A DNA stretch of 64,000 nt. Source: Tetradesmus obliquus (taxonomy: Eukaryota > Chlorophyta > Chlorophyceae > Sphaeropleales > Scenedesmaceae). Each line of letters opens with the position of its first letter. The stretch's first letter is position 1. The notes under the pieces are model-generated. The model was given only the letters and a program-made list of their open reading frames with translations, did not search any database and was not told where the DNA came from. This document shows positions 1 through 64,000 of the stretch, piece by piece. Made by a program: the position numbers and the translations under genes. The DNA lies in assembly GCA_030272155.1 (NCBI GenBank), contig CP126195.1, forward strand, positions 620,001 to 684,000, given 5' to 3'.

Positions 1-87
1 AACCTATAAATGTTTTATGTCAGCAGGGGTCGTCAATTGCTGCGATCCTCAGTTGTCTGGCACTGGTATTCTCCAGAGCGTTCTCAC

Positions 88-262
88 CTGCGGTTGCCTT
101 GAAGGCGGGCGCCTTGCTGCCGATCAGGGGTGCAGCTGCGTTCACCACAACTGCGTTACGCCTGGAGGCACGCACCACCTGGCGAGCGGCCACGCGGGCA
201 GGGGCAGCTGTCTGCCTGGTGGCACGAGCCACGCTCATGTTGCGGGATGCGCAGAGGGCCAT
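88..262 (-). CDS. Plastid 2-Cys peroxiredoxin, first exon (partial gene)
   Basis: The 58-codon first exon starts at ATG 262 and ends at a GTGAG donor just below 88. The N-terminus is rich in Arg, Ala, Val and Thr with almost no acidic residues, as expected of a plastid transit peptide. It is followed by PLIGSKAPAFKATA, which resembles the start of the mature domain of plastid 2-Cys peroxiredoxins (PLVG-x-APDF type). Such enzymes reduce H2O2 and alkyl peroxides in the stroma with thioredoxin or NTRC. The peroxidatic and resolving Cys exons lie outside the window, so the call rests on about 15 residues plus the transit peptide. A second in-frame ATG at codon 9 could also be the start. Another thioredoxin-fold peroxiredoxin class is possible. 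Confidence 0.65.
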
Positions 263-549
263 TGTGACTGGAGATGCGATCGATCAGGTACTGATGATGT
301 TCAATGGCAGCAGCGTTGGCCGATAAGAGCGACGCGAGCAGTGCAGTGTTTACTGGCCGTAAAACACTACTACTGCGTATGACCGTCGCTTGACTTCAGG
401 CAAACACGCTCATTCAGTATTTATTACGTTTTAACATGCAATGTAGATACTTGTGACTGCCAATGAGCGTTTGGCGACTGCCAGGCTCCAAAGTTTGACC
501 AACACAGCAGCCTGTATTTTGAGGGCAGCTGCGACCTCCTGTGGCAGCG

Positions 550-2493
550 TCACACTTCGAGCTGCTGCCCTTCCTCGTGCGGCATGTCAACCACCACACA
601 GCCCTTGCACGCACGAGCCACTAGCACTGCCTGCATCTCTGCAGCAGTCAAGCCGCTGTCTCCCCACAGCTCCACGCGCTGCAGCTGTGCTGCTCGTGCC
701 AACCCCTCAGCTGCTGCTGGCCCAAGATAGCCACACAGCCCTTGCAGTGCCACGATCTTCAGCTGTGGTAGCTCTGCAGCAGCAGCCAGTAGCTCCTGCA
801 AGGCCTCCTTGTCCTGCTGCTGCGGCAGCTCCTCACTGCAGCCTGCAGTCCCTTCTGGCTGCTGCTCAGTTGCCCTGCTGCCGAAGCCTCCTGCAAGCCG
901 CAGCTCCTGCAGGCCTGTGAGCTGCGCCAATGTCACACAAAAGTCGCGCGGTAGGTCACACTTGAGGCCCAGGTAGGTGAGGCCGGACAGCTGCGCCAGG
1001 TGCGGCAGCCCAGCTGCAGGCAGCAGGCCGCCATCGTAGCGCTTCAGCTGCGTCCTTTCCCTGTGGAAGACAAAGCCATCCTCGTCTTGTTCTGCTGCGG
1101 GAAAGTAGTACACGCTGGAGTCGATTGACAGGTGGCGTAGTGGCAACATTGGCCAGTAAGGGCCGTGTGACACCACTTTGTTGCCATCAAGTGCTGCAGC
1201 GCGTAGCCCGCTTGCATGGTCTCCAGCAGGGCAATCTGCCGCACAATAGCGCAGCTGCAGGCTAGTGAGGCAGCCTCCATGTGCTGCATCCATTTCCTGC
1301 AGCTGCTCCTGCGAAAGCCCTGCTGCTCGCTCTATGGCCAGCGTCTGCATCTTTGACAGCTGCAGCAGCTGGGCCATGTCCCGCGGCTGCATAAGCCCCA
1401 ACTGCAGCACCTCCAAGCTTGCAGGAAGCACTGCACGCACGCCATCATTGTCGTCCGATGCCCGAGGCCAGTAGCCGTGGCCCCATGCCTCAAACTCTGG
1501 TTCTCCCATGGCTGCTGCTGGTGCGCGCAACTCTGTAAGGCAGGTGAGGTGCGCCAGGTTGCTCAGGTAGGTTGGCAGCCTGCTCTGCACCAACACATCG
1601 CCCAAGCTCGTGTCTTCGCAGAAGCGTGCTGGCAGTACCACAACCTTCTGCAGTGAAGATGGCAGGTACTGTGCCAAGTCCAAGGTGTACTCTGTGGGTA
1701 GGGCCGCAGCGCTGCCAGAGGCAAAGTAGGTGGTGGTGAGTGCTGTGAGCTGCCTCAGGTGGCGCAGTGCCGGCCACAGCTCCCCAAGCACATGTACATT
1801 GTGATGAAAGCGAGTGCTCCAGTGAAGGGAGAGCTCGCGAAGTTGATTGAGGCCTGCCAGAGCCCGGTGCATGATTGCGAGCTCCTGGATGTCGTAGGTG
1901 TACTGGTGGGTGGTGATGACTGCGTCGTCCGCATCTGAATCTTCGCTGCTCTGCCTGTTTGAGAGAGCCAGGCCATACCAGCCACTCACTGCATCGAAGT
2001 CCAGCTGCAGCCTGGTCAAACTGCTGACTCCTGCAAGGGCGCTGAGCACTACTGGGCTGGGCATGTGGTCAACCCATGACTGCAGGTTCTGCAGCCTGCC
2101 ACGCACTGCTGCGATGTTGAGCGCTCCTGCGACTGCCACTGGCACACCTGCTGAGAAGGTGCCTCCGACTGCACCACTCTGCCACTGCTCGTGAAACTTG
2201 AGCTGCAGTTCCTGCAGCAGGCCAGCGTTGCGTGCCAGCCAGGCAGCAAACCACTGCGACTCCTGCAGGGAGCGCGCGCAGAAGCATGCAGACAGCTGCC
2301 CACTGCACTAGGCCTGCACGCCACTGCTGATAGTCTTGCTGCAGCACAGCAGCTGGCAGACAGCTGCCTGGTTGAAGGTCAAGCTGCAGGCTGGGCTGTT
2401 GCTGTTGTTGCTGTTGTGGTTGCGCACCAGCGCTGGCAGCACTATCTGCTCCCAGATGCCTCCTGGGAAGGCAGGCACCGCCTGCTGTGTCAT
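550..2493 (-). pseudogene. Leucine-rich-repeat protein with internal TAG (LRR1)
   Basis: One reading frame runs from ATG 2493 to TGA at 550, broken only by TAG at 2308-2310. The N-terminal ~60 codons (GGIWEQIVLPALV, AAVCQLLCCSKTISSGVQA) resemble the F-box-like or cap region of algal LRR proteins. After the TAG comes CSGQLSACF, SQWFAAWLARNAGLLQELQL, then about 12 irregular LRRs of the L-x-x-L-x-L type with Gln/Leu-rich helices (LTRLQLDF, LRELSLHW, LTCLTELRAP, LTYLGLKC, LQELRLAGG). LRRs are protein-binding scaffolds; no partner or enzyme domain is visible. In the paralogous LRR gene at 9547 the residue aligned to the stop is Gln (AQQQC), so CAG to TAG is the simplest explanation. No GT-AG intron removes it. 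ATG-initiated translation further down would give a protein without the N-terminal domain. Confidence 0.7.
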
Positions 2494-2520
2494 GGCCTGC
2501 AGCAAGTCATTCGTGATCAA

Positions 2521-4522
2521 ATTTTACGTGAGCAAGGGAACTGTTCTACGAATATCAGAACCGAACCATGCGTTAGCTTATGGCAGCAATAAAAGCAGCA
2601 CCCGACAAGCAGACACAAGCTGCTACCAGCGCCCTCCAAATCGGGGTTTCCTCATGCCGCGAGGATCAACGTTAATCCTCACACCTTTGATATGCTTCCT
2701 GCCAAAAGTCACAGCACACTGTGCCTCGTGCAATAAGAAAGCCTTGTTGTGCACCCATCGATTCAAATTGGCGCCAAAGAGAGAGAGCTGCAGAGGCAAT
2801 TGCGATGACGATAAAAACAGCAGCTACGTGCATGTAACAGCTATTCATGCAAGCGGCGGCTGTCATCTGACACGCGGGCTGTTCCTTGCTAATCCTGTTG
2901 GTTGAGTAACACGTGTTGCCTAGTATTGGGGTACTGCTGCACGGTCACTCTGCACCATATTGAGCACCTGATCACTGATGGCGTGAGCAACATGCCTGAA
3001 AGATTCCAGAAAGCTGATAGCTCAAGTCCGCCGACTCCCTTCTGGCACATGTGTCATTATTCTGACACGTATACGTGGCACAATACGTATTGTGCCACAG
3101 CAATACCTGCACAGATGGTTTAAATGCTGTGCCACTGGATCCTGCAGGAAGCTGCCTGTTTCCGCGGTTGCAACAGCCCTTACAGCAGCGCTATGTAATG
3201 TTTCCATGGGAGATGCCTCACAGCAGCTCCATCAGCAGCTGCAGCTGCTCAAGGCCTGGCAACCTGCCAGCAGCTACAAGACCGGCTGAGTGACTCATCG
3301 TGAGCCCAACAGCAAGTATCAGGTAACAGTGTTGATCCTGAAGTTTGCAGTTCTTATGTTACGCCAGGCGCTCATATCCCAGCCACTAGAGCGACTGCTG
3401 TGCTTGTGCTGCTGCAACTGGTGCCTTACGAGCAGCAGCAGCAATGCTGCACCTGCCAAATGTGTATGCCTCCCAGTCAACCCACAAAGCATGCAGCACC
3501 ACACAGCAGTACTAATGTACTAATGTGATACATTCTAGAAACTCAATCTCAGCAAAGTGCAGGCTGAACACGGCTAGCAGCGCATCACAGGGTAGAGCCG
3601 CTGTGGCGGCCACAACACAATGTTCTCCACTTGTACAGCAGCACACGCATGCTGCTGCATCGTAGGTGAAACCATTCGGTTTACCTATATGCTTGCCCAC
3701 TTGGTTCGAGGTGCATGGTGCTGCGCATCCATATTTCACAAATAATGTTCACCTGGATCATCACCCAGCCTCCAAGTTTTGTATTACGTGCTCCAGGTTA
3801 TCACTGATGGACGACCCAGCCTCCAAGTCTAAGAACCGTGGTGCAGCTGTCAACTGCAGTGGATGATACACAGCTACCCAGATAGCTAGCAGAACACAAC
3901 CTGATGCACAACAACAACAAGCCCAGCGCCCTGACATGGCCGCATGCATACCGCATGGAGCATCACGTTGCTGTATTCTTACTCTATAGTCAACTAGAAC
4001 ACCTCGTGCGTTTAGTTTCCAGCAGAAGCAGATCCTGGGGAGGGTCCACACGCAGCATACGTGTGGCACATGGAAATCACTGCACTGTAAAAACTTATAA
4101 TTTGCCACACTTATAATATGCAGGACTGTGACTGCCCATCCTGCGCAGCTGAGCCAAATAGCACTGCTTACTGCTCACATGCCCAAATCACTGGACACAC
4201 GCCCACGAACCATCCAGGGAGAGCAGAACTGCATCTAAGACCAGCACAGCACCATGACTAATGATAGCTTCGCAAAAAAGCACATGTTGCTGCAACCCAA
4301 TATCTGAAAGCTAAGCCCCAACTGTTTTCCATCGAGCACCTTCTGCACTGCTGAGCGTGAGAGTAGCACGTCCTGCCAGCTCCCTGATAGCTTGCATTGC
4401 AGCAATGCTGTACTCAGCTGTTGCTACCGCAGTCGCCTCTATCATCTTCTACATCATTGCCATGCGCCCAGCTTCTGTCACCCTGCCAGCACCCAACTCT
4501 GGGGACCCTTCTAGGTATGCTG
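2521..4522. other. Intergenic, no gene supported
   Basis: No convincing reading frame on either strand; the short open frames have no recognisable domain. It holds a 24-bp perfect palindrome at 3075-3098. It contains the presumed promoter of LRR1 and the 3' flank of the membrane-protein gene. Confidence 0.5.
3075..3098. repeat. 24-bp perfect palindrome
   Basis: The two 12-base halves (GTGGCACAATAC and its reverse complement) meet without a spacer, with a CGTA-type centre. The region also holds ACGTATACGT just upstream. It could be a dimeric protein-binding site or a cruciform-forming site; no function is demonstrable. Confidence 0.6.
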
Positions 4523-4594
4523 TCACCCCACCGGCTGCTGCCTGGCTAGGATCCTATTGCGGATCTGCTGAATCGTCTGTGCCAGCGGACTGCC

Positions 4595-4628
<34 letters not shown>

Positions 4629-6697
4629 GTGTTGTCTGTGAGCATGTCTTGCGGTTCTTCAGGACTGGCTGGCATTGGCTGCTCCGGCTGATAGCCGAGC
4701 AGGAGAGCCTGTTCTTCCTCTGCTGATGACAGGGCGCTCACTTCAGGCAGCTGATGCTCTGCTGCAGAGCTCACCGGTGCTGCTGCTGCTGCCGCTGCTG
4801 CAGTTGCTGCTGCTGCTGTGGCTGCTGCAGGGTCGTTGGCTGGTGCTGGTGCTGGTGCTGGTGCTGCTTCTGCTGCGCCTTGATCGCCTGCTGGCTCTGA
4901 TACTGGTGCTGGTGCTGGTGCTGTTGCTGGTTCGGGTGCTAGCGCTGCTTCTGCTGCTGGCGCTGGTGCTAATGTAAGCTCTGGTGCTGGTGCCAGCGCT
5001 GCTTCTGGTGCTGGCGCTGCTTCTGGTGCTGGTGCTGGTGCTGATGCTGATGCTGGCGCTGGGTCTGGTGCTGATGCTGATGCTGGCGCTGGGGCTGCTG
5101 CTGCTGCTTCTGGTTCTGGTTCTGGTGCTGGTGCCGGTGCTGCTTCTGCTGCTGGCTCTGCTTCTGCTGCTGATGCTGATGCTGATGCTGGTGCGGTTGG
5201 CGCCATTGCTACCACAGCTGCCGCTGCATCCGTCATACTCAAAGCAGCCGACTCAAACACCAGCCCACCAGGTGCTGCTGCCACAGCATCCAATGCTGCT
5301 GTGTCACTCACCACCTCATCATCACTGCTGCTGCTGCCAGCAATGCGCATAAATGACTGGATAGGTGCCCCTGAAGCTGCAAAGAAGGTGCTCAGGGGGC
5401 CAGTGAGGATGCTGGAGGACTGCAGCAGCACGCCTTCAGTGACTTGTTTAGGGCTCACAAGTGACACCGGCACCTGCACAGTGAACAAAGTGACAACCTC
5501 CACTGGTGCTTCTGCTGCTGGAGGAGCTGCAGCAATTGCTGCAGTTACATCCTGAGGCTGTGCAACGTAGATTGCTGGTGCTGCTTCTGCTGCTGCTGCT
5601 GCTTCATTGCCAAGCCCTGATTGATCAACAGCTGGAGCAGTTGCAGCATCCCAGGTGGTGACGGGTTGCTCTTGCAGGAGGATGCGCCTTGCACGGGCGC
5701 TGCTGCTATCAGCCGTCATGCCGTCTGCAGCCTGACCATCTGCTGCTGCTGCTGCGCTGCTGCTGCTGTTGAAGATTGTGTCTCCTGCGCAGCTGATGCT
5801 GTCGACATTGACCTGCCACTGCTGCAAGGACAGTGCTGCTGCATAAGAGGAAGTGACCAGCTGCCGGTAATGCTCCACTGCCTACACACAACAGCAGCAA
5901 TAGCAGCAGGAAGGCAAACAAGGATCAGCTGAGGATCAGCATATGAGCACTACTAGTGCTGCTAGCAGCAGCATCAATGCTGCACAGCTGTCCCCTGTGG
6001 CTGTGGTGCTATAAGACAGTACCACAACAGGGAGTGGTTGCCTGCATGCCTCACCCCTGGGTTTGGCTGCAAGTACTCAAGCATAAGGCTGTGGTTGCAA
6101 CAATGTAGTTTTAACAATGCAAAGCAATGCAGGCAATGCCTCTTCCAGTACATCCATGCACCTTCTGACTCACCCCAGAGCCACCAAACCACTTGTTGCA
6201 GCTCTCCTCAGCAGTGCCAACAGCTGCCGGCACCCCCACTGCCACTTTGAAGCCAATCGGCTGCAGCAGCTGCGCTGTAGCAGCAGCATAGTAGGAGGGC
6301 GCCTCCACAATGCCTGACTCATGCACTGGCAGCACAACTGCCACATTTGCTGCCTCATCCTGCTGCTGCTGCTGCTGGCGCTGCCTGGCTAGGATTGACT
6401 GGCTGGTGCCGACTGTTGCGCCTGCTATCATGCCGCCAGCTACCACCACCATGAAGAGCACCAGCAGGGCCTTTGTTGCTGTCTTTGCTCTCTCAGGGCT
6501 ACCACACAGCTTATGAAACAGCCGGATCACAGGCAGCTGCTGATGGTTTGGATTCTTAGGCTCATCGGATGCTGCCTTCAAGGATGCTGCCTGCTTGGTA
6601 TGCTGCTGGTGCTGCACTCCGCCTGTGCTGCTGCTGCGGATGGTCAACCCCAGTCCTCCCATGCTGCTGTTGTGGCCTGCAGGCTCGGTGTTAGTGG

Positions 6698-6780
<83 letters not shown>

Positions 6781-7718
6781 GTGCCTCCTGTGCTGCTGCT
6801 GCGGATTGTGAGTCCAACTCCTCCTATGCTGCTCCTGTTGGATTTGGTGCTGCAGCCCTGCTGCTGCTGTGCGCCGCCTGCGCTGCTGCTGCGGATGGTG
6901 ATTCCGATTCCTCCAATGCTGCTGCTCCTGCCAGGCTGCTGCTGCTGCTGCTGCTGCTGGTCATCTGGAGACCACAGCTGTCCTGAGGGATACCTGACCG
7001 GGCCTGCACCTGCCTGGCCTGTTGCACTGCTGCAACTGTTGCTGAGTGCTGGCAGGAATGCATGTGCAGACCCGCTGCTGCTGCTGTTTGTGCTGGCGCC
7101 TGGCATGCCACCTCCCACCTCCTGCCTCATGCCACCTGCAGGGCCTGCCTCATCATTCATCTGCTGACCTGCAGCACTGGCTTGCTGCTCTGCTGCTGGC
7201 TTGATAGTCTTGATCACTGGCGGCCGCACACCTCCGCCTGAGCTCCTCACACCTGCCCTGCCACCTCCTGAGCTCTTCACTTTCTGCTGCTGCTGCTGCT
7301 GCTGCTGCTTGTGGTGGATCTCGCTGCTGCTGCTGCTGGCTGTGACTGGGATGCAGACCAGCGCCAGAGCCTGCTGCAGGGTTGGCAGCTCACCTTCAGC
7401 AAGCTGCACTGGCTGCACCTCTGCACTGGCAGATGCAGCAGCAGATGATGTGCTGCTGCATGCATCATGCATTGCTGCGGTTGCTGTGGTGCAGCTTCTA
7501 GTGGTGCAGCTGCTGGTCTCTCCATCTTGCTCAGCCACAATAGCATTGCCAGCTGAGCTGGTGCTCTTGACTGCAACCTCCACTGGGAGCAGCCCAGCAA
7601 TTGTTGCTGTCATCGCGGCATCTGTTACTGTAGCCGGGTTGCTGGATGTCAGATCTGCCTGGCCAGCTGCTGATGTCAGGGCAATGGTGTCAGGGGGCAC
7701 TCCCAGCAGCTCACACGG

Positions 7719-7758
<40 letters not shown>

Positions 7759-8003
7759 TCTGCTGCTGCCTGCAGCCCACTGTTAACACCGCCCGCACTG
7801 CTCTGCACGCCATCCACAGGAGCACCAGCAAGGCTAGCGGATGCAGCAGCAGCAGCAATGCCGCTGTCTGCAGCTGCAGAGGCTGCTGACCCACTGATTG
7901 CTGCAGGTCCTCCATTGCGCCTGCCAAGCAGGAAGGAGCCAGCCTTGGAACCCAAACCCCTGCCAGCATCTAGCTGGGCGCTGCTAGTCGGGGAGCCAAC
8001 TGA

Positions 8004-8048
<45 letters not shown>

Positions 8049-8888
8049 GCTGCCAGCGCTAGATAGTGCGTGTGAGGCTGCTGATGCTGAGTTTGGTGAG
8101 GTGGCTGCATCTCTGCTGGCATCTGCTGATGTGGAGCTTGTCCTGCGTGCCTCCATTGCTGCCACTCTCACTGCTACCACGGAGTTGGCGGTGCTGGCAG
8201 CGCTGCTGCTGCTGCTGCTGCTGCTGCCCGTCTCTTTGTCAGCACCTGTCTCTGCAGCTGCCAGTTTGTTGTCACCTGCCTGCAAGTCCACTGCCTCTGC
8301 TTCTGTTGCATCCGCTGCATCCTCTGCAGCTGCTGCTGGCCCTGTGCCAGTCACATAGGTGCCTGCTGCAGTGATGGCAATCGAGGAGGTGTTGCGCCCT
8401 GCAGATGCTGCTGCTGGCTTGTTGGTTGTCAGTTGGCCACTGTAAGAACCTGCACGTATGCTGTCAGACCCAGTTGCAGCTGCTGCTGCTGCTGCTGCTG
8501 GTGGTGCTGGTGCTGATGATGTGCCTTGCTCTGGCTGCAATGCGCCGCCAGCGCTGCTTGCCGCAAGTGCCAACTGCCGTGCCTGTGCTGCTGGTGCGGG
8601 GTCCTCAAGCCTCAAGCCCTGCAGTACTGATGCAAACTGCTGCACTGCCTCAACAGACTTGTTAAGACCCACATCTGCCTTGTGCTGCTGCGGCTGTACA
8701 GTGCTGCGCTGCAGCTGCTGTTGGAGGAAGCCCTTGCCCTTAACCGCAGCGCTATCAGCAGGTACGGCTGAAATGCTTTGTTTCCCGGGATGCCGCGGCT
8801 CCGGTGCTTCCTTGCCTTTCTTTCGGAGCCCGGGAAAGAGGCTGGCAGCGAGCCCTGTACTGCCAGCATCAGCTGCAGGACCTTCCAT
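4523..8888 (-). CDS. Low-complexity single-pass membrane protein, two exons
   Basis: Exon 1 is 8888-6174 and exon 2 is 5881-4523; the intron has a GTGAGT donor and a TGTGTGTAG acceptor and is phase 0, giving about 1357 residues. I chose ATG 8888; four more codons upstream are open but lack ATG. Residues 1 to ~800 are Ser/Ala/Gln/Gly-rich and carry three copies of a SSxGGxGxTIRSSSxGG motif, the second and third separated by a ~27-29-residue polyGln. A hydrophobic segment near residues 805-830 (ALLVLFMVVVAGGMIAG) is a likely transmembrane helix. After it come a small domain with two Cys (EESCNKWFGG ... SISCAG) spanning the intron, a long Ala/Pro/Glu-rich stretch with APAPAPEPEPE repeats like hydroxyproline-rich glycoproteins, and a polyGln tail. 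A cell-surface or wall protein is plausible; the family was not recognised. Confidence 0.7.
6699..6780. repeat. CTG/CAG microsatellite in coding exon
   Basis: About 27 uninterrupted CTG units code on the minus strand for polyGln within exon 1 of the membrane-protein gene. Shorter runs lie nearby at 7283-7310, 7721-7755 and 8005-8045. Length polymorphism is expected. Confidence 0.9.
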
Positions 8889-9546
8889 GTTGAAAGACAC
8901 CGCTAATGTTGCCGCATACGTGTATCTAAGTCGTCACGAAGTATGTTGCTGTTCAGTTCTTGCCGCAAGGCTGCACGTCAGACTGCGCGGCAAGAATGTG
9001 CAATGCGCCAACTATACCGGTGGCACGGGTGTGTACGATGATGGCTCGGCAAACCGCGGCTTCTGGAATGAGGAAATATATATGTAGCAACGATGATCAC
9101 AGCTTTTGAACCCTGTAGTACATCCGTCATGACAGCACTGCAGGTCCAGGGTGCACTGCAAACACGTCGTTACCTGGACTATAGTCATCTCGTGCTGCAT
9201 GCTGACACGAATTGGGCCAACATACATTAGTTCCTGACAGTTTCGTGAGGTGTACATCATATAGTTCTACGAGCGCAGAGCACGATGGCCACCACTGGCG
9301 CCTCATTGGACAGTCAAAAAGGCCCAGAGAGGGCCTTTCAGGTGCGTTAACACTGATGTTTCGCACAAACGACAACACTCTCGAGCCTGTGCTGCAGCAC
9401 ATCCTGCCCAGCTGCTGTTTCGGTCAGCAGTGCACCAATGCTTTACGTTATCTCACCTTGTTGCGTCTGCGCGCCACGCGAGCCTCGCTGCTCATAAACA
9501 CGGAATACTCCAGTTGAGTCTGATGTGTCTGTGACACGCAGCTGCG
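8889..9546. other. Divergent intergenic region
   Basis: It lies between the minus-strand membrane-protein gene and the plus-strand LRR2, so it should hold both promoters. A short hairpin (AAAGGCCC-AGAGA-GGGCCTTT) sits near 9318-9338. An open frame from ATG 9348 (FRTNDNTLEPVLQHILP) could be a first exon of LRR2, but no convincing donor was found. Confidence 0.35.
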
Positions 9547-9586
9547 TTGCGCTGCCCTAACCACGGACATCGACAAGTGCTCTCAT

Positions 9587-9618
<32 letters not shown>

Positions 9619-11263
9619 CCTGCCGCGGTCGTCACCCTGCAGGTCACGTCCTCACAGGCACTGCAGACAGCTCTGCAGCACCCATTCCTCAGCAGCGATG
9701 CAAAGACAGTATGCAGCCTCCTGCAGACCTGCAAGAGCTGGCGGGTAGCGCAGCAGCAGTGCGCAGCAGGGAACTTGGACATCAGCACAAGCAGCATGAA
9801 AGGCCAACAGCAGCTGGCCCTTTTCTGCTGCTGGCTGCAGCAGCAGGGAGGGCTTGTGGCATCAATTCACTGTGCAGGCCCAAAAGAAGACGCCGACGAG
9901 GATGTGTCTGAGCAGCTGATGGTGCTGGGATTGCAGGCAGCATGTGGGCGCGCAGCCACCACAAGCTCAGCAGCAGCAGCAGCAGTCGCCCGCATGCAGC
10001 TGCGCAGCCTCAGTACATCAGTCGTCAGAAGTGCTGCACAGCTGCGCGCGCTGCCTGCAGCAGCGTTGACGCATCTGCACCTGAACATGGAGGACAGTAG
10101 CGGCGACCTCACCCTGGACAGCAGCAGCATCGCTGCTGCGCTTGTGCAACTCTGCGGCCTCCGCAGTCTGATGTTAAACGGACCAGCAGGGTATAAAGGC
10201 CTTTCAGCAGTAGGCCAGCTGACGCAGCTCACGTCTCTAAACATCGAATGCGTCAGCTGCTCAGCAGAAGGCAGCTGCGACCTGCATCTGCTGCCGCAGC
10301 AGCTGCACGAGTGTGACCTCACATTACTAGTCGAAAGTGGCGGCAGTGCAGCGCGGATGGCGTTGGGGCACATCACAGCGCTACGGACGCTAAATCTGTG
10401 CGTCAATTGCAGCACGGCAGAAGGCTCATCACTGCCGCCCAGCCTAACAGACCTGCAGGTTTGGCTGGAGGAAGGCAGCGCCGCTGTCAGCATGCAGCAC
10501 TTGAACATACCAGCCCTGCAGCAGCTGCAGCAGCTCAGGGCTGGCTACTGCTTGCAGGAGCCGGAGCTGCTTGAGTCACTGTCTAGTTTGAGAATGCTTA
10601 TGTCTCTGGACATCAGCTACGCTGCCACAGCCGCTGTGCATGCAGCTGCGTTGTGGCAGCACGTGCCAGCCCTGCACACCCTGCGCTTGGAAAAGCGCGG
10701 GCGTGATGCAACCCTGGACCCCTCACAGAGCTTGCTGCTGCTGCAGGGCCTTGCAGCAGCAACCAGCCTGACAGCTTTAGACATTTCCAGACACGTCGTG
10801 CACCGCCGCGTGCCGCTGTGTGCGCACTTAGCTGGCTTGACCCGCCTGAAGCATCTGGTGATTCACGAGGCACATGTGGCACGGCGCTCAGATGCCCTGC
10901 GCCTCACAACCCTCACTAGCTTGGTTGTGCTGGATGTGTGGGACTGCGGGTGTGGATGATACAGCAGCCTCTGCACTAGCCCTGAGTCTGCGGCTGCTGC
11001 AGGGCCTGCGGCTGGACAACTGCGGCCTAACAAGCGCTGCCGCACTGCCTTCGATTGCAACCTTGACAGGCCTGACCTGGCTGAGCCTGGCTGTCAGTCC
11101 CTACAGTGGCGCTGCCCAGCTGGCGCTGGGGAGGGAGGACTTGCTGCTGCTGGCTCCGCTGAGGAAGCTGGCAAGGCTGGATTTTGTTGGATTCTTCAGT
11201 CCTGATGCTGTGCAGGAGCTGTGGGATGCAGAGCTGAAGCAATGGCGGCAGCAGCAGGCATAG
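9547..11263 (+). pseudogene. Leucine-rich-repeat protein with frameshift (LRR2)
   Basis: Frame 1 is open from 9547 to a TGA at 10957-10959; the protein then continues in frame 2 to TAG at 11261-11263. Removing one G from the GGG near 10947-10950 would give a continuous D-C-G-V-D-D-T-A, a typical LRR turn, so a 1-base insertion or sequencing error is likely. The N-terminal part (DAKTVCSLLQTCKSWRVAQQQC) resembles the F-box-like region of LRR1. It is followed by about 14 LRRs (LTHLHLNMED, LTSLNIECVS, LRTLNLCVN, LTALDISRHV, LQGLRLDNCGL). There is no ATG at the start: the frame opens with TTG and a polyLeu stretch, so a first exon upstream is probable. No partner or enzymatic domain is seen. Confidence 0.7.
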
Positions 11264-12836
11264 AAGGCATTCGTTTGGTGTTGCAGCACAGCAGGATTGA
11301 TGCACCCGATGCATGCGGCTGGCGCCTGCAGCAGCTGAGGAACAGGAAGACAATGCTATGCATGAGATGAAAGTGGCTGTTGGCGTTACTGCTGCACAAG
11401 CAATGTTGTGCTGCTCTGTGAACCTTTGCAAATACTTATTTGGCAGAACGGCTGGGATCAAACGCGCATGCACAAACGTTGCTCCCGTACAATCAAACAG
11501 CTGGCATTCAAGCCAAGCTGTATCTGCTTTAATAGAGCGAAATCACACTACCATGCACTAGAACCCTGATGACAACAGCCTAGTCAAACTAACACCTGTC
11601 AGTCCTCATGATCCCTGCAGCACAAAACGTGCTTACCACTCGTGCAAGCTTTGGTGTGTTTGCACTTCTCTGGTCTGGTTGATTCAGTGTCGTTGTTGAG
11701 GCGCTTGCCTCCAGCAAAGGTTTAAACGTGCTTGCTGGCTTTGCTTTTCGGTGCTATGCCTCCACTCTCGATTTGGTGTAATGTCTGTCTTTGCTGGTGC
11801 TGTTGTGTACATTTTTAGGTTCCTCTGTGTTGATTTGAGGAATCAGGAGCTCAGCTACACTGTGTGGCACCGTGCCAGCTTTACTCTCAAGCTGTGCGAC
11901 AGCACCGACTGATCGCACCTCACAGTGTGCTTCTTGGTGAATTTCTGCAGCTGCAGCGTGCGGTGAAATCACATTGAATGCCCAATGAGCCTGTCATTGG
12001 CTCCCTGTCATTGGCTCCCCAACGGGCGAGGTTACTTCCAAAATGTGAATGGTGTTGGGGTGTTGGGGAGTATATGTGTAGGCCTGCTGTGTTTTGAGTC
12101 GGCCCGAGGGATTGAGTAATGGATTACAGCTGCTGTGACACTGCTGTGTACACAGCAACATGTTGTCCTTCCAGTGTGTGTGCTGAGTCAGCCCAACGGT
12201 TACATGTGAAGCTCACGAGATGACCAAGGGTCTGCAGCATTGAGACGTGATTGCACTAGAAAGAAATGCCGCATTTTTTACTACAAAAAGCGCCCGCAGG
12301 CAGTGTGGTGGTCCATCCAGTGCCATGTTGCTTTCTGCTAGTATACTAGGGAACGCTGGCCCAGTGGGTATGCAGCTGCTCGACTGGGATCATCTGTCGT
12401 CTTTAAGTAATAACAGCAGCTGTGACGCAAACTTGGCTGGATTATCTTCCTGCCAGTCAACAGCGTACTGACTTGGTGCATGTCAGCTGATATGGCCAGC
12501 TGACACTGATGTGCAGACTGCTGCCAGCAGTACACCCCTCAGGACCCACCTGACACACCCGCGACACTGACATGAGAGCAAATGCCAGACATGAAATTTG
12601 TTTTCTGCACGCTTCAATGCTCAATGCGCTGTACTAGCTCAGCTTCTGGTGTTCAGGACTGGTGTTCCGGACAAAGCACACCACCTGCTCCACTGCCTGC
12701 TGCCCGAAACCCTGAAGGCCGTTGCAGCACTTTAACAGCTTGAAGTTACACCATCTGATTATATATTTGTCCTCGCGGCAGTCGGTGTCTCGTTCAGCTG
12801 CTTTGCAAGTCCGAGCGTTAGACAAGGCAATTCGCC
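11264..12836. other. Intergenic, no gene supported
   Basis: No recognisable coding sequence. The segment CTGTCATTGGCTCCC occurs twice in tandem near 11990-12020. The stretch around 12260-12300 is locally AT-rich. The 3' part should contain the lipoyl synthase promoter. Confidence 0.45.
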
Positions 12837-15331
12837 ATGCACACGCAGCTGCAGCACTGTCGGCATGGCACAAGGACACAAAGCCATGTTGCCAGCATAC
12901 GACCGCAGCATGTAGCTCTAGACGGGCGGATCGTCCGGCCCAGGCTGCAGCAGCAGCTCAGCAGAGCAGCATCCACAGACACAGATGCAGCGCCCTCAGG
13001 AGATGCCTTCGCGGAGCTCGTCCGCATGGCAGTTGAAAAGGACCCCACACTAGCGCCCCTGGCGGAGCAGCACCTTAAGCAGCGCCAGCAGCAGCCTGCT
13101 GCTGCAGCAGCAGGCACAGCAACAAGCATGCTGGGCCCTTCATTAGCATCTTTGCCAAACTCAAGCAAGCCGCCTTGGCTGCGGCAGCGGGCTCCACAGG
13201 GAGAGAAGTATGGGCAGCTGTTTGAGCAGATGCGGGAGCTGAAGCTTGCTACTGTGTGTGAGGAGGCGCAGTGCCCTAACATTGGGGAATGCTGGAATGG
13301 AGATATGGGTGAGCCGCTGCAGCAGCAGCTGCTATAGCTTGCAGGAACATGGAGGTCAGGCAGATGTGCTCGTTGCAGCAGCATTAGCATGAGTAGCAGC
13401 AGCTTAGAGCTTGCAGGAACTGCAAGAGCGAGTAGATGTGCTTGCATGTTGCGGGCATCATGTAACAGCAGCATTCCATGCAGAGGCAGAGTTCAAAGGC
13501 AGCTTCCTTTGTTTGAGTTGTTTACTGGGTGCCGCATGCCGTCTGCAGCAGCCATGGGCTTAGGAGGGTACTCTTTTGTAGCTAAGCAGTAGCAGCACGG
13601 CGAGCTCCTTCACAGATTAGCAGCAGCACCAGCACCAGCACCAGCACCAGCACCAGCACCAGCACCAGCACCAGCACCAGCACAAGCACCAGCTGCAGCA
13701 GCAGCAGCAGCAGAAGGAGCAGCGGGTGGTCTGTTGGTGGAAGGTTGACCAACAAACATAACATGTTGGTGCCAATCCTGGCAGTCGCAGTCTCAACCCG
13801 GCTGTTGCGTGCAGCCATTGCTCTACAAGCCGAACCCTACCCTGTATGCAAGTAACTCTGCAACCCAGCTCTCAATCCTTGATGAAACCTGTCTGTCGAA
13901 TCAAGTTTGCACCAACAGCCACTGCCACCATCATGCTGCTGGGGGACACCTGCACGCGCAGCTGCCGCTTCTGTGCGGTCAATTTTGCACCTTGCCTAAA
14001 CCTTACAACGACCGTGCTGCCACATTGAACCTGCACATGCAGCCACCGCCACCATCATGCTGCTGGGCGACACCTGCACGCGCAGCTGCCACTTCTGCGC
14101 GGTCAACACTGCAGCTGTCCTAACATCAAAACACATCTGCCTGCTGCACTTCACCTGCCATTGCAGCCACCGCCACCATCATGCTGCTGGGTGACACCTG
14201 CACGCGCGGCTGCCGCTTCTGCGCGGTCAATACAGCGCGCACGCCGCCCCCAGCAGACCCCATGGAGCCGCGCAACACAGCAGAGGCAGTAGCAAGCTGG
14301 GGCGTGGGCTATGTGGTGCTGACAAGTGTTGATAGGGACGACATGCCAGATGGTGGCGCAGCACACTTTGCAGGTGGGCGAGTCGCTGGCTTGTTGGTGT
14401 CTATTAATTTTGTTCTTTATACTTTTGCGAGGTGCAACAGCTCATGCTGCAGAGGTGTTTACAGTGCTGTGGGGTTTGTTGATTTGACGTTGACCCATGG
14501 AGCCACGCAACACAGCAGAGGCAGTAGCCAGCTGGGGTGTGGGCTATGTGGTGCTGACGAGTGTGGACAGGGACGACATGCCAGATGGCGGTGCGGCACA
14601 CTTTGCAGGTGGGCTGGGGCTCTATGTTGTATGAATCTGGACTGCTCTGGAGTTGAAGCTAGCAACGGGTGCAACAGCTCCTTTTGCGTAGGTGTGTGCG
14701 ATTGGCTCTACACGCTCGTGCCATGCCAAATGACAACTGTTGCATTGTGTGCTTGACTGGTAATGGCTAGCCGCCACCACGGCCGTGTCAAAATCCGCTT
14801 TTTGCCAACTTCGCTGCTGCTGCTGGTGCTCCTCCTGCTGCCACGGCTGCTGCAGAAACCGTGCGTGAGCTGAAGCGCCGCAAGCCCTCCATCCTAGTGG
14901 AGTGCCTGACCCCATCATCTGCTCACCTGGCTGCCGCTGCTGCTGCCACTGCTGCTGCTGCCGCTGCCTGTGCATCAATACTTACAGAAACCGTGCGGGA
15001 GTTGAAGCGCCGCAAGCCCTCCATCCTGGTGGAGTGCCTGACCCCTGACTTCAGTGGCGACCTGGATGCAGTGCGGCTGCTGGCTAGCAGTGGGCTGGAC
15101 GTGTTTGCACACAACGTGGAGACAGTGGAGCGGCTGCAGAAGCGGGTGAGGTGCTGTTCAAACAGGTGTCAGGCACCCAGTGGGCCGGCGATTGTTGGGT
15201 GTGCATCAAGTGCTTGCCATCAGCCATTTGAAGGGCATGGTGCGTCGAGCGATTGTGTGCTGCGTGTTCATCTGCTGCTCGCGGTGCGTCACCCTCATCT
15301 GTATGCTTTGTTTTCCTAGCTAGCGTGCTGA

Positions 15332-15395
<64 letters not shown>

Positions 15396-16834
15396 ATTCA
15401 GGTGCGCGACCCGCGAGCCGGCTACATGCAGACGCTGTCTGTGCTGCGCGCCGCCAAGGAGGCCGGGGTGTACACCAAGAGCAGCATCATGCTGGGGCTT
15501 GGGGAGACAGAGGATGAGATCATCGACACCATGCTGGACCTCAAGGTGGGCGGCATGTTTGACCAAGTTTGACCACGCAGGTGTTATTGTGCATGTTAGA
15601 CCGAGTCGACTGCGCGTGTGTGAATTTGTGCGTGTCTCAAATGAACACCAAGAGCAGCATCATGCTGGGGCTGGGTGAGACAGAGGATGAGATAATTGAC
15701 ACCATGCTGGACCTCAAGGTGGGATATCGCTTGATGCTGCATGTTTGACCAAGTTTGACCAAGCATGTTTGAATGATTTGCCCGAGTTTATGTTCGGCCG
15801 TACATCTTTAACCTTTCGCATGCTGGCATGAACAGCAAGAGCAGCAGCATTGTGCTGGGGCTGGGTGAAACTGAGGATGAGATCATCGACACCATGCTGG
15901 ACCTCAAGGTGGGGCGCATGTTTGACCACAGTTGACCAGGTTTGACCAAGTTTGACCAAGCATGTTTGACCCTGCATGTTGGACCAAGTATTTTGGGGGC
16001 AGTACCTGCAGCCGACTGACACTCGCTGGCTTGCTGCTGCTGCAGCGGCGGCGGCTGCGGCGGCGGCTGCGTGTAAACGTCCATTGCTGTTCAATTCTGC
16101 GGCGTAAACATCTGCACGCTTAGTCAGTACCTGCAGCCTATTGACAAACCTGCCTGCTGCTGTTATCTTATTGTCTTGCTGCTGCAGGACTGTGGTGTGG
16201 ACATCTTTACGCTTGGGCAGTACCTGCAGCCCATTGAGACACACACTGGCCTGCTGCTGCTGCCGTTGCTGCTGCTGCTGCCTCATTTTCATGCTGCTGC
16301 AGGACTGCGGTGTTGACATCTTCACGCTTGGGCAGTACCTGCAGCCCACACCTAAGCACCTGCCTGTGGTGGAGATGGTGCCACCTGAGCAGTTTGAGTA
16401 CTGGCGGAGATATGGGGAGGAGGAAGTTGGCTTCAGGTGAGAGCGGTGGGCTGCTGTGCTTGTGCATGCTTGGTGGGGAAGAGGCTGCATTTATGTCAAA
16501 TGTCCCCTGAGGCGCTCTGAGTACTGGAGGAGGCCCTCCTCCATGATGGGCAGGAAGGAGTTGGAGTTTCAGGTGGAGAGAGGTTGACTGCTGTGCTTGT
16601 GCACGCTGCTCTGTTGGTGAGGCTGCATTTGGTGTGATACCATCTCAGCAGCCAAGCTCATTGCATAGAGGTGAACAGCTGCCCTGATGCTGCTACTGCT
16701 GCTGCTGCTGCTGCTGCAGGTATGTTGCGTCAGGGCCCATGGTGCGCTCCTCCTACAAGGCGGGAGAGTTCTTCCTGGAGGCAATGATCCACAGCGACAG
16801 GGACGCAGCGGCAGCAGCAGCAGCGCAGCGGTGA
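12837..16834 (+). CDS. LIP1P: Lipoyl synthase, plastid type, six exons
   Basis: This is a radical-SAM enzyme that inserts two sulfurs into octanoyl-ACP or octanoyl-E2 to make lipoyl groups for 2-oxoacid dehydrogenases and glycine cleavage. Exons: 12837-13308, 14167-14373, 14988-15145, 15402-15545, 16303-16436, 16720-16834; all have GT-AG junctions and phases that join without a break, giving 409 residues. A transit-like N-terminus precedes [12 protein letters not shown]. The auxiliary-cluster motif is [12 protein letters not shown], the radical-SAM motif is CTRGCRFC, and the C-terminal RSSY is present. [17 protein letters not shown] and CAVNT resemble plant plastid LIP1p more than the mitochondrial form. 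Between the exons lie about ten partial exon copies, annotated separately, which must be skipped. The N-terminal ATG is the first in a frame that stays open to the conserved domain. Confidence 0.95.
13622..13690. repeat. AGCACC hexanucleotide microsatellite in intron 1
   Basis: About eleven tandem CAGCAC/AGCACC units lie in lipoyl synthase intron 1, followed by a short CAG run. Upstream, around 13330-13450, a ~55-bp intronic segment (AGCTTGCAGGAAC...) is imperfectly duplicated. Confidence 0.85.
13918..14105 (+). repeat. Two 5'-part echoes of lipoyl synthase exon 2
   Basis: Two copies of the acceptor and first ~65 bases of exon 2 lie upstream of the real exon, starting at 13918 and 14042. Each begins after an AG acceptor and encodes [14 protein letters not shown]. 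The real exon has CTRGCRFC; the echoes read CTRSCRFC and CTRSCHFC, so the radical-SAM motif has drifted. Neither echo has the exon's 3' part or donor. Confidence 0.9.
14495..14612 (+). repeat. 3'-part echo of lipoyl synthase exon 2
   Basis: This is a near-identical copy of the last ~115 bases of exon 2 ([20 protein letters not shown] to DGGAAHFAG), including its GGTGGGC donor, downstream of the real exon. It lacks the CxxxCxxC part and has no acceptor of its own. Confidence 0.9.
14856..14916 (+). repeat. 5'-part echo of lipoyl synthase exon 3
   Basis: A copy of acceptor plus first ~55 bases ([20 protein letters not shown]) upstream of the real exon 3, which begins at 14988. It diverges after the Pro codon and has no donor. 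Confidence 0.9.
15642..15912 (+). repeat. Two 3'-part echoes of lipoyl synthase exon 4
   Basis: Two copies of the last ~75 bases of exon 4 ([18 protein letters not shown] then LDLK), each with its GTGGG donor, at about 15645-15720 and 15828-15906. The downstream intron pieces (GTTTGACCA, itself repeated) were duplicated with them. In the second copy SSIM became SSIV. Confidence 0.9.
16090..16240 (+). repeat. Two 5'-part echoes of lipoyl synthase exon 5
   Basis: Copies of the acceptor-side ~50 bases of exon 5 ([14 protein letters not shown]) at about 16090-16145 and 16189-16240, upstream of the real exon at 16303. The more distal copy is the more diverged ([14 protein letters not shown]) and has lost its clean acceptor. 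Confidence 0.85.
16503..16590 (+). repeat. Degenerate 3'-part echo of lipoyl synthase exon 5
   Basis: A diverged copy of the exon 5 tail and donor (GAGTACTGG ... GTTGGAGTTTCAGGTGGAG) downstream of the real exon 5. It carries internal insertions. Confidence 0.65.
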
Positions 16835-16895
16835 CACAGCCAGGACCTGTACAGGCATGTCTGCTGCTGTGGTGTGGCAAAAGCAGCAGCAGCAG

Positions 16896-16962
16896 CAAGG
16901 GAGTTCTGTCTGGAGGCAATGATCCACAGCGGCAGGGATGCGGCAGCAGTTCAGCGGTGACA
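16896..16962 (+). repeat. Terminal-exon echo of lipoyl synthase exon 6
   Basis: A copy of the C-terminal coding end (LEAMIHSGRDAAA) including the TGA and following ACAC, placed after the real stop at 16834. It shows that echoes are not confined to introns. Confidence 0.85.
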
Positions 16963-17199
16963 CTACGAGATGCGCACAGCCATGGCTGCCGGGCTGGTTT
17001 AGTGGCAGAAACAGCAGCACCAATGGCATAGTCATGCCTGCTGCTGCGGAGTGTCAGTACAGCTGCACAGCAACAGTGTTGGCAGGAGCAGCGATTGGGT
17101 TTGGGTGCGATGAGAAAACATTGGACACTGTCATTTTTGCAGCCATGGCCTTGTGTAGCGCTCAAACCATACGTTGGCTGTAATATCATTTAAGAATCC

Positions 17200-17680
17200 C
17201 CGCAGTTCTGGCCGTGATTTTGCACCGTCTCGCAGCAGGCGCGACGGATTGTTGCATTGAAGCCCGTACGCCAGCAAACAGCCAGTGTGCGCCCACCGTG
17301 ATAGCATCACAGCCTCAAGGTCTTTCATGATGCAAGGCACAACCGTGCGGCTGAGGGATCCACTTTCAGCACCCATGGGCAAATGAAGACTCTTCATGTG
17401 TGGCAGATATGATATCTGCCACACAGGCAGCAAAGGAAGCGCCACAGCCCCTGGCATTTGCAAACTTTGAGAGATGCGGCATCTCTCCTCAAACCAAAGC
17501 AATGCCGGGCACTACCGCCACGCCAGCTATGCTGTGCTGCGTCTGCTCCACCAGCGTGTCCCGCACGCCGCCAAAAGGCCAGTGTGCGCCTGCCATCACA
17601 GCCTCAACCTCTTTCACGGTGCGGGGCACAACCATGAGGCTAAGCAAGCCGCTTTCAGTATCACTGATTAAATGGGCATT
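17200..17680 (-). repeat. Two 3'-part echoes of prolidase exon 12
   Basis: The copy at about 17668-17489 encodes [20 protein letters not shown] and continues to its own stop after GIALV, closely parallel to the real end (GIAVA). A second copy near 17375-17290 is degenerate (ESGSLSRTVVPCIMKDLEAV). Both lie downstream of the real stop at 17752. Confidence 0.85.
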
Positions 17681-17751
17681 TGCAGATGTACCTGCCACAC
17701 AGACAACGATGGAAGCGCCACAGCCGCTGGCATATGCAGATGCGTATGCCT

Positions 17752-19559
17752 TTACGCTACAGCAATGCCGGGCACTGCCACAACGCCAGCTATGCTGTTC
17801 TGCGTCTCATCAACCGGCGTGTCCCGCACGCCGCCAAACGGCCAGTGTGCGCCCGCCATCACAGCTTCGATCTCCTTCACGGTGCGGGGCACATCTGTCA
17901 GGCTGAGCGAGCCGCTTTCAGTGACAACCACGTTGTCTTCGATGCGTACTCCGCCCATAGACATGAAAGGCTGGATGGCTTCCTTCACAAGGAACTTGCT
18001 GTGCACGGGGTCCTGCATAGGCAGCGAGCAGACATGCAGGTTGACGCATGCAAGGTGCTTTGGGCAGGGTGTACGGACATGCAGGTTAGCACGTGCAAAG
18101 TGCTTTGGAGCAGGGTGTACGGGCCCATGGCCATGAAGGGCTGGATGGCTTCTTTCACGAGGAACTTGCTGTGCACGGGGTCCTGCATATGCATGAGGAA
18201 CAACAAGGACAGCATGTTTAGGTCCTAATTAGGACGTGAAGATAAGGTTTGATGTCTGATGCGCCGACTTGGTTGTGCACCCCTAAAACCCCTGGCACTA
18301 GGGAGTCCGGTGCCTGTGGCGGACACCAGTCTATGAGAGCTGTATGGTCTGTCTGATGTTGCATACACACATGCCATGCAGTGCAGAACAGCCACAGCAG
18401 CAGCTGTCCTGCAAGCACTGCATGCGGTCACAAACATGCCCAGCCGCTGCTTGCCTCACCTCAAATGCTGGCAGCAGCAGCACTGGGTTGAAGTAGCAGC
18501 CTGGCTCCACAGTAATATGATCATGCCTTGGGGCACTGAGCATTGCAGGTTCAGCGAGTATATTAAGAAATCGCCACCCTCACCTCAAATGCTGGCAGCA
18601 GCAGCACTGGGTTGAAGTAGCAGCCTGGCTCCACAGTGATGATCATGCTAGCAACCGCGCTGAGCATCACAAGTACAACCAGTGATCAAACACACGCCAC
18701 CCTCACCTCAAATGCTGGCAGCAGCAGCACCGGGTTGAAGTAGCAGCCGGGCTCCACAGTGATGATCATGCCAGCCTCCAGCTGCCGCGCAGTGCGCAGG
18801 CTCTTGTAACCGGGCCGCTGCAGCAGCAGACAAGCAGCAGTTGTTTTGTTATGACAGTTACTGTCTGCAGTCACTGCAGCTGCCGTGCAGTGCGCAGGCT
18901 CTTGTAGCCGGGCCGCTGCAGCGGCAGACATGCAGCAATTGCGTTGTTACGGCAATATTGTTTGCAGTCACTGCAGCTGCCTCACAGTGCGCAGGCTTTT
19001 GTAGCCGGGCTGCTGCAGGCAGCAGACATGCAGCAGCAGTGTTGGTTGCGCTGCAAGTCACGCTACCCAGCAGCCAGGCATGCCTGGCACGTCTGCGCAG
19101 AAGACACCTTTTTTTGTTATCAGTGGGAGCAAAACCCTACTGGCTGGCCATACACAGCAAACAAGCGAACCCCTTTTCGGGTCGTGGCTAGCACATGCGA
19201 CACGCTCGCTGCACCGGCTGCACTCAGCAGACGCAGAGCATCATAAGGACCACAGCACACAACCAATCGCGGAAGAGGGGTTGCATAGCTGCCGGTGCAG
19301 TAGCTTAAATCAGTGGCATCGTGTCAAGAATGGCAAATGTTGCCAGCGCAGCAAGCCTACCTGGGTGCGCTCAGGGAAGCCGTCACCGTAGCCACCCACA
19401 TCGTGCGTGTCAATGCCGATCAGGTGGCCCAGGCCTGGCAGCAGTGGCAGCAGCAGCAGCGGCGGCGGCAGCAGCGGCAACAGCAGCAGGCAGCGGCATG
19501 CTGAGTGAGTGCGTGTTGATGCCGATGAGGTGGCCCAGGCCTGTCAGCAGCAGCAGCAG

Positions 19560-19597
<38 letters not shown>

Positions 19598-21663
19598 GCA
19601 GCAGCAGCAGGCAGCGACATGCTGAGTCAATGTGTGTCGATGCCGATGAGGTGGCCCATGCCTAGCAGCAGGAGCAGCAGCAGCAGGCAGCAGCAGCAGC
19701 AGCAGCAGACAGCACCAGGCTGAGTGAGTGTGTGTTGATGCCAATCAGGTGGCCCAGGCCTGGCAGCAACAGGCAAGACGAAGCAGCAGGCACAGCTGCT
19801 GTCACTTACACGCAAACTGTTGTCGGTATATGTATCATCCACGACAGCTGTGTCGCGACATATGCGCTACACTGCCAGCTGTGCCATGCTGCGCTCACCG
19901 TGTGGCATGAACAGACCTCCCACCTCCGCTGCGATCATCTCCTCAATGTCACCCTGCAGCAGGAGCAGCAGCAGCAGCAGCAGCAGCAGCGGCAGCAACA
20001 AAACATGTGCAACGCGTAACAGCGCGGATGTGTACAGGTTGAATTTCAGCACGCCCACAGCAGCCAACATTGCATGCTGTGGCACCGCACCAGAAGTACT
20101 TGTGTTCATACGACACGGAATGGGCGATGTTTTCAGTCAGCGTGGCTGCATCAGCCCCAGCACGATGTACTGCGCGAGGATGTCATGTGTGGTCTGTATA
20201 CTGCTCCAACATATGTGTGTTCTGCTACTAGTAGTATACTTGTGCTAAGTTGTGCTCTGCCAATTCACTACATAATTGAGGAACACCCTCAGCACCACCC
20301 CCAGCCCAGCACCCCACCTGCAGCAGACCGCCAGCTGCCAAGCCCCCAATGATCTTCCTGTAGGCCAGCGTGTGCAGATCAGGCCAGGACACTCCTGGTG
20401 CCATGGCAGCGATCACGCTGCGGTGCGCGTCCAGCACTGCGTTGTACAGCAGCGCCTGCTGCGGCGTGAACTTGCCGTTGACTGGCCAGCTGCAGGTGAT
20501 ATCTGCAGCATAATGAGTGCAGCAGAGGGGAGACACAGCAGTGGACGCAATTGAGTATTTGATTTCAGAGCCATGCGTGCGGCAGCTGTCATGATGTCTG
20601 CAGAAGTCCTGCTGCAGACGAGCGCTGTGAACTTGCCGTTGACTGGCCAGCTGCAGGTGATGTCTGCAGCAGCGCAAGTATAAGTACAGGAGAGGGCCAA
20701 CACAGCAGTGGAGGCTGCTGAGTAAGAGGACTCCAGAAACCATGCGAACGGCAGCCATCAACAATGCATGCACAAGTTCTGCTGCAGACAAGTGGGGTGC
20801 ACGTGCCATTGACTGGCCAGCTGCAGGTGATGTCTGCAGCGCAATGGTTGTAGCAGCGGGCAAAACACAGCAGTGGAGGCGGCTGAGTAAGAATACTCCA
20901 GCAGCCATGCGTGCAGCAGCCGTAAACAATGTCTGCACGTTGAGCTGCAGACGAGCGGGGTGAACTTGCCGTTCACTGGCCAGCTGCAGGTGATGTCTGC
21001 GGCAGTGCAGCAGGATGGACAAACGGCGGTTAAAAAACATTTGCTTTATATAATGAACATGTAGGCAAACAAATGCCAAACATGGTCAACCATCTACAAT
21101 GACATTTGAAGTATTGAGTCAGAAGTGAATGGAAAAAAACACCTGCTGTGGCTGAGTACACCATATCCAAAGATGTCCATGCAACGCACCTGACCCGTAT
21201 CTGTAGTACTCGCAGCCCATGTCGAACAGCACCAGGTCGCCATCCCGCATCTGCGCGTCGTTAGGCGCGCCGCCGTGGCCGTAGTGCAGCACGGCACCGT
21301 TGGAGCCGGAGGCAGCGATGCAGGTGTAGCCTGCGGCGGCAGCAGCAGCAGCAGATGCAGCAGCGTGGCTCTATACTGCTGTGAGCCTGCCGGTGCAGCA
21401 CAGCGCTGTTGGAGCCGGAGGCAGCATGCAGGTGTAACTTGCGGCAGCAGCAGGATAAAATCACATGAATTTGAGGGTCCGCTGGTGCAGCACTCTGGTG
21501 CTGCAGCAAATGCAGAGGCATCAGCTTTGATAGGTAAGCTGCCAGTGGTGTGACGGCCAGAAGCTTGCGAAAGAAGTTCTGCGCTGCCGTCTTGCAGTTG
21601 CCACACCAGCGCTGCTGTATCCCCTGTGCTGCATTGTTGCTTCCACTGCCTGCTCTACTCTTG

Positions 21664-21701
<38 letters not shown>

Positions 21702-23963
21702 ACTCCAGCTGCTCTGCTTCATGCTTCTCACCTTGGTTCCTGCAGCCTCCCTTGCTGTATGTGAAGTGCCTGAAGATGCTCTCAGCCTGGTACTCCATCA
21801 TGCCTGGCTTGCAGCCCTGCAGGCAGCCAGCCCAGACATGCAGCATCTCTGCTCAAATTTCACTGTTACAGCATCAGCATGTAGGTCAACAAAGGGGGCA
21901 TGTGAACGAAGCAGCACATACACCACAGGACAGAAGCAGGCTGGTAGGCCAAACAGACAACACACATCCAACTGCCAGCAGGTGGTGGCTGTGTGCCCTC
22001 GCACCTGCATCATGGCCACGTGCGCGCGTGAGCCCAGGTGGTTGACGTACTTCATGAGCACGATCTCGCCAGGAGTCTTGTGCACACGCGCCTCATTGAT
22101 TTCACGGAACAGGGTTGCTGTCTCAAGGGTGAGTTTGTCGCTGCCCTCAAACGATGGCGGCTGCACCTCTGTGCCGCTGCGGCAGCATGCAGAGTGCAGT
22201 ACACAGCAGCAGCGCACAAGGCAGCAGAATGAGGAGCACTGCTGAGCAAAGCAGTGCTGTGTTGTGGCAGGTGCGGAGGTGAAAGATGTCAAACGCGTCC
22301 GCTCGCAGAAGCGCAGCTGGTGTCTGTGTACCCTGGTGAGCATTTACATGCAAGCACTGCACCAGCAGCATTATAGGTTGCCCTGTAAGCTGACTCACGG
22401 ATCAATGGCACTGCAACAACATGCCACCTTTGTTCTGCCAATTGGTAATTCAGCCTACAGCCCACCTATCTGTGTTTGTGCCAGACAGTAGGTGGATGCA
22501 AGGTGCCCCAGCAGCCGCCAGCACGCCAGCCATGTCATCCACATACACCACCTCATCCACTGCGTACTTGGCCTTGTAGTAATCCGGCCCCTGGATTACG
22601 CCCATCCACACGCCATAGCTGGCAGGCAGGCGTGGCATGAACAGCATGCTGCGGCCCTGCAAATTAAAGCAGGAATATGCAGCAGCAGAGGTGTAAGGCA
22701 GTGATGCAGTTGCAGCAGGCAAGCACGAAAGGCAGAGCTACTGCAACAAGAGCAACAGTGAAACAGCTGCTTTCCTGGATTCCGCAGCTCGCACATGTGC
22801 TGTACAGCTTCCACCAGATGTGACCACTACAGTATGCAGCACATGCCCAGCTTTGATGTGGCTGCTGGCGCTGCCCTTCAACAGCCGCGGACTTGCGCTG
22901 TGCATCCCGTACAGTTCAAGGTACATGCAACTATTATAGCACTGTGTTGCTACGGGCCTGCCTTGCCTCACATTTCTAACATCCAGGGCTCCCCAGAAGC
23001 TGTCATCATTCACGCCAAACAGGTGGTGAGCCATACAGCTGCAGCAATTGCTACCAGCAGCAGCACTTTTGCTGGGCTTGCTTGCTCACATTTCTAACAT
23101 CCAGCGCTCCCCAAAAGCCGTCCTCGTTCACGCCAAACAGGTAGTGCAGATAGGACTCCTGCCTGAACAGCTGCTCGCCGTCAGTGGTGTACACCGGCTG
23201 CACATCACCGCCCTGCATCCGTATATGTTTGAGATGTGTGTTACTTTATTTGGTATGTACAGCAGCAATGAGCACAGGCGGTGGGCGCCTGTGGAGTGTC
23301 AGGTATGCGCTGCACAGCAGATGCTGACAGAGTCAGCATGAAGCATGTGCTGCTGTATCATACGTGATGAAGCTCAGCTACGTGGCACGCGTGGTACACT
23401 GCGTTACTGCATTGCTGTTGTTTGTTTCGCTGCGGTCTCTTCCTGCTGCTGCTGCTGTTGCTACCACGGCAGTTGCTTCCCATTTCTGCTGCGCTGCTGC
23501 TGGCAGTGACTTTGCCCTCTGCCACATACTATAGCTGTACATGAATAACATGGCAAAGTATCAAAACAAGCCATTCAATTCACCTTGAGCAGAATGATGC
23601 CCCGTTTGTCCACAGGTAAGGCTGCCTGCATGCGCTGCAGCACCCCCTGCTGTATCGGCCCATGGAAGGCCCGCCTGTCTATCCTGCAAGGCACAGCCGT
23701 ACTGCTCAGTAAAACGCCCACTGCATTGCTACATGCTGTGTTATTTCCATCAATGTGTGTGACCCTGCCGCTTACTTCAATGTGCCCGGGCCCATGTAAA
23801 AGCAGCACCGGTCCTCTGCCATGCTGCTGTGCTTTGTTGATGCTGCTGTGGAAGCTGATCTAACGAGGTGAAAGGCTGGATGGCGTTTACACGAAGTAAG
23901 GAAACCGTTTGAACGTAGCGCGGAACGAATGAGCATGCGGTGCTGGCACACAGTCGATCGCAT
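17752..23963 (-). CDS. PEPD: Xaa-Pro dipeptidase (prolidase), twelve exons
   Basis: A metallopeptidase of the pita-bread (M24) fold that releases the C-terminal Pro of Xaa-Pro dipeptides. Exons: 23963-23776, 23683-23584, 23212-23090, 22656-22466, 22176-22005, 21816-21732, 21330-21190, 20502-20318, 19953-19899, 19434-19361, 18817-18707, 18012-17752. All have GT-AG junctions and compatible phases, giving 561 residues against ~493 in animals. The extra length is mostly an Arg/Ser-rich N-terminus, possibly an organelle transit peptide; ATG 23936 is an alternative start. Metal ligands are all present: Asp in LFDMGCEYY and GSDITCSW, His in FMPHGLGHLIG, Glu in ITVEPGCYF and in VRIEDNVVV. The substrate-domain motif [12 protein letters not shown] is also present. 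About 15 partial exon copies lie in the introns or 3' flank. The gene converges on lipoyl synthase. Confidence 0.95.
18124..18188 (-). repeat. 5'-part echo of prolidase exon 12
   Basis: A copy of the acceptor and first ~55 bases of exon 12 ([20 protein letters not shown]) upstream of the real exon, which starts at 18012. It diverges after the Gly codon. Confidence 0.9.
18455..18650 (-). repeat. Two 3'-part echoes of prolidase exon 11
   Basis: Copies at about 18650-18587 and 18529-18459 of the exon 11 tail ([20 protein letters not shown]), each with the GAGGTGAGG donor. The outer copy has small insertions. Exon 11 thus has echoes on both sides, each of the predicted half. Confidence 0.9.
18877..19015 (-). 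repeat. Two 5'-part echoes of prolidase exon 11
   Basis: Copies starting at 18915 and 19012 of the acceptor and first ~35 bases ([13 protein letters not shown]), upstream of the real exon start at 18817. Both diverge after the Gln-Leu codons into the same CAGTGACTGC intron sequence. Confidence 0.9.
19500..19760 (-). repeat. Three 5'-part echoes of prolidase exon 10
   Basis: Copies starting at 19540, 19661 and 19759 of the acceptor-side ~33 bases ([12 protein letters not shown]), spaced 98-121 bp with CAG-rich intron sequence between them. The catalytic-His region is repeated, but only the real exon (from 19434) continues into DVGGYGDG and has a donor. Confidence 0.9.
20610..20999 (-). repeat. 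Three 5'-part echoes of prolidase exon 8
   Basis: A regular array of copies starting near 20667, 20836 and 20997 (period 161-169 bp) of the acceptor and first ~40 bases of exon 8 ([12 protein letters not shown]). The full exon at 20502 is the last unit. The repeat unit also contains the flanking intron, which is conserved among the copies. Confidence 0.92.
21380..21440 (-). repeat. 5'-part echo of prolidase exon 7
   Basis: A copy of the exon 7 head (YTC ... [10 protein letters not shown] in a frame disturbed by a base loss) upstream of the real exon at 21330. It diverges after the LH codons and has no donor. Confidence 0.85.
22966..23030 (-). repeat. 3'-part echo of prolidase exon 3
   Basis: A copy of the exon 3 tail ([17 protein letters not shown]) with its GTGAGG donor, downstream of the real exon that ends at 23090. 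The real exon reads [17 protein letters not shown]. Confidence 0.9.
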
Positions 23964-24757
23964 CACCAGGCAGTTGGGCGAAGAAACGAACAACAGGTGC
24001 TAGCAGCGCCTGCGCGGTTCGTAGTGTCTGAACGGCTTCATTTGTTGAATGCATGCACTGCGGCCTACCGGGAGCACTACGTAGTAACAAACCCTAGACT
24101 GCTGACATGGCCAACACATCAGCACTCACCTGGCAGAGGAAGAAGAAGAACACACAGTAACCTCGCACACATAGCCAAGCAGTGGAGCGGCAGCAGCTTC
24201 TGCGGAGATGACTTTCACGAAAATCAGCTCTGGTAGGTATCAACCCAACGGGCATGCATAACGGTTCAATGTGTTCGACTTGCAGGCCATGCGGCAGCAG
24301 GCTGCCTGCAGGTGATCAAGATGCACAACTGTAGGTGGCAGTGCTGCGCCAAAGCACACCATATTGTTACATGATGGGAGCAGCTGCGCAAAGCACACTC
24401 ACAGAAATGAGAGAGGACAGAGTTCCCAACGTACAAGCCACGTGGTGCACCCTTATCACGAGGAGGCTAGCAGTGCTAGCCGTGCAGCTTGCAGTGCTAG
24501 CCGTGCAGCTTGCAGGCATCTCTGGCTGATTCAGCCAGTAAACAGGCTGACTCAGGCAGCCTGCGCAGCTGGAAGCACAAGCGCGTCCTAGGAGAGCATG
24601 AAGCACAAGGCACTGGTGCACAGCACGCAGCAGGTCCATTATAACAGTGGTGTCGCCTCGCCCACAAAAGCGTTGCAGCTGCAGCCACCAGCAGCTAGCC
24701 GTTGTAGCACAGCTTCCCAACACTTGCGCTGGCCTCATAGAATGATCAATCGCCTCC
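23964..24757. other. Prolidase 5' flank and LRR3 3' flank
   Basis: No gene supported. A ~22-bp unit (CAGTGCTAGCCGTGCAGCTTG) is duplicated in tandem near 24469-24513. The prolidase promoter should lie at the low-coordinate end. Confidence 0.4.
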
Positions 24758-25369
24758 TCACCAAAAAGTGCCAGCTGCCTCAAAATACATCAAGTTTGGC
24801 AGCGGCAGCAGCACCTCAATGTCTTCGTCCTGCAAGCAGCTGCCATCATCCAATGCTTCAGCATTCCCAGATAAGTCCAGCCACTCCAGCAGAGGCAGCC
24901 GCGCTATTGCCTGCAGCACAGCCCTATTCGTGATGAGGCAATCCTGCAGCTGCAGGGCTGTCAGCTGCGTCAGGCTGCGTGCAATCGCTGTTGCTGCTGC
25001 GTCATCTATGCCCCAGGCACCGCGGATGCGCAGTTCTGCCAGCCGCGTGAGCTTTGTGAGCTGCGGCGTATCTGTCTTTTCATGTGGGCCGTTGATGGAG
25101 TCCAGGCACAGACATGTGAGGCGCTGCAGACCTGCAGGGGTGCAACAGCAGGCGAAACACAAGCAGCAGGCATGAACAGCAGCGCACAGAGGCAGCTAGG
25201 CACTTTGAACATGAGTGCGCACCTCTGCACCATCCTCATCATGCTACTGCACAGCACACACCACAGCACCAGCATCATCAGCCCTGCGGCCCACCGACAC
25301 GGAGGCAAAAGGGAGAATGCCTGGGTCGCTGACAGCCACTTGTTTGTTTACAATGGCCTCGACACCCAC

Positions 25370-25429
25370 CTGTGAAGTAGCTGCAAATGTCAGCCTCCTC
25401 ATCCAGCAGTGATCCATCTGCTGACAACT
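25370..25429 (-). repeat. 3'-part echo of LRR3 exon 2
   Basis: A copy of the last ~60 bases of the LRR3 exon that ends at 25549 (LSADGSLLDEE-A-DICSYFT in translation), with its GGTGGG donor, downstream of the real exon. It differs at a few bases. Confidence 0.9.
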
Positions 25430-26195
25430 GGAGCCCTCAGAGCAGGAGGCACTGTGCAAGCACAGCATAGAGGTTACATCATTGAACTTGTGTGCTTTGT
25501 CCTTATATTCTGTACATGAATGCAGCCAAGAGCATTGCAAGAGCCCACCTGTGAAGTAGCTGCAAATGTCAGTCTCCTCATCCAGCAGTGAGCCATCTGC
25601 TGACAGATCCAGCTCCACAAGGCTGGTAGCAGCGCCAACAGCCGCCAGCAGCTGCTGCCCCTCCTCCATGCTCAGCTCTGCCCGGCAGTCTCTTATCTCC
25701 AAGCTGTGCAGGCAGCTCAGCTGCCGCCAGGCTGGCGCTGCGCTGCGGGCCTTTGCTGCTGAGGTGTACATCAGGGAGAGCTGCTGCAGCTTGGTGAGGC
25801 ACGTCAGCTGCTGCAGCTGCTCTGCTTGAAACAGCGCATCTGCATGAACACAGCAGGAACCAATGAGCCTCGTCAGCAGCATGCCTCTCCTGCTTGCATG
25901 TATCCTTACGCAATGCATACGTCAACAGCCGAAAGCACAGGCCAACACGCAGGTGCGCTCGTTTCCGGTGGTTGCTGTGACTGTGTCATCCAGAGCACCC
26001 AGCAGCAGTGCATGCCGCAAACTTAGATGCACCGGCAGCCCTGCTGCACACACCGTGCATGCAGCATGCAGTGCAGCAACTTTCACGAGCTGGCATTCAG
26101 ACGCTTGAAGCAAACATGGGCACACAACTTCACACAACTTCACAAGCTCCTCATTAGCATTACGGTTCTGCTGCCTGCAACACATCCTCGCCATT

Positions 26196-26300
26196 TTTCA
26201 AAGCTTCCAAAGCTTCAAAGCTCCCAAAGCTTCCAAGGCTTCAACACTCCAAAGCTTCCAAAGCTTAAAAGCTTCCAAAGCTTCCAAAGCTTCCAAAGCC
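26196..26300. repeat. AAGCTTCC minisatellite in LRR3 intron
   Basis: About ten imperfect copies of a 9-10 base unit (CTTCCAAAG) are packed just inside the donor of the first LRR3 intron. In RNA sense the unit is purine/pyrimidine-mixed with repeated HindIII-like AAGCTT. Confidence 0.85.
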
Positions 26301-27024
26301 ATGCACACACCTGTCAGCTCCAGCTCCTGCAGCTGCTGCAGCGCTGAGATGCCCAGGTGCTGCACATCAGTGCCGGCCTCATCTCCCCGCGCACACACAG
26401 CCAGCGATGTCAGCTGCCCCGGACGGCTCAACCCAGCTCCCGGCCTGCCGCTCACAGTCAGATCCAGCTGCTGCAGGTGCGTCAGGTGCAGCAGCGACAG
26501 CAGCAGCTCGCTGCTGCGCCTGTGCTCGCTCCTGCACCCTGCGCTGAGCGTGAGCTGCAGCAGCTGCGCCGGCAGCAGCGTGACATCGGTGCCTGGCGCT
26601 GTGCTTTCAAGCCGCAGCTGTGTCAGGCTGCTGAGGCGGCTGATAGCTGCCAGGCTCGCATCATTCAGCCCGCCATATGCATAACAGTCAATGCCAGCAG
26701 GGACAGCAGTGGTCTGGCTGTCTGATAATGAGCTGCGTTCGTACAGCTCGAGCTCCTGTAGCGAATTGAGGCGTGCGATTGCAGCTGCTACGCGCGGCCG
26801 GTGCACGGCCCACGGCGTGTCGCTGTGCGTCTCATACGACCAGTCGTCTTCGGTGTGGGCCAGGATGAGCCGAGTGAGCGATGCTGCCGGCAGCGCCTCC
26901 AACATCTGGGGTCTCGTGTACAGGTCACAGCTGAAGGTCCTGAGGGCCAAGCGGGGCCTGGCTGCTGCTGCTGCTGCTGCTGGTGGTGGTGCTGCTGCTG
27001 GTGGCGGTGTTGCTGTGGCGGCCG

Positions 27025-27577
27025 CACTCCCTGTCACACCCCTTGGAGGGAGGAATAAATGGTGGACGTCAGTGATTTTGCTTGCACATGTGCACATGTA
27101 CAAGCAAAATCACTGACTTCTACCATTTATTCCTCCCTCTACAGCTGTACAGCTGTGTTGTACGTGGTCTCAAAGGGCCAAAGCAACATAGTGAAATTTT
27201 AGCTATTTTAAACTTCTGGTACCTCCCAACTTCCACTGCATTTACCTCCAAACTTTCCCTTTGACAGCCTGTTCCCTGGGTTCAAGGTAAGTTAGGGAAT
27301 CAGCTAGCTCCCCCAAAACCCTGGATGTCACTCATATCTCCCTGCACGTCCCTTGCCATTAAATTTCACAAGCTCCCAACTTCCCCTGTTTTAGCCTCGC
27401 CCACTAAATTTCAACTCTCAACTTCCACTGATTTCCCACCCCTTTTTGAAAACCTGATGTTTTAGGGAAAGTTAATACACACACAGTCTTGTGACGCATT
27501 TTACCATATTTCTGCCGTTTTACATTTGCTAACTTCCATCATTCACCCTTCTGCCCCAAAGGGTGTGACAGGGAGTT
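27025..27577. mobile_element. ~550-bp terminal-inverted-repeat element (MITE-like)
   Basis: The ends are CACTCCCTGTCACACCCCTTGG at 27025-27046 and the inverted near-match at 27556-27577. The interior is visibly more AT-rich than the flanks and has no coding frame. No clear target-site duplication was found. A strong foldback lies next to the left end. The superfamily was not recognised. Confidence 0.7.
27046..27139. repeat. Long foldback hairpin inside the element
   Basis: Arms 27046-27084 and 27101-27139 pair over 19 + 17 bases, broken only by a 4 x 4 mismatch, with a 16-base loop rich in CACATGT. It could be a nested inverted-repeat element or a small-RNA precursor-like stem. Confidence 0.8.
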
Positions 27578-29676
27578 AGGGGAGTCAACGGGCCCTCCAT
27601 GGATTGTCGCAAGTGCAACTCAATCCGTGTTGTGTCAAACATCCGCATGCATGTCATATGACAACAGCAGTGGCCCACTCAATCCGTGTTAACACCGTGT
27701 CAATTATCCCCATGCATGTCATATGACAACACCAGTGGATGATCCACTCCCGCCCGACCCGCTGCTGCTGCTGCAACGTGCCCCGGGGCACGTGCCCGTG
27801 ACGAACTTGTGCCAGCTCCCGCCAACGTCACGTCGTGACACGGCGTGGCTGTGACAGCCGCTGCAGGAGGATCAGCGCACCCACAGACGGTCATGGCCAG
27901 GCCTGGCGCCTAGGTGCAACAGCAAACATGCAGCATCAGTCACTGATGCGCATAGTATTCGCATACGGCTGTACACGCTGCACAACATGCATCTTCCCTA
28001 AACGAGCCAGCGCGAGCATCTGCAGCAGCTGCAGCTCACACAGACTACAGACTGATCAAATCCGTCGTTTTACATGGTCACCTCAGCATCGTTGCATGCT
28101 CATGATGTCAAGCACTGCTGTGACAGTGCACACTCCTCCCTGATTTTCTGATAGGGTACCGGGCTGATGAGGCTCAACCGCATGCTTGAAGCATACAGAG
28201 GTATCAGCAAGCATTTGAAGGCTGGTAGTCACTCCTAGTAAGCATAGCAGTGGTGAATGGCGTGCCACAACAACCCTTCTCAACACGACCTGAAGAGAGA
28301 AACCTTACTGGAGTCGGCTTCAAATGGCAGATGCGTATGCTGCCTGTGAATTCACGCGAGAGTAATTCATGGCTTTTGGAACAAGTGTGTCAACCAAAAG
28401 AGCGGGGCTCAAGGCATGCAAGAGCACAGTGTGTACACACAGTGATTCTGGATGTGATTGCGCAATGTAAGTTGCAACTTACACCAATTGGGTAGCTTGT
28501 CCTCAGGTTTTGAAATTTCCTCTAAAGCGCTGACGGCGTGGAAGCAAAACACATGGCAGCATCAGCTGCTGCTCTTTTGCAACCACGCAACAGTGGACAA
28601 TCAAAGGACTCCCACACACAACACAGTCCGACATGCACCCCTGCGGTCAAACACCTCATGTTATCACGCATCTTAAAAATATCTACCCATCTCAACCATT
28701 TCAAACATCCCAAATGCAACAATCAACTCCAGCATCTCAAGCATCTGGGAGACTTCAAACATCTCAACTATAAGACATACCTAAACTCACGCAGTAGATC
28801 AGCTTGTGGAGATCCACAAGCCTTGACCTGCAGCAGGCTGTTGGGGTGTGTGACTCACCATGAGTGCATTGTATGCATTGCCCAGAGACTGAAAACTGAA
28901 AAAAGTGCCTTACCAAAGAGCAGTGCAGTGGTGACCCTCAGAGCCTCAGGTGAAAAAGCACAACAGCAGCAGTTGGCATTGCATCAATGCGTTCAATAGC
29001 AGCAGTCAAGAGCACAGACAACCGCTGTTGTATCTGGCACATGTGGAAGCTGTACAGCTTCAGAACGGTGACAAAATTGACATGTGGTGTGGGGTGGTCC
29101 TGTCAGATACGTTACGTTACGTTACATGCCATACCAAAAAAACCATGTAGCAGAACCCAGACAGGACTCACCAAACTGTATTATGCTTCATGCAGTGCCA
29201 ACAGCATACAATGCTTCCACAGTAACCATTCAGCTGTCCATCAGCAGAAAACTCAAGGTCGCATGCATGTACACCTTCAGATACTCAGCAGCAGCAACAT
29301 TGCAAATGACTGCCGCCAAAGAAAAGCCAGACCTAACCAAACAAGTTGCCTGAGCATCACCTTTGACTGGACTTAGCCAGACTCCGCACATGCGCTGCAT
29401 TGGAGTTGCTAGGCAGTGGCAATTGCAGCCCATCGCATGCTGCTGTCGCCATCATCTGCCACAACACAAACCGCCTGGGCAGCATAGCATGGGTAAAGCA
29501 TCCAAAATGCTTGCTGCCAGTCATTCATGCATTGCTGGTACACATTGTCAAAACATGCCTGCACGCCGCAAACGTCTTGCTGGGTTGACGGCCTTTTGTC
29601 TATGTTGCATCTGGCTGGTGTAACAGATCGCCAGAAACCTCCAAGTGCCATCTGGCACCGCATCGCACTCAGCCCT
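27578..29676. other. Intergenic region with tandem and dispersed repeats
   Basis: At 27616-27737 a ~60-bp unit (containing CATGCATGTCATATGACAAC) occurs twice in tandem. From about 28900 to 29660 the sequence is a diverged relative of the 3' flank of genes B and C (39280-40030 and 50075-50820), sharing AGAGCAGTGCAGTG, GTTGCATCTGGCAC-like and CAGTGCCA-CAGCAT segments. This shows that the 3' flank was part of the original duplication. No gene supported. Confidence 0.55.
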
Positions 29677-31171
29677 TCAACCAGCTGTCGCACCAGACAC
29701 AGCCATTGCATTGGAGCTGCCAGAGCCGCTGCTGCTGGAGCTGCTGTAGGCATTGGATGTAGCAGCAGCAGTAGAGCCAGCCCCTGCAGTCATGCCAGGC
29801 ATTCCATTTGGCCCCACAAAGCCAGGCATCATCATTCCATTGAAGCCAGTCATACCAGCCAGCCCATTTGCCAGTGCATTAGATTGTGCGGCAGCACCGC
29901 CAGAGGCCTGCGAACTTGAAGCAGCCATGGCACTGGCTGCGCCAGAACCACCACCAGCAGGAACCACAAACCCAGCTGCTGGCTGCGGGTTTGCCAGTGC
30001 AGATCCAGATCCGATTGCAGCAGCCGGCTGTGCCGGCTGTGACGCAATGCCAGGCCATGATGCACTGCCAATTCCCGGGCCGGTTATGGTCTTTGTGCCG
30101 CTTGCTGTGCCACTTTTCTGGGCAATGATGCCAGGGCCAGCAGTGATGCCGCAGGTGAGCACCTGTTTGGATGCTGTTGAGGTGCTGACGGCGAAGGCGT
30201 GGCCGTTGACACACATGGCACGGGCAGCAGCGAAGGCTTTCTGTGGGGGGAGTTGGGCAGCGGCAGCGGCAGCGGCAGCGGCAGCGGCAGCGGCGACAGA
30301 CGGGCATCAGACATGCTGAGGGGAGGTTCATCACACACATAACATCAAGCATGGCACTGCCTTACGACTGTGCAAAAGGTTTGAGGATGCTTCAACTGCT
30401 ACCAACTGCAGTCGCAGGCTGCAAATTGCAGACTGTGCAGCGTGCTTGCTGTCCTCAACAATCTGCCCTCTGCAACCAGCACCACATCAGTCCAATCATG
30501 TTGTGTAATCATGTTATATAGCAGCAGCTGCAGCACCAACAGCCAACCCACCTCCAGTATCAAGCAGCCGTTTGTATCCACGCGCAGCACCTCTGAGTAA
30601 GCAGCAGCCCAGGCCTCAGCATACGCATTGCTGCCGGAGCAGTATACGGCCGCAGTCGCAGCCACCAGACCGTCCCTGCTAGCCTGCCCGCCAGCAGCAG
30701 CAGCCGCAAACGCCTCTCCATACAGCTTCACGCGGCTCGGGCTTATCACTATATCCGCATCATTGCGGGAAGGGGACCAGTCACGTGCGGAGGCTGCTTT
30801 GCCGAATGCAATGTCTCTGGCCAGTCCCAGAGAGAAGGGCTGCACTGACTGCTCGATGACTGCTGAGCCAAATCCAAAGCTGATGACAATGGTGAAGGTG
30901 CGTCGGTAGCTTGGCCCGAGGCCCATTGCAGCACGAGACAGCTCCGCAATGAACTGCAGCAGGGAAGATGTTTGCAAGCACAGCAGGCGGTGCTGTTGGC
31001 TGGGGCAAGCGAAATGAAGCTGGCAAGGCCTACAGGGCTATGCTTGCAACTGCTGTGCAGCAATCTCTTGTAGAATGAGCAGCATGACAGTAGCTCCACC
31101 TCCACCACCACCACCACTGCCACCACCCAAACCCTCTAGAACTCGAAACTGGCATAAGACCATTGCAGCAA

Positions 31172-31215
<44 letters not shown>

Positions 31216-32483
31216 CAATCACCTAGGCCTGCAAGACACCCAGCGATAGTACATGCACCGCCCCATCCCTCATGAAACCTGACCACCCTCTACTCTTGGC
31301 TGTGCTGCTCACCTTTGCGTACTTGTCTGGGTCCTTTGCAGCGAGCTTTGCCAGCACGTCAGCAGCCTTCTGAGGTGATGTCTCTGCAGCCTTGAGCAAA
31401 CCATTCACCGCGCTTTGCACTTTCTCATCGTTGCCATCCATAGCACGGAGGATGTCCTGCAGCACAACATAGCAGCAGCATATCCAATTTGTTTCTTTCC
31501 ATGTTATAACATGTTAATAACAGCAGGCAAGCAGGAAGGACTTTGCTTGATTGCAGCAGGGTTCTCCTGGAGTGCGGCTCGGCCACGCGCCTTGTTACAC
31601 ATGGCACCACACAACGCACTGTGTGGCAGCTGTTGGCTACTGCAGTGTACATCCACGTCAGGATGATGGTGTATCATGTCCTACCAATTCATGCTCACCG
31701 GATGCCATGCAGTCGAAAACTTTGCACACCGCAGCGCACAGCATTGCGCCAGGTGACTCGCTTACAGCAGCAGCTGCTGCTCAACAACAGCTGCCTGGCT
31801 ACAGCAGTATCATATCAATGAATGCACAGCACTGCCCCAGGGCTACCAGGACCTCTAGAGCAAGCCACATGCTGCGCATACAGTGATACATGACTCACCT
31901 GCACAGCAGCGTCGGGGTTGTTCAGGATGTCATCCACCAGGGACAGGCTGTACGAGAAGGTGTACTCTGAGGGTTTTCTTGGGGGGCCCGAGTAAGCAGG
32001 CGTAGATGCTGGCAGTTGGGACGGGGTGTCTTTTTTGTAACCAGGGCAGATAGGATTCATCTGCGGCTGTACATTGCAGTAGCTGGGAATTGAGGGCGTG
32101 GGAGGTGGGTTGTAGACCTTGGGTTTGTACGTATATGTGGGCGGATTGTACGTGCTGGGTGGTGGATTGCTCCGGCTTCGCGCCCAGAGTTGCTCTATCG
32201 TCTGCGCTAGGGTAGGCCTGGCAGCGGGAGCGGGGGCTGGCGGGGGAGCCGAGCCTGCTCCGCTCGACTCATAAACATATCCTGTTTTGATCTCCTGTTG
32301 AATTGACAGCAGGCCCCGCATACCAGCCGCCTCAATCTCATGTGCTGCCAGCAAGACCACCGCCAGCAGCAGCAGCAACAGCAAGGGTGAACCTGCAGGA
32401 AGCCAGGCAGGCAGGGAACATGCAGACAAAGAGGCCAGGCAGCAGTGTGGCTTTTTGAGGTTGAAACCAACAGTGAGGCACAT
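29677..32483 (-). CDS. Secreted Ala-rich algal protein, gene A of three
   Basis: Exons: 32483-31899, 31456-31313, 30953-30552, 30240-29677; all three introns are phase 0 and GT-AG, giving 564 residues. The N-terminus has a hydrophobic signal-like core (LLLLLLLAVVLLAAH). A Pro/Tyr-rich linker (YNPPTYTYKPKVYNPPP) resembles wall glycoproteins. Next come FSYSLSLVDDILNNPDAAVQ, a 48-residue exon (LRAMDGNDEKV to DPDKYAK), and an Ala-rich domain with SYRRTFTIVISFGFG and AEAWAAAYSEVL. The last exon has MCVNGHAF followed by a Gly/Ser/Ala/Met-rich tail. An AG acceptor at 32393 means the signal core could instead be joined to an unseen first exon. The family was not recognised; a secreted or cell-wall role is inferred from composition and signal only. 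Its last exon is clearly diverged from those of B and C. Confidence 0.7.
30254..30297. repeat. GCAGCG hexamer repeat in gene A intron 3
   Basis: Seven tandem GGCAGC units lie next to the acceptor of exon 4 of gene A. Genes B and C have only a short GCAGCA stretch here. Confidence 0.85.
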
Positions 32484-33923
32484 GGAGCAAATATACTAGA
32501 GCATGTGGCTACGAACCACAGAGTCGGGGGTTATAATCACTCCAGCCGGTTTGTAAAGCAGTAAACAACTAGCTGCCTTGGCAGCCGCCGCCAGGCGGCA
32601 GCGGCGGCGGCAGCAGCAGCAGCAGCGGCTGGCGGTGTGATGAGCAGGGCAGCTGGTTACAGGCAATCGTGGCAGCGAGATGCTCTGCAGAGTGAGCCAT
32701 GCAGCAGCAATGGCAAAGTCGCAATGCACCACTGCACTGTACACGTTTACATGGTCATGTTGGCAGAGCTGTTCACCTGGGGTTGTGCATGTATGGCAAG
32801 GCTACTTCGTTGGCCTATTTTTTAACAGGACATGGTTCAGCCACCAGTGATGCATGGCACAAGCATAAGAGGCGTAACCCAGCTGCTTTTACAGAGAATA
32901 CGTGCTTCAAAAGTAACAATAACTCATTTGCTATCTATGAAGCGCTAACCGCTTGTGCGGCGCCAAGCTGAGCATCCAGGCCTTGAGCGAAGCAGCACCA
33001 TTTGCAAGCCTTCAAACCTGCAGCACAGCATGCGACAGCAGCATTCAAGGCCGTACATCCTGCAAGGGCACGCCACGTGCCCCTGGGCATCAGCAGCAGC
33101 GCTGCTGTGCATGCTTGGCATTCACAGCAAGACCGCTGCTTCACTGCCGTGCCATCACATGCCATAGTGATACTGTGAAGCAGTAGATGCTTGCAAGCAC
33201 TTGAAAGGCAGGAGTTTCTGCTGCAGCATCATCAACCGTGCAGCTGATAAGGGGGTAGATCTGCTACAATCAAGCCCGGGCTTGGGCCCAAGGTGCTGGT
33301 CACCTTCCGCAAACCTTCGCCACCGCAGGCTGCGCCGTTACCATTGCGATACGTTTTGACTGCATATAAAACACCTGCTGCTTGCTGTTCGACCGGAGAT
33401 TGCTGGGACAGTGCGATTCTGGCAGTTTGCAGCATGCTCATCCGATTACTGGACCGGACTGAATGCTGACATAAGCGCGGACCCGATTTGAACATCAAAG
33501 GACCATATGTAGATGTAATAAAGGTGATTCATCTGTTGCACTACTGCCAGCGACGTCAATGCAGCCAAGACAAGAGTCACGGGAGAAATTTTCCGACACA
33601 GACTTTACTGACGTGCTGGCTTCTGAGATCCAAAATCAGAGCCATATAGACCTTTATCATACCTGCGTTGAAGCTTCAAGACCACGGCAGATCCCAGCAA
33701 GCCTTGTAGTGCTTCCTATGCGGTTAGTCGCTATGTGGTCGATTTCCTGAGCTGCTTCGATGTTTGGCACGGGGTGCTTGCAGCGTGTGCTGTTACTTGC
33801 AACTTGATGCACTTCTGCTCGTGAAAACAGCTGGCGTATCAGCCAGTCTGCACGTAACTTGTCAGGGACCGTCCGACCTGGCAGCACCCGTTCATAACCT
33901 GGCAGCACCCCCTCGTAACCTTC

Positions 33924-33986
33924 GCACAGTAATTACTATTATTAATTATAATCATTATAATAATTACTATTATTAGTTATAACCTT
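33924..33986. repeat. AT-rich insertion with repeats
   Basis: About 60 bases of almost pure A/T contain two direct AATTACTATTATTA units around an imperfect palindrome. The same position upstream of gene C (near 55550) lacks it, so it is an insertion. Its second copy lies at about 44718-44780. Confidence 0.7.
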
Positions 33987-35506
33987 CGCTGGATACGCTG
34001 AGGCCATGATTAGCCTTCCAGCAGCCACTGCATGCCAAGATATGAGCTATATGTACTTAGCCGCCACCTGTATATGTTTGATTGGAGGGAGGTTTGATGA
34101 AGCAACAGCGCACAAGCCGCGCAACTATGCACTGCACTGCACAACTCAGTTGTTGAGCAGTGCTCTGAGAGCAGTACAGCCACTAGGACTGCAGTGCGGT
34201 GTGCTGCTGTATATATAGGGTGATGGTTTTAACGTGCATGCAGCTGACCTGCAGGTCAATCATTGCTGGTGGAGAAGTGGGCGAACTTCTATGATAGAAG
34301 ACATAACAAAACCCTTTCACCAGTCCATAACATCAAAAGCCGCCGAGGCCCGGTCAATTTACACAAACATATTACTGCACAGCAGCGAGGAGTACATCAT
34401 CGCTGCAGCTGCCGGGCTACTTTGTGCAGCACTGCAGCAACGCAAAGTCTGCATTCTGCAGCAATCTCTCTCCTGCCCTCTGGCAGTGCCGGCGCCAACC
34501 TCCAGCACTGTGGCCCCTACTGCTGCTCACAATGGTGACCTGGCCAGGTCCGCCATTGCAATTGTCCTGCAATGGCCCTGATGCGGTGTCCAGTCCTACT
34601 GCTGATCACTCTGCCTGCAGTTGCTATGGTCCTGCAATCGCCTTGCTTCGCTCTGCAATCGTCCACTCCTATGGCTGATCGCTAGGCCTGCAAATGCCAA
34701 ATTTGGCAGTGCAAATCTGGCAGGGCGGCAAAGAACAGTGCCAGGTGCAATGCCAACCTGGTGAAGCAATGAATTCACCAAGGAACGACACCAATGTTCC
34801 AGTACTGTGTTCACAAAACTGCCAGATTCTTGTCACGATGGCATCCGCTGTTCAACAGCAAGTTCCTCAAGCTGAGCAGCGGCCATTTCATGGCAACATC
34901 ACGTACTACGTGTCATTAGTAATAAGCACTCTCTTGTCGAAATTTCGACAGCTTAAAAGTTGTCACGCAGCCCGCCACGGTGGTTTGTGAATAGACGTCA
35001 GTCACCGCTGCCGCCATGCCAGCATAGCCCCTCACTGTGATGGAGGATGCGACATCACAGCCTCCACCATTGTCATGACAGTCACGATTTGTGTTACACG
35101 GCGTGTGCACAGCCCGTTTTTGAGCCAGTGACAGGTGGGGCAACTCATATCCAGCATCACCGATTGGGCGTTGCGGCTCAACTGCAAACTTGCAGAACTC
35201 ACGCGCAATTTGATACATGCTGCAAGGCATGCATGTTTGCCATTCGAGCTCAAAGCTCGAGGCAGTCTCGCATACGTAGCTCACGGCAGCGGCGCTGCTG
35301 TTGCAGGCCCCGCAACAGCAACTCAAGCGGTCGATTCAATCTCATGATGTAGTCAAGTGAAACTTCCTGCTCATGGCGTCATGCACTTCTGTGCCAGTGC
35401 TATGTGGATACCACTCTGTGACAACAGGAAGACACAACGTAGCACAGCTGCAGCATAACAGTGGCAGCAGAGCAGCACTTGAAAAAGCATGTGGTCAGAC
35501 GTCTGA

Positions 35507-38234
35507 TCAGACTATGGTCACCGAGATGTCCAGCTGCATGTCCAGGCATGTCCAGTTGCACCAAATAGTGTCCAGTTGGTGGGTGTGCACGTCCAGTCGC
35601 GACTGATCGCACGTCCAGCCTGCTAGCAACTGGACATCTGCTGCTGCTGAGACGATGTATGCTCATATACGACACGCTACCGGCGTGAGAAGCCTCTAGT
35701 AGGTGTTCATGTATGTCTGCCGCGCATATTGTGAAGTTTGGCAGCCAGCACGGCAGCTGAACTTGCTGTAGGGTTTGTCGTGGGCAAGTCAGCACCACCT
35801 CGACAGTGCACAGCAAAAGACTGCAAATTAATGAAACTTACACTGATATACTTCGTAAGTGTGTATTACGGGCACGATAGTGCCTCACAGCGAAGATCAG
35901 CATGTCGCCACCGTGTTGCACCGTTTCCCCCTACCACTGAAACACCAGCCTCACCACTAGGTCGTTTCACTCCAAACTAAACCTTTTCTGTGTCGGCATA
36001 GTCCCATTGCGCGGTACTGCAAGGCGTGTCATTTGTTACAATACAAAACGGCAGGTGGCAAACGCCCGTAGACCGATCGTCAACTGGTAAGTAAACAGCT
36101 GCAACCAACAGTCTGAATGGTTACTACAGAAGCACACGAGTGATCGCACCCCTGTCGCGCACCGCAGCTGCTGTGCAGGTAGTGCGTATGGCTGAAACAG
36201 GCTGTGAGCTTGTGTCCGCTGGCAGAGCCCTTCGCGAAGAGTGAACATGAATCACAACAGAGCAATGCGAGCTTCGCGTGTTCAGGTGGCTGCGGACGCC
36301 TGCCCAATGAGCTGCAGCAGTCTGTGCAGCAGTAGCCAGCTTTGCGGATGATCCTGCAGGACAAATTACACTGTTTGGAAGCGCCTGGCGCAGCGAGGTG
36401 ATCATCGTTCTACATTAAAGCCATGGTAAGCCACTCACAGGCAGATCAGCAGCGGCTGGAACGACAGCAGGCGCCCAGCTCACTATGGCACAGCAGCAGC
36501 AGCAACAGTCGCAGCATTGCAGCAGTACCGTCGCAGAAATGAACAAACAATCACCAGATCAGGATCAGTTGCATGTACAGCTGTATGAGACATGCTATAC
36601 TAGCTTTGCAGGGCTGTGTGCGTGCAGGTTGTCCACAGGTGCAGTTGTGCATCACATGTGCTGCTGTTGTTGTTTGCAGGCTCCTGCCAGCTGTTCGTTT
36701 GCCAGCATCACAGGTGGGTTGGAGTTATGCTCATAAAACATAACACGTTACTGCTGCTGCTGCTGCTGCTGTCATAAAGTGACAGCTCTTCCTACTTTGA
36801 GCATGCTGCTGTCGCATACTTGGCATTCTTTGCAATGCGTACATGAAACACAACGCAGGCAGCAGACAACATGCCCAGCAGGCCAGCATGTGCATGATGT
36901 AGAACATGCCTGTGACTTTGCACACACCATACGCCTTGCCATGCCCGCAGTGTAGTGTGTGCACCACCCATCCAGCTGTTGCTATCTGCTACTCTCTCTC
37001 ACACTTGATTGCAGTAAGCTTGGGGCCGCTGGATTTGATGCAGCGGCAGACCCGCTGCTGGGAGATTGCTTTCATCATGAATTGACAGGAGGCTTGCATG
37101 GGCAGGCAGGAGACACAGGAAGCAATCAGCTGGCAGCGAGGCATGGCTGGTGCACTTTCTGGTGAGCATCAAGACGGTGAATGCCGGTGCAAGCAGTCTG
37201 CCTCATTCGTGTGGTACAGCGGCAGCGCTTGTGTTGGCGCCCAGGACGCAGACTCTTGCTCTTGAGCGTGGCAAGTAGGTGGCGGGCGCCAATCGGCACG
37301 CAAGCACCTGCTCGTTCAGACCTTGGTTGGCATAGGGCCAACATCAGCAAGTGCCACATCCTACGCTGCAGCTTGCACGTATTGCGCGCAGCTGCTCTGT
37401 TTCTGTTGCACTGCTGTAGGGGTGGAGACAACTGCTACACTTGTGAGCAATGCTGGCGGTGGCGGCCTGTCAACTCTCTGTTGCTGCAGGCTGGGCAGCA
37501 AGCAGTGCGCGATCAATAGCTGCTGGAATATACATGGTTTCTTCGGCAGATGGTTGAACGCGCTGTTGTGGCAGCCCACTGCTGCATTGCTTTGCTGGCG
37601 CTGCCTGCAGCATTATGCACCGATACCGCAATTGCATGCGCTACTAACATAGCCATGCTCCGTACCAGTGGTAGGATTGCAATGTATTCAGTGTGTTTCT
37701 TGTCAACTGGTCGTTGTGTTGTTCCCACTGCTTCTACACATGTACAGAAGCAACATGCTGTGATTGCAGCAGCTGGGTGCTTCTGCTGTGAATGCAGGAA
37801 GCTGCGTGCGTTTTGTGTCAATTTCAACGTTGTAGTACAGCAACTGCCAGCTTTTGTTGAGATTGCAGCAACTGCAGTTGCGTGCTTATTGTGTTGCAGC
37901 CCATGGGCCACTTGCCCACTTAGCAGCTGCAGCTGCAGTGACTTGGCACCAGGGAGTCGAGGGCGCCAACCCGAGCACCTCGATCTCGCTGCGCTGCCTC
38001 GAAAACATGTTTATTGCATGTATTACATGTTATCTAAGGTAATTATATTGCATTGTTTGAAAGTCCAGTTGCCTTGTCCAGTTGCGTGTCCAGTCACCTG
38101 CTCGATGTCCAGCAGCAAACTGGACATGGCCATGTCCAGTCTCACGCTGGACATGCCACATGGCATGTCCAGTTGCACACCATACAACTGGACATGCCTG
38201 GACATGCGACTGGACATTTCAGTGACCATAGTCG
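35507..38234. mobile_element. ~2.7-kb terminal-inverted-repeat element, copy in spacer I
   Basis: Both ends read GACTATGGTCAC-(C/T)-GA-(G/A)-ATGTCCAG inwards. Dense sub-terminal TGTCCAG/CTGGACA motifs in both orientations follow: about 7 on the left (35526-35635) and about 10 on the right (38058-38211). Clustered sub-terminal motifs are typical of transposase-binding regions of DNA transposons. No transposase was recognised between the ends, so it is probably non-autonomous. No clear target-site duplication was seen. Confidence 0.65.
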
Positions 38235-40042
38235 ACTCTGGCCTCTTGAAGTGACTGAACTGCTGCACAGGCCTTGCAAACTTCAAGCCTGAGTCGGACT
38301 CCGAGACCGATCAGACAAGCAGCAGCAGCAGCAATGTAGATTTAATGCCATGTCAACCATGCAACATGTTGCATAACGGCAAAACCATACTTCCAGGCAA
38401 TCCATACACTAAGAAAGCCGAGGCGAGCGGCATATATACACGAGTCGGTCACAAAATGATAGGAGGCCTGGTCATAAAACACAAACAACAGCAGTTCAGC
38501 TGCAGCTATAGGGAAACCAGGCCGCCTGTCTTGTGATGTGAGCGGAACGGCACGTAACAGCCACTCAAGTAGCAAACAAAAGCAAGACCTGAAGCAAGTC
38601 AGCAACGGCACGACAGTAGACAGCCGAGCTACGCACCGGCTGCAGCGGCTCACAAGCTTCGCACGCAGCAGCTCGCAAATGCAGCGACCGGCTAAAACAG
38701 CCATGCCAGATTGCAGCAGCAGCATGACTGTACAACTGTCACGAAAACTGCTGGTTCTCAAACAAGGTGAGCCGCGGGCGTTTTAACAGTCTCACAGCTG
38801 GCGCAGCACATACAGCTATAACTTGGTAAGAGCCATTGGCCATGCATGACCTTGTTCCATGCTTTTGCAATAAACATGATCTTCACTGGCCTGTTGGCAT
38901 TGGTGGTGGAAGATCCAAGATTTGCAACAACTCTCATTTGATGTGTTATATTTAAAAAAAAGTGTGCTGCAGCTGCCCGCCACACACATCACGCTTGACA
39001 TGCTACGCGCAGCCAGACATCTCAACCAAGACTTGAACAGACGCGGCAGTTCAGCTTGTGGCAAGAACGCGGGCACTCAAGCTCTCAGAAGGCCCAGGCC
39101 AGCAGATTGTAAAGATGGACAGTCCAGCATGAATGCAAAGCTGTGCACCTTCAAGCTTTGCTTGGCCAGGAGACAACCCGCCCAAGGTCCCCCGGCGCTC
39201 CAAGATTGTGTGACAATGACCCTCCAAGAGTGACAATGGCAGCTCCCAAAAGATGGTGTTCTAGAAGTGAGGGCCGCCCAAGAGCAGTGCAGTGATGGTC
39301 CTCAAGGGCACAGATGAGTCAGCATGGCAACAGCGGCTGGCACTGCATAACACTGATCAAGGCAGCATACGACAGCGAGGCCAACAGCTGTTGCATCTGG
39401 CACAGTACCAGAACGCTGATCATGTTCAGGTGTGGTGTGTTGCGTTGATGTCAATGCACGAAGCAGGACCCACATAGAGACCACGCAGAACTTACGAAAA
39501 CCAGGCGTCATATGCAGTGCCAGCAGCATGCAATGCACTTGCAAGCAGCTGCTTGTACAGTGGCGATTCAGCTGCACCTCTGCCGAAATTATATCCAGCG
39601 TGCTCACGTAAACCCTCCAAACCCGACAGCAACAACACCACACAAGCGTGCCGCCACGTAAAGCCAAGCCAAACCAAGCACATTGTGTGGGACGCAGCAT
39701 TGCTCAGTAGACAGAACCATGGACAGCGCATGCGTTGCATATTGAATTGCTCTATCGTCACGATGACACGAGCTCACAGCACACCGCTCATCATGATGTG
39801 CCACGGCCATCATATGCTGCCCACATGTGGTGTACACCACCTCTGCAGCAGCGTTTCAGCAAGGCATTCGAAAGCTTGCGGCCAGGCACTCACGCACTGG
39901 TGATACGCACAGTCATGACGGCTTCATATGCCGCACGTCTTTTGCTGGATTCATGGCATTTTGTCTCCTTGCTCCTGGCTAGTGCAAATGTTTGCCAGCA
40001 GCCTCGATTGGGTCAGCGCAACCAGGAGTGAGATGTGGCCCT

Positions 40043-40560
40043 GACCAGCCGTCGCACCAGACACAGCCATCTCTTGTTGAGTTTCATGGCCCTTTGTCAT
40101 CCTCGCTCCTCCAATGGTAGGAGGCATGAGGCGCACGGGGTATTCTCATCGCCTCACACGTCCCTTTCCTTAACTCACGCGGGTGTGGAGTGTGAACACA
40201 CCACGCGTAGCTCACTCACTCACTCATCCTTGCTCCTCGCCAGATCCATTATAATCCATAGGGCCATCACACCCACCAATGATGGATCATGAATCGCTAA
40301 CAAGCCGTCGCACCAGACACAGCCATCTCTTTTTTGAGGTCCATGGCCCTTGATCATCCTCGCGCCTCGCCACATCCATTATCATCCACAGGGCCATCAC
40401 ACCCACCAACGAAGGATCATACTTCACTCACCAGCCATCGCACCAGACACGGCCATATCTTGTTGAGGTTCATGGCTCTTTGTCATCCTCGCTTTTCGCC
40501 AGATCCATCATCATCCACAGGGTTATCGCACCCACCGATGATGATGGATCATATCTCTCT
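40043..40560. repeat. ~129-bp minisatellite containing the end of exon 4
   Basis: Units beginning near 40043, 40302 and 40431 repeat the sequence found at the stop-codon end of gene B exon 4 (40562 onward: AACCAGCCGTTGCACCAGA), followed by a conserved ATCCATTATCATCCACAGGG segment. One unit between 40043 and 40302 is degenerate. Gene A has no such array. Confidence 0.75.
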
Positions 40561-41962
40561 AACCAGCCGTTGCACCAGACACAGCGATTGCATTGGAGCT
40601 GCCAGAGCCGCTGCTGCTGGAGCTGCTGTAGGCACTGGATGTAGCAGTAGAGCCAGCCCCTGCAGTCATGCCAGGCATCCCATTTGGCCCCACAAAGCCA
40701 GGCATCATCATGCCATTGAAGCCAGTCATACCATTGAACCCATTTGCCAGTGCATTGGATCCTGCAGCACCGCCAGAGGCCTGTGCACTTGAAGCAGCCA
40801 TAGCGCTGGCTGCATTCGGGCCCATTCTTGGTGCTGCACCAGCACCAGCAGGAACCATATACCCAGATGCCGGCTGTGGGTTTGCCAGTGCAGATCCAGA
40901 TCCGATTGCAGCAGCGGGCTGCGATGGCTGTGATGCAATGCCAGGCCATGATGCAGTGCCGATTCCCGGGCCGGTGATGGTCTTTGTGCCGCTTGCTGTG
41001 CCACTGTTCTGGGCAATGATGCCAGGGCCAGCAGTGATGCCGCAGGCCAGCACCTGCTTGGATGCCGTGGAGGTGCTCACGGCAAAGGCGTGGCCGTTGA
41101 CGCACATGGCACGTGCAGCAGCGAATGCTTTCTGCGGTAACAGCAGCAGCGGCAGCAGCAGCAGGGGCGAAGCAGCGTAAATGGCGCTGCAAGTGGGTGC
41201 ACGCACGAGTGCACGGGATCAGCTGCCGATTCTGCTACGATCGTGTAACTCGGAGCTGTGAATCGTGCAGTGTAGCAGTGCCACCAAAGACATCATGGCC
41301 ACACGAGACAATGCTGCAGCAGCTACTGCCAGCGCTGCCCACCTCCAGTATCAAGCAGCCGTTTGTATCCACGCGCAGCACCTCGGAGTAGGCAGCAGCC
41401 CAGGCCTCAGCATACGCATTGCTGCCGGAGCAGTACACGGCCGCAGTCGCAGCCACCAGACCGTCCCTGCTAGCCTGCCCGCCAGCAGCAGCAGCCGCAA
41501 ACGCCTCTCCATACAGCTTCACGCGGCTCGGGCTTATCACTATATCCGCATCATTGCGGGAAGGGGACCAGTCACGTGCGGAGGCTGCTTTGCCGAATGC
41601 AATGTCTCTGGCCAGTCCCAGAGAGAAGGGCTGCACTGACTGCTCGATGACTGCTGAGCCAAATCCAAAGCTGATGACAATGGTGAAGGTGCGTCGGTAG
41701 CTTGGCCCGAGGCCCATTGCAGCACGAGACAGCTCCGCAATGAACTGCAGCAGGGAAGATGTTTGCAAGCACAGCAGGCGGTGCTGTTGGCTGGGGCAAG
41801 CGAAATGAAGCTGGCAAGGCCTACAGGGCTATGCTTGCAACTGCTGTGCAGCAATCTCTTGTAGAATGAGCAGCATGACAGTAGCTCCACCTCCACCACC
41901 ACCACCACTGCCACCACCCAAACCCTCTAGAACTCGAAACTGGCATAAGACCATTGCAGCAA

Positions 41963-42009
<47 letters not shown>

Positions 42010-43277
42010 CAATCACCTAGGCCTGCAAGACACCCAGCGATAGTACATGCACCGCCCCATCCCTCATGAAACCTGACCACCCTCTACTCTTGGCTGTGCT
42101 GCTCACCTTTGCGTACTTGTCTGGGTCCTTTGCAGCGAGCTTTGCCAGCACGTCAGCAGCCTTCTGAGGTGATGTCTCTGCAGCCTTGAGCAAACCATTC
42201 ACCGCGCTTTGCACTTTCTCATCGTTGCCATCCATAGCACGGAGGATGTCCTGCAGCACAACATAGCAGCAGCATATCCAATTTGTTTCTTTCCATGTTA
42301 TAACATGTTAATAACAGCAGGCAAGCAGGAAGGACTTTGCTTGATTGCAGCAGGGTTCTCCTGGAGTGCGGCTCGGCCACGCGCCTTGTTACACATGGCA
42401 CCACACAACGCACTGTGTGGCAGCTGTTGGCTACTGCAGTGTACATCCACGTCAGGATGATGGTGTATCATGTCCTACCAATTCATGCTCACCGGATGCC
42501 ATGCAGTCGAAAACTTTGCACACCGCAGCGCACAGCATTGCGCCAGGTGACTCGCTTACAGCAGCAGCTGCTGCTCAACAACAGCTGCCTGGCTACAGCA
42601 GTATCATATCAATGAATGCACAGCACTGCCCCAGGGCTACCAGGACCTCTAGAGCAAGCCACATGCTGCGCATACAGTGATACATGACTCACCTGCACAG
42701 CAGCGTCGGGGTTGTTCAGGATGTCATCCACCAGGGACAGGCTGTACGAGAAGGTGTACTCTGAGGGTTTTCTTGGGGGGCCCGAGTAAGCAGGCGTAGA
42801 TGCTGGCAGTTGGGACGGGGTGTCTTTTTTGTAACCAGGGCAGATAGGATTCATCTGCGGCTGTACATTGCAGTAGCTGGGAATTGAGGGCGTGGGAGGT
42901 GGGTTGTAGACCTTGGGTTTGTACGTATATGTGGGCGGATTGTACGTGCTGGGTGGTGGATTGCTCCGGCTTCGCGCCCAGAGTTGCTCTATCGTCTGCG
43001 CTAGGGTAGGCCTGGCAGCGGGAGCGGGGGCTGGCGGGGGAGCCGAGCCTGCTCCGCTCGACTCATAAACATATCCTGTTTTGATCTCCTGTTGAATTGA
43101 CAGCAGGCCCCGCATACCAGCCGCCTCAATCTCATGTGCTGCCAGCAAGACCACCGCCAGCAGCAGCAGCAACAGCAAGGGTGAACCTGCAGGAAGCCAG
43201 GCAGGCAGGGAACATGCAGACAAAGAGGCCAGGCAGCAGTGTGGCTTTTTGAGGTTGAAACCAACAGTGAGGCACAT
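40559..43277 (-). CDS. Secreted Ala-rich algal protein, gene B (A/C hybrid)
   Basis: Exons: 43277-42693, 42250-42107, 41744-41343, 41131-40559; phase-0 introns, about 567 residues. Exons 1 and 2 and most of exon 3 match gene A essentially base for base. The 3' end of exon 3, intron 3, exon 4 and the downstream region match gene C. The switch lies between 41436 (C-type base) and 41442 (A-type base), and the reading frame is kept through it. Domains are as in gene A, but exon 4 carries the C-type tail with PAGAGAAPRMGPNAASAMA. It could be fully functional. Role unknown. Confidence 0.7.
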
Positions 43278-46200
43278 GGAGCAAATATACTAGAGCATGT
43301 GGCTACGAACCACAGAGTCGGGGGTTATAATCACTCCAGCCGGTTTGTAAAGCAGTAAACAACTAGCTGCCTTGGCAGCCGCCGCCAGGCGGCAGCGGCG
43401 GCGGCAGCAGCAGCAGCAGCGGCTGGCGGTGTGATGAGCAGGGCAGCTGGTTACAGGCAATCGTGGCAGCGAGATGCTCTGCAGAGTGAGCCATGCAGCA
43501 GCAATGGCAAAGTCGCAATGCACCACTGCACTGTACACGTTTACATGGTCATGTTGGCAGAGCTGTTCACCTGGGGTTGTGCATGTATGGCAAGGCTACT
43601 TCGTTGGCCTATTTTTTAACAGGACATGGTTCAGCCACCAGTGATGCATGGCACAAGCATAAGAGGCGTAACCCAGCTGCTTTTACAGAGAATACGTGCT
43701 TCAAAAGTAACAATAACTCATTTGCTATCTATGAAGCGCTAACCGCTTGTGCGGCGCCAAGCTGAGCATCCAGGCCTTGAGCGAAGCAGCACCATTTGCA
43801 AGCCTTCAAACCTGCAGCACAGCATGCGACAGCAGCATTCAAGGCCGTACATCCTGCAAGGGCACGCCACGTGCCCCTGGGCATCAGCAGCAGCGCTGCT
43901 GTGCATGCTTGGCATTCACAGCAAGACCGCTGCTTCACTGCCGTGCCATCACATGCCATAGTGATACTGTGAAGCAGTAGATGCTTGCAAGCACTTGAAA
44001 GGCAGGAGTTTCTGCTGCAGCATCATCAACCGTGCAGCTGATAAGGGGGTAGATCTGCTACAATCAAGCCCGGGCTTGGGCCCAAGGTGCTGGTCACCTT
44101 CCGCAAACCTTCGCCACCGCAGGCTGCGCCGTTACCATTGCGATACGTTTTGACTGCATATAAAACACCTGCTGCTTGCTGTTCGACCGGAGATTGCTGG
44201 GACAGTGCGATTCTGGCAGTTTGCAGCATGCTCATCCGATTACTGGACCGGACTGAATGCTGACATAAGCGCGGACCCGATTTGAACATCAAAGGACCAT
44301 ATGTAGATGTAATAAAGGTGATTCATCTGTTGCACTACTGCCAGCGACGTCAATGCAGCCAAGACAAGAGTCACGGGAGAAATTTTCCGACACAGACTTT
44401 ACTGACGTGCTGGCTTCTGAGATCCAAAATCAGAGCCATATAGACCTTTATCATACCTGCGTTGAAGCTTCAAGACCACGGCAGATCCCAGCAAGCCTTG
44501 TAGTGCTTCCTATGCGGTTAGTCGCTATGTGGTCGATTTCCTGAGCTGCTTCGATGTTTGGCACGGGGTGCTTGCAGCGTGTGCTGTTACTTGCAACTTG
44601 ATGCACTTCTGCTCGTGAAAACAGCTGGCGTATCAGCCAGTCTGCACGTAACTTGTCAGGGACCGTCCGACCTGGCAGCACCCGTTCATAACCTGGCAGC
44701 ACCCCCTCGTAACCTTCGCACAGTAATTACTATTATTAATTATAATCATTATAATAATTACTATTATTAGTTATAACCTTCGCTGGATACGCTGAGGCCA
44801 TGATTAGCCTTCCAGCAGCCACTGCATGCCAAGATATGAGCTATATGTACTTAGCCGCCACCTGTATATGTTTGATTGGAGGGAGGTTTGATGAAGCAAC
44901 AGCGCACAAGCCGCGCAACTATGCACTGCACTGCACAACTCAGTTGTTGAGCAGTGCTCTGAGAGCAGTACAGCCACTAGGACTGCAGTGCGGTGTGCTG
45001 CTGTATATATAGGGTGATGGTTTTAACGTGCATGCAGCTGACCTGCAGGTCAATCATTGCTGGTGGAGAAGTGGGCGAACTTCTATGATAGAAGACATAA
45101 CAAAACCCTTTCACCAGTCCATAACATCAAAAGCCGCCGAGGCCCGGTCAATTTACACAAACATATTACTGCACAGCAGCGAGGAGTACATCATCGCTGC
45201 AGCTGCCGGGCTACTTTGTGCAGCACTGCAGCAACGCAAAGTCTGCATTCTGCAGCAATCTCTCTCCTGCCCTCTGGCAGTGCCGGCGCCAACCTCCAGC
45301 ACTGTGGCCCCTACTGCTGCTCACAATGGTGACCTGGCCAGGTCCGCCATTGCAATTGTCCTGCAATGGCCCTGATGCGGTGTCCAGTCCTACTGCTGAT
45401 CACTCTGCCTGCAGTTGCTATGGTCCTGCAATCGCCTTGCTTCGCTCTGCAATCGTCCACTCCTATGGCTGATCGCTAGGCCTGCAAATGCCAAATTTGG
45501 CAGTGCAAATCTGGCAGGGCGGCAAAGAACAGTGCCAGGTGCAATGCCAACCTGGTGAAGCAATGAATTCACCAAGGAACGACACCAATGTTCCAGTACT
45601 GTGTTCACAAAACTGCCAGATTCTTGTCACGATGGCATCCGCTGTTCAACAGCAAGTTCCTCAAGCTGAGCAGCGGCCATTTCATGGCAACATCACGTAC
45701 TACGTGTCATTAGTAATAAGCACTCTCTTGTCGAAATTTCGACAGCTTAAAAGTTGTCACGCAGCCCGCCACGGTGGTTTGTGAATAGACGTCAGTCACC
45801 GCTGCCGCCATGCCAGCATAGCCCCTCACTGTGATGGAGGATGCGACATCACAGCCTCCACCATTGTCATGACAGTCACGATTTGTGTTACACGGCGTGT
45901 GCACAGCCCGTTTTTGAGCCAGTGACAGGTGGGGCAACTCATATCCAGCATCACCGATTGGGCGTTGCGGCTCAACTGCAAACTTGCAGAACTCACGCGC
46001 AATTTGATACATGCTGCAAGGCATGCATGTTTGCCATTCGAGCTCAAAGCTCGAGGCAGTCTCGCATACGTAGCTCACGGCAGCGGCGCTGCTGTTGCAG
46101 GCCCCGCAACAGCAACTCAAGCGGTCGATTCAATCTCATGATGTAGTCAAGTGAAACTTCCTGCTCATGGCGTCATGCACTTCTGTGCCAGTGCTATGTG

Positions 46201-49200
46201 GATACCACTCTGTGACAACAGGAAGACACAACGTAGCACAGCTGCAGCATAACAGTGGCAGCAGAGCAGCACTTGAAAAATCATGTGGTCAGACGTCTGA
46301 TCAGACTATGGTCACCGAGATGTCCAGCTGCATGTCCAGGCATGTCCAGTTGCACCAAATAGTGTCCAGTTGGTGGGTGTGCACGTCCAGTCGCGACTGA
46401 TCGCACGTCCAGCCTGCTAGCAACTGGACATCTGCTGCTGCTGAGACGATGTATGCTCATATACGACACGCTACCGGCGTGAGAAGCCTCTAGTAGGTGT
46501 TCATGTATGTCTGCCGCGCATATTGTGAAGTTTGGCAGCCAGCACGGCAGCTGAACTTGCTGTAGGGTTTGTCGTGGGCAAGTCAGCACCACCTCGACAG
46601 TGCACAGCAAAAGACTGCAAATTAATGAAACTTACACTGATATACTTCGTAAGTGTGTATTACGGGCACGATAGTGCCTCACAGCGAAGATCAGCATGTC
46701 GCCACCGTGTTGCACCGTTTCCCCCTACCACTGAAACACCAGCCTCACCACTAGGTCGTTTCACTCCAAACTAAACCTTTTCTGTGTCGGCATAGTCCCA
46801 TTGCGCGGTACTGCAAGGCGTGTCATTTGTTACAATACAAAACGGCAGGTGGCAAACGCCCGTAGACCGATCGTCAACTGGTAAGTAAACAGCTGCAACC
46901 AACAGTCTGAATGGTTACTACAGAAGCACACGAGTGATCGCACCCCTGTCGCGCACCGCAGCTGCTGTGCAGGTAGTGCGTATGGCTGAAACAGGCTGTG
47001 AGCTTGTGTCCGCTGGCAGAGCCCTTCGCGAAGAGTGAACATGAATCACAACAGAGCAATGCGAGCTTCGCGTGTTCAGGTGGCTGCGGACGCCTGCCCA
47101 ATGAGCTGCAGCAGTCTGTGCAGCAGTAGCCAGCTTTGCGGATGATCCTGCAGGACAAATTACACTGTTTGGAAGCGCCTGGCGCAGCGAGGTGATCATC
47201 GTTCTACATTAAAGCCATGGTAAGCCACTCACAGGCAGATCAGCAGCGGCTGGAACGACAGCAGGCGCCCAGCTCACTATGGCACAGCAGCAGCAGCAAC
47301 AGTCGCAGCATTGCAGCAGTACCGTCGCAGAAATGAACAAACAATCACCAGATCAGGATCAGTTGCATGTACAGCTGTATGAGACATGCTATACTAGCTT
47401 TGCAGGGCTGTGTGCGTGCAGGTTGTCCACAGGTGCAGTTGTGCATCACATGTGCTGCTGTTGTTGTTTGCAGGCTCCTGCCAGCTGTTCGTTTGCCAGC
47501 ATCACAGGTGGGTTGGAGTTATGCTCATAAAACATAACACGTTACTGCTGCTGCTGCTGCTGCTGTCATAAAGTGACAGCTCTTCCTACTTTGAGCATGC
47601 TGCTGTCGCATACTTGGCATTCTTTGCAATGCGTACATGAAACACAACGCAGGCAGCAGACAACATGCCCAGCAGGCCAGCATGTGCATGATGTAGAACA
47701 TGCCTGTGACTTTGCACACACCATACGCCTTGCCATGCCCGCAGTGTAGTGTGTGCACCACCCATCCAGCTGTTGCTATCTGCTACTCTCTCTCACACTT
47801 GATTGCAGTAAGCTTGGGGCCGCTGGATTTGATGCAGCGGCAGACCCGCTGCTGGGAGATTGCTTTCATCATGAATTGACAGGAGGCTTGCATGGGCAGG
47901 CAGGAGACACAGGAAGCAATCAGCTGGCAGCGAGGCATGGCTGGTGCACTTTCTGGTGAGCATCAAGACGGTGAATGCCGGTGCAAGCAGTCTGCCTCAT
48001 TCGTGTGGTACAGCGGCAGCGCTTGTGTTGGCGCCCAGGACGCAGACTCTTGCTCTTGAGCGTGGCAAGTAGGTGGCGGGCGCCAATCGGCACGCAAGCA
48101 CCTGCTCGTTCAGACCTTGGTTGGCATAGGGCCAACATCAGCAAGTGCCACATCCTACGCTGCAGCTTGCACGTATTGCGCGCAGCTGCTCTGTTTCTGT
48201 TGCACTGCTGTAGGGGTGGAGACAACTGCTACACTTGTGAGCAATGCTGGCGGTGGCGGCCTGTCAACTCTCTGTTGCTGCAGGCTGGGCAGCAAGCAGT
48301 GCGCGATCAATAGCTGCTGGAATATACATGGTTTCTTCGGCAGATGGTTGAACGCGCTGTTGTGGCAGCCCACTGCTGCATTGCTTTGCTGGCGCTGCCT
48401 GCAGCATTATGCACCGATACCGCAATTGCATGCGCTACTAACATAGCCATGCTCCGTACCAGTGGTAGGATTGCAATGTATTCAGTGTGTTTCTTGTCAA
48501 CTGGTCGTTGTGTTGTTCCCACTGCTTCTACACATGTACAGAAGCAACATGCTGTGATTGCAGCAGCTGGGTGCTTCTGCTGTGAATGCAGGAAGCTGCG
48601 TGCGTTTTGTGTCAATTTCAACGTTGTAGTACAGCAACTGCCAGCTTTTGTTGAGATTGCAGCAACTGCAGTTGCGTGCTTATTGTGTTGCAGCCCATGG
48701 GCCACTTGCCCACTTAGCAGCTGCAGCTGCAGTGACTTGGCACCAGGGAGTCGAGGGCGCCAACCCGAGCACCTCGATCTCGCTGCGCTGCCTCGAAAAC
48801 ATGTTTATTGCATGTATTACATGTTATCTAAGGTAATTATATTGCATTGTTTGAAAGTCCAGTTGCCTTGTCCAGTTGCGTGTCCAGTCACCTGCTCGAT
48901 GTCCAGCAGCAAACTGGACATGGCCATGTCCAGTCTCACGCTGGACATGCCACATGGCATGTCCAGTTGCACACCATACAACTGGACATGCCTGGACATG
49001 CGACTGGACATTTCAGTGACCATAGTCGACTCTGGCCTCTTGAAGTGACTGAACTGCTGCACAGGCCTTGCAAACTTCAAGCCTGAGTCGGACTCCGAGA
49101 CCGATCAGACAAGCAGCAGCAGCAGCAATGTAGATTTAATGCCATGTCAACCATGCAACATGTTGCATAACGGCAAAACCATACTTCCAGGCAATCCATA

Positions 49201-51354
49201 CACTAAGAAAGCCGAGGCGAGCGGCATATATACACGAGTCGGTCACAAAATGATAGGAGGCCTGGTCATAAAACACAAACAGCAGCAGTTCAGCTGCAGC
49301 TATAGGGAAACCAGGCCGCCTGTCTTGTGATGTGAGCGGAACGGCACGTAACAGCCACTCAAGTAGCAAACAAAAGCAAGACCTGAAGCAAGTCAGCAAC
49401 GGCACGACAGTAGACAGCCGAGCTACGCACCGGCTGCAGCGGCTCACAAGCTTCGCACGCAGCAGCTCGCAAATGCAGCGACCGGCTAAAACAGCCATGC
49501 CAGATTGCAGCAGCAGCATGACTGTACAACTGTCACGAAAACTGCTGGTTCTCAAACAAGGTAAGCCGCGGGCGTTTTAACAGTCTCACAGCTGGCGCAG
49601 CACATACAGCTATAACTTGGTAAGAGCCATTGGCCATGCATGACCTTGTTCCATGCTTTTGCAATAAACATGATCTTCACTGGCCTGTTGGCATTGGTGG
49701 TGGAAGATCCAAGATTTGCAACAACTCTCTTTTGATGTGTTATATTTAAAAAAAGTGTGCTGCAGCTGCCCGCCACACACATCACGCTTGACATGCTACG
49801 CGCAGCCAGACATCTCAACCAAGACTTGAACAGACGCGGCAGTTCAGCTTGTGGCAAGAACGCGGGCACTCAAGCTCTCAGAAGGCCCAGGCCAGCAGAT
49901 TGTAAAGATGGACAGTCCAGCATGAATGCAAAGCTGTGCACCTTCAAGCTTTGCTTGGCCAGGAGACAACCCGCCCAAGGTCCCCCGGCGCTCCAAGATT
50001 GTGTGACAATGACCCTCCAAGAGTGACAATGGCAGCTCCCAAAAGATGGTGTTCTAGAAGTGAGGGCCGCCCAAGAGCAGTGCAGTGATGGTCCTCAAGG
50101 GCACAGATGAGTCAGCATGGCAACAGCGGCTGGCACTGCATAACACTGATCAAGGCAGCATACGACAGCGAGGCCAACAGCTGTTGCATCTGGCACAGTA
50201 CCAGAACGCTGATCATGTTCAGGTGTGGTGTGTTGCGTTGATGTCAATCCACAAAGCAGGACCCACATAGAGACCACGCAGAACTTACGAAAATCATGCC
50301 GCGTCATATGCAGTGCCAGCAGCATGCAATGCACTTGCAAGCAGCTGCTTGTACAGTGGCGATTCAGCTGCACCTCTGCCGAAATTATATCCAGCGTGCT
50401 CACGTAAACCCTCCAAACCCGACAGCAACAACACCACACAAGCGTGCCGCCACGTAAAGCCAAGCCAAACCAAGCACATTGTGTGGGACGCAGCATTGCT
50501 CAGTAGACAGAACCATGGACAGCGCATGCGTTGCATATTGAATTGCTCTATCGTCACGATGACACGAGCTCACAGCACACCGCTCATCATGATGTGCCAC
50601 GGCCATCATATGCTGCCCACATGTGGTGTACACCACCTCTGCAGCAGCGTTTCAGCAAGGCATTCGAAAGCTTGCGGCCAGGCACTCACGCACTGGTGAT
50701 ACGCACAGTCATGACGGCTTCATATGCCGCACGTCTTTTGCTGGATTCATGGCATTTTGTCTCCTTGCTCCTGGCTAGTGCAAATGTTTGCCAGCAGCCT
50801 CGATTGGGTCAGCGCAACCAGGAGTGAGATGTGGCCCTGACCAGCCGTCGCACCAGACACAGCCATCTCTTGTTGAGTTTCATGGCCCTTTGTCATCCTC
50901 GCTCCTCCAATGGTAGGAGGCATGAGGCGCACGGGGTATTCTCATCGCCTCACACGTCCCTTTCCTTAACTCACGCGGGTGTGGAGTGTGAACACACCAC
51001 GCGTAGCTCACTCACTCACTCATCCTTGCTCCTCGCCAGATCCATTATAATCCATAGGGCCATCACACCCACCAATGATGGATCATGAATCGCTAACAAG
51101 CCGTCGCACCAGACACAGCCATCTCTTTTTTGAGGTCCATGGCCCTTGATCATCCTCGCTCCTTGCCACATCCATTATCATCCACAGGGCCATCACACCC
51201 ACCAACGAAGGATCATACTTCACTCACCAGCCATCGCACCAGACACGGCCATATCTTGTTGAGGTTCATGGCTCTTTGTCATCCTCGCTTTTCGCCAGAT
51301 CCATCATCATCCACAGGGTTATCGCACCCACCGATGATGATGGATCATATCTCT
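43278..51354. other. Spacer II between genes B and C
   Basis: A nearly exact copy of spacer I, with the same element, AT-rich insertion and minisatellite. No gene supported. Confidence 0.6.
46301..49028. mobile_element. ~2.7-kb terminal-inverted-repeat element, copy in spacer II
   Basis: Carried along by the 10.79 kb duplication, so it is not an independent insertion. Ends and sub-terminal motifs are as in spacer I. Confidence 0.65.
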
Positions 51355-51356
51355 CT
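50839..51356. repeat. ~129-bp minisatellite, copy in spacer II
   Basis: The same array as 40043-40560, next to the stop codon of gene C. A few bases differ (for example near 51168). Confidence 0.75.
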
Positions 51357-53976
51357 AACCAGCCGTTGCACCAGACACAGCGATTGCATTGGAGCTGCCA
51401 GAGCCGCTGCTGCTGGAGCTGCTGTAGGCACTGGATGTAGCAGTAGAGCCAGCCCCTGCAGTCATGCCAGGCATCCCATTTGGCCCCACAAAGCCAGGCA
51501 TCATCATGCCATTGAAGCCAGTCATACCATTGAACCCATTTGCCAGTGCATTGGATCCTGCAGCACCGCCAGAGGCCTGTGCACTTGAAGCAGCCATAGC
51601 GCTGGCTGCATTCGGGCCCATTCTTGGTGCTGCACCAGCACCAGCAGGAACCATATACCCAGATGCCGGCTGTGGGTTTGCCAGTGCAGATCCAGATCCG
51701 ATTGCAGCAGCGGGCTGCGATGGCTGTGATGCAATGCCAGGCCATGATGCAGTGCCGATTCCCGGGCCGGTGATGGTCTTTGTGCCGCTTGCTGTGCCAC
51801 TGTTCTGGGCAATGATGCCAGGGCCAGCAGTGATGCCGCAGGCCAGCACCTGCTTGGATGCCGTGGAGGTGCTCACGGCAAAGGCGTGGCCGTTGACGCA
51901 CATGGCACGTGCAGCAGCGAATGCTTTCTGCGGTAACAGCAGCAGCGGCAGCAGCAGCAGCGGCGAAGCAGCGTAAATGGCGCTGCAAGTGGGTGCGCGC
52001 ACGAGTGCACGGGATCAGCTGCCGATTCTGCTACGATCGTGTAACTCGGAGCTGTGAATCGTGCAGTGTAGCAGTGCCACCAAAGACATCATGGCCACAC
52101 GAGACAATGCTGCAGCAGCTACTGCCAGCGCTGCCCACCTCCAGTATCAAGCAGCCGTTTGTATCCACGCGCAGCACCTCGGAGTAGGCAGCAGCCCAGG
52201 CCTCAGCATACGCATTGCTGCCGGAGCAGTACACGGCTGCAGTCGCAGCCACCAGACCGTCCCTGCTAGCCTGCCCGCCAGCAGCAGCAGCTGCAAACGC
52301 CTCTCCATACAGCTTCACCCGGCTTGGGCTGATCACTATGTCAGCATCACGAGGAGGCAACCAGCCGTGAGTGGAGGCTGCTGTGCCAAATGCAATGTCC
52401 CTTGCAATCCCCAGAGAAAAGGGCTGCAGCGACTGCACGCTGGCTGCTGAGCCGAATCCAAAGCTGATGACAATGGTGAAGGTGCGACTGTAGCTGCCCC
52501 CGTAGTCCATAGCCGCGTGTGAGAGCTCTGAGACTAGCTGCGGGGGCATGATCAACAGCACAGCAGGCGCAATTGATTGGTTCTGGCTACCGTCGTAGCC
52601 GCTGTTAGTCCTTTGGACGCTGCAGCATGTCCACTGCAGCTGTCAGACGTGGTGCAGGGCTATGCAAAACATCAGCCATGCGGTTGGCTGCAGAGCACAG
52701 CTCTCATCCGCATCCGCAGCTGCTGAGACTAAGACTGAGTAAAGCGCTGCGGGTCTCCCAGTCATGCAGATTTGGCTGCAATTGGCGGATCACTCTCCTC
52801 TCAGACTACCCCTTGTGCCTTTTAATCTAGAGGAATAAAGCAGCACCTCGCATGGCAGCAGTGCCGGCAGCAGCAGAGGCAGCGACAGCAGCAGCAGCGC
52901 CTAGGCCTGCATAACATGCACTGGCAGCACAGCTAGCACACACTGCTTCATATACCTTGACCCACCCGTACACTCAAGTATGTGAATGGCTGTGGAGCTC
53001 ACCTTTGCAAACTTAGCTGAGTCCTTGCTTGCAACTTTTGCAAGCACATCCGCTGCCTTTTGGGGAGATGCCTCACCAGCCTTCAGCAGGCTGTTCACTG
53101 CTGTGCTGACATCGTCCTCGTCGCCGTCCATGGCACGCAGGAGTTTCTGGAGTTTGCCGCAGATGAACAGCATGCAACGTGTGACTTGCCAAAGTGGTAT
53201 TGTCACACACTATGTGCACACTTTATGTGCATGTGCTGGCATGACTGTTGCGCTCTGCAATGGCCTGAAGCCAAACAAGTTTGCTGGCACCAGGGCCAGC
53301 TGCTGACTTCAGCCGCTGCTGCCGCTTGTTAGCAGCACAAGCCTGAGGGACGGAAGGTTCCACCAGATTGTCTAGGCCAAAACAACATGGCACAGCACTG
53401 CTACAAGGTGATGTGCATGCTGCATTCGGCCCACCTGCACAGCTGCATCGGGGCTGTTCAAAATATCATCCACCAGGGTGCCACTGTACGAAAAAGTGTC
53501 ACGCAAAGCAGTGCCAGGGCGCGAAGCCACTAGGGTAGGTGCAGGTGCTTCCCTGGGATTTGGTCCAGGGCAGCCGGGGGTCCACGTTATTTTGCAATAG
53601 TCGACCACGTGCGTGTTGCGGGTATAGATGGGCGCGGGTGGTGGGTTGTAAACCTTCGGGATATATATCGGCGTTGGTGTTGGTTTGTACGTGCTCGGCG
53701 GGTTGTAGCCGCCCCTGCTGGGTGGCAGCCACCCGCGGTAACCACCAGAGGCGCTGGAGGGTTGGGGTGTTGCTGCCGTAACCATTGGTTGGATGGTGAC
53801 ATAGGATCCTGGCGTGCGGGTGGCAGTTGGAGGCTGCTGTGTGGAGGTTGACTCGAATATGGCACCAAGGTCATTCTGGCCGGAGCTCTGCAGCAGGCTC
53901 CGCAGGCGTGCAGCCTCCGCGCTGTATACTGCCAGCACCAGCAGCAACAGCAGCAGCAGCGGCGGCAAGGTCACAC
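51355..53976 (-). CDS. Secreted Ala-rich algal protein, gene C
   Basis: Exons: 53976-53435 (acceptor-defined start), 53146-53003, 52537-52139, 51927-51355; the internal introns are phase 0 as in A and B. Exon 1 has a hydrophobic signal core ([13 protein letters not shown]), a Pro/Tyr/Gly linker (GYNPPSTYKP, PKVYNPPPAPIY) and FSYSGTLVDDILNSPDAAVQ. The 48-residue exon reads LLRAMDGDEDDVSTAV to AKFAK. Exon 3 has SYSRTFTIVISFGFG. Exon 4 is identical to that of gene B. The open frame continues upstream through a (GGCA)15 tract, but a good AG acceptor at 53977 suggests a separate first exon; the start is unresolved. Exons 1 and 2 are clearly diverged from A and B, so C is the older paralogue. Confidence 0.65.
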
Positions 53977-53982
53977 CTGTGT

Positions 53983-54041
<59 letters not shown>

Positions 54042-54042
54042 C
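53983..54042. repeat. AGGC tetranucleotide microsatellite (15 units)
   Basis: Fifteen uninterrupted AGGC units lie just upstream of the exon 1 acceptor of gene C. If this were coding, each unit change would shift the frame, which favours an intron or untranslated position. Genes A and B have only a short GGCAGGCAGG here. Confidence 0.95.
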
Positions 54043-54045
54043 TAA

Positions 54046-56133
54046 GAGGCTGGACAGCAGTGTCGTTGGCAAGGTCATCTGTGACAGTGAGGCGCAGGAG
54101 GCAAGTATGCAGTGCAGCCTGTCGGCAACAATGACTAGCTGCCTCAGCAGCTGCTGCAAGCAGCTGCAGCAGCAGCAACAGCAACAGCAGCAACAGCAGC
54201 AGCAGCAGCAGCTGGCAGTGCAATGGGCAGGGGAGTTCTGTAGGCGGAATGCAGCAATGGGCTGCTGTTGACAGAGAGTTTGCGTTGCACGTTGAATTTG
54301 CACGTTGAAGCGCAGTATGCGCCAATCAACAGCACTGGCACATTGGCGTTGCAACACTGCACTGTCTCGTTGACATTGTCATGTCCGGAGAGCTGCACCC
54401 GGGTTTGTGCGCACATGGCAAAGCGCTGCATATTTGCTGTTGGCCCGTTGTGTGTGTTGACATAGCTGGTGCATGGCACAAGCATGTGAAGCGTGACGCA
54501 GCTTGTGACAAGGAAAGGGTGCTTTGTCATGTATAAGCACTCACCACTTGCGCAGTGCCCAGCTGAGAGTCTATTTCCGGTGTGCAGCAGCACCATGTGG
54601 GCTGTTCAACGGGTGAGTCACCAGGGTGGTGATGTGCCCAACAGTGCAGGGGTGAAGGTACTAGGTCGACGGGATGCAAACCTTCAAATCTGCAGTGCGT
54701 CATGTGAAGCAGCAGTAATTGCTCGCGTTTGTGAGTCACGGGCCCCTGGGCATCAGCAGCAGCGCATGCCTGGCAAGTAGTCCCTGCAGAAGACGTTGCA
54801 AGCAGGCCGCTGCTTCGCTGCCGTGCCAGTGCTATTACATGACATGATAAATCTAGAAGCAAGGGAACCTTGCAGGCACTTGCAAGCAGGAGCTACTGCT
54901 GCAGCATCACTAGCAGAGCAGCTAGTAAGGATGGCAGGTGTAGGTCACCTTCCGCAGACCTTCGCCACCGCAGGCTCAGCCTAAGCAATTGCGATATGTC
55001 TTAAGCAGATTATTTAATCTACTGCTTGTGTGTCGGACGGCGATTACTGGCATAGCACGAGTATGGCAGTTTGCAGCAGGCTCAGCCAAGCACTGACCCG
55101 CACCAAGTGCGGACACCGCTACAGACCCAATACGAACCCCGCAGCAGAGAAGCCATATGCATCAAAGTTATTTTAGCCGTTCGATTCTTGCCAGTGACCG
55201 TGGTGCAGGCAAGACAAGCGCCACGCGAGGGCTCAGCTATTCCGACACCGGCTTCACAGACGTGCTTGCTGCCGAGTTCCCGGATCAATGTCAATGAACC
55301 TTTGTCGTACCTGAGGTTTGGTTTGAGACTGCAGCAGATCCTAGCAATCCTTGTAGTGCTCTCTATGCAATCAGTTGCTGTGTGTTTGATTCTCTTGATT
55401 GCTTCGATGTCTGGCACAGGTTTTCGTTGTGCTGATATTCATATTTTCAGACACTCTTGTTCGTGATGCCAGCAGGTTGATCAGCCAGTCTGCGCGTAAC
55501 TTGTCAGGGACCGTCCTACCTGGCAGCAACAACCCCCTCGTAACCTTCGCACAACCCCACCTTCCCACCTTCCCAAACCCAAACATGCTGAAGCCTTGGT
55601 AAGCCGTCCCAGCAGCCACTGCGTGTCAAGACACGAGCTTAACATGAATTGGCATCGTTTGAAGATGTTTCACCAGCCGGGCGTTGGATGAAGCGCAAGA
55701 GCACAGGCCATGGAGATGTGCACTGCTCAGTACAGGCTGTACGTGCTCTGGGCACTGAAGTCCCCTGCAACTGCAGCGATTGGCCCGATACTGCGATAGG
55801 AAACATGGCATTACCCTGTTACCGATACATAGCATTGAAATGGCGTCGTGCTCACTGAGCATGGATTGGCAATCCATCGCCGCAAAACATGTTGCTGCAG
55901 ACTCGCAGAGTCTGCACCTGTACGGTCAGGAACGTTGCTTGCCAAATAACGCTATTGCTGCAGGGCTGCTGTCAGGGCATGGCCTTGTATATGTGCACTG
56001 CCAAGCATAACTTCTGAAGAGCATTGCTCCTCCTGCAATGGAGTTTGCTGCTGCTGCAACACATACAGCAATATTACCACAACACTATCCTGTTACCACA
56101 CCCATGCGTCAAGCCACCACACACCGCTGCTCT
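54046..56133. other. Upstream flank of gene C
   Basis: About 54330-55850 aligns with 32640-34150 upstream of gene A, sharing GCCCCTGGGCATCAGCAGCA, CCTTCGCCACCGCAGGCT and AACTTGTCAGGGACCGTCC. It lacks the AT-rich insertion. No gene supported. Confidence 0.5.
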
Positions 56134-57051
56134 CTACACCGTCCCTCCAGCTGCTGCTGCTGCAGCCGCCGCTGCTAATCCAACTGCATCTGCGCCACCA
56201 CCAGCAGCTGCTGCTGCTCCGAGCCCCAGCTTTGTCAGGTGCTGCTGCACCACGCGCTCCACTGTATCCACAATCGCCTGCGTCTGCGCCTCGATTTCAA
56301 CATTCACGGTATCCCCCTGCCCCTTGACCCCAAACACAGTCACGCGCATCGTCTCAGGGATGAGGTACACTGAGAAGCAGGCGTCATCCCAGACCTCGCC
56401 TACTGTGAGGCTGCAGCCGTCCACTGCGATGAAGCCCTTGGGCAGCATGTACTTGGAAAACTTGGGGTCCGACAGCCGGAAGCTGAGCCGCCTGCAAACG
56501 CATGCATTTGAAAGAGAAAGTTGGAAGAAGGTGCAGTTGAACCTGTGAAATATGACAGCCGGCGGGAAGCTGGGTCGCCTGCAGCACAGCACAGACAGCA
56601 CGGATGAGGTAGACTGAGAAGCAGGCGTCGTCCCAGACCTCGCCTACTGTGAGGCTGCAGCCATCCACTGCTATGAAGCCCTTGGGCAGCACGTACTTGG
56701 CAAACTTGGGGTCCGACAGCCGGAAGCTGAGCCGCCTGCAAGGCACAGCACAGACAGCAGGTAACACAATTTTGCTGTGTTCTCCACCTGGATTATGCTG
56801 GCCGTGTAGTGCAACTGCAATCTCCCTGCCTGCTGCTGCTGCTGCTGCTGCTGGCACCGCCACTGCAGCTAGCGCCTGTCACTGCTGCTGCCACCGCCAC
56901 TGCTGCTGGCACACCTGCTGTTGCTGGCACCATCACTCCTGCTGCCCCCGGCACCGCCCCACCTGTTGTTTGCTTTGTCCTCCCTCCACTTGGATGATGC
57001 TGGCTGTGCGGTGCACATGCCCACCTCCCCTGCATATAATGCTGCCTGCTG

Positions 57052-57082
<31 letters not shown>

Positions 57083-58120
57083 CAAGCCCCACCTGTTGTT
57101 TGCCGTGTCCTCCACTTGAATAATGCTGGCTGTGCAGTGTGTGCAACACAGTGCACATGCTAACTCGCCTGCCTAATGCTGCCTGCTGCTACTGCTGCTG
57201 CTGCTGCTGCTGCTCCCAATACTCGCCTGTTGTTTGCAGTGTCCTCAACCTGGATGATGCTGGCTGTGCAGTGCACATGCCCTGACACGTTGTGCCCGCC
57301 TATCTCGTCACCCACGCGTGCTGAGCGCTCAAAGTTCACCTTGCTGCCCAGCTGCAAGTAAACAGCAGCACATGCAGCACACACCAGCAGTGTTAGCTTA
57401 GGAAAAACCACCGACAGCAGTGCAGCGGCATAGTGGCAGTTATGCGACATCTATGTGCAGACATAGCTGGCACTGCTGCCGTATCCTGCCTTGACAAGGC
57501 AGGGTGCAGGGTGGCTAACCTTCACGAGTGACAGGGAACACTCAGGTGTGCCTTACTCCACAGCTGGCAGCTTGACGCGAATGTGGACATACTGCCGTAC
57601 AGATACCGACAGTTTCATCCGACTGAGCTGGCGTGCCAAATGCCTGCAGCTAGCGTCCAGCACACGGTGCTGCTGCCGCTGCTGCTGTCGCCACTGCAGT
57701 TGCTGCTGCTGCTGCTGCTATTGCATGGGCAACAGACCCCTGCATGTGTGCAACCACCTTCACTTCACAACACTATCCTACCTGCAGGTTGCCTAAGCTT
57801 GTGGCTCGAAGCGTCTCAGCCATGACATCAAAGGACAGCACATCCCCATCAATGGCTGTCACTGTCAGGCATGTGCCATTGATGGCCACACTAGCCCCTA
57901 TTTGAATGTTCTCAGTCCTTCCAGCGGGAAACTGGATCCGGAATGATCTGAAATTCTCCTTGGTGTCTAGCTGGGCCACCTCTGCTGTTCCCTGCACGAT
58001 GCCTGTGAACATGTTGCGCACTACGAGCGTCCTGCGGCCTGATAAAGGCGCAGAACGATGTCTAACTACACGTACAGCGTTTTGCCTGGAGCAGCAGCAG
58101 CTGCGTACGGCGCTTTGCAT
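56134..58120 (-). CDS. ribE: Riboflavin synthase (alpha type), three exons
   Basis: It dismutates two 6,7-dimethyl-8-ribityllumazine into riboflavin and the pyrimidinedione, the last step of riboflavin biosynthesis. Exons: 58120-57782, 57351-57227, 56491-56134, giving 273 residues. An Arg/Ser/Val-rich N-terminal ~36 residues (likely plastid transit peptide) precede MFTGIVQGTAEV, the classic start of the first lumazine-binding domain. GTCLTVTAI and FDVMAETLRATSL follow. The second domain shows GSKVNFERS, GGHNVSGHVHCTASI, NNRRLSFRL, KGFIAVDGCSLTV and DTVNVEIE. Exon 2 ends at a GC donor (CAG then GCGAGT), whereas two of its three downstream echoes have GT. The final ~35 residues are an Ala/Gly-rich extension. 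A bidirectional promoter with the 58962 gene is possible. Confidence 0.96.
56606..56735 (-). repeat. 5'-part echo of riboflavin synthase exon 3
   Basis: A ~130-base copy of the acceptor and head of exon 3 (RLSFRLSDPKFAKYVLPKGF to FSVYLI), upstream of the real exon that starts at 56491. It differs at few bases (FAKYV against FSKYM) and diverges just after CTCATCC. Confidence 0.93.
56765..57148 (-). repeat. Three 3'-part echoes of riboflavin synthase exon 2
   Basis: Copies ending at about 57093, 56963 and 56770 of the exon 2 tail (HCTASIIQVEDTANN), separated by CTG-rich intron sequence. The first two have a GGTGGGG donor; the third is degenerate and has lost it. All lie downstream of the real exon, which ends at 57227. 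Confidence 0.9.
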
Positions 58121-58961
58121 TGCGTCTGCCCAAGCTGTCGGAGTTGCTTGTCAATCACAAACGCAGACAAGTGATGAATCATGTTTTGAAAATTGATGAT
58201 GGTAAAACCAGCACACAAAGGGCTCGTTCCGTGACAAGGGTTCTGGGATGCACAACTCCAGGCAACGTTGACGCGTAATCAGTCAATCAATATCATCCAT
58301 GTTTCTCTGATGCTGATACGTCTGAAACAAACACACGTAGGTTGCAGTCACGTGGACCCCAGGGCGGGAGTCCTAGCTCAGCCTGTACAAGTACTGCACA
58401 TTGTCTTGCTTTGTAGTGTTTTTGACTTAAAGCTTTTGAACGTAGATTTGCTGCGCTGACGAGGTGCACAGGCTGGCTAAGAGGTGTGTGAGCAGCAAAC
58501 TGGACCCACATTGTCAGTGCCAGTGCAGCATGTAGCAGTGGATCGTCTGTATCAGCTAGTAAGCGTGAAAGCAACAGCAAAGTTCATTGTGCACATTGGT
58601 GGATCAAAATTTTGTGGCAAAGGGCATCTGGAAGGCATCATGTGCACATGTGCATGCGTGTCTCCGGCCTGACAGCAGTGTTGCTTGACAGCAGTGTTGC
58701 TGGTGCAGGCTCATGAGATTGCTGGGGTTGCACTTGCTACGTATGCGTGTGCATGACCACAACCATAACGAGAGTGGCATGACTGGTCTGATTGCTTGTG
58801 TCTTGCAGGCAAGCATTCCTCAGCAGTGCCATGGCAGCAAGTGCACAGGCAAGCATGCAGCATCCTGCAGCCAGTGGCAGCAGGTCGGCAGGCCCAGACT
58901 GAGCAGTTGCTACAGAACACAAGCATTATTATAGTTGGGCACATAAGCAGTAGCAGCAGCA
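58121..58961. other. Head-to-head intergenic region
   Basis: 841 bases between the start of riboflavin synthase and the ATG at 58962; it should hold both promoters. A 14-base GACAGCAGTGTTGC direct repeat sits near 58670-58700. No other gene seen. Confidence 0.45.
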
Positions 58962-60919
58962 ATGAAGCTTAAGCTGTTTGGCCAGCAGCACCATCAGCAA
59001 GTACTCCAGGCAGCAGGAGCAGCTGAGGGCAATCACTTGCAGGATGCGTATGATGAAGAGGCCTATCCTGAACCACAGCTGCTGGGTTCTCCTGAGCTGT
59101 CCCAACCAGGCTCTGTCAGGACACCAGCAGACTTATCCCAAGAGCCATCAGCAGTAGCAGAAGCAGCAGCAGCAGGCGGCCTGCTTGTTGAGGCCAGCGC
59201 AGGCAGCCAGCAGCTGCTGCCAAACCTGCTACTGTCAGAAGAGGACCTGCTTCAAGATGCACTGTACAGCAGCGCTAGCGTGTCAGGCAGCCGTCAAAAC
59301 TTTGACCCTGGCTCATATGACACCTCGCTTGCAGCTGAGCACAGCAGCGGCAGCTTCAGAGCCGCCCACGTATCCAGCAGCAGACTCGCCACAAGCCAGA
59401 GCAGCAGCATCATTGGTGTTGCTGACGGCGCCAGTGCTGGCAGCAGCAGTGCGATTGGCAAGGCGCTGTTTGCAGATGCCTGCCTGCCATCCACCCCCAA
59501 GTCCTGCAGCCACAGCAACTTGCGGGTGATGGCGTCACGCAACAGCTGCGAGTGGCAGCAGGGTCCTGGCGGCAACAGCGGCAGCAGCTATGGTGGCGGC
59601 AGCTTGCAGGGCAGCCGCGGCTACAGCAACAGCAGCAGCTGGACAGCAGATGGGGATGAGATACAAGACGGCCTTGAGGAAGCATATGTACGCAGCAGCA
59701 AGCCTGTAGCAGGCAGCACAAGCAGCCGCAACAGTAACAGCAGCAGCGGCAGCAGAAGCAATGCAGCCACCAGCATAACAGGCGTGGCTGCTGCCGCAGC
59801 AGACGGCGCGCCTGATGATGATGAGGATTTCTTGCTAGCTGCCATGGACGTGTGCCTTGGCAGCTTGCACACAGCAGTGCAGCTGGCACGCAACTCATCA
59901 ATTGGCGGTGAGCGGCCTAGCAGCGCTGGATCTTCAGCAGCTGGCAGGACTGCTGCATCAGCTAGTGGTGGTGTGCGCTGGTCGCTCAGCAGCAGCGGCA
60001 GAAAGTCTTCAGCAGCTGCAGATGCAGCAGCAGAGGATGGCCTGACAGGCCCAGGCGCTGCTGCTCTGAGCACTAGGCAGATGCAGCGCAACAAAAGCAG
60101 GCTGAGCAGCGGCCAGTTGGAGGGGGCAGCTGCCAGCCATATTCATGCAAGCTGCAAGCAGCCGCCGCTGCAGCTGCTGCCGTGTGATGACAGCCCTGGG
60201 CTGCTGAGGGTTGGCAGTAGGGGCAGGCCTGAGGCATGGTCAGACTGTGGGAGTCCAAGCGGCAGCAGAGGGCGGCCACCGGCATGGTCAGACGGTGGGG
60301 CCGCAAGCAGTAGCTGCACTCAACTGGGTACGCAGCAGCTGCATGCTCAAGCAGAGCAGCAAGGCTGGTGTGAGGGGCCAGCCGCTGCACCCCAGCAGCA
60401 GCAGCAGGGCGCTGCTGGTGAGGGCCACATCAAGCACAGCAGTGCTGCGGGAGCAGCAGCAGCAGCAGCAGCGGCAGCTGGCCAGCTAGGCATGCCTAGA
60501 TCACGGTTGAGTGAAGGTGACCTGCCAAAGCTGCAGCGGCAGCAGCAGCAGCAGCAGCAGGCAACTGCGAGGTCCCTTTCCCCACTGCAGCAGACTGGCA
60601 GCAGGCCGCAGTCACGCAAGCAGCAGCAGCAGCAGGGCCGGCAGAAGCAGCAGCGCATGCAGTCGGCCTACGGCACTGCTGCAGACAGCGGCAGCAAGGC
60701 CAAGCGGCACGATGGCTTGCTGGGGTGGTTTATGCGGCCGGATAAGCACAACACAACAGCTCCGAGTGCTGCTGGTGCTGCTGAGGTGGTTGAAGCTGTC
60801 GGCAGGAGGGAGGTCAGCAGTGCACACAGTAGCAGGGAGGCTGCCAAACCTACATGGAGCAGCAACGCCACAGAAGATGCTGCTGCAGGTGCTGCAGGAC
60901 CTTGGGCTGCACGTGACAT

Positions 60920-60950
<31 letters not shown>

Positions 60951-61234
60951 TCGCTATTTGGTGGGGCCGCAATGCAGCCGGCAGCAGTGCCAACACACGC
61001 CAGAGGCAGCAGCCGAGGAGGTGGCAGCAGGGATGCTGCCAAGCTGCATCACCCTGTCAGCTGCGGCAGCAGCAGCAGCAGCTGCAGCAGTGATGACGAC
61101 AGCAGTGGCAGCTCTGCTGGGGAGGCAGCAGCTGCGCCCCGGGCACCATTTGCACCGCAACCTCCCAGCAGCAGCAGGCCAGCTGCAGCTGGGCCTGCGC
61201 CTAGGAGGATGCAGGTGGCAGGGCAGGCCTTGAT
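58962..61234 (+). CDS. Ser/Gln/Ala-rich low-complexity protein, first large exon
   Basis: Open from ATG 58962 (MKLKLFGQQHHQQ). There is no signal peptide or membrane segment. Composition is Ser/Ala/Gly/Gln-rich with polyGln and polySer runs. More complex islands are LLSEEDLLQDALYSSASVSG, DDDEDFLLAAMDVCLGSLHTA and LLGWFMRPDKHN. A duplicated RGRPEAWSDCGS / RGRPPAWSDGGA motif is also present. The frame reads TGA at 61236, but that TGA overlaps a perfect GTGAGT donor, and the preceding 20 bases plus donor recur at 61315-61341. By the echo pattern of this window that marks a genuine exon end, so the protein probably continues in exons I could not identify. The family was not recognised; a regulatory or scaffold protein is one possibility. 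Confidence 0.6.
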
Positions 61235-61313
61235 GTGAGTACCTTCACAGCACACCATAGTGGCGGTATCATTCGGTGTGGTGTGCTCTTGCTGCACAGT
61301 TCAAGATTTGTGC

Positions 61314-61341
61314 TGGTGGCAGGGCAGGCCTTGATGTGAGT
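61314..61341 (+). repeat. 3'-part echo of the 58962 exon
   Basis: GGTGGCAGGGCAGGCCTTGA plus TGTGAGT repeats the end and donor of the exon at 61214-61240, about 101 bases downstream. Confidence 0.85.
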
Positions 61342-63631
61342 GGCTGCTCAGCAGCTGCTGAGTCAGCATGGTGTCTGGTGACAGTGGTGGCGCTCATTGG
61401 ACAAGTTCAGCTTGCCTCCCTGTGCGCAGCTCGCAGAATGCGCTGCAGCTGCAGTGGTGTGTCGTGGGGTGGTGGCATAGATGAAAGAAAGTATCGGCGC
61501 TGGCAGGGGCATGCTAACAATCGCATAAGCACAAGATGCGTTGCATACATCAAGAGAGCTGCATGCTGTTTAAGGTCATCTGAAGGGTTTAGGGTCCCCT
61601 AAAAGCACCTGATCGGTACAGACGGGCTATATGCGTGCTGCAGTCTGGGGAACCATGGCTGCCAGCTGGGATGGGTAATCATTTGCAGGACAGCAAGTGC
61701 TAGCCAATTGGCTGTTTCAACATGCTGCTGCCTCGCGGCTCCAGACTTGCTCTTCCTCAGGGTGTTGGTTTGTGGGGTCCTGCTGGGTGGTTATATGTCG
61801 ACTTTCTTGAAAGTAGCAACCAATGCCATGCCTAAGTCAAGCCGTTATGGGTTCTTTCCTATTGTTTTTCTATGCGCACTGTTAAACACACAGTACACTG
61901 CTTGCAAACCTGACCTGTTGCCAGCCAACGGTGTGGTCTGCTGTGCTGCTGTTAGCAAGCTGTGCGTCTACAAACTGTGTTTCTAGCATCCTCTTCACAG
62001 TCGTCTGATGAATCAAGCCTCCTGGTTATGACAGCATTAGGTGAGACGTGTATCATTACGAGAGGTCATCTGCAAAGGCGGGGTGCCATTGCTGACAGCT
62101 GACATGCTTCCAGCATTCAGGAGATCAATCACGGGGTTCAGCATGGGGTAGAACTGTGCCCAGCATCTTGTTGCAAGCACTTCACATATGCTGACAATGC
62201 GTGAACACCAGGTTATCAACTTCACGTGTGTGTGATGCACGTCTTGCAGCTGACACAGCTTGGCTGCTTTTCACTTCACGCTATGCTGAAGCAGGCTGTT
62301 ACTCTCAGCATGTCTGGTTTGTCATGCGTGTGACGTTGTAACACCATGCGGCTGGATGCTTTGCGGCAGTTTCAACACAAAGGGCATGACTGAAGGGGGG
62401 CACTGGCAACGGATGCTGTTGCACACTACGTTGGTAGTGGTATGCCTTTGCCTGGAGGCATATGCCTCGAGCATGAGCGAGTGCCGGCTGACCCGCGAGG
62501 GGATTCCCATGTATTCAAGCATTGCAGAACTGCACAAATTAGCCATTTCCAGTGAACATGACGTGTCTGGCCTGCAACTGGTGTGGCTCTATGGGCATAC
62601 GCTGCATTGCTGTGCCATAGATGCACGTTGCAGTGGTTGCATGCACCCTGTCCGGAGTCCTTTTGCACGCCTCAATCATGACTCATGCTCATGCACTGAT
62701 GGCACGTTCTGCTGTGGTGGAGAACAGTTGTGCTGAAGCACGTAGTGAGCGCACACACACAGCAGCAGCATGCATCGTACAGCATTTAGTGCAGGCCAAC
62801 ATGTCACCACCATGGCTGGCTCCGCTGCATTGCTCAGCACTGCCCAGGCTTGGCAGCGCTGATGGCCACCTGTGCAACTACATCAGTAGTCTGAGCTAAT
62901 TCTCTTGTCCCTTTTGAGGTTGTAGCAGCTGCTTCTGCTGCACCACACCCTCCTTCACACAACAAAAGCGCAGTGCAACTTTAGCACACCGGCTTACGCA
63001 ACATGACAGCTGCAGAGATTTATTCAAGCACAATCGCTACCTACCTAGCTGATAGCATCATTAAAAGACACAGCCCGTTCCTCAAGCAACAAGGAGCGCA
63101 CCTTGCCTCAGAATGTATGATAGTAAGTGATGTCTGTGGTGGCTCCAATCACCACCAACAACAGCATTGGCAGCGCATAGCAAACATACCGCAGCAGACA
63201 GGCAATGGGCTTCATATGGATGATGCCTTGATGCTGTCTCAAGCCTACAGGAGACGCGCAATTGCTGCACTCAACTGAGCTGAACTGCGTTGCTGTATGA
63301 TGGGATGCAATCATGAGTAAACTAAAGCACTCTAGGATAGTAACATGTTGCCTGGGGCCCTAGTGGCATTGTATTGCTTAGCAACATATCATCAGCATTA
63401 TAGAATGTTTTGAACAACCCAATTTGCTACTTGCTGGATGGTTTGGCATTGCAAGATGCACATGCAAGAATCAAATGGACTGCCTATTCTATTGCTTGTC
63501 CCAGCACAAGTCTGTGCGAGTATGCATTTTTAGCCTGCGGCCATGCTGCTGTGCCATTCACATAGGTGGCATTCAACAGCCTTTTCTTGATTAAACGCTG
63601 AGTCACATAAACCCAGGCGCAGGCAAGGTGC
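61342..63631. other. No supported gene; possible further exons of the 58962 gene
   Basis: Only short open frames. A plus-strand segment near 62455-62545 (CRLTREGIPMYSSIAELHKLA) looks less random than its surroundings but was not matched to a family. Confidence 0.3.
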
Positions 63632-63997
63632 TCAATACAAGCCCCCGCCTCCAACTCTCTTCACGCTTGATGCCATACTGCCCGATCTGCCAAGCCTAGC
63701 CCGCCTATGGCCAGCATTCATGCCCTGCCTTACGCTGCTGCCGCGGTCGCTGCTGCGGCTGCTGTCAGTGCCTTGACTAAAGCTACTGCTGCTATTGTCT
63801 GTGTGACTACTACTAGTGCTGGTACCACTGCTGTTGAGAGCAGGCTCACCACTGCTGCTGCCGCTGCTGCTGCTGCTGCTGCCGCTGGCATGCCTGTGGT
63901 GCTGCTCGTGCGAGCATACAGTGAATGGCCGCAGCCCTGCCCTCCACAGAGACCCTGCAGTGTTGGCGTGGCTGAGCGTGCCGCCTCCCCAGTGCAT
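63632..63997 (-). CDS. Probable Ser-rich C-terminal exon of a gene continuing past the window
   Basis: Open on the minus strand from the window edge to a stop at 63632. After a polySer/Gly stretch the end is basic (GHRRARLGRSGSMASSVKRV) with RxGS phosphosite-like motifs. No family recognised; low-complexity composition alone could keep the frame open, so this is tentative. Confidence 0.35.
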   Translation of the reverse strand: MHWGGGTLSHANTAGSLWRAGLRPFTVCSHEQHHRHASGSSSSSSGSSSGEPALNSSGTSTSSSHTDNSSSSFSQGTDSSRSSDRGSSVRQGMNAGHRRARLGRSGSMASSVKRVGGGGLY

Positions 63998-64000
63998 TGC

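What the first reader, a model, noticed from the sequence alone, without database searches (positions are those of the whole stretch)
12837..61341. Polarised partial exon copies (junction echoes) in unrelated genes
In lipoyl synthase, prolidase, riboflavin synthase, an LRR gene and the 58962 gene I count about 30 partial exon copies. Without exception, a copy of an exon's 5' part with its acceptor lies upstream of the intact exon, and a copy of its 3' part with its donor or stop lies downstream. No internal-only or opposite-side copies were found. This polarity is expected if short tandem duplications are frequent genome-wide and only those spanning a splice junction survive, because the echo falls into the intron and lacks the second splice site needed for exon definition. 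Echoes range from near-identical to decayed, so the process appears ongoing. It would be a source of new introns, cryptic exons and intron growth, and a natural test of exon definition. I know of no described system with this density, but that is from memory.
Basis: partly seen in the sequence, partly recalled or inferred. Interest (0 to 1): 0.85.

Follow-up and report, generated by a model that had tools for sequence, protein, structure and literature searches.

The report
Tandem exon-end copies beside exons
In this green-alga-like genome about a fifth of the exons examined have head-to-tail partial copies of their own end lying next to them; the strict left-right order follows from tandem copying, but the concentration at exon ends and the mostly silent differences between copy and exon are surprising and not yet explained.

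Summary
In 294 kb (window plus 230 kb from three other chromosomes) a gene finder trained here gave 286 usable exons. All 51 copies of exon 5' ends lie upstream and 59 of 60 copies of 3' ends downstream; the one exception and nine whole-exon hits come from echoes mis-called as exons. 56 of 286 exons carry an echo.

The polarity is geometry: a head-to-tail duplication crossing an exon edge must give this order. Two findings are not. (1) 65 of 72 local direct-repeat families overlap an exon end (15 expected; 64 against 26 under a stricter control). For recent whole-unit repeats the bias is strong with one control and borderline with the other. (2) Exon-echo mismatches fall 108/90/342 on codon positions 1/2/3, and echo splice sites persist beside scrambled introns. 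A dead copy of the same allele allows at most half at position 3; independent pairs show 65-66%.

Best reading: duplications of about 120 bp seeded in exons, often joining diverged alleles, then decaying. Simple random duplication, functional echoes and assembly fusion of haplotypes remain rivals.

The parts
12837..16834 (+). lipoyl synthase gene; exons 12837-13308, 14167-14373, 14988-15145, 15402-15545, 16303-16436, 16720-16834
   Evidence: spliced translation 409 aa without stop; Pfam LIAS_N and Radical_SAM; the gene finder splits it and misplaces some ends
13919..13983 (+). 5' echo of exon 14167-14373 (first)
14043..14112 (+). 5' echo of exon 14167-14373 (second)
14494..14608 (+). 3' echo with donor of exon 14167-14373; 9 differences, all at codon position 3
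14856..14913 (+). 5' echo of exon 14988-15145
15642..15718 (+). 3' echo of exon 15402-15545 (first)
15829..15908 (+). 3' echo of exon 15402-15545 (second)
16097..16138 (+). 5' echo of exon 16303-16436, acceptor AG lost
16188..16233 (+). 5' echo of exon 16303-16436
16546..16630 (+). weak 3' echo of exon 16303-16436
   Evidence: 78% over 87 columns
16901..16949 (+). copy of the 3' part of the last lipoyl synthase exon, downstream of it
17752..23212 (-). prolidase-like gene (Peptidase_M24, AMP_N); predicted exons include 23090-23212, 22005-22176, 21732-21816, 21190-21330, 20318-20502, 19899-19953, 19361-19434, 18707-18817, 17752-18012; upstream limit uncertain
17263..17659 (-). two copies of the 3' part of exon 17752-18012
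18123..18182 (-). 5' echo of exon 17752-18012
18460..18652 (-). two 3' echoes (18584-18652, 18460-18527) of exon 18707-18817
18874..19010 (-). two 5' echoes (18874-18915, 18971-19010) of exon 18707-18817
19509..19759 (-). three 5' echoes (19509-19540, 19631-19661, 19728-19759) of exon 19361-19434
20627..20994 (-). three 5' echoes (20627-20661, 20794-20831, 20955-20994) of exon 20318-20502
21393..21436 (-). 5' echo of exon 21190-21330, acceptor AG lost
22972..23028 (-). 3' echo of exon 23090-23212 (prolidase-like gene)
25370..25426 (-). 3' echo of exon 25549-25839 (LRR-like by eye, not run against Pfam)
56134..58012 (-). riboflavin synthase gene (two Lum_binding stretches)
56599..56735 (-). 5' echo (137 nt, 94.9%) of exon 56134-56491; a further short, decayed copy appears to follow it (by eye)
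56936..57282 (-). array in the riboflavin synthase gene, exon limits uncertain; 5' echo at 57226-57282
61311..61339 (+). 3' echo, stop included, of the single-exon gene 58962-61238

Best explanation
The echoes are head-to-tail duplications with a unit of mostly 100-160 bp that cross an edge of a coding exon. SHOWN: tandem order, same strand, strong concentration at coding-exon ends (stop ends included), rarity of copies wholly inside exons, later decay of some echoes, silent-biased differences between exon and echo. INFERRED: the duplications are seeded inside exons and only those running out of the exon survive. INFERRED with less certainty: many join two already diverged alleles or haplotypes, because exons are the only well-matched tracts between them. 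A backward template switch or unequal exchange then sets an exon end of one allele beside the whole exon of the other. This would explain why copy and exon differ mostly at silent positions, why both have good splice sites, and why the intron parts are unlike. Afterwards the echo drifts, exchanges sequence with its neighbours, and arrays grow within one haplotype. The polarity follows from tandem geometry and needs no selection.
For: Polarity 51:0 and 59:1, the 1 a mis-call. 126 same-strand local repeat pairs against 3 inverted. 65 of 72 families at exon ends against 15.3 expected for single units; 64 against 26.4 when whole array lengths are placed at random and 9 exons that overlap an echo are removed, p 2e-17. 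Whole-unit repeats of at least 85% identity: 9 exon-end, 0 non-coding, 1 exon-internal against 2.0, 5.6, 2.4, p 6e-6. Intron part of the unit significantly alike in 49 of 98 testable pairs, so the units are tandem (12 of 110 left out for length). Codon-position mismatches 108/90/342, N/S ratio 0.17; position 3 over 1+2 is 3.46 where composition predicts 0.93. Third-position share in independent pairs 0.65 (n=69) and 0.66 (n=43), bootstrap limits 0.59-0.72 and 0.58-0.75, above the 0.5 ceiling that I derive for a dead copy of the same allele. Third-position G+C nearly equal in exon and echo, S>W 145 against W>S 115. Acceptor -3..-1 mismatch 0.04-0.08 against 0.48-0.64 at -20..-7. Third-position divergence tightly distributed around 0.16, positions 1+2 overdispersed. 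Later decay: 18 frame-breaking gaps, 4 stops, echo-private third-position changes S>W 45, W>S 9. Exchange mosaic in the C1 19250 array.
Against: With the stricter control the excess of recent whole-unit repeats at exon ends is only borderline at 85% identity (8 exon-end, 1 non-coding, 1 exon-internal against 4.9, 3.6, 1.5; p 0.053) and p 0.007 at 80% (15, 4, 1 against 8.2, 8.7, 3.1). No second haplotype was seen; a neutral divergence near 15% would be needed (my estimate from the rates), higher than usual within a species. The 10.8-kb tandem duplication in the window has 12 mismatches in 10.8 kb apart from its two ends and no diverged patch inside. Three-copy arrays are star-like, so two haplotypes would not do. 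Even arrays with near-identical introns show the third-position excess: exon-echo 0/2/15 where the intron differs by 1.6% (7 of the 15 from one array). Echo-echo pairs of middle age show no codon bias and the same rate as the intron (16/4/13 in 7 pairs), which plain decay also predicts. The excess is smaller on C2 and C13 (ratios 2.39, 2.82) than in the window and C1 (4.17, 3.69). The tight 0.16 is partly shaped by the BLAST cut-off.
Confidence: 0.36

Rival explanations
1. One reading: tandem duplications strike everywhere at random, those inside exons are purged, those crossing a junction are harmless, and echoes simply decay.
For: Tandem order and polarity; rarity of exon-internal ones; decay from near-identical to barely recognisable; echo-echo pairs of middle age decay like introns; echo-private changes lean to S>W at position 3. 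Exons kept by selection make exon-end units recognisable for longer than intron-only ones, and the bias among recent whole-unit repeats is only borderline with the stricter control.
Against: Intron-only and intergenic families scarce under both controls (6 against 42 or 35). Third-position share of exon-echo mismatches 65-66% against a ceiling of 50%. Exonic part about 9% diverged while the intronic part of the same pairs is near or beyond recognition.
Confidence: 0.25
2. Echoes are kept by selection: they act in splicing, or in rare isoforms, so their codons and splice sites are conserved.
For: Codon-phased mismatches, intact splice sites beside scrambled introns, nearly equal third-position G+C.
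Against: Echoes do not lie in longer open frames: median 17 codons open upstream of 3' echoes against 19 in control frames, 28 against 32 downstream of 5' echoes. No consistent splice site at the truncated edges in the dozen or so of the 40 displayed cases that I looked at (two C1 67683 echoes do have AG there, and C1 22373 has AGGT a few bases inside). 18 frame-breaking gaps, 4 stops, AG lost in 6 of 50. Stop-end echoes have no obvious splicing role, yet one is silent-only (C1 22373, 0/0/7).
Confidence: 0.13
3. Assembly artefact: segments of two or more diverged haplotypes were laid in tandem in one consensus; matching resumes only inside exons, which gives exon-end copies with this polarity.
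For: Would explain coding constraint, good splice sites and unlike introns in both copies at once. False duplications from heterozygous regions, exons included, are described in PMC9516828 (passages read). A Scenedesmus genome is reported as likely diploid with separate haplotype contigs (PMC7955037, passages read; kinship to this genome not shown).
Against: 17 contigs, no N in 294 kb. Regular arrays, such as five units at 118 bp. Echoes with frameshifts, stops and lost splice sites, which a working allele should not have.
Confidence: 0.15

Closest known systems
[quoted passage not shown] ATP2A1; potato RdRp case; PMC4974935, passages read)
   Same: A short tandem duplication; in the potato case it takes in an upstream intron-exon stretch and became a new intron whose 3' splice site is inherited from the parent. 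A 5' echo looks like the state just before that.
   Different: Here the copies appear to stay inside introns, at about a fifth of the exons examined, on both exon sides and at stop codons, in arrays of up to five units, with silent-biased divergence.
Internal gene duplication in eukaryotes (Gao and Lynch 2009, known here only as cited in PMC4974935)
   Same: Duplications inside genes are common.
   Different: Density, concentration at exon ends, and the codon-phased divergence measured here.
Minisatellite-like tandem arrays
   Same: Head-to-tail units, exchange between units.
   Different: The arrays start or end inside a coding exon and share its end.
False haplotype duplications in assemblies (PMC9516828, passages read)
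   Same: Two alleles side by side; exon copies.
   Different: Reported cases come with assembly gaps and half read depth; here no gaps, regular arrays and decayed copies. Reads were not available.
Small tandem duplications from break repair (PMC8355091, search listing with start of abstract only; staggered-nick and patch models recalled)
   Same: A possible source of tandem units of this size.
   Different: No preference for coding exon ends is known to me for them (recalled).

Membership tests
Intron gain by tandem duplication | duplicated exonic AGGT segment supplies both new splice sites | tested here: inconclusive
   echoes carry the parent acceptor or donor (44 of 50, 50 of 53); no consistent new sites at the cut edges in the dozen or so cases looked at by eye; no systematic AGGT count was made
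Intron gain by tandem duplication | a new intron is spliced | not testable with these tools
   no RNA data
Plain neutral tandem duplication followed by decay | copies head to tail, same strand, intron part of unit homologous | tested here: met
   intron part significant in 49 of 98
Plain neutral tandem duplication followed by decay | placement in proportion to tolerated target | tested here: not met
   65 exon-end, 6 intron-only, 1 exon-internal of 72, also with the stricter control; for recent units alone inconclusive (p 6e-6, 0.053)
Plain neutral tandem duplication followed by decay | at most half of exon-echo mismatches at codon position 3 | tested here: not met
   0.65 (n=69), 0.66 (n=43)
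Inter-allelic unequal exchange | copy and exon diverged as working alleles before joining | tested here: inconclusive
   signature fits but near-identical arrays also show the excess
Inter-allelic unequal exchange | diverged haplotypes exist in the species | not testable with these tools
   one assembly, no relatives held
Introner elements | one sequence family dispersed in many genes, often with its own ends | not tested
   echoes were searched only within 2.5 kb of their exon
Assembly haplotype fusion | half read depth, gaps, discordant reads | not testable with these tools
   no reads; no N in 294 kb

The most novel reading that the evidence does not exclude
Recombination in this lineage is seeded almost only in exons because introns of different haplotypes no longer match, and slips by about 120 bp so often that a fifth of the exons carry a stamped copy of another allele's exon end: a genome-wide fossil record of past alleles kept inside introns.
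Probability: 0.23. Interest if true: 0.85.

Novelty: new variant of a known kind. Interest (0 to 1): 0.58.

Why it matters
If exon-end duplication is this frequent and exon-targeted, it is a steady source of intron growth, decoy splice sites and raw material for new introns and exons, and the echoes record earlier states of the exon. It also warns that gene finders will call echoes as exons: nine of my own 286 usable exons overlap an echo of another exon. The codon-phased divergence is a sharp, checkable anomaly: hidden haplotype diversity, selection on intronic copies, or an assembly fault.

Tried and rejected
Whole-exon duplication later trimmed: would leave 3' parts upstream and 5' parts downstream as well; none left. 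Gene conversion from exon to echo as the sole cause: by my reasoning it cannot push the third-position share above one half; observed 0.65. Base composition: predicts a ratio of 0.93. Alternative first exons with a start codon at the echo edge: in-frame ATG upstream in 14 of 59 3' echoes against 20.5 in control frames; ATGs within the first ten echo codons (24 of 59) are largely those of the exon, a few are new. Two-haplotype origin alone: three-copy arrays are star-like. A stricter global alignment of intron parts found only 32 of 109 clearly alike; the local alignment replaced it. A phase test without gene models gave a weak signal (largest-phase sum 955 against 900; 10.6% of 94 pairs at p<0.05). 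My first gene-finder run was over-permissive and was replaced. A first repeat list used a complexity filter that dropped long repeats; redone. Naming the species through a peptidase with a solved structure failed and was dropped. Literature: of ten searches, five bear on the phenomenon; their listings show no report of dense polarised exon-end copies in algae. The other five were about the species, false duplications and repair. The library is partial, and I read passages of three papers only.
Full report
What was examined. The window is C5:620001-684000 of a 104.66-Mb, 17-contig assembly. GC is 0.52-0.59. The genes and the CAG/CTG richness suggest a green alga, but the species was not established.

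Gene models. I wrote a simple hidden Markov gene finder, seeded it with the hand-spliced lipoyl synthase gene and long open frames, and self-trained it on the 294 kb. It converged on donors CAG|GTGRG and acceptors ending yTGCAG|G. Lipoyl synthase and seven of seven other predicted proteins tested match Pfam families (Clp protease, COX15, lumazine-binding, Peptidase_M24 with AMP_N, homoserine dehydrogenase with ACT, nucleoporin, sugar transporter). Predicted genes are sometimes fused or split and some ends are wrong, so only exon-level statements are made. Of 357 predicted exons, 286 passed length and coding-score limits; nine of these overlap an echo of another exon and are probably not exons.

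The echoes are real and polarised. Searching each usable exon against 2.5 kb on both sides gave 170 hits: 51 copies of 5' ends, all upstream; 59 copies of 3' ends downstream and 1 upstream; 9 whole-exon hits; 17 labelled internal, 7 overlapping the edge, 15 within the exon, 11 inverted. The one opposite case and the 9 whole-exon hits come from echoes called as exons. The remaining 50 were left out of the polarity count and not each followed up. 69 exon ends on 56 of 286 exons have at least one echo: W 13 of 43, C1 26 of 89, C2 13 of 134, C13 4 of 20. They cluster by gene (overdispersion 2.96 over 27 gene segments). The nearest copy lies 100-160 bp away in 46 of 69 cases, median 124.

The polarity is geometry. 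A tandem duplication of a segment running from an intron into an exon leaves the truncated copy upstream of the complete exon; a segment running from an exon into the following intron or untranslated region leaves it downstream. No selection is needed. Selection shows only in the shortage of duplications inside exons: 1 of 72 repeat families against 14.9 expected, or 2 against 10.9.

The placement is not fully explained by survival. Of 72 local direct-repeat families, 65 overlap a coding-exon end, 6 are intron-only, none intergenic, against 15.3, 29.7 and 12.1 expected when single units are placed at random. A stricter control, which places whole array lengths and drops the nine doubtful exons, gives 64 exon-end and 6 non-coding against 26.4 and 34.7 (p 2e-17). 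Part of this could be detection, since exons are conserved and introns are not. I therefore took only repeats alike over at least 80% of the unit. At 85% identity or more, 9 are at exon ends, 1 inside an exon, 0 non-coding, against 2.0, 2.4 and 5.6 (p 6e-6). With the stricter control it is 8, 1 and 1 against 4.9, 1.5 and 3.6 (p 0.053), and p 0.007 at 80% identity. Targeting of recent events is therefore likely but not secure. Stop-codon ends show echoes about as often as donors (5 of 33 against 31 of 253, after moving the mis-called exon 15402), while the 5' ends of predicted first exons have few (1 of 28 against 32 of 258 acceptors). The process is tied to coding exons more than to splice sites.

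The divergence is odd. Between echo and exon, mismatches are 108, 90 and 342 at codon positions 1, 2 and 3 of about 2,085 sites each. If the echo were a dead copy of the same allele, it would change equally at all positions and the exon mainly at position 3, so at most about half the differences could be at position 3. In independent pairs the share is 0.65 (69 nearest echoes) and 0.66 (43 single echoes), with bootstrap limits above 0.57. In pairs of 91-97% identity the ratio of position 3 to positions 1+2 is 6.6-6.9, falling to 2.0 in the most diverged; the 11 pairs above 97% have too few differences to tell (2/1/5). By stretch the ratio is 4.17, 3.69, 2.39 and 2.82 for W, C1, C2 and C13. Composition predicts 0.93. 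Echo acceptors and donors are mostly intact, while the intron next to them is scrambled. The intron part of the unit is significantly alike in 49 of 98 testable pairs, so the units are tandem. But where the intron is strongly diverged the exonic part is still only about 9% different (84 pairs). Thus the echo lineage appears to have spent much of its time since separation under coding constraint; with the exon's own rates I estimate about 0.7 of that time (my arithmetic).

Results that pull the other way. In arrays with several echoes, changes private to one echo are 69 at position 3 and 76 at positions 1+2 together, and lean 45 to 9 from G/C to A/T at position 3, as decay would. Echo-echo pairs of middle age differ as much in the exonic as in the intronic part and without codon bias (16/4/13 in 7 pairs of 5 arrays). 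Exon-private changes are 8/2/27 in 26 triplets. The youngest arrays, with introns 98% alike, still show 0/2/15 between exon and echo, 7 of these from one array. In that array (C1 22373) the 3' untranslated part is nearly identical apart from gaps, while the coding part has seven silent differences. The C1 19250 array is a mosaic of two exon-end variants over one intron type. So exchange between units, or between alleles, has probably occurred after duplication.

Explanations. The reading that covers most of this is a duplication process seeded in exons, often between diverged alleles, followed by decay and local exchange. It needs haplotype divergence that I cannot see here, and the very recent 10.8-kb duplication in the window shows none. 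Function of the echoes is possible, but they lie in no longer open frames, have no consistent splice site at the cut edge in the cases I looked at, and tolerate frameshifts and stops. Fusion of haplotypes in the assembly would give the same signature at birth and the same polarity; regular arrays, absence of gaps and decayed copies speak against it, but reads are needed.

Known ground. Tandem duplication across an intron-exon border is a described route to new introns, with a worked case in potato (PMC4974935, passages read). False exon duplications from heterozygous regions are described in assemblies (PMC9516828, passages read). In the listings of five searches aimed at the phenomenon I saw no report of this density and placement.

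Noticed in passing
30527-41735 and 41313-52528: A 10.8-kb tandem duplication, 99.3% identical; 12 mismatches in about 10.8 kb apart from 7 at its left and 44 at its right end, which lie in paralogous genes about 86% alike. A further gene copy lies at 29679-30944.
   Followed up: partly
40041-40588 and 50837-51384: A 130-bp tandem array next to the end of a predicted exon, one of the few arrays not overlapping an exon; present in both copies of the 10.8-kb duplication and so counted twice among the six intron-only families.
   Followed up: no
27046-27139: A 94-base palindrome, 94% self-complementary.
   Followed up: no
35510-35558 and 38185-38233: Inverted repeat, 49 bases, 92%.
   Followed up: no
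C1 stretch 44643-45211 (locus L013, 4643-5211): A 120-bp tandem array inside a predicted exon, in frame, adding repeated peptide units: perhaps a tolerated exon-internal case.
   Followed up: partly
whole sample: Donor consensus is CAG|GTGRG with G at +3 in about 87% of trained sites, and acceptors end in TGCAG.
   Followed up: no
13916-14230, 18779-19035, 20461-21000: Tandem Repeats Finder reports exon-end arrays as period-124, 98 and 165 repeats; a routine repeat mask could hide exon ends here.
   Followed up: no
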